In this document: piece after piece, positions 1 through 64,000 of the stretch
How the letters are laid out: each line of letters begins with the position of its first letter
Position numbering within the stretch: position 1 is the first letter of the stretch
Source of the DNA: Thermothelomyces thermophilus ATCC 42464
Taxonomy: Eukaryota; Ascomycota; Sordariomycetes; Sordariales; Chaetomiaceae
DNA: 64,000 bases
Direction of reading: 5' to 3'
NCBI RefSeq assembly: GCF_000226095.1
Contig: NC_016474.1
Span: 1,922,001 to 1,986,000 of the forward strand
The notes under the pieces: model-generated
Databases searched by the model: none
What the model saw: only the letters and a program-made list of their open reading frames with translations
Told to the model about the DNA's origin: nothing
Program-made: the position numbers and the translations under genes

Positions 1-677
1 GCGCCCTTCCCCTTGCTGCTGCGCTTGACGGGAGAGCTACTCCGCTCCTCCGAGTTCAAGTACTTTTCCTTATTTCGCAAGACCTTGGATACGGTACTGA
101 CGGCTGTGTCAAATCCGGAGAGCGCTACTAGAGGCTGGTGGGCGCTGCAAACTCACCTCCGCTCAACGCCGAACCGGGCGCCAATGTCCGTCTGCTTCGC
201 GGTCGGATGGTCCTCGGCATACTGACACATGGCCCGGCGGTCCTCGTCTGTCAGGGTCTTCCTCGGCTGCGATGTAGTCTGAATGGCGGGCAGCTTGGAC
301 GTCTTGAGCGGCGCTGTGATGGAAGGGATGGGGACAGGTGGAGCGGAGTGCGGCGGGCCATAGTTGTTCGGATTCGTCAACATGCTCGGCCATGTCGGAT
401 GAGGCATCATGAGCATCGGGAGCTGCGTGTGAGTCGCGGGAGACTGCTGGTGAAGGGGCTGGGGCGGAGGGGGCGGCGGCGGCATCCTCCCGAGCGATTC
501 TGAGGGCAGGCCATGAGTTATGGGAGGCATGAAGCCATACCCGGTTCCGTAGTCCGGCATTGTGGTCTGATTCTGAAAGGAACTCATGTCGACCCAGTTC
601 TCAGGAGCATATGTGTTGTTGGGCGAAAGGTGGCTCTCCTGGTCCACGCCCACAGAGGGTGTGATATGGTTGTGCAT
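1..677 (-). CDS. CENP-B-type helix-turn-helix protein, 5' part only
   Basis: Partial gene running off the left edge. Visible exons (minus strand) are 677-157 and 96-1, split by a 60-nt intron (donor GTGAGT at 156-151, acceptor CAG at 99-97) that rejoins an AGT serine codon. The ATG at 677 sits in a good context (CACCATG); reading open further upstream begins only with GTG, so I prefer 677. The first ~135 residues are Pro/Ser/Met-rich and look disordered, with a run of prolines. Residues ~139-185 form a psq/CENP-B-like helix-turn-helix containing the motifs RKTLTDEDR, KQTDIGARFGVE and, across the intron, STVSKVLRNKEKYL. This fold binds DNA in CENP-B, ARS-binding proteins and fungal relatives. 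I infer a DNA-binding regulator; the target and the C-terminal domain are outside the window. Confidence 0.8.
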
Positions 678-3600
678 GGTGACGGGGGCTTCGTCCGACT
701 TAGACGAGAGCGGTCGGCGGCGCGAGGGGACGAAGACAGGCAGAGTTACGTCCTCTAGTGGTGGGATTGGTTCCGCGAGCAGCCACTGACCGTGTGAGGG
801 GCCACACACTGAGAACTTTGGCACCTGTGGGGATCAACTCGTCCGGAAGGGATGGACAAGACAGGTTCAGGAGGCGGCATGCATGATATGGGGGTTTGTC
901 GAGTACCAATTGGTTCCTGGGATCGGACATGCAGCGGCCTAGCCGTCAACGAGGTTACAAGTCGGGGGGTGAGGGGAGAGCAGCCGGGTACCCAGTAACA
1001 CAAATACCAAAAGACCAGCGGAGGTAGCGTAGCGATTGCAACAGCGTTAGTGGGGGTTGGCCGTTCGGCAGGTCGCTCTCTCGACGGGGAGGGCGAGCTG
1101 AAGGGTGTCCGCAAAGCCCGGCCGTCGGAGCAGAAATGGGCCCCGGCTGGAGAGGGCCGGTGAGGCAGAAGGCGGCGTGTGGTGAGGGGGGTCTTGTGTA
1201 AGTGGAAGGGTGTTTGTATGTAGGTATGTACCCGAGGTCGCCGCTCTGTTGGTGACCCCAGCCCTCCTCTTCAGTCCGGAAGGCTTCTGAGTCTGAGCTG
1301 GCTCAGTGCCGAGTCCCAGAAACGGGAGAGTCCCGTTCAAAAAAGAGGACGCCCAATTCGTACGGGGCGAACGATGGGGGCGATCGACACCGGCGACATG
1401 GAGCGACAGCAGCGATGGTGCAGCCGGGAGCAAACAAAAGACGATGAGCCAGTGGCAGAACGGCAGAAAGCTGCGGCACTGGGGCAGAGATAGGTCAGAC
1501 GTGCAGAAGAGCAGGCATTTTTTGGTGGAAGAGGAGGGCCGCCCCCGGGAGGCATATGTATGTTAGGAAAAGAAAGTCTGCTCAAAATGCAATGCGTGCG
1601 TCTCCCGGCAGGGGTCCCAGGGTCCTGGCAGCGTGGGAGGGCACCGGCCACAAACCGCAGGCAGGCCACAGAAACCACCAAAACAGGCACTGGGCTGCTC
1701 AGGATTCCCGGGCACGAGCACGGGAGGATGTACGAGGCGAGTGGGGGCGCCCAGGGAGAGAATTCAAGAGGGCGTGAGGCGGGGCGGGACAAGGGCTGGC
1801 CAGTGTGGTGGGAGTTGAACAGGGATCTGAGGGGAAGCTGGAAACTCAGCGAGGCAGCGGCGGCGCGGATGGCCCACACGGCTTGAGTGGAACAAGAACT
1901 GCATTCCGGAATGGGTGCAGCGAAAGCGCCGTGACCATGCGCCGGGCTGTTGACCGGCATATCTGGAAAGAGGGCGACCTACTGGGACCCTTCGTTAGCG
2001 TGCTAGAAAGAAGAGCTCGTGATCAGGATGCTTGTCCGTCTCTTTGTCCGAGTCGTCCCCGTCTGCGTTTCCCCGAGACTTTCGGGGTGTTGAGGAGAGT
2101 GCTCCCTACCGAATATCGATCCATACTGTGCGCCAAGTGCCTGGCCAGATTCAAAACGGTACGTACCGTCTCTTAACACGCCGCGCTAGTTAGTCTCGAC
2201 CGGACAAAAAAAGCAACGCTGAGGCTTTTCCAGCACCGTTATGAGCACGCTCTGTTGAAACACGGTGGCTGGATCGCAGAATTGTCGAGTACTCGCTCGG
2301 CTCAACACCCTCGCCGGAAGAGAAGATGACGGGGTTACGCAACTATCATGCGGCCGCGCTCGTCATTACAATATGGATGTTTGCAAGAGCGCTCCACGGT
2401 GCAAAAGCGGCAGGCTCATGTCCGGCCCATCGTCGCGCACCACTGCACCTTAAATTTCCGTCTTGGAAGGCCCGCGCCCTTGCGTTCCTACCACGTCCAC
2501 CGGTGGTGCCGCTCGCGGCTGCCGTACAGAGTCGTGAAGATGCAAACCGGGCTGTTGATGCGGCACGCGTTCCACCATGTTCGGCAGGAACGGACGGTTG
2601 CGGGGAGCGACGACCACAAACCGGCAATCTCCCCAGCCGGCGACTCCTTTCCACAACAGGAGCGACCCCCGATTTGCGCTTCTTATGTCCTTGATAATCT
2701 AGACCAATTTGTTCTCTCATAGTATTTGCAAAGCAAAAATCCAGTGAAGAGGAGTCAGAGTAAGTAGAAGGACGTATATCTATCTCCTTGCAAACCAAGG
2801 TTCCGTTCGTGCGTTTATCGGTTAACCTTCTCCTCACCGATCCTGACGTCCACCCACTGGAACCTTGATGAACCTGGAAAGCGTCAGAGCTTGAACTACA
2901 CACTAGATGAGGTGGGGCCGCGCTTGCCATCAGGTTCGGGCAGCTCCGCCCCCCAGGTACCCGGACCCACAGGGATGCGTCGTGCAAGGACAGCCTGGCC
3001 GCATAACGGGCCCTGCGCTGCGGCCTTCTTCTGGGGAAACCCGTCTTGTCTCGTCTCGCACGCCGTTTTTGGCAGCAACATGGCATGGCGCCCATGCGAT
3101 CGACCGCGTTTATCGAGAGCATGTGAAGGGAGGCCGAAATTTTAGTCCACAATGTTGATGATTGAACCCGCATCGGCCCGCAACAGGACGAGTACATAGT
3201 GTACATACCCTGCACGATTTCGTACCGCAGTAGTGTACGGGCTACTGCGTACGGAATCCTTGGGTACCGCGTACGGCTCCCGCAGCCAATTGGGACTGGC
3301 GCCGCTCTTTCACGACCATCAGCCGTCGCCTGCCGCGCCTCTCATCCGAGACCCCGCGAGGGACAGTTAGGGACCACCAAAACCGCACTCGATAACGTTA
3401 ATCGACACCGATTTTCTTACCGTTCGACCCGCTATGCGCCTTTTGTCAGCTCCCGAGACCGTCCACTCCTACCCGACTCTTCGACTACAAGTAGTCACTG
3501 CAACTTCCTGGCTGCTCAAACAGTAAGCACAGCGTATTGTACAACGGGTGCCACTATCGGAGTTCATCCGTAACTCACGACCGCAAAGAGATCTCAGGAG

Positions 3601-4013
3601 CAGACACATGACCAATAACGGTCGCACAGGCTGACGGAAGTGCAGCCCCGAAGCTCATCTTGACAAGGGGACGAAATCTGGGTTGCAATTGCTCCCAGGC
3701 GGCCAGGGTGTCAGTGCCTTTCTCAATACACTACACTACGTACGTCCGTACTTTTTCTGCGAGAGAAATCTTTCCGGACCGTCCCAGACCATCCAACGGC
3801 GTTGAAGAGATGCGAAACGGGGGTTGCCATTGGACCGTAATTTCCGGCTTTCTCCCCCCACCATTGGGCAGAAAATAATTGTGCTCCAAGACACGGCCCA
3901 AGCGCATGTAGCCGGCGTCAAATCCCACTGGTCAGTGTTCACCACCGCCCCGTAATTAGTTATTTCTCGACGGACGGGAAGAGCCCAAGAATGGCTCGCG
4001 CGGCGGCGTCCGC

Positions 4014-4116
4014 AAAAAAAAAAGAAAAAGAAAAAGAAAAAGAAAAAGAAAAAGAAAAAAAGAAAAAAGTAAAAAAGAAAAGAAAAGAAAAGAAAAGAAA
4101 AGAAAAGAAAAGAAAG
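4014..4116. repeat. Purine microsatellite, (GAAAAA)n then (AAAAG)n
   Basis: About 100 nt of pure A/G on the plus strand. It starts with an A run, continues as GAAAAA units and then changes to AAAAG units before ending at GCCACG. The minus strand is a polypyrimidine tract. The change of unit length within one tract suggests two successive slippage expansions. Confidence 0.95.
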
Positions 4117-4313
4117 CCACGTCGACGCCACCACCAACCGTCACCACTTGCACATAGCACACTTCTTTACGCTGGCAGGCAACGAGGTACCTTGATGCCA
4201 TGTCTTCGGAATTCTTGCCAAGGACGTCGCTCTTTCGACAACACCAGTTGGCGTTCAACAAATGGACCGATCGAACCATTGGGAATGGAATCCGCACTGT
4301 CGTCGTCCGCTCT

Positions 4314-4333
4314 ACGGATTACACTACGGAGTA
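4314..4333. repeat. TACGGATTAC + TACGGAGTA word pair
   Basis: The two sister words follow each other directly: TACGGATTAC then, after AC, TACGGAGTA (4325-4333). The same pairing, in various orientations, recurs at 34924-34950 and 48501-48516. Confidence 0.8.
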
Positions 4334-5786
4334 TCAACTTTTAGTGTGAGCGCGGCAAGACCAATGAAATGATCAGCTAGCAGTCAGCAAGCCGAGTGGA
4401 GCTGGTATCTCGGGGCGATCAGCTACCGAGACTGAATCCGCCGGAATTCCACGATTCGCCATTCAAGGCAAGATCGTGCTTGATGTCAGATGGCTACCCT
4501 TTCGTCCAAGACAAGCGCCCAGCGGCCAGTGTCCCCGAATGTGGAACAGTTGCACTGATCCATCGCTCTTTCTTGTTGAGCTTGTTGGTTGAAACGCCCC
4601 GGCCAGGCCCCACTCATGGGCAAGCGATCCTTATCCAACTACACAGTACAGTACCGTGTATGTATTTGTCTGTACGCAGTACTTCGTAGGGCAGCTCGTG
4701 CCCATGTGCCCACTTTCTCATCGCCCCCTGGTTCCGTTTTGAGCGCTCAGAAAACGGGGAAGGAGTATCTAGTGTACGACGTTGCATCGCGCAAGGGGCG
4801 GCAGGGCGACCATGTCCAAGAGGGCCGATCCGTTACCAGCCATTCCAAGGCCGACTCCACGCTCTACTACGGATACAATGGACTGACGCCAGGCCCGGTG
4901 CGGCGACGACAACTGGACATGGGGAACAAACCTGGGACCAACAGATACCGAGTTACACATGCCACTACCAGGCGTCGCGCATCACAGCTGGCTGTGTGCC
5001 AGAAGACTATACAGCAACTAGCCGCCGTAGTCGCCTCGGCCACTGGCATGGCACGCAGCGGCGCCCACGTTTGGCCGGATTTTCTGGCCTCTGACCTCCA
5101 GCTTTTGTCCTGCCGTCCGACACATACCTACATCCAGGACCGTACCTCCTGCTCTGGAGAGGAGTACTACTCCGTACCATGGTGCTTCTTGGCCACGGTG
5201 CTCCCTGTTGACGCTTATACGGAATGCTCGGCCACAGGGGACATCTATCCGCTCACCCCAGCTCTTCCATCTTGGGGGATAATATGGGGGGACAAGGGGA
5301 AATTCGGCAGAAAAGCATCGACTGACACCAGCATCGATCTCGGCTGGCACGCGGCCGAGAAGAGCGGCACAAACGGCGCGGCGCTCAAGACAATCAGCAT
5401 CCGGCAACCCGCGACGGTCGTTGCTTGGGCAATTTGAAAGTCGCGTAGATCATCCCCTTCGCTACCCGGTCTTGCAATGTTGCTCCCAGTCGCGCGCATG
5501 AATTCGCCTTCCACGTCGAAGCGACACGTCTGGAGCTGACAGTTGCACCCGAAATGCACGTCATCAAGACTATCGACGGAACTTGTATGTAGTTATCTGT
5601 GTCGCAGCATGCATCATGCAAGGGACAATTTTCTCTTCCCATCGCTACCCAACTTTGAGAGAAGAGCCCACACGACCCAAGATTATTAGCGCCGTGAACG
5701 GTAGACCCATTGTCAAGCCCATGACCAACCATCCTCTTCTTATCGCCGTCTTGTACCGCAGTATCTCCATTAGGTACGTATGTATG

Positions 5787-5830
5787 TATATACGGAGTAT
5801 GTACTGTACATACATGCAGTACTCCGTAAT
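5787..5830. repeat. Nested inverted repeat built from TACGGAGTA
   Basis: TACGGAGTA at 5791-5799 is answered by its exact complement TACTCCGTA at 5820-5828. Between them lies a second palindrome, ATGTACTGTACAT (5799-5811). The segment could fold as a hairpin. It lies in the large spacer and is one instance of the word family found through the window's intergenic DNA. Confidence 0.85.
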
Positions 5831-6082
5831 CTGCATATACATCCCTTCCAGCAACGAACCCGTGGCGCCCTTTCTTCTAGCAAACCATGCTTGGACCATA
5901 GACCCGCGAGGATCGAGCGTGGGCGCCCTCTCTACAAGTAAACCCTCAATCGGACATGGCAGCCTACGCCACCACCGGTGAAGATATATTCCCCTAATGC
6001 TGACCCTTCTGAAGGGCTCCTGAAACGCCGGCTGCGTAGCGAGTAGGTCCAGGATGCCGATTTAGGGGGGCGCGCGCAACCC

Positions 6083-6101
6083 GGGGGGGGGGGGGGGGGG
6101 G
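6083..6101. repeat. G19 homopolymer
   Basis: Uninterrupted run of 19 G on the plus strand in the spacer, preceded by CGCGCGCAACCC. It could form quadruplex structure and is prone to sequencing error in length. Confidence 0.9.
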
Positions 6102-6567
6102 AGAAGTCTGGTTCTGCCCACAGGTAACCTCCCCCCCGCCTTCTTCCTCCCAACTACGGATCAACCACCACCAGGGGCGATGCTACGACGAGAAAAATAA
6201 AAAAACGCCCAGCACTGTACGGATTACATGCACACACATATATGGATGCCTCGGTATGCAAATGCATGCGTGTCCACAAGCACAACTTTGGTGGTGCAGG
6301 GCGTGAGCTAAGCGCCGGCGGGTCGCGTCTGCGCAGGCCGGCCTCTAGGGCACCGCCGCTCTCTCAGCCCTATGCTGCAACCGACCGTTTGGCTTGCGCC
6401 TCGTTTCCCTACTGTACCAATATGGATAGATTCTGGGTGAGCCCGGGATTGAGACGCGAGATCCACCCTCAATGTTGGGAGTCTTGTGGTACGACGGACG
6501 CCTCGCTACGACGCAAGTACGTTGTCAGGAGAATATTATGCTCCCTGTAGCAGCACACGTTGAGCCC

Positions 6568-6616
6568 TTTTTTTTGGTTTTGTTTTTTTTTTTTTTTTTT
6601 TTTTTGGGGGGGGGGG
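6568..6616. repeat. T-rich tract running into G11
   Basis: Poly-T interrupted by GG and G, then an 11-base G run. Similar T-then-G junctions occur at 25728-25746. Confidence 0.9.
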
Positions 6617-7254
6617 ATTGCGGTTGGCGCTCCCAAACTTATGGGCCGATAATAAATGTAATGGAAGAAATGTAATGGAAGGAAAGTGCGGCGAGGGTTG
6701 GGACACACTTTAACGGATGCGATCTCCAAAGACGTAAGTGGGCGTGGATATGTGGATATGGCATAGGTCTTCCATTTGGAACGCCAGTCATGCTTGTGGT
6801 ATATGCCTGCATCCGAACCGACGCCATGTGCTTCATGGGGACGGTATCGTGGTAGGCCTTTCGTAAGACGTTCCAGCTTCCGTCAATCCTTCGTCACCTC
6901 ATCGATCCTCCACCCCCTTTCCTGACTCTCCCCCTTCCCAGTGCTCGACCCGACGCCTAGACACGCAGAGCTCAACCGCTGGTTCGGGCTTGCTCGGCTT
7001 GCACAGCGTGCCACGAACTGGAAGCTCCAGCTGCCACAATAGCAGAAGGAACTAGTCTTCTTGGACCAGACAGGGAAAGGAGAGCGTCAGCCACCGCTCA
7101 CACTGCTCCAATGGGTTTCCGTCAACATGGCTCGCTCGATCCCTGAACAAAAGGGGCACGACGCCGTGCAGATTAACCATGGCCGGTCATGCGGCGAATC
7201 CGAGTTGGTGTTCCCGACGGACCGACCGGCGGCAATTCCGTTCGGACAGACGCT

Positions 7255-8803
7255 TTAACGCTTGATGATTGTGACTGAAAGAGGAAGGAAAAAATGGTCA
7301 GCCGGGTGGATGTTGAGACGCTTGGTCCGCGACGGGAAAATACATACCGACGTCCTCGTCCGCCAGCTCATGAGCGAGGCCGACTCGCTGCGGCTGGTGC
7401 TTGACCGACTTGCCATAGACAATGGCTACCTTGAACTGCTCAACGATGCTCTTGTGGATTTGGTTACACTGGACAGGCAGATTAGCGTCCCGTTTGACGA
7501 GAAGAGTCCCCGTCGGGAGAGGGCTTACAAAGTCTTCTACCGTGCACTTGTTCGCGCGCAGCACGACGGGCGCCGAGTAGTCTGGCATTTTGCCTTTGGG
7601 CTTGGTATATACCCGGACGAGATTGAGTTTTTCCCACCTGCGTGACGTTTGCAGTCAGCTACGCTTCGGAGTGAACCGTACAAAGGGTTGTCCGCCATAC
7701 ATGACCTCCAGCAGCTCGTCAATGTTCCACCCGTGCTCCGAGCTGATGGGTACCGAATTTGGAATGCGGTAGAGCAGGTCGAGCTCCTCGATGCTGATGC
7801 TGTCAATCTTGTTGAGCACGTAGATGGCCGGGATGTAACTTCGACTCTTTGCCTCGAGCACGTCGATCAAATCGTCGATGGTGGCATCGCAACGGATGGA
7901 GATATCCGCGGAGCTGATCTTGTACCTGCCGAACTTCGTCAGTTTTCCATTCTTTTCTCTTTCCCCCTTATTTCAGGGGCCCCTTTGGTCAAAGGCACAA
8001 CAAGAGTGGTTGTACGCACTCGCTCATCACCGCCCTGATCTCGTCATGATCAATATGCGTCAGGGGCACCGTGCTGCTGATGTTGAGCCCGCCCTTGTCC
8101 TTCTTCCTGAACGTGATGTTGGGCGGCTGCTTGTTGAGCCGGATCCCAAACCCCTCCAGTTCGTTCTCGATGATCCTCTTGTCGTGGAGCGGCTTATTCA
8201 CGTCGAGCACGATGAAGATCAAGTGACAGGTCTTGGCGACCGCAATCACCTGCCGGCCGCGACCGCGGCCGTCCTTGGCACCCTCGATGATACCGGGCAG
8301 GTCGATGATTTGTAGCGGCGCGCCGTTGTAGACTACCTGGCCGGGCACGCTGGTGAGCGTCGTGAACTCGTATGCGGCAGCCTCGGAGTGCTGTCCCGTC
8401 AGCAGGCTCATCAAGGTGCTCTTGCCCACGGAGGGGAAGCCAATGAAGCCGATACTGGCGACGCCGGTGCGTGCAACGTCGAAGCCCACGCCGCCGCCGC
8501 CGCCGCCGCCGCCCGACGGGGTGAGGAGTTCACGTTTGAGCTTGGCGAGTTTTGCTTTGAGCTGGCCGAGATGGTATGATGTGGCTTTGTTCTTTTGAGT
8601 CCGGGCCATCTATTGGAGAACAAAAGGGAGGAGTGCATTAGGACCTGGGCGAGATTCGTATGATGGGGCAGCGGGGCAGGCAAACGTACTTCGGCCTCGA
8701 TCTCTTTGATCTGTGGCGAGCACCCATTAGTGCTCTAAGCTCAAGCAATGGTCCAGGGAAAGACGGAGAGAGTGTAACATACCTTGTCTATTGTGGTCGC
8801 CAT
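7255..8803 (-). CDS. DRG1/Rbg1-type developmentally regulated GTPase
   Basis: Seven exons on the minus strand: 8803-8783, 8710-8690, 8609-8020, 7925-7701, 7637-7529, 7468-7348, 7274-7255. All junctions are GT-AG and all keep frame, giving 368 residues; yeast Rbg1 has 369. The first two exons are only 21 nt each (MATTIDK and IKEIEAE). Residues 71-78 are the P-loop GFPSVGKS, 117-120 the G3 motif DLPG, 249-252 the G4 motif NKID, and the last ~80 residues form the TGS domain ending in VTIIKR. A run of eight glycines precedes the G domain. DRG GTPases bind ribosomes with DFRP-type partners (Tma46/Gir2 in yeast) and help translation of difficult stretches; role here is by homology. Assignment to DRG1 rather than DRG2 rests on length and the N-terminal [19 protein letters not shown] segment. 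Confidence 0.96.
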
Positions 8804-9571
8804 GGTTGCGGTGTTGTGCTGATTCTACCTGTGGGAAGTGCCCTTTCTGCGCTCTGAGGTGGTCGTGGAAACGGCCGACCTGGATGGTGTTGGGTTGTTC
8901 GAACAGCTTCGGAGTGGGAATTTTGGTGGTGGGGCAAAAGTTGATTCAAGGCGGGCCCGGAGGGGCCCACAGTTCTGCATGTCGCCGCAGGTCTCCTCCC
9001 TCTCCGTATTCAACTCTTTGAGATCTCAGGAAGACGTACCGCAGTACTGTTGCGTAAGGTGAACGATAAGATGCTTAGTCATGAGGCTTGCTCGTTGGCG
9101 TATACTTCACGTTACGTACAAGTACATGGGAAACCTCAACCCACACGCAAACCAAGACCGAGTGCCCCAAGCCACCGTCAACTGGTGGCAAAACCGCCGC
9201 GCTCGCCCCCTACCCCACCACCCTCCAGACCGCGAGGATTTCCATCGTGAGGACCAACGCGAACCCGCATGAACACTGTATGTACATCTATAGCAAGAAC
9301 ACCCGCTCCTCCCCAGTAATCTGATGAAAATCAAATGACGACGCCGCTAGACGGCCACGGGTCGCGGTTTCCAGGGGGCAGGCCTCTCCCCGCTTTGGCC
9401 CGCCCCCCCCGGGTCCTTCCGTAAGGAAACGTCTTGAGAAAGCAGCGTCCAACTTCATTCTTGAAGCCGGCACACCCCCGGTTGGTTCTCTCAATGCGGT
9501 CTCATGAAACAAACGAGACTGATGGGCCGAGTACACCATGAGTTCACGCAGAAACCTCCAACTGACACCAC
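8804..9571. other. Promoter region of the DRG GTPase and 3' flank of the ankyrin gene
   Basis: No gene seen. The two neighbouring genes point the same way, so this 0.77 kb holds the terminator of the upstream ankyrin gene and the promoter of the GTPase. There is a short pyrimidine/CCCCCC run near 9400. No copy of the TACGGAGTA word is present. Confidence 0.6.
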
Positions 9572-12500
9572 TTAGTCGGTGTTGTGAACCGTGTCATGAG
9601 TGCCATTGACTAGCGGCCGAGCCTGTGTAGCCTCGGCCTCAGAGGTTGGGGAGATTGGATGGTTCCCGGCTCCATTCGTCGTTGGCGTGACCAGCGTTGG
9701 CCATCTCCGGCCATTGACAGCCGTTGTCTCCGCATCGGACGGGGCGCCCGAAGGGGATGCGTGCACACCGTTCGGCATAATTGGCGACTCAGCATCGACC
9801 ATTGGGCTGTCCAGGCCCTGTTCCTTGGAGAGCCTGGTCGAGGTTGAGTTCTCGCGCGAGACCGCCCCAAAGCCACGACGCGACAGCCGCTGTCTCCGGA
9901 AAGGCGATGGGCTCGCCTCTGCGAGGCTCGGCTTATCTTCCGAGACAAGTTCGCCGTTGATGTAGTGTTTGTTGCTCGGTGCAAACCCGCCGAGGCCGTC
10001 CGCATCAGGGTCGTGCCTCCACTTTTGGCGAGGTGTCCAACTTGCGCACTGCATCTCGTTCTCTGGGAGCTCGCAGTACGCCATCGTAAGCCTTACGTTG
10101 CGAAGATGCTGAATCGTAGGGATGATGAATAAGAAGTCGGAGGCCTACACGCGTGTTAGGAACGACAGTTGGGGTATGATGAGGGGCCCAGGGTCAGCGC
10201 ATACCTTGACGAAAAACATGTCCATGGCAGCAAACTTCTCCCACGCTTCGGCTCGGAGACTCTCAAGCGTGCGATAGCCCAGGCGGCGGGGGTCATTGCC
10301 TTGATAGTAGCCCTGGAGCTGTTCACCCAGCTCGAAGAGGCTCGGCGTTGTGAGCGCATACCGATCTGACTCGAGTCGCCAGATGGCGCGCTTGGCGACG
10401 GGCGAGGCGGGTATCCGAGCCCAGCCAGTGTCTGAGGCATCAGTTAGCAATCCTCTCGGCAAGACATGTTTCTGCTGGATAAAAAAAAAAAAAAAAAAAA
10501 AAAAAAACTTACATCGCGAGAGGTCTAAATCCTTCTCCCCGAGAAGCAGGGCTACCTGCGTGTTGAGTAACCACTGTTCCCTGCCGTCGCGAGTTCCGTT
10601 CGCCTCCGGTTTGATGCAATCGTATCGAACGCCCTGCATGATGCTGAACTTCTCTGCTACCTCGGCCAGCTTCGGGTTGACAGCGCCGTCCAGCCAGCGC
10701 AAGACCGGTGGTAACTTCGCCAGCCGGGCACGCTCTTGCTCGAGACGTATCCGCCGTTGGTCGGCTTCCTTCGCCGCTCTCCTCCGCTCCATCTCCTCCC
10801 GAAGAGCGCGCTCCCTGCGTTCCTGCTCCTTCCTCTCCTCCTCTTCGCGTTTGCGTCTGGCCTCCTCAGCCGCTTCGCGCTCCAGCTTCTCCCGGCGTAA
10901 CCGCTCTTCCTCTTGTCGTCTCTTCCGCTCCTCTTCCTCCTTCAACCTCTTCTCTTCTTCCTCCTTCCTCCTCCGCTCCTCTTCCTCCCGCTTCTTCTTC
11001 TGTTCTTCCAGCAGCCGTCGCCTTTGCGCTTCCTCTCGTGCTTTGCGCTCTTCTTCCTCCCGTCTCTGCCGCTCTTCTTCCTCCTTCCGCTTCCGCTTCC
11101 GTTCCTCCTCTTCCTTCCGTCGCTGCTCTTCTTCTCGCTTCCGGGCTTCTGCCTCGGCAAGCTTCTTGGATTCCTCCTCACGCTGAAGCCGCTCCTTTTC
11201 CCTGGCCTCCTCTTCTAAGCGCCGCTTCTCCTCCTCCTTTCGTTTTGCGTCGCGCGCCCGTGCCTCGTGCTCGGCTTGCTTCCTCTTCTCGTCCTCTTCT
11301 TTCTCTTTGGAAGGCAAGGGTTTGTGTTCGGAGGCGTCCGTCACAGAGGGGTCGGCATCTGCCATCTCAACATCTGGGTCCTCGGACTTGACGTGAATGC
11401 TACCCTCGGAAGAGACCGACTTTCCAGATTCGCGGCGCCCATGATGAAGCAGCGTGTCCGTCTTCTTCAGCTTCGACGCGAGCTTCCGGTCTTCCTCCTC
11501 CCGCGTCCTGGACGGTGGTCGAGACCCTGGAGTGGAGCTTGATGAGGGTTCGCGAGGAGCAGATGCTTTGAGAAGCCTGTCGTCAGATTGGCTGGATTTC
11601 GGCCGCTTCTCCTTACCGTCGGCATCCAGTTTTCGCCTTTTGACCGGGGCGTCGCTACCGTCCTTTTCCGAAGACCCGAGGTGCGGCGGGGTGGCACTGG
11701 ACCTGTATCGCTTGCCAGTGCTCTCCCCGGAGACTGATAGCCTATCACGAGATTCGTCCCTCTTCAGAGCCTTGGTCCTGTCGTGATACTTTTCGGCCAT
11801 TTGTAGCTTGTCGAATTCATCTCGCGGGCTGGATGGCTCCTTCATCGAGGAAGCGTTGGAAGTCAAGCTGGGCCGCCGCTGCCTCTCTCGCTCGCCCTTC
11901 AGTTCCCGTCCGGATACAAGCTTTCGCCTCGGCTTTGTCGCTTCGCCTTCAGACGACACGGCAGCAAGGTCAGACTCGGCACGCTTGATCTTGGCCGCTG
12001 GCTTGCCAGCAGGCGACAATTCACGGTCCGAAATCGCAATGGTGGGAATACGGTCCTCTTTCTTTGGTCGTCCGGGTCCACGCTTAGGCGATGTTTGTTC
12101 ATCTTGGGCGGCAGTAAGCGAACCCGCTCGTCGTTTCTCTTTCGGGCTTGCGGATAGCTTCGAGGCGCTAGGTTTTTTGGGCTCACGGGTCGGGCTTCCG
12201 GCTTTCCTTTTGTTAGCCTTCCCAGCCTCGTCCTTAGACTCTGGCCGGCGCTTCGGCTCGCGTTCCGGCTCTCGCCGGCCAGGCGATCGGGTCCTCGAAG
12301 CCTCCTTGTGCGTTTTCTTGTACTCGTCGTAGGCAGTCTTCAGCATGTGCTCTTCCTCCATCCAGTTTGGTCCTCGGCGCCTCCTCGCAATCTCGTAATA
12401 TGTTTCACCTTTGAAACGGCGGGTGGGGTCGAAATCGGTCTGGTCGAGGAGGAGTCTAACAACCTTGATGTTCTCCTGGCCGATCGCGGCCAGCATAGGA

Positions 12501-14356
12501 GTCGAGTACTCGCTGTTCTGGCTCGGGATGGGGGGCGGGTCCGGGTTTGCCCTTCCCAAGGCCAGGAGGAGCTGCATGACGATATCATGACCCCCTCTGG
12601 CGGCGGCAACCATCGACTCGGGGTCGTCAAAGTTTTCCCTTACCTGAAGGATGCGGGTCACGGTCTCCTCGTCACCACGGGCGGCTGCTGCACGCAGCGT
12701 CTTGTCGTCCATAGGCATGTACAAGAGATGATTGCTGGTCTTCGTCGCGCGTACGGTGCCAAGCCTCCGCCCGGCGCTGGTGTGCATGGAGCTCGACGCG
12801 CCAGGCGACCTCCTTGGACTGTCGGGGCCGTATGATGAACGCGCATCCGCCAGCTCCGGATTATGCTCCTCCGAGGTTCGCCGTCGCTCGCCCATCTTTT
12901 GCTTGGCTTCCCGCAGAGCCTGTCTGATCTCATCTGCATAATCGAGATCATCATTCACCCTGTCAATCGGTTCTTGCCCATACGCATTAGCCTTTCGCGG
13001 GTTCACGCCGGCGTCCAGGAGGATCTTGACAACGTCCAGGTGACCATTTTCCACGGCATCGATCAGAGGCGTGTCCTTGTCGTTGTTGACGCAGTCGAGG
13101 TTGCAGCCGGCATCCACAAGCAACCTAACAATATCGTCGTATCCATTAAGCGCCGCGATCTGTAGAGGAGTGTTGCCCGCATAATCGGCCACGTTGATGT
13201 CCTCGGGTCGCTCTTGTAGCCGCTGTTTTGCAATCTCGTATTCGCCCTTGGCACAAGCCCTGGCAAGGAAGGTCTGGCCGTGCGCGTCGAGGTGCTTCTT
13301 GTGCGGCGCCATCTTGGCGGGAGACACGGTGGTTTCGGCGGTGGCAGGAGTTGCTAGACCACGTAGCTTGGAGCTGCGCGGGTGTGGGCTCCCACTTGCC
13401 GACGACTCGTCTGACTGGTAGTCGGTGGACTGGAGCGGAGCCGGTATTCGCTTCTTCTTCTGGCCGAGGCCGTTCGACGAGTGTCCGGGGAGCTGGGTCG
13501 AAACGCTGCGGCGATGTGTTCGCGCATGCGGCGAGGTGGACCGAGTCCGTGTCGAAGGGGGATGTGTTTCGTGATGCGATTTTTGGGGAGGGGGGTGGTG
13601 TTTGCGGGAGGCGTCAAGGCCCGAGCCCGAGGTGCGTTGACGGCGGATCTTCCGATTTTCAGTCTCGTCCTCCGAGTCAGGCCTTGATGCCTTGCGCTTG
13701 TGGGGCACCACCTTGTCTGGCGGTTTGCTCTTGTCCTTTGTCGAGGGTTTGGCCGAGTCCACAGGCGCGGATTCGGAATCCGACCTGGAGTTGGCGTTTG
13801 ACAAGCGGCGTCGCCGCTGCGCGTGAGGTGGAGACCCCGGCGCGGAGCTGAGGCCGCTGGATCCGTCCTTGGCCTTCGGCTTGTCCAGCTGTTTTTTCTT
13901 CTTGTCGAGAGCGGCTGTAGTGCTTTCGTTCAGTCCATTTCCGGCACCCGACGTGGGTCGATCCGGTTTTTCAGGGCGGTCGCCTCTGTCGCCCTTGTCA
14001 CCTTCACGCTCCTGCTTCGGGTGAGATTGCTTGCGGTCCAGCGCCGAGGAAGGCCCGTCTTCTGCATCGCTCTTCTCATGCTTGATGATCTTGCGTGCTT
14101 TCGACGGCGAGTGGCCGTCTTTGCCTGGCAGCACGATCGTCTCCGCGTCCGAGTTCCCGTCGGCGCCTCCGTCTTCGTCACTGGGGCGTGCACCGGGCTC
14201 ACTCGGCTTGCTGTCCTTCAGAGGTATCTCGGGTTTTGCGGCACTTGATGGCTGGGTCACGCTGGAGGACTTGAGCTGATCGGAGTTGCTGCCTGGCCGC
14301 TTGGGAGAAGCAGCAGGCTTCGTAGAGGCGGGCTCGGCAGCATTCTGCGCATCCAT
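9572..14356 (-). CDS. Large ankyrin-repeat protein, Hos4-like (Set3 complex)
   Basis: Three exons (14356-10513, 10431-10205, 10144-9572) give 1547 residues. Residues 1-350 are Ser/Lys/Asp-rich and disordered. Ankyrin repeats lie at ~355-468 (DYAGNTPLQIAALNGYDDIV, TPLIDAVENGHLDVVKILL) and in a diverged second set at ~545-680. An AT-hook-like KRGPGRPKK lies near residue 757. Residues ~1015-1205 are an almost uninterrupted Glu/Arg/Lys helix. A conserved C-terminal domain follows (LPPVLRWLDGAVNPKLAEVAEKF), then a Ser/Thr-rich tail. The architecture resembles Hos4, the ankyrin subunit of the Set3 histone deacetylase complex, so a chromatin role is inferred; the yeast protein is shorter. Intron 1 (10512-10432, 81 nt) carries a T27 run, and its CTAAC branch sequence is close to the acceptor. 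Intron 2 is 60 nt. Both are multiples of three. Confidence 0.85.
10481..10507. repeat. A27/T27 run inside intron 1 of the ankyrin gene
   Basis: Twenty-seven A on the plus strand, so T27 in the transcript, directly after the GTAAG donor. It fills a third of the 81-nt intron. Confidence 0.95.
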
Positions 14357-15543
14357 GTCATTTATTCAAGAAGACAACCGCCGTCCTGCACCATCCTGGT
14401 CGCTGGGAGATGAGACGTTAAACAGCGCGGAACAGGGTTGCGCGGTGATTGATTTGAATGTTGAGAGAAGGTTCGCACCAAACAAGCCGAGATCGAGGTG
14501 ATGGAGATGGGTGCCTTCTTTGGTGGGAGAGCCTAGCACGGACACCCAGAACAAGCCGGCGACACGCAAAGGGAAGAAGGACAGGGGCCCAGCGGGTTGG
14601 AAGCGGGCACGGCAGCGCACAAAGGCTTGAAAATTGAAACGCCGAGCCACGAGGGGGTTGGAACAGTGACTAGACGGCTAGACTGCGCCGAATGATATGG
14701 CGTGCACTGATAAAAACGAAAGCGTTGTCGATTAGTTAGAGATGATGGTGGATTGCTTGTGAAATTGTTGATGGTGTGTTTCTGCAAAGAGGAGGCGCTG
14801 GAACGGGACTCGAACCGTGGATCGAAGCTGCGCTTGGCTGGAGGCAAGAGAAAGCGGCCTGCAGCTGGGCCGGATACTCCGTACACTAGTGTAGGCGGAG
14901 CTCGTCAACCCTCTTCCCCCCCAAGATCAAAGGTCTGATCGCCACCTCTGCGATTGGCTGGCTCAGGCTACGGTGGACTGTTTGACCCTTGCGTGCATTG
15001 TGTACTACTGTGTATGTACATTGAACGCGGCCGACAGGGGAGGAGGGGTTTGCGAGCCTGGGCGGGCGTCGTTTGAAATTGCACCGTGCCGGTTGCGGTT
15101 TCGAGCCTTCTCTCCTGCATGGAGCTGGGCACGGGGACATCCTTGCTCGTGCCCGCTGCTGCCTGTTTCTGTTGCCAATGCCGAAGGGTTCAGGCCAAGT
15201 TACCAGTTTGAATTTCAATTTTGGGGGAGCCGGGACCTTGAAAAATTCTTAGTCTCGCAGCCAAACTTCATCAGGTGCGGCATGCTGCGTATGTACAATT
15301 TGCAAGCTCATCGTACCGAGTCATGACCGAATTGGTGCAGTTCTGGTCCACCAACCCGAGCCCGTCATGATTCACGAAAGCTCGGATGCGGCGTGCTCTT
15401 TTGTTGGGCGCGTTGGGTCCTCATAGGCCCGCTTTTCTACCCCCGCCCCTCTCCCCATCTTGGAGCGCTCAGTCTTCTCGCCTCCACTGAACCGGGGGGA
15501 GACCGTCGTCAAAAGAACGGCACGATAACAACTCAGGCGCCCC
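14357..15543. other. Divergent promoter, ankyrin gene / ALKBH6 gene
   Basis: The 1.2 kb between two outward-pointing starts. TACTCCGTA lies at 14875-14883. A perfect tRNA B-box-like word, on the minus strand, lies at 14816-14806, but no tRNA can be folded around it. No other gene seen. Confidence 0.65.
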
Positions 15544-16369
15544 ATGGATTCCTCCTACGCATCGTTCCATCTCCCAGCGTCGTTAGAGGCCTGCAGGATA
15601 GGGTCCCTACCGCCGGCGGCATACTACATCGCGGATTTCATTAGCGAGCAAGAAGCGGAAACAATCCTGCGCAAGGTAGCTCAGAGACCCGGCACGCTGC
15701 ACCCTAGGGCCCCCAGTACCTTCTAACAAGGACGTCGCGAAGGTTGAAACGGCACCCAAGGCGAGATGGAGACAACTTACGCATCGTCGGCTACAGACAT
15801 GGCCCTCGGATCTGGTTAAAGACACTCTCGTCGACGCCCGGCCGCTCCCGGACTGGCTGGAAGAGCCCGTCGTCTCGCGCATCCTCTCGATCCCGCTTTC
15901 AGACGGTCAACCGAACATATTTGCGAACAGCCCTCATGGGCGGCCGAACCATGTGCTCATCAACGAGTACCCCCCCAACACGGGCATCATGCCGCACAAG
16001 GACGGCAGCGCCTACTACCCCGTGGTCTGCACGGTGAGTCTCGGCTCGAGCCTGTGTCTCAACTTATACAAGAGCAAAGAGGATGGTGGCCTGGACCCAA
16101 ACCCGATATGGAGGATCTTGCAGGAACCGCGCAGTCTCTTGATCACGACGGCAGATGTCTATTCCGAGTATCTCCACGGCATCGAGCCGATATCCACCGA
16201 CGTAGACATTTCGGGGAAAACCATCGCGAATTGGAGCCTTCTACGCTCGCCATCTCTCTTTGAGAATGGTGTCAACCAGCGGCAGACGCGCATCAGTCTC
16301 ACATACCGCGATGTGCTGAAGGTCTCCAAACTGGGCAACAAGCTCGGGCCGATGTTCAAGCGCGCGTGA
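15544..16369 (+). CDS. ALKBH6-like Fe(II)/2-oxoglutarate dioxygenase
   Basis: Two exons, 15544-15675 and 15743-16369, giving 252 residues. The intron has donor GTAGCT and a CTAAC branch point. The protein starts MDSSYASF and enters the family's PPAAYYIADFISEQEAE segment, then APKARWRQLTHRRLQTW. The iron triad is visible: H129 and D131 in MPHKDGSAYYP, and H189 in EYLHGIEP; the 2-oxoglutarate arginine is in the terminal RISLTYRD. The spacing and length match ALKBH6 rather than ALKBH1 or ALKBH2. AlkB enzymes remove alkyl groups from nucleic acids; the substrate of ALKBH6 is not settled. Its stop is only 38 bp from the stop of the convergent polyprenol reductase gene, so the 3' UTRs must overlap. 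Confidence 0.92.
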
Positions 16370-16407
16370 ATAATGTCCCAAGAAAGACTGAGCAGGAACG
16401 CCGTCGT

Positions 16408-17423
16408 CTAGAAGATGAATGGGATCATATTCCACTTGTTTGCGACAGAGCCGATGCCGAACGTTTCGCCGTACCATTTGCGGGTTCCCGCTGCGGTTAC
16501 TCCGAGGTTGGTTGCCACGAACAAGAGGGCGCACACCATCGTCCTGTTCAACCACACACCGCGAGGGGCCGTCGCGATGGCTATGGAAAGGTAGAGAAGA
16601 CACTCGCAAGTATAATGCGGACAGATGTAGTGTCGGAACATGCCAGCGGTCGGTAACGAATACTTCTTCAGTTCGGCAAGGTGCTTGTGACACCAATACT
16701 GGTTGATCCAAGCGAACAGGAACACCGGGGTTGCCGCGGCCATCTTCAAGAGGGACTGCGCATCGTCTGCGTGGCCGGCCGGGTTCAAGATGGCATCTGT
16801 GCTACCGTCAGCAGCCTGGCTTTGCAGTCACGCCTAGAGCCTAACGCCTTACGAGATCCCTCCACCCAGACCGATAGGTTGATGGTGAAGTAGAAGAGAA
16901 AGCCCAGCAACCAGTGCACGACCCACATAGTCGATTTGGACGGTTTAATGATGGTCCAATGCTCAAATTCTCGTCTGGCGCTTTGCAGGAACATCATGAA
17001 CCAGCCTAGTGCCACTTGTCCCAACGTGGCAGACCGCTGACTTGCGGCAGCTTGGCTGTCCGCCACACAACGTAATACTGCCCCATCACAGAGGTACTGA
17101 ACAAGCCAGAATACGGAACATGCCAGAGACACGACATAGAAAGAGCTGAACCATGAATGCGGCACCTGCGACCAACATGTGACGGTGTCAATGAGCGAGA
17201 GTAGCCAGCCGCGGTTCGGAACTTCCTGGGGACGCCCATCCGCTGAGGGCTTCCGGGCCTTGCGAGCGCCGTAATCAACGAGGAGGGTTTTCGCATCATG
17301 CGGCAACACCGCCACTGCAAGCACACCTGCGGCCGAAAGAAGGAAGACAGCCTGGCAGCATTCTGCAGGCGTGGCGTGGGAGAGAGTTGTAAGAAGATAT
17401 TGCCAATGCCCGTCCCAGCCCAT
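16408..17423 (-). CDS. Polyprenol reductase (Dfg10/SRD5A3 family)
   Basis: Two exons, 17423-16853 and 16796-16408, giving 319 residues, close to human SRD5A3 (318). The intron runs from GTAAGG to CACAG and rejoins a histidine codon. The C-terminal half is the steroid 5-alpha-reductase domain, with HLAELKKYSLPT, the diagnostic CPHYTCECLLYLS, then AAGTRKWYGETFG and the terminal NKWNMIPFIF. Several hydrophobic spans (for example PAECCQAVFLLSAAGVLAVAV and WVVHWLLGFLFYFTI) fit a polytopic ER protein. The family reduces polyprenol to dolichol or acts in the newly described polyprenal route, supplying the lipid carrier for N-glycosylation. The ATG at 17423 (MGWDGHWQ) is the first in frame; residues 1-100 are less conserved, so the exact start is a little uncertain. 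Confidence 0.93.
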
Positions 17424-18754
17424 GCCGTCACGATTGAGAGGGGGAAAAGGAGAATATGCGAGGAAAACGGAAGTCCCTGTTGGATTTTGCCGACGCGGTT
17501 GGTTGGGAGGCGTGCTGGGGTATCGTGATACAACAGAGTCTGGTCAGGATATCGCGTCTTCCTACCTGCCCTGGTAAACTCGATGGAACCCAGCCCACTC
17601 GCCTCGGCTTCACCTTCTTCCGCACCGACCAGCTTGGCGGCCTACCTCCAGGGGCTTCAATCTGGTGGTAACTTAGTCTTCATGCCTAACTTCCCAACTT
17701 CAGCGAATTAGGGAGTGACCATCAGCTCGGATTGGGAGCTAGGAGCTCGCCATGGATAATTTCATAGAACGAGGGCCACTAGATTCCTCCCAACATATGA
17801 CCGCAAATGACACGACCCATCCATCATGCGGCTCCTTTCACGGCTATCAATAACACATTCTGCACTTTTGAGTCGTGTATATCGCCAGGCTCTTGGGGCG
17901 CAATAGCAGAACATTGAGCACTCCTTCTCTTGACGAGTCGTCTATACCGTTCTCCTAGGTAAAGTTCAGTCGCCCCATTAAACCCTGTCCAAGCAACCAC
18001 ACCAACATTGCCGTTGCCTCAGAATGGATGTTAAAGCTAACCTTGAACTTCTGGTTAACCGCCTGTATCCCCTTTTATCTCCCGCCCGCTTATCTTTCTC
18101 CCCCTTTCTCTTCGCATAAAAACGGGCTAGAATGTGTGGGCAAAGTCGTGGAGCAGTTGATGTTCATTTGTTCTCACCGCGCAGAGCTGAACCGCTGCTA
18201 CAGAGATCCCCTGGGCACCGACGTTGTATAGGTGCTCTAGGAGGGCGAAGCAAGCTGGAGCTGGGGTGAAACCGGGTTTGGGAAGAGCCTTGCAGAACAC
18301 TTGAGTAACTGGGCATCAAATGTGGAGGCGACTATGACTCGGTTCCGCAATCGAGTGACCCGATGAGGTGCTATTCACCTGTGGAAGTGGCTGTGCCAGC
18401 TTTAAATGAGCCAGAGAAGGACAATTGCTCTGGCTCGGGCAATCTCTGCGCGCGAGTCAATCGGCTGTGGTTGGGTGAAGCATAAGAGTGTCGAATATCG
18501 AGGGTAAAGAGATTGCGAAGCCGGGCTGACCTGGCACATTCTGTTGGTCGCGTCTTCGTGACACCATGGGGCACCAGTCAGCTGCCCTTGAAACAAGATT
18601 GGAGTTGAGGGACATGATCACTCGGTCACTGAGGCTAGGTCGTCAAACAGCAATCAAAATCATCAGCCGGCTCAAAGCAACGGGCTTCCAGATGAATAGC
18701 TTTGGACTAGGGAATCTTGGTATACTACAGGGCGGAGTCATGGTCTTTGTACAT
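17424..18754. other. Intergenic region between polyprenol reductase start and ATP synthase delta stop
   Basis: 1.3 kb with no supported gene. It should contain the promoter of the polyprenol reductase. Composition is near the window average; I see no repeat worth naming. Confidence 0.6.
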
Positions 18755-19577
18755 CTATTTCAGGTGAGCCTGGAGGGTCTCGAGGACCTGCGCATGGTTA
18801 GCGACTGTAGCAATGCCGTGTCCCTGTGTCAAACGTACCTCCAGCTCAATCTTCGCCTCAGCAATATCCTGCTCGCTGCCGTTACCGTTGGCGACCTTCT
18901 GCGCCTCGGCAATCTGGGCGCGGACGGCCTCCGGGCTGAAGTCCTCCAGGGGATATCCCTCAACAGCGTTGATGCTCAGAGCAGAGTTGGGCTGAACAAC
19001 GGCAAAGCCACCGGAAACTGCAATTCTTTCGTGTAAGCCACGGACATCCTTCCGCCCCAAAACTCCAACTCGGAACGTACGGAAAAACCGCTTGGTGCCG
19101 CTTTCCTCAATAACCTCAACAATTCCAGGCTTCAGCTGCTCGATCGACGGGACGTGGTGGGCAAGAACACCCATGTCGCCCGAGACGGCGGGGATGTTGA
19201 CCTGGACGGCGTCCTGGGACTTGTAGATGGACTAGATGAATGCGGGAAATAAACGATTAGCTCGAAGGAACAGCGCCACGGGTCGGGCATGGTCGGTCCC
19301 GGATCGCGTCGCGCGGACAACGGCGGCGGCATCATCTCCCGGACACCTTAAGCGTTCAATGAAATCGTACCTGGTGAGGGAGCGACAAGCTGAGCTTGAT
19401 CTGTCGGCCATGTTAGGGAGCTATTTCGCGGTTTCGCAACGAGGCACAACAATTGTGGAGGAGGAGGGCACTCACCTTGTCCGAGACGGCCTCGGCGTAG
19501 CCTCTGCGCTGAAGCGGAGCGCGGATGGCGGCAGGGCGCGCCCGGAGAGCCGCACGAGCGATGCGCAGAGAGTTCAT
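18755..19577 (-). CDS. ATP16: Mitochondrial F1Fo ATP synthase subunit delta
   Basis: Five exons on the minus strand (19577-19476, 19400-19371, 19231-19081, 19017-18839, 18787-18755), all GT-AG and frame-consistent, giving 164 residues; yeast Atp16 has 160. Residues 1-~28 (MNSLRIARAALRARPAAIR...) are Arg/Ala-rich without acidic residues, a typical matrix presequence. The mature part begins near EAVSDKIKLSLSLPHQSIYK and shows the family's beta-sandwich segment GDMGVLAHHVPSIEQLKPG, FFLSGGFAVVQPNSALSINA, and a C-terminal helical hairpin ending ETLQAHLK. It forms the central stalk with gamma and epsilon. Exon 2 is only 30 nt. The gene is nuclear-encoded and unlinked to other ATP synthase genes here. 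Confidence 0.97.
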
Positions 19578-22500
19578 GGTGGGTTTACGGTCTCAATTGC
19601 GTGCAAGGCGTCGGCGAGGCCACGGTCGGTCGTCGTCAGAGCAGATTTGGCTACGGGGGACCCAAATTCGCTTAGCCGGGATTGTCCGGACATGCCTGCG
19701 GAACAATGTTTGTGCGGTGCTCGCTTGCCAAGCCTGACCCAGGTGGTCCAATCCAAGGCCAGGTGGAGGCCCACCTCTTCTCCCTGCCCTGAGCATTTAT
19801 TATGGTGCACACAGCAAGCAGTACGAAGAAGAAGCAGGTCACCTTGCGCCATGCTTAAGATATCCCGTGCAGCTCGCTCGGCAACTGGATGAATGGACAG
19901 ATATCTGATGAGTGTAAGAAGGTGGCTGGATCTCCAACAAGTTTGGTATGTTGCATACAAAGTCATCTTGCCCGAGGACTTGGGCACACTCCTCTTCATC
20001 AAGTCAATTCTGTAGATTCGGGATCCACTGGAGCAAGCGGAGGGTGCATCACCAACCGCCTCCGCTCGAGCACGCATTGATTTATCCCATCCCTTTTGGG
20101 CACATCGCATCCTTTCAAGACCGCCAGCGGAGATTTCTTACTTCGCCGCATCCTATGGCCTGCTGTCCCGCTGGGATCAACAGGACTCGACTTGAAGATC
20201 GGCCTCTTGTCCTCGCCCATTGCAATGTCATTTGGTTGTTGTTTCTGATTGGCTTTACAAGTCACAGGAGTCTCTGGATAATGACTTCCGTCTCATTGTT
20301 GTTGTTGGCCTACGTTTCAGGGCGACGAGTGGGAACCACAGGGCAACGCACATGTGCACGCCGATCGCTAGAGTAACGGCTACGCCGGCTTCGGCGGCGG
20401 GATCCTTGGACTCGATGAAACGCTCCACGGATACTGTGTGCAGGTTCTGGTGGAGCCGTCGTTGCGGAAGCCAAAAACGTGAGGTAAACTCTGAATGTCG
20501 GCAATCAATGTATCTGAGACCTTTGCAAAAAATTCGTCTGTTGCCTGGTGCTCTGGCGAACTGCTTGATTGAGTCAACACACCGAGAACCGGGTATACAA
20601 AATAGTTACCCGGCGCCGGTGTGGTTCCAACAGCCCAAGCTTCTAGCGATATCTTTTCTTGCATCTGAGCCACCTGAGCTCACAAAGAGTGCGTGTCGAC
20701 TAACAAGCTGTTCAATGCTGAGTGCCTCGGCTGTAGTAGATCAGGTGCCACCTCGAGCGACCCCGTTCCTGTTTCTTCCCACATGGCAAAACTGAAAGTG
20801 CCAGGCATGACGTTGGCTCCGACACTAGCCTCCACTGGCAGGTCGTCAGCCCAGGTATGAAGGGTCTTGGGCTTACTCAAAGGAGGGTAGTTCCAGCGCG
20901 CACGAAACGAAATGCATGAGCGGCCATGTCAGACCACGGGACAGCGCCATGGGACCGCTCTTGAATGCGGGGTCGTCTAGCTCTGTTTCATTCCCTTGTC
21001 TCCCATGCGGCGATCGTGGGCCCTGACCAGTTGGACCCTGGCGCGAGGTTGTGGCCCAAGTACGGATACACTCTGGTAGGCTTGTTGGAAGCATAGTGGA
21101 AGGTGATCCCTGGGTCCTTTCTCTGGGAGCGGGGAAACGGCTTGCGCCTCTGGGTGATCAACGGAGCGACTTTCGCTGGCGCCAACGCGCCTCACGAATG
21201 GGAAGCAATAGCTAGTGGCAGACGACTCCGGGAATCATACGGCATTCGTCAATCACTTATGCGTGCAAAAGGTAAATGACTTGGAAGTAGCCATTACAGT
21301 CAAATATAGTTACCAATAGATTCTGCACTTGGTGTTACATCCTCGTGGGCAATGAGGCGGGGTGACCGACAGTAGTGTATGTTGCGTGAAGAAGGGCGGG
21401 CAAAAGTGTCCCACTCACTAGTGTACGGACTACAGTAGACCTTACCTACCCGAGATACCCAGATAGGTTAGGCAAGGAATGTACCTAATTTACTTACGAT
21501 ACCCAAGGTACTTAATACGAAGGGAGACAAGCCAAGTCTAGAGGTACCTAAATATGGTATCCTGAAAGATGTATACACTAATAGGTAAGGTAGCTTTAGA
21601 TGTACGGATTATAATAGGTATACGGAGTATACGTATACGTATATCGTTCTTGCATTTGCACTCGGGGCTTCCCAATCACGCCAGCTAAACAAGAAGGGTA
21701 GGTTTTCCTATCCAGGAAACACCAAATAGGCACCATAGGTACCTACTAGAGGGGTACTACATAAACTGCGCCAGAAGCCGGGAGCAGTCCTTACGTCCTT
21801 CCGTTATACCTTGTTTACGTAGAACGAGTTGACAGGATGAGAGCTATTGAAAGTCATGGCTCTGGTCTGAATGTATGGTATGTGCACGAGTAACTTTGTC
21901 GGTGCTTGGCTCTATAATTTACGTGGTACGTACAGTACGGATTACACTCCAAGGAGATGCAAGCAAAACCCAAGCGCCAGACCCTGAGCCCACTTCAAGC
22001 CTCCTGCAGGTCATCCAGGAATGAGTGACATGAGTTGTCTCAACCTGTAACAGGCTTGCAGATCGCAGAAGGCTTGTTCGACTGTGCCATGCACAAATCC
22101 TAAAACGTCCGCCTTGAGGTGGTCATGGTTGCCTCATTTGAGAAATATCTGGAATGCGTGTCCATTTCCAACTTATACACATACTGGTAGGCTGCAAGAT
22201 CAAACCAGCTGTCGCAATCGCTACAATCCGGGCCGATCTGTGTTCGTAGCCCAAACCACTCTGAGAGGACAGAAGAAAACCTACCATTTGCTGACAGGAT
22301 ACTAAGATGCTCCACCCGCCACGCCAAGTCCCGGACAGAACCGCCAACTCCTTCCGCATCTCCTCTGACAACACGGCCACTGGCACGCGTCCTCACTGAC
22401 AGAGCGTACACGCTTTCGTCAAGGTCTATTGTTGTTCAACAGCCGAGAGACTAAAAGAAAGACTAACAGCCAAAAACCGTAAAGGTGAACAAAGGTTAGG

Positions 22501-23428
22501 ACAAATTTGCAGCAGCCCTTGACGTTCAATCGCCACTGGGTGGTGCATGGTAGCTTCTAGAGTATGACGAAAGATTAAAGAGGGCACCTCACGTCAAGCT
22601 TGTGAATGTGATGACCTGCACGAGAACTAACGAGAAAGTACCAAGAATTGTACATAACAGGAAAGTTGTGCCCGCAGTGGAACCGGGATATTTCTCTGCG
22701 GCCCACCTCCACCACTCCGATTCTCATTGCAACCCTCCTTACCGTTTCTGAGCGCCGTCATCCCACGCCCAGTCGCCATCTCATCGCCAAGCAAATCTTG
22801 GTCCCCGGCTCTCATTTGGTGGCAAGGTGCACCCTGCGTTCCCCCCTCCTTGTCGCTTCTTTGGCCCTCGCGAGAGTGGCACGAACGGATCCAGCCCCGA
22901 GCGACTCCGCCGGCCTAAAAACCTGATATTTTGCCGCAATTCTTTTTTCCACACCAACAAAAGCGCGCACCGCACCTCTTCGTGTTTTGAATCTTTCCTC
23001 TGGCATCTATCTCGACCAAGCTTTTGGCGTTTTGTTGATTCGACGTTGCTCCACCATCTCACGAGGCCACCATTTGCCGAACCTCGCACACGGCTTTGGG
23101 CCTGCGGCCGACGGCCTCGACCTGTGACAAATCCCCCATCAAACGACCCGGCCCTACGATTCCGAACCCTACCCTTCGCGATGGCTCTGCAATTATAGCA
23201 ATACGGTCCTTAGGGACACCTCCTTGCACTCAGGTTGCAACCTTCAGGTCTGCAGCCTTCAACGCCGTCCCTCCCGGGCATATACCACACCTACTGTCGT
23301 CAAACGGATCAACCAGCTGAAGAACCTGAGCCCGCCGCATCCCAAGGCCGGCGCTACAACCCCGCCGACTGTTCGACGTGTCCCTCAGCCAGCGTACCGG
23401 CGAGTCGGCCGAACGGTTCTTCATCAAG
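19578..23428. other. 3.9 kb divergent spacer between ATP16 and the acidic protein gene
   Basis: Promoters of both flanking genes lie here. The middle contains a possible decayed gene (20380-21190, listed separately) and an A/T-rich block at ~21400-21770 crowded with TAGGTA/TACCTA and GGTACC words, with TACGGAGTA at 21621-21629 and GTACGGATTA words at 21602 and 21937. The last ~750 nt before the acidic gene is pyrimidine-rich, as expected of a 5' leader. Confidence 0.6.
20380..21190 (-). pseudogene. Possible decayed gene of unknown family
   Basis: Three neighbouring stretches on the minus strand, in different frames, read like natural protein, for example DPGITFHYASNKPTRVYPY, DDPAFKSGPMALSRGLTWPL, EASVGANVMPGTFSFAMWEE and APGNYFVYPVLGVL. 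Each ends at stops, and I could not find splice sites that give one clean gene. I do not recognise the family. It may be a broken gene or a real gene with introns I failed to place; it may also be chance. Nothing more specific is claimed. Confidence 0.25.
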
Positions 23429-25651
23429 ATGGATCACCACCTCTCTCATGACCGCGCCACGTCAAACGTGCTGGCGTGGAATATCACACACTCCGCCAAC
23501 GTGGAACCCTCGGTAGAGGAGGAAGCTGGCGCGGACGCCGACGAGCCGCCGGATTGTCTAACGCCCATGACGTCCATCTCGACGCAATTCCACCGCACAC
23601 CTATCCGTCGAGGCAGTGAACAACATGAATCCCTCCTGACCAAGGCACTGCAGAGTCAATCGGATGAGGACGCCTATGAGTCCGAATCGCTGCGTCGACC
23701 CCGCCGGCGACGGTCCCTCACAAGCAACACCAGTCTCGCCTCGACTGTGGATCTCACCTGCGGCACAGCTATCACGACTCCGGCTCGCACAAACTCGCCG
23801 AGTCCGCGAATGCCCGTTGTCGGGTTCGCTCCGCTCGCTGCTGCTACCACAACGGACGCATCGCAGAATAAGACCTCAGATGCTGCTGCACCGGTGAAGA
23901 AGCGATGCATCTCATTCGCCTGTGCGGCAAAGCCGAGGCCCGATGAGAAAACGCCGACTCGAAACGTGGCCCAGACCGATGCCGCACCGAAGAAGACGAG
24001 CATAAAATTCGCCTGCCCGTCGCAAATCGTGAGGGCTACAAACGTGCAGCAACCGGATTCTCGACCACGGACACCGGTGCCGCGAGAGACACCCAGTACG
24101 CCCACGGGCTCATGCCAGGAGAACTTGCGGTCTTCGTCGACCGTCCGACCTTTGCGATCGCCGACGCCTCGCAAGACACCCGGCAGCCCCGTCTCAACCC
24201 GGAACAAAAAGTGGCTCACCGCAGACTCTGGAGACCTGCAGAGCGAGTGCGCAAGGTTCCATGAATTTGCTAGCGATGAGCCACAAGAAGACGACTGGAT
24301 ACGGCGCGACCATTCTTCCATGCAGCCTAAGCTTACTATCGACGATACTCTGAAGATGGAGAATGCCATTCGGAAGCTGGGCAAGGAAGCGGAGGAGGAA
24401 GCAGAACTTGAGGAAGAACTTGATGAGGAAGAGGACGAAGAAGTCGATGAAGCGGACCTCATCGATGATGATGATGAGGAGGATGATGATGATGATGACG
24501 AGGACGATCTCCAAGACGAGGACGATGATGAAGACGGGGACGACGAGGATGACCAGGGCCTGGATGACGTTGCTGATACCGAGGACGCCTTGGCATCCGG
24601 AGCTTCTGACGGGTACAAAACGGACAATGAGACGGGTTTTGCCGCTTCCGACGACGAGGATGACGACCTGGTGCTGTGGACCACCCGCATTGGCCATTAC
24701 CAGTCTCTATCGGGAACTCTCTCGATGACCAGGCGGTTGTCTCATAGCGAGAAGTCCGACTCCTCTGCGTCGTCGGGACGGAAGTCTCCCCAGTCACGCA
24801 AGAAGAAGCGCTCCAAGACCCGGCCTGTTCCTTTCAGGTCAGAAACCCCAGAGCTGCCTGACAGCACTGACTTCGTCTGTGGCACTCTGGATGAGGACAA
24901 GCCGCTTGAAGAGGCATACATTTCGTGTGTTGCGGCGCGGAGGCGAGATCGGCATCAGCCAATTCCTCAGGACATTGATCCAAGTTTCCCGACTTCAGAA
25001 CCCGAGGACGAGGTGGAAGAATTGTACAAGAAAGGGTACGGCGAGAGCGATGATCATATTTGGCTGCATGGCGAGCTTGAAGACCTCGACCACGATCGGG
25101 ACCGGAGGGGCCGCAAGAAGAAGGGAGGCGTCCCGTCCCCGAAGAGATGTCGATCGCCTCCGCCAAAGCGACGGCCGTCTCCGGCGCCCAAGGCACGCGG
25201 TCGGTCTCCCCGGAAGCTCACCGACCAGCGGTCTCCCCGGTTGCGGTCTCCGGCTCCGTCACGTGGCGCGTTCAAGTCCCCCATCATGTCCCCGCTCCAC
25301 GAGGCCGAGGGCGTTGAGTTCAAATCTCCGGCTTTCCGGCCTGGTTTGACACATACAAAGTCGCTGCCAAGGGCTCCTGGCATGTTCCCGCATCTCAAGA
25401 CACGCAAGTCAAGGACTGGCAACAGCACGCGGGAGACGCACGTTCGCGGCGCCATCGACATCGTCAAGGGCCTTGAGCAGAAGCGACAGCGGCGCAGGGA
25501 GAAGTACTACCAAAAGTACTGCAACCGGGCGAGGAAGGAAAAGACGCAGACGAAGCGACCGCCTCCGGGGGAGGGGGCTTCGCGCATGAGGGAGCTAGGT
25601 CTAATCATGGCTGGCAAGGCTGCGCACGGCAACTATGTTCTTTCCATCTGA
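23429..25651 (+). CDS. Acidic low-complexity protein, DUF2457-like
   Basis: Single exon, 740 residues from the ATG at 23429 (AAGATGG context); open reading upstream starts only at a GTG. The N-terminus contains SNVLAWNITHSANVEPS, reminiscent of AreA-like N-terminal motifs in fungal regulators. Residues ~320-387 are almost all Asp/Glu. The best conserved part lies just downstream: KKKRSKTRPVPFRSETPELP, DSTDFVCGTLDEDKPLEEAY. A basic, Ser/Pro-rich tail (SPKRCRSPPPKRRPSPAPKA) and a Lys/Arg/Gln-rich segment near the end suggest a nuclear protein. I place it in the fungal DUF2457 family from memory of this TPELPDSTDFVCGTLD signature; a molecular function is not known to me. It is divergent from ATP16 across 3.9 kb. 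Confidence 0.8.
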   Translation: MDHHLSHDRATSNVLAWNITHSANVEPSVEEEAGADADEPPDCLTPMTSISTQFHRTPIRRGSEQHESLLTKALQSQSDEDAYESESLRRPRRRRSLTSNTSLASTVDLTCGTAITTPARTNSPSPRMPVVGFAPLAAATTTDASQNKTSDAAAPVKKRCISFACAAKPRPDEKTPTRNVAQTDAAPKKTSIKFACPSQIVRATNVQQPDSRPRTPVPRETPSTPTGSCQENLRSSSTVRPLRSPTPRKTPGSPVSTRNKKWLTADSGDLQSECARFHEFASDEPQEDDWIRRDHSSMQPKLTIDDTLKMENAIRKLGKEAEEEAELEEELDEEEDEEVDEADLIDDDDEEDDDDDDEDDLQDEDDDEDGDDEDDQGLDDVADTEDALASGASDGYKTDNETGFAASDDEDDDLVLWTTRIGHYQSLSGTLSMTRRLSHSEKSDSSASSGRKSPQSRKKKRSKTRPVPFRSETPELPDSTDFVCGTLDEDKPLEEAYISCVAARRRDRHQPIPQDIDPSFPTSEPEDEVEELYKKGYGESDDHIWLHGELEDLDHDRDRRGRKKKGGVPSPKRCRSPPPKRRPSPAPKARGRSPRKLTDQRSPRLRSPAPSRGAFKSPIMSPLHEAEGVEFKSPAFRPGLTHTKSLPRAPGMFPHLKTRKSRTGNSTRETHVRGAIDIVKGLEQKRQRRREKYYQKYCNRARKEKTQTKRPPPGEGASRMRELGLIMAGKAAHGNYVLSI

Positions 25652-26497
25652 GACGGGGGGGCGGCTACTCTGATCAGCATTTGACTGCGGGCAATACCCG
25701 GGACATGAGTTTATGAGTTTGAGTTTTATTTTTTTTGGGGGGGGAGGGCTAAAAGCACTTTTCGTTCACAGGCTTTCTCATTTACTTCGGTAGTGGTGGC
25801 GGCTCACATCGCATCTCTTGGATGTGCTTTTTCCATGAGATTTACAATTTTATTGATCAAGGCATAAGGCTGCGCCCATTTTCGTTTTTTAGAATGGTGC
25901 GATAGAGCTGAAGTATTAATTCATGGTACACATTTTTCCGCAATTTGCGTTTGCAGAATACCCGTTGAATCACGGGCACGGCTCGAGCATGCCCTCCTCA
26001 GTCTTTGAACTTGCGGTAGCGAAATACTGTAGGTCGAAGAGCCCGGCACGAGACTGGCATCTGCCTCTTGGTCGGAAAGACCAGGAATGCCACCGTACAC
26101 TAAGCTGATGTGGGCCCAGATGTTTGCAATCTGGCAAATGAGGTACCGAGTACGGCGTAACCCGTCCTCCAACGCTGCAGCTGTCTTCTGATTCGCGTTG
26201 GCGAACCCCCAGCTCCGGACCGGTGGTCAATGCGCCTTGCTGGCCAATTCCTGCCAGCTTTTGGGCGATTCGACGTCTTTGATGAACTGACCTCAAGAAT
26301 AAGGTAGTTAGTTGCCTCTCTCATCCTCACACACAACGCCCATCAAGGCGAGGACTTGTATTTGCAGTCTTCTGATCCCTCGTGTACGGAACCTCGTCAT
26401 CTGTACTCTTCTCGTCCGTCATCCCGAAAACTAGAGAGTTGGGGTAACCCGAAAGACGTCGTCTGCTCACGCCGACCACCGAACAAGCAACACCGCC
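25652..26497. other. Intergenic region before SAR1
   Basis: 0.85 kb; a T/G tract (25728-25746) lies just after the stop of the acidic protein gene. The right half is the SAR1 promoter and leader. No gene seen. Confidence 0.6.
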
Positions 26498-27382
26498 ATG
26501 TGGATCATTAACTGGTGTAAGTACCCGCTGTCTTTTGCAGTCAGCCCGTGAACTGTAGATGGAGGAGTTTGTGGCGGCCGCCCCGGTGATGGTGACCGTA
26601 CGCTGACATGTCCAACCTTCTCTCCCTCTTAGTCTACGACATCCTGTCGTCGCTCGGCTTGGTCAACAAGCATGCCAAGCTGCTGTTCCTGGGTCTCGAC
26701 AATGCCGGAAAGACGACGCTGCTGCACATGTTGAAGAACGACCGTGTTGCGATCCTGCAGCCGACGCTGCATCCCAGTGCGTTTTCCCCGCCGCTTGCAT
26801 ATTATATATCATGGCGCATGGCGCATGGCGCGTCCGGGAGAGGCGAGAAATGAAATCGGTCGGCTGACGAATGCTGTGTCCGATAGCCTCCGAAGAGCTT
26901 TCGATTGGCAATGTGAGGTTTACGACCTTTGACTTGGGAGGCCATCAGCAAGGTGCGTTCTCTGTCTGTTCCTCTACATATCCCGTTCCGATCCTAGGCT
27001 GCAAATGGGGCCCACGTCTAACGGCGATTTCTCCTACGTAGCCCGCCGCCTTTGGAAAGACTACTTCCCCGAAGTCAACGGCGTCGTGTTCCTCGTCGAC
27101 GCCAAGGACCACGAGCGCTTCCCCGAGGCCAAGGCCGAGCTTGACGCGCTTTTGTCGATGGAAGAGTTGGCCAAGGTGCCGTTCGTCATCCTCGGCAACA
27201 AGATCGACCACCCGGACGCCGTCTCCGAGGACGACCTCCGCCATCATCTCGGCCTGTACCAGACGACGGGCAAGGGCAAGGTGCCGCTCGAGGGCATCCG
27301 GCCTATCGAAGTGTTCATGTGCTCGGTGGTGATGAGGCAGGGGTATGGCGACGGCATCCGGTGGCTCTCTCAGTACGTGTAG
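26498..27382 (+). CDS. SAR1: SAR1 small GTPase (COPII coat initiation)
   Basis: Four exons, 26498-26516, 26633-26776, 26887-26952, 27042-27382, giving 189 residues, the usual fungal length. Exon 1 is only 19 nt and encodes MWIINW, the start of the amphipathic helix that inserts into ER membrane; the join completes F7. Motifs: G1 GLDNAGKT (27-34), switch I TLHPTSEEL, G3 DLGGHQQ (70-76, with H74 the catalytic histidine of Sar1), G4 NKID (129-132). No N-myristoylation glycine at position 2, which separates Sar1 from Arf. It recruits Sec23/24 once loaded with GTP by Sec12; the Sec12 gene is at 46208-48151 in this window. Intron 2 contains three tandem ATGGCGC units (26811-26831). Confidence 0.98.
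26811..26831. repeat. ATGGCGC x3 tandem in SAR1 intron 2
   Basis: Three exact 7-nt units in a row within the intron. Confidence 0.9.
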
Positions 27383-28388
27383 ACGGCCGGTGCTCGGGGC
27401 TTGGGGGCGTTAATCCAGAGTGATATCTGTTGTGTGGAGAGTGTGGTGTGGCGCAGGAGCCGGGGGGGTTTTCGAGAATTGGGGCCATGGCCGTGGAAGT
27501 GGCCAATGATAAATTCAGGCCTACTCGAGTGCATCTCACTATCGACGGGGCTGGCGTGGAAGTGGGTTCGTGCTGTTGCGCGGGCCGGTGTTGCTGTTGG
27601 GGATGGATACACTGTGTCCTTATTATTACATCTATTTGCTCTACCAAACACTATATGACTCGCCAACTATGTCTCTCGTGTGAGTATCCCTTGACCTGAA
27701 ATGTATCGTTGAAAGTGAAAGGGCAAAGAGGCAAATGCAATCTCCAGATCTTCAGTCCTTTCAGCCTGGCCAGCGTTTGGTGGCTCCTTCTTGATGCCAA
27801 TGTAGGCTGTTACCACCCGTGCGCTGCTTTTTTTTTATTTTACTTTATTTATTTATTTCTTTTTTTTTTTTTTTGGTTCTATCTCGTGATGACGCAGGGA
27901 CGAAGGTTTCAGTCACCTACTGGTTGCGACTGCTCACGCGGCTCGGTCCGCAATTATGCAAGTACGCAGCATATGCTTCAGCTCCAATGTGCCCCGCGAC
28001 CGGCTGATGCAGTGGACGTGTTCGGAGGGCCCACTCGAGAAAGTCCTGCTGTGTGTACTCCGTACGTACAGTAACACTACGGAATAAGCCTTGCAAAAGT
28101 AAACCAACAGACGTCATTCCACCTTTCCAACATGCAACTTACAACTCGAGGCGCTTCACACGCCGAGGCCGTCCAAAAGCTCGGCCAAAAGTAGCCTCCC
28201 AACATGCCATACTTCCGATATGGTCTTAACAATTTTGGCTATCGACCGCGTGCCGAGGCTCTTAACGTTTTCGGCTGACTTTGCCCTCCCGGGATCATCG
28301 ATCGGAACCTCGCAATTGGAAGGATCCCGTGTCTCGAATCCTATTACACGTCAAGAGAGCCAGTGTGGGGAGTTCGAGAACCAGATAC
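27383..28388. other. Intergenic region, SAR1 to patatin lipase
   Basis: 1.0 kb between two genes on the same strand. It has a T-rich tract at 27828-27874 (with TTTATTTATTT) and TACTCCGTA at 28056-28064 followed at once by GTACAGTAACACTACGGAAT. Promoter of the lipase gene; no gene seen. Confidence 0.6.
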
Positions 28389-31036
28389 ATGATGGCCGGC
28401 CCAAACCGTGACTCGGTTAATGGCGGATCCAGGGATTCGCCCGGGATTTCCGTGCCCTCAGAAACCTACAGCTTCCCGCCAGAAGCCTTCGATTGGAGCC
28501 GCCTTCCAGACGTCGACACCGATTTCCTCCCCCCAGAACACCTCGAGGCCTTCATTCAGGCTCTCTCTGCACCGGACCCGATACCCCAGACCCCGGACGA
28601 CTTTGCCGCTACCTCGACCTACCCCCTCAACAGCCCTGGGCCGCACCGCGATTCCACAGCCAGTTTTGACATTGACGCCACCAGGCGCGCCACACGCTCA
28701 AGCTTGAGCTTCCACGATGAGGATCGCGGGTCGCGGGATGCCGCCAGAGCTGCCGCCGCCGCCGCTGCCGCCGTCGCCGATGTGGCTGCTCCAGGCCCGG
28801 CATCATCACGGCAGCCGACCGTTGGAAACCGCCGGCCGAGCAGTAGCAGCCTGTTCATCTCAGCACGGAATGACTGGGCACCGGTGCACGAGAGGGTCCG
28901 CCGGGACAGGAAAGACGCGCCGCCCTCGACAAGGAAGAAGAAGAAGAAGACGAGGAGGAAGGCCCGCACCAAGGACGAGACCCGCGAGGGCTACTTCTAC
29001 AACCTTCTCAAATGGCCCCTGCTGTTCATCGTCGGCGCCTGGCTCCTCGGCCTATCGGTCATGTACCTCGCCACGCGCATGTACATCTCGCTCTACGAGC
29101 AGCTGATTTCCTGGCGTGGGCAGAGGGAACGTCTGCGGCGGGCGATGCGCTCCACGACCCGATACCAGGACTGGGCGGCGGCGGCGCAGCGAATGGACGA
29201 CTTCTTTGGGAACGGGAGGTGGAAGGAGCAAGACGAGTTTGCGTACTACGACAGCAAGACGGTGAAGAGGGTGTTGGAGGAGATGAAGCGGTGCAGGCGG
29301 CGGGCCGAGAGGGCGCGTGACGGGGGGGAGCCAGACGAGTGCAGACAGACGACGGAGGACCTGAAGGTGCTGATCGAGGCGTGCGTCAAGAATAACTTTG
29401 TCGGCATCGAGAATCCAAGGCTGTATAGCCAGACGTACTACGGGACCAAGAACTTGGTGCAGAACTACATTGACGAGGGTGAGTGAGTGCCGGAATGCCC
29501 ATCGTTGTCGTTGTTAATACATAACCGTCTTGCGGCCGAGGGGGGCGCGAGGAACTGACATGGGGCACAGTGGAACGCAGCATCAAGTTTCTGATCGATA
29601 CGGATCAGCTCTCCAAGGAAGAGAAGCGTGTCATGTTCAAGAGAATCTGCGCAAACTATGGCCGGACGGCACTCTGTCTGTCCGGCGGGGCCACGTTCGC
29701 CTACTATCACTTCGGCGTCGTCAAGGCTCTGCTGGAGGAGGACTACCTCCCCGACATCATCACCGGTACCAGCGGCGGCGCCCTGGTGGCCGCCCTCGTA
29801 GCCACCCGCACTAACGAGGAGCTCAAGGAGCTGCTGGTGCCAGCGCTGGCGCATCGCATCACAGCCTGCCGCGAGCCCATCGCCGTCTGGTTCCGCCGCT
29901 GGTGGAAGACCGGCGCGCGCTTCGACTCGGTCGACTGGGCACGCCAGTGCGCCTGGTGGACGCGCGGCTCCATGACCTTCCGCGAGGCCTACGAGCGCAC
30001 CGGGCGGATCCTCAACGTCTCGTGCGTGCCCTCCGACCCGTACTCGCCCACCATCCTCTGCAACTACCTCACCAGCCCGGACTGCGTCATCTGGTCAGCC
30101 GTGCTCGCCTCGGCCGCCGTGCCGGGGATCCTCAACCCGGTCGTGCTCATGATGAAGACGCGCTCCGGCCAGCTCGTGCCCTACTCGTTTGGGCACAAGT
30201 GGAAGGACGGCTCGCTGCGGACCGACATTCCCGTCCAGGCGCTGAACCTCCACTTCAACGTCAACTTCACCATCGTCAGCCAGGTCAACCCGCACATCAA
30301 CCTCTTCTTCTTCTCGTCGCGGGGCTCCGTCGGCCAGCCCGTCATCCACCGCCGGGGCCGCGGCTGGCGCGGGGGCTACGTCGGCTCCGCCCTGGAGCAG
30401 TACCTCAAGCTGGACCTGACCAAGTGGCTGCGCGTGCTGCGGCAGCTCGAGCTGCTCCCGCGCCCGCTCGGCCAGGACTGGAGCATGCTGTGGCTGCAGA
30501 CGTTCGGCGGCACCGTCACCATCTGGCCGAAGGTCGTCATGTCGGATTTCCCCAGGATCCTTACCGACCCGGACCCGGCCCGGCTGGCACGCATGATCTA
30601 CGAGGGGCAGCAGAGCGCGTTTCCCAAGATGAAGTTTGTCGCGAACCGGCTGCGGATCGAGAGGCTGGTGGAGAAGGGACGGAGGGAGAGCAGGCTCGGG
30701 AGCGCGGGCGCGCGCCCCGTCGTTGCTACCGCTGCTGCTGCCGGCGAGCCTGGGGCCGAGGCCGGGGCCGGCAGGGAGGTGAGGAGGCTGAGCATGGAGA
30801 GCATCCTGAGCGAGGACGACCTGAGGAGCCTGCTGAGGGTGCGGGAAAGGAAGAGGGATGGCGGGGTCGGCGCGGCGACGGAGACGGAGGAGGACGAGAC
30901 GACGGACTACGAGGAGGAGGGGGGCATGGTGTTTGACGGGGACGATGCAGAACGGCAGCTCAGGGCGGCCGCGAGGATGAGGGAGGAGCCCAAGATCGCG
31001 ACGCCGATGGGGCTGGCGGGCGCCGAGGTGCACTAA
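28389..31036 (+). CDS. Patatin-like phospholipase/lipid hydrolase (TGL/SDP1-type)
   Basis: Two exons, 28389-29478 and 29571-31036, giving 851 residues; a second ATG follows immediately at 28392. Residues ~1-200 are Ser/Pro/Ala-rich with an NLS-like KKKKKTRRKARTK just before a hydrophobic span (~206-243, WPLLFIVGAWLLGLSVMY) that should anchor or embed the protein in a lipid droplet or ER membrane. The DUF3336-like segment precedes the catalytic domain. The patatin dyad is intact: S431 in GTSGG and D576 in KDGSLRTD; the oxyanion motif is LSGGATFAYYHFGVV. The C-terminus is acidic and disordered (ETEEDETTDYEEEGG). The arrangement matches the fungal patatin-like phospholipase domain proteins annotated as probable lipid hydrolases in Neurospora and Chaetomium, related to triacylglycerol lipases Tgl3-5. 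An antisense open frame covers exon 2 but has no protein-like features. Confidence 0.95.
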
Positions 31037-33697
31037 CTCACCGAGCCGTCGAACATCCTTTTTTTTTTTTTTTTTTTTGGGTTGATCTAGCAGGCCTCTC
31101 TGTTGACGAGCGCGCAAATTTATCGGTCCTGCTGGAGTTTGTCTTTGCCAAGTGCCACACCAGTTGGCACCGTTTGGACTAGGGAGGTGCATTGGAATTA
31201 GAAGCATAGGGCTCCTGATACATCGGGCATATATGACTTTTGCCTTGCCATCGGGTTGAGGCGCGTCCTTTTTTTTTTTTTTCTTCTGCTTTTTTCTTAA
31301 ACAGGAGGAGCATGCTGAAGTGGCCGGTATCTGCAAGGTGATACAGACGGGGATCCTGAGTTCTGAACGCTGCAAGGGCATCATCTTCTTCTCCCTGCTT
31401 GCCTTGCTGATACCGGCGATCCATACCTCTGCATGCACACACGCGCACACACACACACGCGCGCGCACACACGTGTACTCAAATCGAACTTATTGTTTGT
31501 TTGGAGAAATGACGCCGATAACAAGTTCCAAAAGAGAACAAAGAAAGAGACAAAAACAAGGCCGGTCAGCATTCATGCGTGTCCGACCTGTGTTACGAAT
31601 CTAGTCTCATGCACAATGGGGCACACGCAGCCATGATAACACTGGCGCTCAGCTACTCCAGTCATCGCCGGCCCGCCATGTTCTAAAGACCGGGCTAGGC
31701 TGGCTAGGCTGGTTGAATGTACTGTATGTATGTACATACATACAGATTTATATGGCTATGGAATACGGCATATAGCAGCAGGTGTAATAGCATGGCCGTG
31801 TGTACTATGTATACTGTAAGGTTACCCGTCCCTGACTTTGGCTTGCGGCCGAGTTACACTACAGTTGACCGTTGCTTGCTCCCCGCTGCGTCCCGCGCGC
31901 CGCCCGGCAGGGCATGGCATGGCGCTGAGCCCGGGTTCTCCGTTACCAGAAACCGAGCCGAGAACAGGTTTGGCTGCGAACCCTGTCTTGGTTGAGAACC
32001 GGGGTTCAAGGGGTTAAGACACTTCCCTCGTGTGGTGCGCAACCGGGGAAAGCGGGCAGCGCGTCAAGTCAGTCAAGGAAACACGGGAGAACCTACGCAC
32101 ACTGCGGGCTCCCCCCTTCTCACCTCGTGCACTTGTGTATCAGGGTAAGGTTCTGGGCTGGCTGCTGTGGGATCTGTGCTGTATGTAAAAACAAAAAAGG
32201 GACAAGTGATTCGGCCAACGCTACCGTCGAACGGACGTCGCGGGCCCCGACTTGTTCGCGTCGAGGAGGAGGGAACAACAGTCCACATTAGTCCGGATTA
32301 CAACACTCCGTTGCTGGGACCGGCTAGCGAAGCACCCAAGACGACACCCGTACGGATGGACTCGGACGTCGTAGGTGAACCCACTACGGAGGTAGTTCTC
32401 AGCAGCCGTTGGAAGAACAGCGGTGAGGGAACAAGACTGCCGCCGGCAGTTGAGTGCCGGTTGAGCGACCACATGCTCTGTTATCCGTACAACTACGCAG
32501 TACGGATTACATCCGTAGCATTGCGCAGGAAAGCAGGGGATCTCGGACTCGCTCCAAGAACGAGTGGGTGCTGGTTCTGCCCCCTATCGGACGACGTCAC
32601 CTAACACGCTCTGTGGGGAGGCAGAAGAACTTTATCAGAGCCCATCGTCGGTGGGATACGAAGTCTGCAGCAAGGGAGACTTCCCTCATCCAAGTTACCG
32701 GCCGGCGGTGTCATAAATCGCGAGCGATGGAGAAGGAACTCCTTCGCAATCTGGGATGGACAGCGTTCACTTCCCCGGCTTTGCCAACAAGGAACTACTG
32801 TGTACCGGGCTGTATGTCCGAGGTTCCTCCGTGGTGTAGCAAATTATTATTTATTTATAGGCGCATCTATTCATGCAGCCACGTCTATCATAACCGCGGG
32901 CCCAGAATTTAAAAAAAAAAAAAAAATTGCCAGCAAAGGTAAAGGAGTCCAGGAATTCCCCCCCTCATGGGAGGCAACCCAACATCCAGGTACCAAGTAT
33001 GTGCGTTGTCCTGCGTATGGAAGGTACACTGCGACACTGCTACGTGGTGTAACAGGACCCTGATGGAGAGATCCCTGGCAGTGGGTAAAAAGTCCTGTTT
33101 TCAGATTTCATCGGTACCCACCGCTCCAACCGTCAGCCGAAAAACTGGGGTTGAAACAAAGGCGATGGGACCTTGGTCCATCCAGGGAACCATGGCGACC
33201 AATCAAGCATCGCAGATCAGCGAACCGCAATTTCCGAGAAGGTCCACAGGTAAATTAACCGACAACCCCCTGCCAACTCACGGCACGCACCCATCAGGAT
33301 GTGGAAACTGGACTGTCTTTTGGGCGCTCTTGCTTGGGTTCTCGAAGCAGTGGGCTGTGACGAGGACATAGCACGCTTCTTCTCAAGGCATTGAGGGCAA
33401 AAAAAGGCTGAGGTCGTTAAACATTCGAAGGGTAAAAAAAAGACGTTCATCAGCCGAACCACAATGAACGCCAAAAATACAATTAGAAGATTAAGGTACA
33501 AAGAGGTATCATGCCATTCAATCCGCTACCTGGCTGAGAGAAAAGAATTGAATTCATACAAAAAGGTTGATATAAATCCAATTCCTTCCCCATCAAGGTA
33601 GCCCTCCAAAACATCCCCAAGCACAAACCCCCATTTCTCGCTCTCTCTACTCTAGGCGGCACGCCACGAGACGGGCGCCGGCTCAGAGCGGGTGAAC
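31037..33697. other. Convergent intergenic region, lipase / GPI protein
   Basis: 2.7 kb between two 3' ends. It has T18 at 31061-31078, a T-rich run at 31269-31284, a CA/CG microsatellite (31435-31474), GTATGTATGTACATACATAC at 31725-31744, A16 at 32911-32926 and GTACGGATTAC at 32496-32506. I see no gene. Confidence 0.6.
31435..31474. repeat. (CA)n/(CG)n microsatellite
   Basis: Alternating purine-pyrimidine stretch of CA and CG steps for about 40 nt, a potential Z-DNA former. Confidence 0.9.
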
Positions 33698-34348
33698 TTA
33701 AGCCAGAAGGGCAAAGATGCCGGCGGCAGCGGCGAGAGCAGCGGGAGCGCCGAAGGAAGCGGCACCGGCAGTCGGGATGGGAGGAGTGCTGGTGGTCGCG
33801 GGCTGGCTGCTGCTGGGCGGGAGGCCAGCCGAGGGAGGGAGCGGGTTGCTGGGGGCGCTGGTGGCGCAGGGGACCTCGACCGTCTCGTAGATGATGGTGG
33901 GGATGACGGTCGTGATGGAGGTCTTGATGGTCTTGACCGAGGTGGTGGGGCAGGCCGGGGCCGGGGCGACAGTCACCAGGGTGGTGCTCTCGGCCGGGGG
34001 AGCCGGGACGAAGGAGCCAGACGACGAAGGCTCCTCCGTGGGGGCCGGGGCCTCGCTCTCCTGCGGCACCGAGACGCTCTCGCTGGCCGTGACGGGGCAC
34101 ACGGTGGTGTAGGCCGTGGTCTCAGTCACGACAACGTCCGAGACGGTGCGGACCGTGGTGCTGTAGATGGTCGAGGTGGTCAAGTCGGCAGCGGAGGTCG
34201 AGGTCGAGCGGGCCGGGCAGTTGGTGACCTCGGGGCCGCACGAGGTGATGGTGACGTACTCGTACGAGGTGAACGTGCTCTGGGCCTCCTCAACGGCGTT
34301 GGCCAGGGCGGCACCGGCGAGGGCAACGGTAGCGAGAGCGAAACGCAT
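33698..34348 (-). CDS. GPI-anchored Ser/Thr-rich cell wall protein
   Basis: Single exon, 216 residues. Signal peptide MRFALATVALAGAALANA; mature chain begins near VEEAQSTFTSYEYVTITSCG. The body is Ser/Thr/Pro-rich with repeated TTSTIYSTTV, TTAYTTVCPV and TSITTVIPTIIYETVEVP elements typical of fungal mannoproteins, with a few cysteines (TSCGPEVTNCPA, CPVTA, APACPTT, VPCATS). The C-terminus GAASFGAPAALAAAAGIFAL is a GPI-attachment signal: small residues then a hydrophobic tail with no charged end. It should be an O-glycosylated wall or plasma-membrane surface protein. Its leader (34349-34615) is rich in CAATC/CTTTC and ends ACCGTCAAGATG, the look of a highly expressed Sordariomycete gene. I cannot name an orthologue. 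Confidence 0.9.
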   Translation of the reverse strand: MRFALATVALAGAALANAVEEAQSTFTSYEYVTITSCGPEVTNCPARSTSTSAADLTTSTIYSTTVRTVSDVVVTETTAYTTVCPVTASESVSVPQESEAPAPTEEPSSSGSFVPAPPAESTTLVTVAPAPACPTTSVKTIKTSITTVIPTIIYETVEVPCATSAPSNPLPPSAGLPPSSSQPATTSTPPIPTAGAASFGAPAALAAAAGIFALLA

Positions 34349-34923
34349 CTTGACGGTGGTTTGCTTAAAAAGGTTTCGTAAGAAACGAAAGGTTGTTGGG
34401 GTGAAAGATTGATTGAAGCTGAAAAGCTTGAGTGTGTTGTTGTTGAAAGAGTGGACGACCGAAGTCAAAGAGCTGGGCTTCAATTGGCTTGCGTGAGCTG
34501 AGGAAAGAAAGGGAAGAGGAGCAAGTCCGAGATGGGATACCAAGGGGGCGTTAAATACTACACCAACTAACCTCTTCCACCGCTTCCTGCAAAAACAGCG
34601 GGAAATTACCGTCACCGCCGGCTGCCCGATTCGGAGGGCGCTAATCCAGGGGCTCGGTGGAGGGCAACATTGAGGGGCGAGACATTTGGATTGGCAACTC
34701 CGCTCCCAAGTGCCAGCACATCCTTCGGATGCTGGACCTGGGAAACGGCCGCATTGCCGCTGAACGTGCGGGGCCGCCGTTCCTGCATTCCAGCAAAGTA
34801 CCCAGTCGCAACGACCAGCGCCGAGCCGGGGTCTGATGTTGCTTGCCTTGCTACTTCCAGCTGAGGTTAGCGCAGTGCACGCTTACTCTGTACTGTAGTA
34901 GTTAGTGATCAACGGAAGGTACT

Positions 34924-34950
34924 GTACGGAGTAACCAAGGTAATCCGTAC
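34924..34950. repeat. TACGGAGTA / TAATCCGTAC inverted pair
   Basis: GTACGGAGTA then, 7 nt later, TAATCCGTAC, whose complement is GTACGGATTA. The two sister words here form one imperfect inverted repeat. Confidence 0.85.
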
Positions 34951-37900
34951 TTTCCATAGTTTACTGTGCGTACACCCCTGCGCTCCTTCCACAGTCGGTC
35001 AACTGATGGAGGCACGCCTTACTTTGGTTGGTAGACATGCCCGCGCCTGCCCTGATTTGGCGGTAGTCATTAGACGGGAACCCGCTAGTCAGTCCGGGGC
35101 CAATCTTGTCTCCAGGCCGCGTTTGCCACTGAATGTGCGTCTACATGGCCGAAAGTGCGAGACAGTCTCTCTTGGCGTTGATTGTCCGCAACTCAGGGCA
35201 CCTTGCCACGGCCAGACATTCGGTTTTTAAGCTCCTTGCACCTTGCGCCGTTTTTTCATCCCATGTGCCAGGGGACACCGACTCCTCGGATGATCCTTGC
35301 AATCAGGGTACGCCCTTCGTGGTAAGAGATGAGACGTCGAGGATGTCCCGATTATTTACTGGTATTCTTCCTGTTCCTTTGGGTAGTTCACTTATTTATC
35401 AGGGGTTTGAGATTTTGCTGTGCATTCCCGATTACATCATTCAACCTGTACTATACGCAGTTTGTTCCCAGTCAGTCGGGCAGGCTGGCACTGTAAGAAG
35501 ACAGGCTGGCGAAGATCTGAGCCTTTTTTGCATTTTGCGGCGCGCTTGGGCGCTGTGCGGGGCGCTAATGCAGGTACGGATACGGTTGGCAAAAGCTTCT
35601 TACTCGACCGCGGCTACCCCTCCTCTCGGCGACCAGGCCTTGTCAGAAGACAAGCAAGCGAGATAAGCTTTTCCAGTGGCTGCTTGTTAGCGAAAATGCC
35701 AGCTTATTTTGACCGGTCAGATCTTATAACCATGAAGTGAAGATCTGGCGAGAACAGGAGTACCGAGATTCGTGTTGGCCGAGGTGTTGGAGGGATCAGC
35801 AACAGTTCGGGAATACCTTGATGAGTAAGTATTCTGGGGCACTACACTAGCATGATGCAACGTTGGAGTGACGGCGCACGAGGAAAGGGGGAGGAGATCC
35901 ATTGGCAGCGATCACCGCTCCTTCCATGTCGTGGGCGTTCCATATCTTTGTGTTCGAGAAAAGAACCCGCTGTTGCCTGCCAATAGATTTTGGCATTCTT
36001 CGAGAGTTGCAACAGGACAAGGCCGGCTCATCCAGTAAGAATCGCAAATCGACAGGCCCTCCACACACGACCTACGCAGTAACTCCTACCTTCACTAGCT
36101 GCTCTCCAGTTACGAGGGTTCCGAACATCCGAACTACGAGTACACTACGGCTGCCTGGATATCCACATTACTCCTCCCACCCTTACACGACACCACATCT
36201 TCCCTTCTTTCCCGATTCCTCCCAAATTCCAGCTACGCAGTAGGTAATGAGCGTGCTCACCTGTGTACGGTAGTTACTCGGTAGCTCTCCCCCAAACAGG
36301 GTCATCCCCACAAATAGGGGACCTTGAAGCTAAGACCAAGGCCCCACCATGCCACCGAACGAGCAGAACGAGGCTGTGCTGCCCAGCGCGTAGTGTAGTC
36401 GGAGTATATGATCGATCGACAAACCCTTATTGCAAACTTAATGTGACCACCTTGAACGCGCCATGAGGAGAGGCGACGAGATGCGAGGATGTGCGAGTTC
36501 GTCGCACTGCACCAATCCTGGAAGAACCCTTCCAAGTGGCGCATTCTCTCATACCACATCCCAGCACCACCATATGATCCGTACACTAACTATCCGCTCG
36601 ATCAACAGCTGGGAGCATCTGACATTCCAGTATACCAACACTTGCGAAAATAAGGAAGAAGAACGAGAATAAAAAAAATGCGGGATGCGTGCGAAGCACC
36701 TTTAGAAGGGTCTCGTCATTTTAATGTGCCATTTGTTGACTGTTAGCAGGATGCGATGTGCGAGCAAACAAACAAACGACCTGCGAGGCGTTTTGGCAGG
36801 CTGACTTCGTCGCAAGCCCCGGCTTTCTGGACGGCCAGTCATCGGCGTGGCCTTGACCGCAAACGGGAAATTTTATGGGGCCCGTGGCCCAGAACAGCCC
36901 GTGGCATCGCGACACCGTCGGCCGCTCGGGGCTGTGGCTCCCGGAACGGGATTCTTGCCATTGCTGCCGGCTCTTTGCCAAGCTCGAGCTGGCCAGCAAC
37001 CTCCCCGACTCGGGAGAAACCGTCCAAGCAGTCCGACAAAGTCAGCATCCCCGGCGGACACCAGTGAGGCCACAACTTGGCCCCTCCTTCCCCCCCTAAA
37101 AACAGGGAACCCGCGATCTGATGTCACTGCGCTGCTGACCTCGGTCAGATGCATCGCCTCATCTAGGACTCGGAGCGGTCCGCCAACAATCCTGCCGTGG
37201 GGAGAATGAATCAAGGAAGGCACGCGAGGGGACCGACTGTTGGGTCTACGGTAGGCCGTTTGCCTCAACGCCATTGGGCGGCAAGGCGAGGACGGCGGGT
37301 GACAAGGCCCGTGCATCCCCCAGTCTAGGACTCTCAACGCAGAAAGTGAGGACGAGGAAGGAGCGAAACGGTTGGAGCGGTCCATGCCTTTGCAGTGAGC
37401 GCGGGGGAGGGGTCGTCTCGCAAGGCGGCCGCTGCTGAGCCTCTCTGCGCAATCCTTGCACAGCCATCCAATCCTCCCGCCCGCCGCCTTTCCCACGCCC
37501 ATCCGTCGATTGACTAGCAAAGCAAAGCAATGGGAATAAATCATGCTCAAATGGCGGCGGCGGCCAGTCTTTTTCGCGACAATTTTCCAAGGGCGGATCC
37601 CTCTGCGCATCCGCTCGCTCATCGCGCCCTTGGGGGGAACACACCATGCACACAAGTTTACCATCGACGCAGACAATGAAGAGCAGCTTCTCTGGTCAAT
37701 ACCTTGACAATCCCCTCGTCCGTCCTACATTCGTCATTCGTCCGGAACCCAACCTTGCCCAAGGCTGTGGCCACTTATCGTTCGCCTCCCCACACAGGCA
37801 ACACGGCTACCGTGGCTACCGTGTTCTGTGTATAAGAAGAGGTCTGCGCCGCTGCCTGGCCCGGTTATCCTAGGCCTGCAGTATCTGGGCCTGGTTGCTC

Positions 37901-38189
37901 ACCCTGTTCCTCACTCACCCACCTACCCACCCGCACATGAATATACACCCCCCCCCAAACCTGTCTTTTTCTTTTCCAAGGGCGGCCCGAAGTCTTCGCC
38001 ATGGTTTCTCGGTTATAGGTCGCACGCCCTGCTCCCCAGGTTTCCTTCGTTACGGCACCAACCGGCTGCCTGAACCCGGTTTCGAGTGATCTAATCGCGG
38101 ACCACACCGACCTCTCATCTCACTCACTCACCCTCTTGCCTCGCCGCGCGCTTCGTCTCTCCGCCCCACAGCTTCATCGGATTAGCCCG

Positions 38190-38221
38190 CCTCGTCTCCT
38201 TACGGCCTCGTCTCCTTAAGG
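38190..38221. repeat. 16-bp imperfect tandem in the C2H2 gene leader
   Basis: CCTCGTCTCCTTACGG followed by CCTCGTCTCCTTAAGG, one mismatch. It lies about 170 nt before the ATG, probably within the 5' UTR or core promoter. Confidence 0.85.
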
Positions 38222-38392
38222 AGCGGCCTCATCCTCCCTTCGTTGCCCGTGTCACCGACCTGCCATCTCCTCTCCGAGTTCAACAACGTTATACCCTCGG
38301 TTCATAATATCTGGTCTGCCCAGGGCCCTCCCCTCCATCCCTCGCATCATCGTGTCGCGTGGCCAATCTATCGGCGCTCTATCAAGGCCCTC

Positions 38393-40948
38393 ATGGATCC
38401 CCGAGCCGACCGGAGTGTCGGTACACCAGCCGTCCATGTCTGTCCTCAGTGCTCGAAAAGGTTCTCTCGACTCTGTGACCTGAACAAGCATTCAAAGTCG
38501 CATACCCGCCCACACAAATGCCGTGAACCCTCATGCAAATATAGCACCCTTGGTTGGCCTACAGCGAAAGAATTGGAGCGACACCACAACGACAAGCACT
38601 CGGCTACCCCACGCACCTTTCGCTGTTGGTTCCAGCCGTGCTCCTACTCGTCCAAGAGAGAATCCAACTGCAAGCAGCATATGGAGAAGGTTCATAACTG
38701 GGAATACGTCAAGAGCAAGTCGAGAGGCAGACGCTCGGCCGCTCAGCGCAAGGCCGCCGACGGTGCTCGAGCCTCAGAGAACTGCGCCGTGGCTGTCGAC
38801 GCGGACCACAGCCGTCCGGCTCTTGCAACTTCGCACCGCCCTGCGACCGCGCCCACAACCGGTGGCGACTTTCTCCTCTTTGACGATCAGGAAGATGCCG
38901 TCGGCGAGGACGATGACCCGCATTGCCTGCAGTACGGCGGCACCGACAACGCCGAGTCATATCTGCCCTGGACGTCGCCAACGACTCGCTTGCGGGACAA
39001 CGAATTGCTCATCGAGAGGTTCAGCCAGACTTACAACGGCGCGCAAGGGAACGCGAATGCCATCCCCAGCACCCTCGGCGCTGGCATGGACCCTGTACTT
39101 CCCGACTTGGTCCTTCCTGGTGCTCGGTACTACCCGCAAGGAGATGACGGAAATGCGAACGCCGTCGCGATCAAGGTCGAATCCCCGGTCAAGTCCCTGG
39201 ACACCGCTTCCCCCACGAAGAGAAAGTATCAGCTTTTTAAAGACCGCTCACCACAACAGAACTCGACTCCTGCATCGACACAAGCCAGGGAGCCGAACCG
39301 CGGCCGGGAAGCCGGAGCAGGTCAGGGTCCGTCGATATCATTGGGATACCGCCCCTCTGTTAAGCGCGGAGACGGCAGCGACGGAAACGGGTCTCGTCCG
39401 AAGAGGGCAAAGCTCGATCCCGCCCGCGACTTCACCGATACGACCATGCCCGACATTTTCCGCCATGCCCACCCAGATATATAGTCAGTCGGCGCTCGCT
39501 GTTTTGCCTGCTTCACTTTTGGTCAATCCCAAGGTTGGCTGACTCGCCATGCCCCAACAGTGACAGGAATCGATCCGACAAGTACTCACCATGCCACACT
39601 GTCCATCGAGAAATCTCGACGCTCATGTGAGTTTCCTCTCCGTTACGAATACACTCTCTCACCAAGGCTGATCTCGCCGCCTAGTCGGCATTTGAGTAGA
39701 CCGGCCCATCGCCTCTCCGTGACCGGGCGGGCCATATCTTCCTTCGACATCGAGGACCCGGACTTCAAACACCCAAGGGTGGGAGTCTGCCGAAACTGCT
39801 GGCAAACTTTTCATGAACGCTCCGATTTCGACAGCCACTTGTCCTCTCCCTGCCAGAGAGTATCCAAGGGAAAGAAAGAAAAGTGGCGGGTGCTGTACGA
39901 GAGCTTCACCCCCTTAGCGGCCGGCCCGAACACGCAGACTGGTGGAGAACTGTGCGGCCGGCCGGCCGAACATCCGAATGACGCTCTCAGTCCCGCAGGC
40001 ATTGGCAACCAAGAGGCTGCCCGAACGCCTTCAACCTCAGTTCCGTCACCTGTCTCCCCCCAACTCGCGAATCCTACACCCGTCGGCTCCGGAGTCGAAC
40101 GGTTCGTTTCCGCGGACGAGCATGATAGGCTGCAAAGGGAGCATGAAGCGTTGCGCGAGAGGCACCAGCAGCTCGAGCGGATGGCGCAGGCCCTCCTGAT
40201 CAAGCAGCTCTTCCAGGAAAGCATGAATCTCACCACCGCAGCGGGACCCGCCGTCAAGCCGCCACTGCCAATAGCCTCGTCCGAAAAGGACTGCCCCGCC
40301 ACCTCGGCGGCAGCTTCTGACCGAGATAATCTTGTCCAGCACATGAACTCGCACTCCACGGACGTCGACGTGCATGCCTTCATGGAGGAGATGGAGGACG
40401 CCCGCCAAAGCCTCTCGAGGATGAACTCGGGGCTGAGCACCGCCTCGCGCTCCACCATCCACCGTGTCCCGCCGAGTCCGCCATCCCGGCATGCCGATCT
40501 TCCGGGCTTTCCAAGCGGCGATGGCGAGACGGGTCGACACGCCCCGCTGCCGTCCATCCCCGACTCGGGTTACGGCACGGAAAACCGGCGCGGCAGCTTG
40601 GGCGATCTCGCCGCCGCCGGCGCGGGGCAGCAGCCAGCGACGCCGGGGTCCCTGATACCGCCGTGCACTGCCGAGTCGGCCGCCGGCGGGGACGGCAATA
40701 ATAAGGACAAGGCGGGCGGCGAGGCCGTTTTGTGGGGCGAGAGTCCTCTCCAGCAGACCCCGAGAGGCTACAACGGCACGCTGTCCCCCCCTCACCATGG
40801 CCAGCCGAGCTTCATGACGGAGCACGACATGGCCGACATGGCCGACTACGCCGACGATTTCTACAACATTTTTTATCAAGACAACATGCTCCACTCGCGC
40901 TCGTCGCCGCCCGGTTTCACGTTTGAGAACCCCTCGCAGGTCGAGTAG
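38393..40948 (+). CDS. C2H2 zinc-finger transcription factor
   Basis: Three exons, 38393-39483, 39561-39626, 39685-40948, giving 806 residues. Donor 1 is the less usual GTCAGT; joining TA to T gives the conserved Y in HPDIYDRNRSDKYSPCHTVH. Zinc fingers: a classical one at residues 17-37 (CPQCSKRFSRLCDLNKHSKSH), then two variant fingers at ~43-69 and ~76-101 with CxxxxC spacing. Exon 3 encodes a further Cys/His cluster at ~421-443 (CRNCWQTF...HLSSPC). A Ser/Pro-rich linker contains a basic RPKRAKL. Residues after ~500 include a coiled-coil-like stretch (DEHDRLQREHEALRERHQQL) and an acidic C-terminus. It is probably a sequence-specific nuclear regulator; target genes are unknown. The fungal family sharing the DRNRSDKYSPCHTVHREIST segment is widespread in Pezizomycotina but I cannot name a characterised member. 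Confidence 0.9.
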
Positions 40949-41473
40949 CAGGCGGCGGCACCATGGATAGATTTAAGAGGAGGACTAGAGAGATTTGCGA
41001 GCCTCCAGCAGCAATGGGCTCTTGCTTTCTTTCTTTAAAAAACACTGGCACACGTCTGAAATACATGGGTTAATGGATGGAATAACGGAATTTATGATAT
41101 CATGTCAAATCTTGCGATGTTACATATGGGCACACATATGGGCACACTGGCTGTGCAACGACCTTCTACCAAAGGGCAGAGAGACAGCACGAATCCAGCT
41201 TCGCTCAGTTAATTTACTGCAACTTTTGCTCTTCATGCAAGGATGTCACCGTGCAGAGCCACCCGCATGCTGTTAAAGGCACATTTTTGTTTTTCTGAAT
41301 GACAACTAACAGTGTCTCACTCACTACATCCCACCCGATCCATCACCGCCCCGACGGTCACGGAACCGAGACAACAGGTTGTATAGGTTGTGTCGCCAAT
41401 GCTCAATCCCGCCTGACACGACCTGTTCTCTCAACCCCAAAATGACCGTATCGCTCTGCACAGCTCTATCCCG
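40949..41473. other. Convergent 3' spacer
   Basis: 525 nt between the regulator's stop and the chitin deacetylase's stop. A 12-nt word CATATGGGCACA is tandemly duplicated at about 41122-41146. No gene. Confidence 0.6.
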
Positions 41474-43491
41474 TCAAACTCGATCATGTAATGTACTACT
41501 ACAAGTCCCATAGTCCTCCTGACACCCCAGGAGAGGTATGCACGAGAGAGCGTTGTCGGTGCACTTACTCGACAGGCTGCAGCACTGCCCGAATTCGCTG
41601 CCCGTACATGTCTGCTTCACTTCGGGACCGCAGCGTCCGTCGGTGCTGACTGGGAGACCGGTTTGCGTCGGCTCGGCGGATGACGTTGCTTTAATACAAA
41701 GCAGTAAGAAAAACATGTCCAAACTCTGAAGACAACCAGCAGGGGGGAGCAAAGTTACAGAGCTGGTTTTATTAGATAAGGGGGGCCAAGTGATGGACGG
41801 TATTGAGTAAACAGGACTTACATGGATCACCTGTCTTTGTGGAGCTAGTCTTGGTCTTGGTAGAGAACGTGGTCTGCGAGGAAGGGATGGTCGTCGTGCT
41901 CGGTGTCCCATCACAGCTTCCCCACTCGGGCTGGCAGCCTTTTTCGGAGGAGCAGTGGTCGTAGCTGTCACCGCACCATCCAAAGACGGAGCAGCAGGAG
42001 CCGAACTCTGTGCCGGCGCACGTCACGCCGTTGCCGCAAGTGCCGTCGATGCTCGGGCCGCTGTGCGTCGGGGCGACAGAGATGGTCGTCCTCGTCGGGT
42101 CCGTGGGCATGGTGCTAGTGGACTCGGGAGGGGCCACTGAGGTGGTCGGCACGGTGATGCTGCCGTTGGGTCCCTGGCGGTACCAGTTCTCGACAGGATC
42201 GCCGAGGCACTTGCCCACCGTCACCGCTCGGTAGCCGTTGGCGAAGAGAGAGGTTAGGATGTAGTCGGTCAGGTTGTACACGGTCTGATAGTGGATGTCG
42301 TGTTCGATCTGCAGAAAATTGTCCGAGGACGGGTCAGAGCCATCGATGGCGTCGTCCCAAATATCTTTGCTGGTCTGGATCTCCGTCGCATCGTCGTGAA
42401 GGTACCCCTCCGTGTCGAGGTCGAAATACACCACGTGGTAGCCCAGGGTTGAGAGGATGTCTTGGCAGTTCTTCTCGCAGATAGAATAAGGGGGCCTCAT
42501 GTAGGTCGGGAAGAAGCCGAGGATTGAGTTGAGCGCAATTTCGTTCCAGATCATTTGGTTCGTGAATTGCGTGGTGGTCAACTGGCTGGCGTTCTGGTGA
42601 GACCAAGTGTGACTGGCAATCTGATGGCCCTCGGCATGCATTCTCTGCGAGGCTTCATGAGTCTTTCATTAGTCCGCCACCGGCCGTCACAGAGTCACAC
42701 TCACTCTGATGATTTGCGGATATATTGTGGTTGGATCATTGATCTGTCCCTTCCCAAGGTTTGTCCCAGTGATGAAGAAGGTGGCTCTTGCGTCGTAGCT
42801 CTAGTTGCTCGGTTAGCCAGCATGCTGCTATGCATGGATACGTTCGCGGCGTAGTCTCGGACCTTCAGGATATCGAGGAGGTCATTGGTGTAGAGATACG
42901 GCCCATCGTCGAAAGTCAAAGCAATATCACCCGCATTCTCGCAGTCGTAGATGCCGGCTCCGCCATAAGGAACGTTCCCCAGCTTTAGCCGCGCGACGTT
43001 CGAGGTATCAACTCCTTTTGGTTTTTGATTCTGTCCACTTGGTCAGTCCGACGATAACTCGGGAGTGGATCGCGGTCCTGATTACAGCATCACAGGCGGT
43101 GGAATAGTTGATTTGGCAGTCGGGCGCGCTGCAATAGTCCGGGCCCGTTCCGCACCATCTATCTCGGTTTCATTAGTTGACCTTCCCGTCAACGCCGGTC
43201 AGGGAGGCAAACATACCCTTCAAGGGAGCAACACTCTCCTTCAGCACAGCTTCCGTAACCAGGCCCGCAGCGTCCCTCGTCGTCATCATCTTGCCGCCCC
43301 TTCAAGAATCCCCGTCGACTACTGGTAGACTTTCTGGCGGTGGTAAGTCCGCCGGAATATGCTCCCTTCCATGTGCCCAGTTCAGATAGAAGCCGTCTCG
43401 CTCCCATGAGCTTTGGCACGTGCTGGCCATGGTTGTTATGGGCACACGCCAAGCCAAGCAAGGCGGCCGGGAGGGTGGACGACAGCCTCAT
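41474..43491 (-). CDS. Secreted chitin deacetylase with three CBM18 modules
   Basis: Six exons (43491-43217, 43158-43086, 43030-42842, 42800-42705, 42644-41822, 41688-41474) give 556 residues. Signal peptide MRLSSTLPAALLGLACA. CBM18-1 spans the first intron (RCGPGYGSCAEGECCSLEG, WCGTGPDYC). The NodB/CE4 domain follows: TFDDG (155-159), SHTWSH with H223 and H227, RPPY (261-264), and LQIEHDIH. After a Thr/Pro linker come CBM18-2 (EFGSCCSVFGWCGDSYDHC) and, in the last exon, CBM18-3 (EFGQCCSLSSKCTDNALSC). CBM18-3 keeps all eight cysteines at hevein spacing but lacks the WCG aromatic site. The enzyme deacetylates chitin to chitosan in the wall or on released oligomers. Exon 5/6 has acceptor TTAAAG. 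Convergent with the C2H2 regulator. Confidence 0.93.
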
Positions 43492-44192
43492 CGTGAGTCG
43501 GGCGCGATATTACCTGCTGCGCCTAGCAAAGACAATGGTTCTTTTGGCACCCGAGAGTCCACGGCATGTAGTGGACGGGAGGGGGTGAAGGAATATACCA
43601 GAGACACGATAGGTGTTGGCAACCTAGCCGCTGCCAATGGTATCAAGACAAAATTAAAAGGTTCCCGCAGCGGCACAAGCTCCGGTGTGCATGCAGTAGG
43701 GTCACAGAGGAGAGCGACCGAGAGAGGGCTCGGCGATGGGGGGGTATCCGGGGAAGTATAAATGAAGGTGGCAGATGCCACACCCCCGGGACCTGCGAAC
43801 ACCCACGTTGCAAAAGACCGGGTTCTATATTACCGTCCATCTTTCCGGCACAGGTTGCCTTGTTACCTCGCGAGGGGTTTCCCAACATTCTGTTTCCTGC
43901 AACCGTAGCTCTACGGTCGCTCGGGGAGCGGCACAAGATGGTATCGAAAATACGAGGTGCTCTGCAGGTGTGCAACCACCCTTCGAGGACTTAGAAGAAA
44001 CTTGATGAAGACCACGGGTCATCGGTTCCTGAACTCCGCCAACCGCGCCGACGAGTTGATGTTGTGAAGCACGAAAACGATACCCGCCTATGGCCGACGG
44101 TGCAAGACAGGGTCGAGAAACGCAAGTTCAATATAAACGGACCCGCAATGACCTGTAAGGTGACAGGTAGCCTCGCATCCAGCTGAACCTTC

Positions 44193-44218
44193 AGATATTA
44201 ACGAAAGATATTAACGAA
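44193..44218. repeat. Perfect 13-bp tandem duplication
   Basis: AGATATTAACGAA occurs twice head to tail with no mismatch, about 700 nt upstream of the deacetylase start. Confidence 0.95.
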
Positions 44219-45698
44219 ACAGCGAGTTGTCGCAAACGGTGCAGCCCTGCCGGGACGACATGGAGATTCCCTTTCGGAAGTTGTTAACCCGCAGAGCTTC
44301 TCGAAGTCAAGAGCAGGCTAGTCGAGGCGATCGGAGAAGCGGAAAAGGCGGGCAAGTCGGGCTGATCAGCCATGAATGCGCTGCGAGCCGAGGGCAGGAG
44401 GACGAAGGCGAGTCATCTTCTCTCGGCAGCGGCCAGGGTCGAGCAGACAATGAAATGCATCTTGCTGTAACCATGGGCAGGATGTCGGCCCAGACTGCAA
44501 CGATCAGCCGCACGTACTGGGAGCCGATTCCGGTAGGTCTGGCGCCCGGGGGATTGCAGCCTCGAAGGCTTGGTATTCCCGTATAAAGGATGACGCGGCA
44601 AAATATCCTAAATTCGTAAAAGCGGCTCACCGATCACCACTTTGCATTCCGGCTGAAGTCGACCTCGAGAGAATCTGCGGAGCTGCGTAGCGGACAACGG
44701 GTGGTATGCCAGCAGGAGTGAAAGTTGCGAGAAACGGCACCGCAAGCTTTGTAGCGACGACTTGTGTAAGTGGTATACAGGAAAATGAGAGATGAGTGAG
44801 AGCTTTCGTAACACAAATTTAAGAAATCATGAGCCTTCGGTGGTTAGAAAAACCTTAAACAGACAACTAACGGCAATTTACAAGACGCGCAATCGTCACC
44901 TTTCGGTACCAGAGGAGGTTGCCTAGCTTCAAAGCCTGAGCTGTTGAAATGTTCCTGCCCCAACCCGTCCACGGTCCAGCGGGGGAGGAGCCCTGGGAAA
45001 GCGCACCCCAGGTTTTTTCGGTCTTTGAGAGCATCTAGATAGCAGCTGGTAAGCAATGGGTGACCACGGGTTAAATGAACCCGGATTCCGGCTCGACCAA
45101 ATGGTGCCTTCCTCCAGTCCAGAATTGAACGAAGGGCAGGAGCCCCTTCATAAACCAGTCTACATACCGCATTTGAGTTTGCGTTCTAGGGATATCCGGT
45201 CCCCTCTTGCTCGAGTTGTCTGAACCTGCTGCGGTGCGAGGTGAAGCAGCACGTTTCTTCGCGTTGCTGCCGGGACAAGCAAGCAACGTTCAATAGCTCG
45301 CTTTCTCGCCCGCAGTGCAGCAAGCCGGGGCAACCGTTAATGTCCATACGGTAACACATCGACACGTCGTGGTAACGTGCCATGCATGTTCCAGCCAGCA
45401 ATCGGCAAAGCGGTCTTCTTCCGCTTTCGCTTGCCGCTCGAGGGAGCCACCCGCTACCTTACTTGCCTTGTGATGTTGCCATGGCGGGTAGGCAGAGGGC
45501 AAGGTACGGAAGTGCCAAACACCAATAGCTAAGCAACCGGAAATGGGACATTTATATATCAGTTATGTCGGATCTTAGGACCAGTCCCTTGAGGAGGGTT
45601 GCAGCATTGTCAGGGATCGATATTATATTGCACCGTGCCTGATCTCGGCGTCAATCAGAACATGTACGTGACGCCCTGCGACCCGCCCTAGGTTCACC

Positions 45699-45757
45699 TT
45701 TTTTTTTTTTCTTTTTCTCCTTTGTGTAAAAAAAAAAGGGGGGGGGAGGGGGAGCGA
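45699..45757. repeat. Poly-T / poly-A-poly-G low-complexity block
   Basis: T11, then CTTTTTCTCCTTTGTGT, then A10 and a G-rich run. Pyrimidine then purine symmetry could allow unusual structure; it may also be a slippage product. Confidence 0.9.
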
Positions 45758-46207
45758 GCAGTAACGGTTGTGACAACCCACAACTGACTCGGGCTCGCCA
45801 TTTCCGGACTCTGTCCGGGTTATCAATAAGGCAGAGAAGCTGATAGAGCCTGGTGTGACCGAGCAGGTTTGTCTTTCGCAGGTGTACACTTCTCGGACCA
45901 ACCCTCGACTTCATCAACTCACACATACAGCGGAATGACCCAATGTGAACGGGATTGCAAAATCATTATGTTTATATAGCGAGAGGTCCTTCTTAACCAA
46001 AACTAATAAAGAATACGCACAACTAACTTGCGGTACAGCTGGGCGGCAACCGTCAAAACCACCGGCAACACCACCGATACCCTCATACAAACATACAGTA
46101 CATACAGTACATACACAAAACCATACCTCGTCAGTCCCATCAACTCGTTAGGTCCAAAATGAAAAAGTGACAAGCCCGAGGGAAAAAAAAAAAAAAATCC
46201 TCCCGTC

Positions 46208-48151
46208 TCACGCAACCATAGCGCCCACGGCCGCGGGGATCTCCGCAAACAAGATGCCCTTGAAGGCCGCCTCGCCCATCTCCTCGCCCCACTGCCCTGC
46301 TCGTTTCAGCGCCGCCTTCCACTTCTGCTTCTGCTCCTCCGCCAGCTCCTCCCAGCTCTTGGCCTCCCCGTGCCGCGCGGCGTCGTGGCCCTCCACCCGG
46401 ATCACCACCTCCTCCTCCGCGACGTGATGCAGGACCACCACCACAGTCTTCTCCTCCTCCTCTCCCTCCTCCCCGTCCTCCTTCTTCTCGCCGGCCCCCG
46501 CGCCCGCGCCGGTCTTCTTCCCCTGCAACGCCTTCTTGGCCTCGTGGTACTCCGCCAACACCCCCGCAACCGGCAGGGGCGAGGGCGCCGCCGCCTCCGC
46601 CCGCGCCTCGACGGCGACGCCGTAGAACCGCCCGGGGCTGTGCCAGCGCACGGGCGTGACGGAGCGGGCGCCGATGACGGGGCGCGAGAGGCCCTTGACC
46701 TCCAGGACGCCCTGCAGCAGGAGCGCCAGCAGGGCGAAGACGAGGGCGGAGGTGAGGAGGAGGCTGGCGGGCGAGGGGCGGCGGGGCTTGAGGGCTAGCG
46801 TGTATCCGGGGGCTCCTTGCTGCTTCTCTTGTTGTTGTTGACGTCGTCGTTGTTGTTGTTGCTGCTGTTCTTGTTCCCGCCGGGGTCGTAGCGGGAGAGA
46901 GTGGACCACGCAGGTGTTGGCCATGGAGCCTATCGAGGCGAGTTTGATGTGCGGGGGTTGCTGCGGTTGCTGTTTCCCGGCGGTCGCCGAAGGGGTTATG
47001 CTGGAGAAGGCGAGGCCGGAGATGGGGCCGGCGTGGACCTCTTTGAACGTGGTGACTGGGTAGAGGTTGGATATGAGGTTGATGTCGCCGATGGACTGGT
47101 GGTCGAGAGTGTACAGCGTGATGGAGCTGTCCTGGCCCGTCACGGCGATGACGAACTGGGTCTCGTCTTGCTTGGCGAACGGGCTGGCCGGGGGGGAGAG
47201 ATTCCGGACGGCCATGCTCGTCGCGCGCCTGATGCTCTTGGGAAGTTTCGCCGAGATGGCCAGCCTGGCTTTCCCTTCCTTCTCCTCCTTACCCAGGTCG
47301 GATCGGTTGGGAAGGCGGAAGCCCTGGAGGACCGCGCCGCCCGACTTGATGTTTGCGACGGCCAACACGAAGGTTGGTGTCAGGAAGCGTATGCATCGCA
47401 GGGAAGGCCGATCCTTGGCCCCCGTCGCTGCGTCCAGCGGCATCGACCAGACGGCATGCGGACCGCTGGTGGCCGTCTTGGTGACCACCAGGGTGTAGAT
47501 GTCGTAGTTGTCGCAGTACACCAGTTGGTGCTCGTCGTCCGAGACCTGCATCATGTCCATATCCTGAGCCTCCTTTGGAAGCTCCACCTTCCCCCGGAGC
47601 TGGGGCGCCGGGCTGTTGCTGGTCGCGGCAGGCATGTCGAAGACGGCGATTTGCGGATCGTTGGAACGTCCGATGCTGCCTGTCGCGGCTGCGCCAACCG
47701 GGCCCGATATCCTCAGCAATCTCTGATATGCGTCCGTGTCTGTGGTCGAGAAGAGGGCGGACCTCGAGATCTCGGCGATCTTGGGGTTGGGCTGTTCCTT
47801 GGCCCCGGAGGGCAGGTCGGCTGCAAACACCCTGAAGTGTTCGTTCTTGCCCTTCTTCAGATCCTCCTCGGCCGAATTGATACCCGCGTAGAGGAGAAGC
47901 GCGTTATTCCTGCGCGAGCCGACAACAAGAGTGTTGACGCTGTCTTCGTCGCGGCCGAGTTCGATCTCCGAGACAATTTGCGGCGCGGCGTCGTGGGATG
48001 CGTCCAGCACGCTGATCTTGTTCCCAACCCCGCTGCGTGCAGCTCCGCCGCCGCCGCCCACGATGAGGCGGTTTGCATCCTCGGGGTCGAAGTCGAGGGC
48101 ATATAGAGGGTACGACAGTCGTACCTCGGTCCGGGGTATTGGGGGGGCCAT
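46208..48151 (-). CDS. SEC12: Sec12-like ER membrane exchange factor for Sar1
   Basis: Single exon, 647 residues. The N-terminal ~400 residues form a WD40-type propeller beginning RLSYPLYALDFDPEDANRLIVGGGGGAA, with the N/GNKISVLD segment after it and repeats such as HAGPISGLAFSS; this matches the cytosolic GEF domain of Sec12 (PREB in animals). A Gln-rich insert (~424-446) precedes one transmembrane segment (~457-484, LLLTSALVFALLALLLQG), followed by a ~160-residue luminal domain with an acidic run (EKKEDGEEGEEEEK). There is no HDEL signal at the end, which reads AVGAMVA. Sec12 loads Sar1 with GTP at ER exit sites; SAR1 itself is at 26498-27382. Type II topology is expected. Confidence in the family is good, lower for details of the luminal part. 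Confidence 0.88.
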   Translation of the reverse strand: MAPPIPRTEVRLSYPLYALDFDPEDANRLIVGGGGGAARSGVGNKISVLDASHDAAPQIVSEIELGRDEDSVNTLVVGSRRNNALLLYAGINSAEEDLKKGKNEHFRVFAADLPSGAKEQPNPKIAEISRSALFSTTDTDAYQRLLRISGPVGAAATGSIGRSNDPQIAVFDMPAATSNSPAPQLRGKVELPKEAQDMDMMQVSDDEHQLVYCDNYDIYTLVVTKTATSGPHAVWSMPLDAATGAKDRPSLRCIRFLTPTFVLAVANIKSGGAVLQGFRLPNRSDLGKEEKEGKARLAISAKLPKSIRRATSMAVRNLSPPASPFAKQDETQFVIAVTGQDSSITLYTLDHQSIGDINLISNLYPVTTFKEVHAGPISGLAFSSITPSATAGKQQPQQPPHIKLASIGSMANTCVVHSLPLRPRREQEQQQQQQRRRQQQQEKQQGAPGYTLALKPRRPSPASLLLTSALVFALLALLLQGVLEVKGLSRPVIGARSVTPVRWHSPGRFYGVAVEARAEAAAPSPLPVAGVLAEYHEAKKALQGKKTGAGAGAGEKKEDGEEGEEEEKTVVVVLHHVAEEEVVIRVEGHDAARHGEAKSWEELAEEQKQKWKAALKRAGQWGEEMGEAAFKGILFAEIPAAVGAMVA

Positions 48152-48792
48152 CGCGTGACAGCGCGGATTCGGTTTTGCGATACTTCTTCTCCAGCTGGCG
48201 GGGTATCGCGTCGCGGCCGTGGGATACCTATGTGGTAATGGTTAATTATTTTTGTACCTTTTCCTGCGAGGTCAAGTGCTGCGCCAGCACTTTGTAATCT
48301 CGCCCGCAGGATAATCGATGCGCTCGCAACAGAATGACGACGATGTCTGGTGCAGTGAAGCCTGGGCTTGTGCAGTTTTGCTCCTTCTCTGTCCTCTTTA
48401 AGAGCCCACCCAATCAGCGAGCGGGCGCCCGTCCCCAGATTCTTAGCGCGAACCTCTCTGGCAGGGGTGAAGCTCCAGACCTTCGACCTAGTGTACTATG
48501 TAATCCGTACTCCGTACGATGTATGGAATCCGTAAAGCGGCAAGAAAAGCTAGCAAGGATGACGTCGTTTTCTTGGCACCTCCTTTTGTACTCCGTACAG
48601 TCAGTATGTACAGTACATACATGTATACCAAGTATAAGAGTATTCCATAAAAGTACAAAACCTTCCGTCGCGTGGTTAAAGGAGAGGCAGTCTCGGACTA
48701 ACGTTATCTTCAGAGCTAGAGCAGATTTTTTTACAAAGTGAGGTGCGAATTTCTCGTAAACAATTCTCCGTGTTGAGGCACAGCCGGGGCCG
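48152..48792. other. Promoter region of SEC12 / 3' flank of aldehyde dehydrogenase
   Basis: 0.64 kb with two TACTCCGTA sites (48508-48516, 48589-48597), the first overlapping TAATCCGTAC, and a GTATGTACAGTACATACATG stretch right after the second. No gene. Confidence 0.65.
48501..48623. repeat. TACTCCGTA pair with GTATGTAC/GTACATAC palindrome
   Basis: TAATCCGTACTCCGTAC at 48501-48516, TACTCCGTA at 48589-48597 and GTATGTACAGTACATAC close behind at about 48605-48621. This is the densest combination of the three intergenic words in the window, 350-460 nt or so upstream of the SEC12 start. Confidence 0.8.
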
Positions 48793-50337
48793 TCACGCCG
48801 CCATGTTCACATGAACCGCCTTGATATTGCAGTACGGTGCCAACCCGGCCTCGCCCAGCTCCCTGCCGATTCCCGACTGCTTGACGCCTCCGAACGGGAT
48901 CCTGAAATCGGAATCGTTGCTGCTGTTGATCCAGACCATGCCCGCCTCGATCTCCCTGGCAACCCGGTGCGCCCGCACCAAGTCTTTGGTGAAGAGCGCT
49001 GCCCCGAGGCCGTACGTCGTGTCGTTGGACAGCTGAATGGCTTCTTCCTCCGTATCGAACTTGACGATAGCCACGCAAGGGCCAAAGATCTCCTCGCGGA
49101 AGATCTTCATTTCGGGCCTCACGTTGGTGAAGACGGTTGGCGCGATGAAGAAGCCCTTGCCTTTCTGTGGCAGCGGTTCGCCACCCAGGACAATCGTTGC
49201 GCCTTCTTCCTGGCCCGACTTGATGTACGAAAGCACTCTATCATACTGAGCCCTTGTCACCTGCGGCCCCTGGAACGTGGTCTCCTCAAACGGGTCGCCC
49301 ACCACCGAGATCTCCTCGACCTTGGCCTTGAACCGCCCGACGAACTCGTCGTACACCTTCTCGTGGACCAGGATGCGCGACGTGGCGGTGCAGATCTGGC
49401 CCTGATTGCTCATGATGCCGATATGAGACCACTGCGCCGCTAGATCGAGGTCGGCGTCCTCAAACACAATGAGCGGCGACTTGCCCCCTGTCTCAAGGGT
49501 GATGTTCTTCATGGTTGCCGAGGCCATCTTCATGATCTCCTTGCCGGTGGCAGTGCTGCCGGTGAAGGCGATCTTGTCCACGCCAGGGTGCTGCACCAGC
49601 GCCGCGCCCGCCTCCCGGCCGTGGCCATTGATAATGTTGACCACGCCCGGCGGAAAGCCGGCCTCCTTGATAAGCCGTGCCACGTACAGCATCGAGAGCG
49701 GGGTCTGCTCGGCAAGCTTGAGCACCACCGTATTGCCGCAGCAGAGGGCGGGTCCCAGTTTCCAGGCCGCCATGTCGAGGGGATAATTCCAGGGGATGAT
49801 CTGGCCGCAGACGCCTAGGGGCTCCTTGAGGGTGTAGGCAAACTTGGCCGGGCCAACGTCGATGACCTGACCAAAGTTCTTGTCGGCGTACCCGGCATAA
49901 TACTTGAGGACGTTGATCACCTCCGGCACGTTCTCCTTGAGCGCGACCGAGTAGGGTTTACCATTGTCGAGACACTCGATGGTGGCCAGCGTCTCGGCGT
50001 GCTGCGCAACCAGGTCGGCCAGCTTCACCATGAGGGCCCCGCGCTCAGTGCCGGAAAGGGACCTCCATGAGGGATCTTTGAAGGCCTTGCGGGCGGCTGC
50101 CACGGCCTTGTCAACATCGTCGGCCGTGGCGGCAAAGACGGAGCATATCTCCTCCTCCGTTCTGGGGCAGAGTTAGTTTCGTAACTTTCTCTTCTGTTGG
50201 CCCTTGAGAGTTACCGACGTGGGGTTGATGGAGGCGATCTTCTGCTCATTGCTGCTCTTGACAAACTCGTTGTTGATGAAGAGGCCCAGTGGCTGGGTCC
50301 ACTTCCTGCCATTCGGCGCTGCAAGTTCGATCTCCAT
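48793..50337 (-). CDS. NAD(P)-dependent aldehyde dehydrogenase (ALDH family, AldA-like)
   Basis: Two exons, 50337-50219 and 50161-48793, giving 495 residues, the usual fungal ALDH size. The start MEIELAAPNGRKWTQPLGLF agrees with fungal family members. Catalytic C297 (NQGQICTATS) and E263 (LETGGKSP) are present, with the GFPPGVVNIINGHG nucleotide-binding segment and the terminal IPFGGVKQSGIGRELG. The intron placement is not certain. Donor GTCGGT at 50218 gives INPTTEEEI, matching family length; donor GTAACT at 50214 with an acceptor 9 nt downstream gives INPTSEEI. It oxidises acetaldehyde or related aldehydes to acids. An in-frame ATG at 50490 would add 51 mostly basic residues (see findings). 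Confidence 0.95.
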
Positions 50338-51218
50338 CTTTGAATCGCTATATCTGCTTCGTCCGGCCTGCGCTGTCGCGGATGAGAAAATGCGTAGAAA
50401 AACAGCAACAATGGTCGATTTCCTCGGTTCATGCCAGAGTCCGTAGCTCGGCAGCTTCCGGGCGCAAACAGTTCGGGGGAGGGCCGTCATCTTATCTTCA
50501 TCTTCCGACTTCCTTTATCATTACCTATCTGGCCCCTCCTCCGCTGTAGCTGCTTGATGCAGTGGTTGCACAGAGGGTGGGGTGGGGTTTGCCTCCCTTC
50601 CTAGGTGCAGTGGCTTCTCTTCCTCTGTGCTTCTGGGCTGCCTTCCTTTCCCGGGCAGAGAGCCAAGTTTTAGCTTCGCCAAGAGTACAACGGCGCCCCG
50701 CGTCTTTGCTAAGCAGTAGACAAGTAGACGCACCTACTAGTTGATCAAAGCAAAATACTGGCTTAGATCCCCTCCTCGTATCTACTTCGGGCATGCCCCA
50801 ACCTGGAATTGAAGTGCAAGGGGAAACTGTCCGCCAGATCCTTTTACCATACGGGCAACCCCGACAACGAAACTAGTTTCAAGTTTCCAAAACCCCGATC
50901 TTGGACCGGGTTGCCTTCGGTGATGACGGTGGGGGGAGGGGCAACCTTTGCCGAGACCCAACATCACTAGCATGAAGGTGCGGCCAATCAAAGCAGAGCG
51001 TTAAGCTATCCCCGTGCCATTTGACAATGCACCCCTGCGCTACCTGACTACAGGGGCCCTGTGACATAACAACTGCCTGCCTGGGCAAGCAGGAGATTCA
51101 ACTGTTGCGCTTGCCACTGCGACTTGAAGCCTTTTTTGGATCCTTTCATATCTCCAGTCAGACCCAAGACACCCCCGGCGGCCCGGCTTGGATATGCAAC
51201 ACACCGACCCCTCTCATC
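50338..51218. other. Divergent promoter, aldehyde dehydrogenase / LMBR1 protein
   Basis: 0.88 kb between two outward starts. The part next to the dehydrogenase stays open in its frame to 50490. No TACGGAGTA word and no other gene. Confidence 0.65.
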
Positions 51219-53461
51219 ATGATTGAACCAACGGCATCGCCGTCGCAGGCGCCGTCCTTGGGCGTTGCGCTGGTCGCACTCTTCTGCATCTCGGTCGTCG
51301 TCCTCCTCATCCTCCGACACTACCTCCCGCTCCGCACCACTCCCGCCTTTCTCCTTGTGCCCGTCTTCTTCGCGCTATGGCTTCCCGCCAGCATGGTCCT
51401 GCTGGTCCCAATCGACCTGGCTTCCAGCGCCATGACCGACAACATTGACGCCCGCGGGATATGGCTCGACGAGCGAACCCTCAGGGTGTCGTGGAGGATC
51501 ACGTATTGGCTCACCTTTGCCCTCACCTGGTATGCGCGCTCCCCTGGGGGTTCTTGCCTTTGGTCTTCGCCCCTAACCTCCCTGTGATCAGGTTTATCCT
51601 CCCCATACTCGGCGAGTACTCGGATTCTGGCTACCGCGAGCCGAAGGCAAAGCTCCTCGACTCTCTGCGTGCGAACGCACAGTACTATGGCATCGTCTTC
51701 GGATCCGGCGCCCTCGGGCTGATCTACGTCCTCATATCCTACGGTCACTTCTCCGAGTCGCTCAAGAGCACCGTCATGGCACTCGCATATTGCTGGGGTT
51801 TGATCTTGGTCATCTACTTGATGGGCCACGGCCTCGTTTCGATACCTCGCCGCCTCTTCCGCAATGCCAACATCAGCGGCAGGCTGCGCCGGATCCAGGC
51901 ACAGGCCCCAAAGATCTACGAGAAGATGGAAGATTCGATAGTGGACGTGGAGGACCTCGAGCTGCAGGTCGCAGAGCTCAGTCGACGCAAGGGTGGTAGC
52001 GCCAGTCTGTTCCAGGACTGGATCGAAGAGTTGGCCGACATGACCAACCTGCCAGAGTCGCCACCTGGCCGGGCAAGCATCCTCCGAGGATCTGGAAACC
52101 CGAGCCCGCTCCCGAACGTCATCACCGCAAAGTACCTTGCCGAACTCACCAGAAGGCTGGTCAGGGCGAAGCACGCTCGGTCGCGGTATGTGAGTGAGTG
52201 GAATCGGCTGCTGGAGGACGCGGTCAAGACCCAAGCGATATTGGACTCGGCAGCGTCCAAGAAGCTGGATTTCGGCCGGGCTTCTCCCCATGCCGGCTTC
52301 TGGGACCGACACACCATCTTCACCCCCTATACGCGCTATCTGTTTCACTACCACTTCGTCCCGTACCTGCAGATCGCCCTCGCCGCCGTCCTCTCCCTTG
52401 CCTCCGTCTGCATCGTCTGGTCCGAGCTCGTGAAGGGTCTCTTCCCCCAACTCTCCGTCATCCGCTACAGCGTCGTCCACCACCAGGTCGCCGGCAAAGG
52501 CCAGGTGGGCTTCGCGGGCCAAGTCATCGCCGCCCTCTGGATGGTCTACATGTGCGCGGCCGCGCTCATCTCCATCACCGAGGTCAAAGTCTGGCGCGGC
52601 CGCGCTCTCGTGCGCCGCAACACCGCCCACGAGTCCGCCTTCTGGTACGCCAGCCAAGTTGCCCGCCTCAGCGTGCCCCTCACCTACAACTTCATGACAT
52701 TCCTGGGGGTCATCTACCGCGACACCGTCTTCTACGACTTCCTCGGCCAGCTCATCAACCTCACCCCGCTCGGCAAGTGGTTCGACTACCTCTTCCCGGC
52801 TTTCATCCTGCTCCCCGTGTGCGCCACTCTGTTCGGCCTCTACGGCAGGGTCAAGCGCGTCGTCAGCTTCGGCGTCGTCGACGCCCTGGACAACGAGGAG
52901 GAGGAGGACGACGTCGCCGATCGGGGCAGTTCTGCCGCCTTTGGGGCGTGGCGCGAAGGCCGCGACCTCATCGAGCGCGAGCTGAACGGCACGCTGGCCG
53001 CCGTCCGGGCGCGCCGCGCCGACGTCGTCAACAGCAGCGGCGGCGGCAACGGCCGCACCGGGCGCTCGGCCCCAGTTCTGTCTATCCCCCGCGCCGGACA
53101 GACCCCAACCCCGTTCGGCACGTCGCCCGCCGCGGGTAGTGCCGCAACCCCCTCGCGCAGCCGGCGAGCGCAGGCGAACACCTCGACCAGGACAGTCGGC
53201 CGCGCTGAGCCCCTCCCTGCCGACGAGGGAGACGACGAGAACTTTTTCGAGGCGCTGGGCCATCGCGTCAAGAATACGATTGACACGCTCGATACCCCCA
53301 AATGGTTGCAGGACCTCGGGCAGGGGATCAAGAAGCCCAAGTGGATGGGCGGTCACGAGGGGCAAAGCGGGAGTGGGAGTCACAATGTAGGAAGAGGAGG
53401 CGGCGCGGATATAAGGAGGTGGTTTGGCGGTGGGAATGACGAGGGGAGGATAAGATTGTAA
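51219..53461 (+). CDS. LMBR1-domain multipass membrane protein
   Basis: Two exons, 51219-51529 and 51592-53461, giving 726 residues. Exon 1 encodes MIEPTASPSQAPSLGVALVAL with two hydrophobic spans and the family's LVPIDLASSAM; the join gives LTFALTWFILPILGEYSDSGY. More membrane segments follow (YYGIVFGSGALGLIYVLISYG, LAYCWGLILVIYLMGHGLV, YLQIALAAVLSLASVCIVW, VIAALWMVYMCAAALISI, PLTYNFMTFLGVIYRD, LFPAFILLPVCATLFGLYG), about nine in all, with a soluble coiled-coil-like loop around residues 220-340. The C-terminal ~170 residues are disordered and basic/Gly-rich. Relatives include animal LMBR1/LMBD2 receptors; the fungal function is unknown. It is convergent with the unrecognised gene at 54390. 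Confidence 0.92.
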
Positions 53462-54389
53462 GTTTCTTGTAAGATTTATTCGGCTCGGTTCACATCTTCG
53501 TTCTGTTGTTTTTTTGGTCTCGGGTACTACTACTGCTGCTGCTGCTGATTTTGCTTGGTTATTTATGGGAGAAGCATTGGGCGGCGTTTTAGGGGTTTGT
53601 TGGTGGGGGGAGGGGCCTTGTGGAATCATGAGCTTTCTCCCTGGCTAGTGTCTTCTAGTAATATTGCTATGGTATGTAATGCAACCTTTGGGGTATGTGA
53701 TTTTGCATTTTCCCCCCCCCCCCCCCCCCCAAACAAACTTCAACGAGTTGCTTGGACTTTACTAGCTATGGACACACAGGCTTGTGCATGGTTCTCTGGC
53801 ACGGCAGTTGCTCGGCCCGCTGGAACTCTAGTCCTGAGGGGCATGCGGAATTGTTTTACACCAGACACACAAACTCCGTGCTGATTTTGTTTCAAGAGAG
53901 GAGAGCCAAAGCCCGACCACACACCAGTCTTCCCAGCAACCACCACGTACAATCTGTGACGCGAGTGTTCCGCCAGCAAGCAACAGCAGATAACCGCCCA
54001 TATGTTTTTCGTTAGACATCCACTGGATCGAGACGTTTCGTGAGTAGCACAACGGTCATGATACAAGTGTACTAATGCTTTGTTTGAGAAAACTGGCAAT
54101 CTTCATCATCATTCATGTGTCAAGGTTCCTGTGAACATAAGCGACATTGTCGCGTTCCCCTCGGGTATCTTCTACAATGAAAAGCAAATGCGGCCACCGA
54201 CTCCTAGTCCAGTACCTTGGATGCCATCCCAACGCCCATGTCGTAATTCCCGAGTGTCATCCTTCGTAAGTACCTTCTGCTGAGAACAATTCCTTTCCGG
54301 CAAGTACCAATCCGTATAATGTATGCTCGAAATTGTCTGCTCCCTACACAACCTTCACAGACGTGTGTGGGAGGGGTGGAAGGTGGGGG
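53462..54389. other. Convergent 3' spacer with C19 run
   Basis: 0.93 kb between two stops. A C19 run at 53712-53730 lies between T and A-rich flanks; a short CTG repeat (CTGCTGCTGCTG) follows the LMBR1 stop. No gene. Confidence 0.6.
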
Positions 54390-56129
54390 TCAGACAAAGA
54401 TTTCCACTTCCACGACGCCGCCGGCGCGCCTGGCGTTGTAGATGGCCAGGACTGCGGCATCCCAGTCGGCCTCGCTGTGGATCTTTCTCTTGCCGGACGG
54501 GGTCATGATCTCATAGACGGGATCCTGGCCGGCGGCCTCGAAGGCGGCCTTGATGCTGGAAAAGGCGCCGTGCGCGATCATGTAGTCGGTGTGGCGGTAG
54601 GTGGTGGGCGGCGCGATGTCGACGCCGTCGGCCTTGTCCTTGACGTAGACGTGGTACTTGAGCCGGGCATTGGCGGGCACCTCCGCCGCGTCGGCGTGGT
54701 GATCGTCGAGACCGAGAATGGCTTCGCTGAGCTTGCGCTTCTTGCCGGCGACGGCGCCAGAGACGAGCGCCGCGAAGAATGACTGGCCTTGAGCGGTAGG
54801 CTCGGCCCCGCCCGGGGCGGATTTGGGAGACTCTGCGGAGGGAGCCGGCGAGGACGGCGACAGCGGAGTCTGGTCGCCGGAGTCGGCGTTCTTCATCGCA
54901 GCCTGGATGCGTTTCATGGCGAGGTACTTCTGCTTTGTATTGGTGTACATCCGGTAAAGAACCATGACAAAGCCGGCGAGGAGGCTGTATGAACGCTGTC
55001 AGTTGAGATGCCTTTTGTTTTCTTCGCTTTATAACACAGATCAGAGGGAAGTGTGCTTACATTGACGAATCTCTGGGCCAGAGATATTTGCGAGTGGCTG
55101 CGTTATTCCGCTTGTCGCCGAACCAGATGCGGCCCCAATCTTTGAAGATGAGGAGGTACAAGGCGATCTTGATGAGCACCTTTTTGGTTGCGGTTGCGGT
55201 ACCTGTGGGTTCCGAGACGAGCGGAAAGAGCTTGGAATCCTGCAAAATTTTTTTGATGTCCTGGCCGAGGCGCTTGCCCTCGTCCAGAGTCAGCTCAAGG
55301 TGGCCGTAGAGAACCTCAACCTTGGTTTTGCGATCTGGCTCGGGTCAGTAACTAAGTGTTAATTAAGAAAGCGAAGGTTCGGCGGGGCCGTACTGAGCGT
55401 GATATAGTAGCCAAGTTCATGTGCCAACTTCAAGTCGTGGTCGATTCGCCGAGGCAAGCGAATGAACGAGTTGGTCTGGCTCTTTGCGTAGCGAAAGCCG
55501 GGCATGTCAGCCGGGGAGATTTCCATCTCATTCCGGATCGTGTCGCCGTCTCGGTCTTCTGCTTGAGCATTAACAGGCGGTTCGCTGCTTGTGGCGGCCT
55601 CCCAGAGGTCTGTGAGCTCGGCTTCCAGAGCCGCATCATCGGGGTCCTCCTCAGGCGATCTCGCTGCAGACCCAGAGGCAGAAGCAGAACAAACAGAATG
55701 CTGGGTACTAACCACAGAGTCACCTGAAGTGTGTCCATCTAGGAGCGATAAAAAGGCATCTAGAGGATCAGGGACCGCGGGCAGGGAGAGCTGGGGCAGT
55801 GACAGTTGAGGCTCCCGAGGTGAGCCCGGGAACGCCGACTGTTGCACCGCCGGCGCGTCATTCTGGGTCGACTGAGCAGGAGCAGGCGCCGAGACGTTGG
55901 GAAAGCGGAGCTGAGCGGCTGAGTTAGTCGCATCATGAAGGTTTCCATGCGACGAAGGTGACGCCGGCTCACAATCGGGCCCGCACGACCTCGGCGGCGG
56001 CTCGATGGCGCCGGCTTCAGTAAAGAGAGAAGCCGGATCGATCTCATCGCCGCCGCCGAAGAGCGAGTCCACGTCATCATCTGCTACTCCATAGCGGTAG
56101 ACTAAGTCAAGATTGAAATTCTCGGCCAT
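54390..56129 (-). CDS. Unrecognised 534-residue protein with PB1-like C-terminus
   Basis: Three exons, 56129-55394, 55334-55061, 54984-54390; all junctions are GT-AG and in frame. I do not recognise the family. Residues 1-~200 are acidic, Ser/Pro-rich and disordered. A compact segment follows: FRYAKSQTNSFIRLPRRIDH, HELGYYITLNRKTKVEVLYG, HLELTLDEGKRLGQDIKKIL. Two hydrophobic stretches (~298-309 and ~337-347) are short for transmembrane helices and may be amphipathic. A Ser/Pro linker with KKRKL leads to a C-terminal module, ~444-534 (RLKYHVYVKDK, YEIMTPSGKRKIHSEADWDA, VVEVEIFV). Its strand-helix pattern and the SEADWDAAV stretch resemble a PB1 domain; this is inference. A telomere-like motif lies 159 nt upstream of the ATG (56288-56302). 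Confidence 0.85.
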
Positions 56130-56287
56130 CGTGATGATCGAGTCGGCCGGATGTGGTGTTGTTTCACTTTGAAGTTCTGAAGCGTGAGGGCACAAGGCAG
56201 TAGCAGTGTGAAATCGAGGCCCGCCGTGGGTTTTAACGCGCCGCGCCGCCGCGCCGCGGCGCCGCCGCGTGGGCCGAACGGCAGAGA

Positions 56288-56302
56288 AACCCTAACCCTA
56301 AC
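56288..56302. promoter_or_regulatory. Interstitial telomere-type repeat (telobox)
   Basis: AACCCTAACCCTAAC, two and a half telomeric units, 159 nt upstream of the ATG at 56129. Filamentous ascomycete telomeres use TTAGGG, so the match is exact. Such short internal copies act in fungal promoters as sites for Tbf1/Rap1-like proteins; it could also be a remnant of a healed chromosome break. Confidence 0.75.
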
Positions 56303-58030
56303 ATGGTTCACTGCCGACTCGCCCATCCGCTCTTGCACGGTTAATGATAGGAAAGAGAACGATTCTATTATTGTTCTTTTCTTGAATGATAGAGCCTCCC
56401 GAATACAACCCAAAGCGTAAAGTTCCAATAAAAGAACTCTTTTATATATCATTCTAATATGTAGCTTATGTATAAGACTTGGCTTTAACCGTATTAAGGC
56501 AGCTCACAATGGCGACGATAACTAGGTACAATACCTAATTAAGGAATGGAATGTAGAGGCGTTATGTTTGGCAGCCGTAAAGCTTAAACTGTATTTATCA
56601 TTGCTACAACGCTTTCTGCAATCTTAGAATTTTTGTTCCTTCCTTCGCAAAGCATGTAGGGTTCGGATTGTACAACTGCACGCAGATTTTGTCATTTTTT
56701 GGTCCCAGCCCGAGTAGCCACGCTGAAGAGGCGCTTGAAAGATGATATTCGGGATTTCGGTTGAATCTGCGATGATCTAGTTACCTAAGATCGAACCCTT
56801 GATTCAATATACCGACCGCCAATCTGTTTCGATATCTTCACCGCTCGCGGTCGGACGTTTTGGCATTGGATCCGTCATCAAAAAAGTCCCGTCTGAAGTC
56901 ACCTCAACACTCCGGCCAGGGTGGTCCGAAATCCATTATTAATTAGGGCATTGGCACACCGGGCGGTCTTGTCAACTAACTATTGTAGGTTCAGCTCGAA
57001 TCAAACGCCATCACTCCATACGATCCCTGGCTGCAGCTCAGTCCTGGGGTCGCTCTCCAGGGTATCTGGCCAATGGTCCGGGGATGCTGACAAGAATTAG
57101 GATCAGCCCAATCCTTCGAGGTCATGTGGTTTCAATAACGAAGCTACTTTTCCCTTCTAATTTTGGGAAGTGTGGCGCTGGCCATTTGCATGTTTTGGCA
57201 CTCACTGGATCTGAGGCGGCATTCGCAAGTGTTCCAGGCTACAGGCGCGTCCCGACAAGACCAATTGAGCATGACATATTGACAAGAAACTGAGCCCATT
57301 CGGCTCATGAAAAATACAGCACAGAAGGAAAAAATAAGAAGGATGAATCCTTTGAAAACTCTGGTGGCTGTCGGAGACTTCCCAGGGTTGCTCTCTAGAG
57401 CTGCTCCCGTGTCCCAACCTTGCGTTGCCCGCTCCCCTCCTTCCTTGTCCACGTCATGCCGAGAGTACTGTAGTGTATGTACATACATGCATCACGGTCC
57501 TGACCGAACAGATGCCCTGTATCTGCTAGGACTTTTCATGTCCGGGCCAGTAGGAAGCTCAGCCGCCCGCCGGGACGCCGTCGGATGACAGATCACTCCG
57601 TTAGGCCACTCGCCTAACAGCCCTCCTGGAGAGCGGCTCGACACGGCTCAGATCGCGGAGCCCACCCCCTAGAGTACGTATGTACTGTATGTACTCCGTA
57701 CAGATGGATCACAATACGTGTATGTATGTATGTACATGCATACGTTGAGGGCTCTCCAGGGGTGTTACTAGTCTAGTGTCGAGGACGCACCGAGAAGCAA
57801 CTTGCTACCGAGGTTAATTATCGATTCCTTGAATTGAAATCCGTACAGCGTGACTGATGGATCTGAGGCAAATCCTCGGCAGGTCTGGCCAACAGTCTTT
57901 TCGATAGCTGACTGGGCTGCCACAGATTACCACCCTGTGTTCCGAAATATTCATACGCCGGATATTTCCCCATTGATGCGAAACACCTGTCTTGAAGGTA
58001 TATATTCCTGTGAAATGCAAAAGCGATGCC

Positions 58031-58057
58031 GCAATTGCTGCTTCTTCCAGCAATTGC
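58031..58057. repeat. Perfect 10-bp stem hairpin
   Basis: GCAATTGCTG (58031-58040), loop CTTCTTC, then CAGCAATTGC (58048-58057). The stem is exact and each arm contains CAATTG. Confidence 0.9.
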
Positions 58058-58411
58058 ACCTATAGGTGTGTATTTTGGCAATTCCTTATTAGTGGATCAT
58101 ATATGTGAACACGCAGTCGTCAGGCTGGTATCTTTGTTGTCTGGCATGGATGAAACTAAGGTACTGGCTAGCTCCATTCGCCCGACTACTTAAACAGGCG
58201 TACGTCCATTCCAATATAGATGACCATCCACAGGAGGGAATGGTCGAGATCGTAACGGGCCGTCGCCCGCCACCAACCAGCCCATACTAACTTTGGAATC
58301 CTACCAGGCGGGTGAACAATGAGTTGCGAAGAATCAAGTCAACCGGCTGCCCACCCGGCGGCGGCGGCGGGGGGCGCGGGGGGGGGGAAGGGGGCGAAGG
58401 AACCTCCCTAG

Positions 58412-59832
58412 TTAATACAACTTATATGCGAACCTCGGGGTCCCCTCGGCACCGACGTGCACCTTGAAGACGGCGCCGCCGAGGCGCCTGCTCTCGCCGT
58501 CGGCCTCGCCGTCGTCGTCGGCGGCGGTGGTGATGACGAGCTCGCCGGCGCCGACGAGCTCGCAGCAGGTCGCGTTCCTCGTCGGGATGCGCACCTCGCC
58601 GACCAGCCGGCCGTCGGGCGAGATCTTGAGCACCCTCGCCTCGCCGTACACGGCGTGCCACAGGTTGCCGTCCGTGTCGACGCGGAAGCCGTCGGGCTCG
58701 CCCGGCCCGTCGTGGCGGTAGAAGACGCGCTGGTTCGAGTGCGCCCCCGTCGACGGGTCGTAGTCCCACGCCAGCACCTCCCGCGCCGTCGAGTGCGTGA
58801 AGTACATGGTGCGGCCCGAGGGGGAGAAGCCGACCGAGTTGGGGATGGTGAGGTCTGAGAGGGTGCGGGCGGCCGGGGCGCCGGCGGTGAAGCGGTAGAG
58901 AGAGCCTGAGAGTCCTGTGTTAGTCCGAATGGAGGGTAGAGAAAAATAAGAACAAAAATCAGAGAGGGAAGGGAAAAAAAAGAGAGAGAGAGAGAGAGAG
59001 AAGAGAGAACGATTAGAGACGCAAAAAGGCTTAGAGTAAGGACGTGCATGGGGTCATCTGGTAGGAGGAGCTAGCTAATGGGTACATTGAGGGGGTAGGG
59101 ACGAGACATGAGGGTTACATGTAAAGTATGCGCGTCAGACCACATGGCACGGCTAAGAGCTGCGGTGTGGAATGGCCGACGGCAGAGAGGATTGCAGATG
59201 AGCTGGCGAGTGAGATTATGGTGCGCGGAGGTGTGGGTATGACGGTGGCCTTTACTTCTGGTGCTGCTTGGGAGTCTCTGAAAGCTTGCCACGTATATAT
59301 ATGGCTCATAGCCCCATGCGAGTCGAAGGGCCCCGGCCCCCCCCCTTCCGTCCGTCCGGTAAGGCAGGATGGGAAATGGGAACAGAAAGCATCGGAACCT
59401 ACCCTCTGGCTGAAAAGGCCCCTGGCCGAAGTCTGTCATGGTCCCAAGCCAGAAGCGGCCGTTCGGGTCGACCACGCCATCGTTGCTCCGGATCCGTTCG
59501 GCCTTCTCGTCGCCAAACCTGGTGACGTATTCATACTTGCCCGTCTTCCTATCCAGAACGGCCAGGCCCTGCTTGGCCCCAACCAGGAGAGCCTCCTGCG
59601 GATCCCGGCCTTCGATGTCGGCCGTGACGGTGACGGGCTCATCGAACTGAAGCGTCTGGAGCGACGAAGGTCCCTCGGCGAGCGAAACGGTGTGGAGCTG
59701 CTTCTTGATGATGTCGACGAAGCGCAGCGTGTTGGTGGCCGGCTCATAGTATGGCCCCTCGCCGAGCGAGCAGTGCGTCTCAAGGTAGGGCTCGCTGACC
59801 TGCCATTGCTGGAATTCCTGTCCCGCCGCCAT
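58412..59832 (-). CDS. SMP-30/gluconolactonase/LRE-like hydrolase
   Basis: Two exons, 59832-59403 and 58905-58412, giving 307 residues, the family's usual length (~300). The metal site can be traced: E25 in CSLGEGPYYEP, the Asn in RSNDGVVDPNGRFWLGTM, and the Asp in PDGFRVDTDGNLW. The propeller repeats include TLRFVDIIKKQLHTV, AVLDRKTGKYEYVTRFG and NSVGFSPSGRTMYFTHS. The start is the ATG at 59832 (MAAGQEFQQW); upstream open sequence begins with GTG only. Intron 1 is 497 nt, several times longer than others here, with a (GA)n tract; the splice joins FQPE to GSLYRF, as in homologues. Members are Ca/Zn-dependent lactonases of sugar acid pathways or regucalcin-type proteins. The substrate cannot be told from sequence. 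Confidence 0.92.
58981..59007. repeat. (GA)n microsatellite inside the SMP-30 intron
   Basis: AG steps for about 20 nt, then AAGAGAGA, preceded by an A run. It lies within the 497-nt intron, where on the transcribed strand it reads CT-rich. Confidence 0.9.
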
Positions 59833-62800
59833 TGCTATTACCGTGGTCCTCGGTGACAGCTCAGCCGTGTTGGAAGCCCGGATGGATCTGTGTGTAAGAG
59901 GCGATGATTGGATAATAACGACGCTCCCCACCGAAATCTTCCCCCCCTTCTTAGTGGGCCCCTTGACCGTTTACAGACGGGGGACTTGACGACCTTCCTG
60001 ATATCCGAGGGGATTGTTCAAAGATGGGATGGGCTTGTGAGAGAAACCGCGCTTATTTGTAGTGAAGTACTCGCATAAAGTATCCCGCGGGTAGGGTCGC
60101 GGACTTGCCATTTTATCATCTGGCTACGGCTCCCAAGGTGGGGAAAAAGGAGGGCCATAGCGAGCGGCCCGGCTCGCGGGGTCGGAGTGTAGCACTCCCG
60201 TTAACGTTATCTCCAGAGTAGTTGTAGTCTGGTCGGATACCGGCCCTTGGATCCGCAGCTGCGGTCGATGTGGACAGCCGCCGGGAAAAGAGTGGTGGAG
60301 CATGCTGAATGGTCTGAGATCCCGGCCCGGCTCAAGAGCGCGAAAATGGAATGGGCGTTGGCGGTCGCGGGAGAACGGATGCAGGCTGCTCGGTCGAGTT
60401 TGGGTGACGGGCTGGAGAGTCGCTGTGCTGGAAAGTGCTGGCCCTCAAGAGCTCGGCAGGTATGGCACGCGTAGTTGTTCGAGACTGTTTGCCCATCCGT
60501 ACCCCGCCGCATGTGCGAAGTACGGGTTACGTTTTGTGCACTAATCTAGCCCGCCTCGATGAGGTATCGAGTCAACGGTTTGACACTTCAGGGTCGTGTT
60601 GACCTTCTCGGGCGAACAAACAGAAACCTGCAGCACTGTAGAATTGTAGATGACTTGCTTTGTATTCCGCGCACATACGAAAAAAAAAAAACCCTTCAGG
60701 AGTCCAATTGTCGTAGAAGACATGGCGCTGAGAAGAGGCGAAGGGAACGCGGACGGAGCTGTCATGATAACTACGGAGTAGTTAACGCAGCATGGTTTTA
60801 TATATGACCTGGGAGTTCATTTGGGCCCGCGGGTGCGAGGTGCGACTTGGCCTTGCATCTTTCCCTGAATACCACGTATATATAGAAGTATGTACATTGG
60901 GTCTAAACAATATCAAATCAGTTTGCTGCTTGATTAAATACCGTCGTGATTGATGTGGTCGCTCCCAGTTTATGAATATCAAGCCCTCACCTTACACAGC
61001 AGGTAGATACGTACAGTACCTGAGGTGCGGAGGTATCCCACCTGAGGCGGTGAAATACGGGATACTGTAGGGGCATTGTGGTTCGCTTTGGTCGCTGCCG
61101 CCAGGGTCTTGGTTTGCGAGAAGCGCCTATGGACTCTAGGCGAAAGAGGTGTACGAGTAAGACACGCGAGTCATGGGATAATAAGTCATTGCCGGAGTTT
61201 TCCCAGTTGTTTTGAGTTTCGTTTTGTCAGTCGCTTGGTTGAATTGACGCGCGGACTGGACTGCAAAAAGTTTCGACACGGGTGCTGAATGTGATCCCGG
61301 CAAGTGCCGCCTTGGTACCTGAATCAGCACGTCCAAGGTGTTGGCTGCATGGGCACCAACCAGTAGTTAGTACGATTCGTTCTTCTTTTGTTTCCATGGA
61401 AGATAACTACTTTATACGCACGAACCTTGGGTACCTTAAGGTACTTGATACAAGGTACTTCCGTGCTTGGGACCAACCTGGCCGAGTTACTTCAGGAAAA
61501 GGAAGGCTAGGCACCTTTGATAACCTGGTACTGTACGTACTCCATACATACCTCAGACACTGGCATCGAGCACAGTACTCCGTACCCCGTACCACTTTCC
61601 GGTCTGCATGTCCTGAGATGCAAGTCAAGGATGTATGTACAGTACCCGACGGTACGTGCTTCCGTAAATGATCTGTTATTGCGACATGTGGCGCTGAAAA
61701 AAAAGAGAGGTCTTGCATACCCGGTCTGCTGTGCCACCACCATCTCGGTTGACTCGCAGGTCCCCTCACTTGATGCGTTGTTGTTGTGGGTGGTGCAGGT
61801 GGAACCTCCCAATTTCTCGGATATTTAGTGGCCTGAGGCTGATCGGCTGGGTACATACACTAACTGCGGGTAAAGTTTGCACCCGCGACTGTTCTCGCAC
61901 TTGCAGTGTATGCAGGGCCTGCAGGGCCCACAGCCCACACCCGCCATCCTCGCTGCATGCGTGCCATCGTTGCATCCTGCTGTTGTGTCTTTTTGGTCCT
62001 GGGGGCCACTGCTTCTGAGTTGGCATTGCAGGCCCCAGAACAGCAGCTGCTGTATGCATGCCACTTGTTCCCCACGTCCTGGTTGGACGTTCTTGCTCGC
62101 AGAAGCCGTGGAAAGATGCCGACCGCCGCTCGTCCCTACAACCGGAAAAGGAGATGGAATATCACCCTTTCGGGAACAAGAAGGATCCCGTGACCGGAGA
62201 CAGGGGCGCTTGATCTGGAGGTCAGCGAACCACATTACCTTGACCGTGGGGGTGGGGGCTGAGACATTGCACTCAGGAGGATCCTACTTCGCTCGAACTG
62301 GCATCATTTCTTCCCGATGAATCGGGCTGGGGCCGGGTTGGGGGTTGGGGATACACTAGATAGGTCTTCACGAGTTTACGTACATACATACATACAATAG
62401 TTATCTATAGTAGAGCACTAAATAAGGTTAGATGCCTTATGTACTCCGTACCTGAGGTAGGTAATGGTAGGTACAGTACACTACTCCGTACACTTTCACA
62501 CTACGGGGTATATCAACTCGCCTCTACCACGGTACTCCGTACCAGTCGGGAAATGTCAGTGAATAGAGAATTTTGGTTCGACGATGTCATCATTGCGGAG
62601 GCCCCTCAATTGCCTGCGCAGGTTTCTCTGCTAGGGCTCGAAGCCGAATGCGGTGAACGACCTTGCGGATCATTGAATGAAAATTCCCATGGACAGTACC
62701 ATACGCCGGTGTACTCTTGCAGTTACTGCGTAGCGCACCATGCCACTAGCCCCCACCCTTGTTGCTCATGCCAGCCCATCGGTGTGTGTCATGGTGGAGG

Positions 62801-64000
62801 TATGAACGCCTGCACGCAACGGCGGACTGGTGGAAGTGTCAAGCGGTGTGAAGCGGAGGGAACACGAGTGGGCAATGTACACTACGGAGTCCGAAAACGG
62901 AACAGTTCGGCGCGCCTGTGTGATTCGAGAGGCATCTCGGTGCAAACCAATCAGTGCAGTGTAGGGAGTACCTACCTAGTTATGCATATGTATTGGGTAG
63001 GCATTTTAGGCAGCTGAACTAAGATCGTGAGGCATTGTGTGGTGGTTTTTAGTGTGTTGCGATGATGTGTAGTATGAATTGTATGCCTGTATGTATGTAT
63101 TGTACATACATACAGTACATAGAGTACAGTGCATACATGCACTAGTTAATTGATCGCGGCCGCATCCCTGGCCGCAGAACCTCCACGCCGCCTGCCACCC
63201 CACAGATCATGTCGGTAGTGGGGTGTCACAATACCGGAGAGTCTAGGACTTACTCTGGTTGTGGATGCCTGTAAAAACGGAAATGAAGAAATATAACAGC
63301 GCACAGGCACTATCTGCACAGCATTGGAACCCAAAGCACATCAAGAGCTCCACGCATCAGGCGTCAATGCGAAGCGTCTCGAAGTGGCTTGCAGGCGACA
63401 TGGACTTCACGGACTTCACGGCCCCCGACCACCGAATACCTTCGAGTACGAAATACCGATACTCTACATACATCTACTGCATCGACGCCCCTAGCCATTG
63501 AGGGATGCCAATGATAGCAACGAGGAGAACCAATTGGTTGATTGAACGTTGAGACATAGCACTGCGCTGAGGGACCACCATTTGCGCTCGGCGATAGCTG
63601 CAGCCATTGAAAGGTGGGCGGTGGCTTGCTGGGCGCAGTCTGTGGGCGCAGTATGTACGGAGGAGCAGGTCGTGGGTGAGGGATTCCTTAAAGCCTCCTT
63701 TAGTTCGAATCTCAGCGATGGCTTGAACTGGCATCAGCTCAACCAAGATTCGCTGTTGCTTTCCCAATGTCGGGATATGCGATTGAGAAGCTGGGCGAGA
63801 TGATCATAAGCACGGCTTTGCGATCCGGAGATTGGCTTGTGCGGTGTGACTGAGCCCTTGGGCTTGTGATGGCCATTCAGGCGCAGAGGCGCTGCGATCT
63901 GCTCAAGGTAATGCCGGCTCCCGTTCCGTGACGGCGTCACACAGAGTTCCGGAGATTACTCGGTATACACATCGCAGGAGAGATGGAAGTCAGAGAGAAA
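59833..64000. other. 4.2 kb right-end spacer, no supported gene
   Basis: The left part is the SMP-30 promoter. TACGGAGTA words are frequent: 60772-60780, 61576-61584, 62442-62450, 62482-62490 and 62533-62541, with GTACATAC tracts at ~62378-62396 and 63085-63116. Open frames on both strands are short and show no recognisable motif or codon pattern. A gene starting beyond 64000 may use part of this as its promoter. Confidence 0.6.
62442..62541. repeat. Three TACTCCGTA sites within 100 nt
   Basis: Exact copies at 62442, 62482 and 62533, all in the same orientation, interleaved with GAGGTAGGTAATGGTAGGTA. This is the tightest cluster of the word in the window. Confidence 0.9.

Follow-up and report, generated by a model that had tools for sequence, protein, structure and literature searches.

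TACGGA(G/T)TA, a recurrent intergenic word of a Sordariales genome, is a probable promoter transcription-factor site with SomA/PtaB as candidate reader

A nine-base word recurs between the genes of the 64,000-nucleotide stretch of DNA analysed here (hereafter the window, on contig 3), which raises the question of what the word does and which protein might read it. The features seen here are a sharp consensus, genome-wide enrichment, absence from mapped coding DNA, a lean toward the 5' sides of genes, clustering, and unrelated flanks. Considering these features, TACGGA(G/T)TA, with the fuller form WGTACGGAKTACW, is very probably a promoter transcription-factor site, and this interpretation combined with reading by SomA/PtaB, taken whole, has in our estimate a probability of about 0.6. 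In our best reading, the site is common to the Eurotiomycetes and the Sordariomycetes.

The 16 copies of TACGGAGTA listed in the initial annotation were all found at the exact positions over both strands of the window, compared with a mean of 0.11 and a maximum of 1 in 100 dinucleotide shuffles, so that the strong enrichment it had claimed was borne out with an expectation even lower than its rough value of 0.5. Seven copies of the sister word TACGGATTA also exist as it had proposed, with its coordinates agreeing to within 1-5 bases, an offset due in part to the longer word it had named (Table 1). Together, the two forms (TACGGAKTA) occur 23 times in the window versus 0.24 in the shuffles. Counting across the whole genome (38,744,216 bases, 7 contigs), which the initial annotation had suggested as a check on TACGGAKTA, placed both words far above the control, represented here by the reversed words: TACGGAGTA occurred 2,845 times (1440 + 1405) against 163 (102 + 61), and TACGGATTA 2,287 times (1147 + 1140) against 433 (245 + 188), which amounts to 5,132 copies of the core words in the 38.7-Mb genome. 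The 11-mer GTACGGAGTAC, present in 7 of the 16 window copies of TACGGAGTA, was found 688 times (353 + 335) versus 11 (8 + 3) for its reversal. TACGGAGTA was approximately 3.4-fold denser in the window (16 copies in 64 kb) than on average over the genome (2,845 copies in 38.74 Mb).

The sharpness of the consensus was evaluated in a 224-kb sample comprising the window and 16 of 20 random 10-kb loci, the four AT-rich loci (GC <=0.48) having been dropped together with the 2 further sites inside them. TACGGAGTA was found 28 times in this sample versus 0.84 expected, and 28 times versus 0.6 in the non-coding DNA alone, where it ranked seventh among all 9-mers, after homopolymers, an AG repeat and TACATACA-type words. 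Among the 32 TACNNNGTA words compared, strong enrichment was restricted to the GGA word, the next best (GCA, ACA and ATA) being mildly raised with 7 copies each, which rules out a generic TAC-N3-GTA spacing as the signal. Single substitutions of TACGGAGTA showed that T at position 7 comes close (14 versus 0.42), while the excess for C at position 5 is far weaker (7 versus 0.68). Moreover, single sites prefer W-G before the word and C-W after it, and it is from this preference that the fuller form given above derives.

Table 1. Copies of the two word forms in the window, with strand and genomic context on the HMM exon map (window coordinates).
Word	Positions	Strand	Context
TACGGATTA	4313..4321	+	tandem gap
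TACGGAGTA	4325..4333	+	same tandem gap as 4313
TACGGAGTA	5168..5176	-	same tandem gap as 4313
TACGGAGTA	5791..5799	+	left arm of inverted pair with 5820 around GTACTGTAC at 5801
TACGGAGTA	5820..5828	-	right arm of inverted pair with 5791
TACGGATTA	6218..6226	+	same tandem gap as 4313
TACGGAGTA	14875..14883	-	divergent gap: ankyrin/KRIT1-type gene (-) / 2OG-Fe(II) oxygenase-type gene (+)
TACGGATTA	21603..21611	+	divergent gap: ATP synthase delta/epsilon-type gene (-) / DUF2457 gene (+)
TACGGAGTA	21621..21629	+	same divergent gap as 21603
TACGGATTA	21936..21944	+	same divergent gap as 21603; overlaps GTACAGTAC at 21930
TACGGAGTA	28056..28064	-	upstream of DUF3336/patatin-type lipase gene (+), downstream of Arf-family gene (+)
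TACGGATTA	32501..32509	+	convergent gap, the only such site of the set
TACGGAGTA	34925..34933	+	divergent gap upstream of unnamed gene (-), other flanking gene C2H2 zinc-finger (+), 3.7 kb off; overlaps GTACTGTAC at 34919
TACGGATTA	34941..34949	-	inverted neighbour of 34925
TACGGATTA	48501..48509	-	overlapping 7-bp tandem with 48508
TACGGAGTA	48508..48516	-	~270 bp upstream of minus-strand gene 46211-48241
TACGGAGTA	48589..48597	-	same gap as 48508
TACGGAGTA	57692..57700	-	tandem gap
Five-site group	60772-62541		0.9-2.6 kb upstream of minus-strand SMP-30/gluconolactonase-type gene (5' side near 59970); right-hand gene beyond window
TACGGAGTA	60772..60780	+	first of the five-site group
TACGGAGTA	61576..61584	-	60772 group
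TACGGAGTA	62442..62450	-	60772 group
TACGGAGTA	62482..62490	-	60772 group
TACGGAGTA	62533..62541	-	60772 group

The position of the sites relative to genes was determined on a home-made exon map, a seven-state coding HMM trained on the window and the loci; a Pfam scan of 22 window frames taken from this map matched 16 of them (9/10, 5/10 and 2/2 by batch). None of the 42 sites in the window and the 16 of 20 random loci fell in coding DNA, nor did any of 79 after the addition of 16 site-anchored loci, a count in which some places appear twice where loci overlap. The earlier statement that no copy lies in a coding exon therefore holds on an independent map. Nevertheless, the coding DNA amounts to 92.6 kb, and chance alone would place only 0.23 copies there (0.19 for the G form and 0.04 for the T form), so that the result speaks for an excess of copies between genes and does not prove that genes are avoided.

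Within the intergenic DNA, the sites were most frequent in divergent gaps (12 in 19.8 kb, 0.605/kb), followed by tandem gaps (14 in 55.5 kb, 0.252/kb) and convergent gaps (1 in 16.1 kb, 0.062/kb), the other 15 of the 42 sites lying in locus-edge gaps of unknown type (35.5 kb). This lean gave p = 0.014 in a cluster permutation over the unbiased loci (25 clusters), and when the site-anchored loci were included the nearest genes pointed away from the sites in 38 cases versus toward them in 18 (41 clusters, p = 0.011). Of the 42 sites, none was located less than 200 bp from a coding end; at 200-1000 bp, 15 sites were nearest to a 5' end (in about 31 kb) versus 5 nearest to a 3' end (in about 30 kb). 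The nearest coding end was a 3' end for 14 of the 42 sites, 12 of which were at least 700 bp away from it. The lean toward the 5' sides of genes is a real tendency, seen in modest numbers (25 clusters) and on a home-made exon map.

The sites are also clustered. In the window, 8 neighbours were found within 100 bp versus 1.15 simulated, and on contig 1, of which the first 2.25 Mb were covered, 13 forward-strand pairs were 15-120 bp apart versus 2.3 expected from the local rate. Companion words (GTACWGTAC, TACATACA and GTACATAC) occurred within 150 bp of 20 of the 42 sites, versus 10.1 expected in the same gaps. Overlapping doubles that share the TA were found throughout the genome in tandem at 7 bp (142), tail-to-tail (89) and head-to-head (21), and their reversed controls gave 0. 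Among 100 matches listed, the tandem doubles had the order G-then-T in 33 cases versus 6 in the opposite order, since G is preferred before the word.

The 142 tandem doubles and the enrichment of other TAC-rich words near the sites would be expected if the word were a neutral simple-sequence product of (TACGGAK)n slippage in intergenic DNA. However, the mostly head-to-tail arrays of a microsatellite were not found, 53 of 72 distinct contexts holding a single copy within 20 bp, and slippage makes no inverted doubles and predicts neither a 5' lean nor a consensus common to a fungus of another class. We regard this origin as improbable.

Comparison of 2,485 pairs of flanks from 71 distinct sites showed a mean identity of 13.0 in 50 positions and 24 in 50 for the best pair. 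The initial annotation had remarked that the flanks differ between copies, as they do; its suggestion that the word marks the end of a small element now lost finds no support in the same figures, since a word with unrelated flanks is not the end of a repeat family and the homologous flanks of a dispersed-repeat terminus are absent.

An indication of a function comes from Aspergillus fumigatus. The 11-bp form of the word is the reverse complement of GTACTCCGTAC, reported as the top ChIP-seq motif of SomA (Flo8/Som1), where it occurs in 119 of 476 shared peaks, a proportion that limits the evidence for reading by SomA (PMC7667024). In the same report, recombinant SomA bound motif-bearing promoter DNA in EMSA and mutation of the motif blocked binding (PMC7667024). 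A further SomA paper reports binding to the meaB promoter in EMSA. SomA is a regulator tied to cAMP/PKA whose partner is the LIM-binding protein PtaB, and the known SomA/Som1 targets include stuA, medA, chs and fks1. The points in common are the identical 11-mer on the opposite strand, a tendency to lie upstream of genes and a genome that encodes SomA and PtaB candidates, whereas the present genome, probably that of a Thermothelomyces (Sordariomycetes, Chaetomiaceae), belongs to another class and contains almost as many copies of the T form TACGGATTA as of the G form; furthermore, the 688 exact 11-mers and 5,132 core words compare with the 476 shared SomA ChIP peaks of A. fumigatus. Because of the SomA papers, the earlier remark that the word has no assigned function is outdated, while the proposal of a conserved regulator site gains support from the sharp motif, the promoter lean, the clustering and the ChIP/EMSA motif. 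Since the word tends to sit before genes and matches a SomA docking site of a distantly related mould, we most probably have here a common type of gene switch that has received little study.

Five LisH candidates were identified in the genome, and one of them (L019, contig 4) fits SomA. A paper on A. fumigatus SomA describes a LUFS protein with a LisH motif and a conserved PSPSKRPRLE nuclear signal. The candidate carries PSPSKRPRL, a LisH stretch with FLYEWFCLFWDMF, and an extended tail of low complexity. Its LisH scores below the Pfam cut-off, and both of its halves align weakly to the LUFS domains of SSBP structures (PDB, E 0.24-0.59). The PtaB-family candidate, encoded on contig 7, matches LIM_bind with E = 7.4e-62. 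The word was absent from the 3-kb SomA and 3.8-kb PtaB candidate loci, which leaves self-regulation of somA or ptaB through copies within these loci without a site. In the mechanism that we propose, the word would work mainly from promoters as a transcription-factor binding element, the SomA and PtaB candidates may read it either directly or through a DNA-binding partner, and this reading could tune genes of the cell wall, adhesion and development. We give slightly less than even odds to the tentative proposal that the word is read mainly by the SomA complex.

Other proteins may compete for this role. The word contains a CGG triplet, seen directly and weak evidence alone, which a C6 zinc-cluster protein or another factor could read as the primary reader across the filamentous ascomycetes; SomA and UvCGBP1 would then show the word in ChIP through their presence at the same promoters. 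A paper on the Starship elements reports overlap of the word with a predicted C6 zinc-cluster matrix of Aspergillus nidulans, a comparison taken here from its citation of the matrix (JASPAR UN0291.2, as cited in PMC12153272). Besides, the ChIP-seq of an unrelated factor in Ustilaginoidea virens, the C2H2 Msn2/4-like UvCGBP1, lists TACGGAGTA as one of six MEME motifs, and this listing is the link between that factor and the word (PMC8344781). The 9-mer is identical to ours and, according to that report, the U. virens peaks lie mostly in promoters of what is another Sordariomycete. The overlapping palindromes also favour the CGG-N6-CCG over the CCG-N2-CGG arrangement (89 to 21), but C is rare at position -1 of single sites (0.09), so single-site flanks would already produce at least part of this asymmetry, and dimer geometry was dropped as proof of a C6 reader. 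The shift of motif DNA by recombinant SomA, and its loss on mutation, as published, also speaks against a different reader. Overall, we consider a C6 or other reader unlikely, and less likely still a wider version in which TACGGAKTA would serve filamentous ascomycetes as a landmark of their promoters: a single abundant general factor, as yet unnamed, would read it and open promoters, SomA, UvCGBP1 and other regulators would dock there, and Tardis-type Starship captains would have taken it over as their insertion address. SomA/PtaB is the best-supported candidate, as yet unproven, with a C6 zinc-cluster or general factor as its main rival.

The third published appearance of the word concerns mobile DNA. 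In A. fumigatus, TACGGAGTAG is the predicted target of the Starship Tardis, and CTACGGAGTA lies above the 99.99th percentile of k-mers; the authors suggested a transcription-factor site and called the function of the word an open question (PMC12153272). The core word, its genome-wide over-representation and the proposal of a transcription-factor site are shared with the sequence studied here, whereas no captain match was listed for the window. The DUF3435 captain matches listed for the genome (at least 5) are all on contig 6 and none is in the window, which speaks against Starship edges there. The initial suggestion of an element target site consequently finds a parallel in the predicted Tardis target and none in the window itself. 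If the word were kept as the insertion address of a Starship or similar element, its abundance would come from mobile elements and not from gene control, and one captain-like locus on contig 6 does have a TACGGATTA on the upstream side of its first match, at a distance of approximately 420 bp. However, the other two such loci had no copy within the 3.4 kb examined, the 5,132 copies of the word contrast with at least 3 captain-like loci (all on contig 6), the flanks are unrelated, and a target must pre-exist its use by an element. Such an origin appears very improbable.

The SomA motif, the UvCGBP1 ChIP motif and the Tardis address were published, as far as the texts consulted go, without mutual cross-reference; SomA is not named in the main text of the Starship paper (PMC12153272), and no paper linking the three sightings was among the matches listed in a search of open-access papers. 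Other literature leads (FvCon7, AtrR, SntB, an A. flavus protocol paper and A. fumigatus SINEs) contained primers or an unrelated element only. The word is known in part and is extended here to a Sordariales genome, with a G/T alternative. The same bases, with G/T tolerance at one position in the Sordariales genome, suggest one shared cis-element across two fungal classes, for which SomA/PtaB is a testable candidate reader. With about 5,100 copies in one genome, the reader probably touches many genes.

Regarding the remaining content of the DNA analysed, an Rfam scan of the window for structured RNA gave 0 matches. One of the predicted frames (L040) corresponds to a cellobiose dehydrogenase and aligns over 462 residues, at approximately 93% identity as counted on the alignment, with PDB 4qi6, which we take to be the cellobiose dehydrogenase of Myriococcum/Crassicarpon thermophilum.

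The word GTACWGTAC, represented in the window by nine copies against 0.14 expected, may be a companion site of TACGGAKTA, which lies within 70 bp of seven of these copies and overlaps in two. In addition, TACATACA occurs 31 times in the window compared with 0.61 expected, part of its copies forming short tandem runs, and this word, together with GTACATAC, tends to be located near TACGGAKTA. Six TACGGAKTA copies are found in a 6.5-kb gap between mapped genes, within which our own coding map revealed no convincing coding frame, and the gap could give rise to a non-coding transcript or include a gene that the map overlooked.

Coordinates of the words, the gap and the genomic matches
Feature	Locus	Position
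TACATACA, 31 positions		window 1215 to 63472
GTACWGTAC copies		window 4646, 5801, 21930, 34919, 48608, 61011, 61528, 61637, 62471
Gap between mapped genes		window 834-7300
5.8S rRNA match, the only one found in the assembly	L015	G000 (whole genome) contig 1, 3555250-3555403
DUF3435 captain-like loci, at least three	L010-L014	G000 contig 6, 2.83, 2.94 and 3.82 Mb

The surroundings of the 5.8S rRNA match are AT-rich and resemble C-to-T (RIP-type) decay; the assembly may be devoid of intact rDNA. Among the loci on contig 6 resembling DUF3435 captains, the proteins at one end of Starship giant transposons, two carry in-frame stops, and at one locus TACGGATTA is situated approximately 420 bp upstream of the first captain match.
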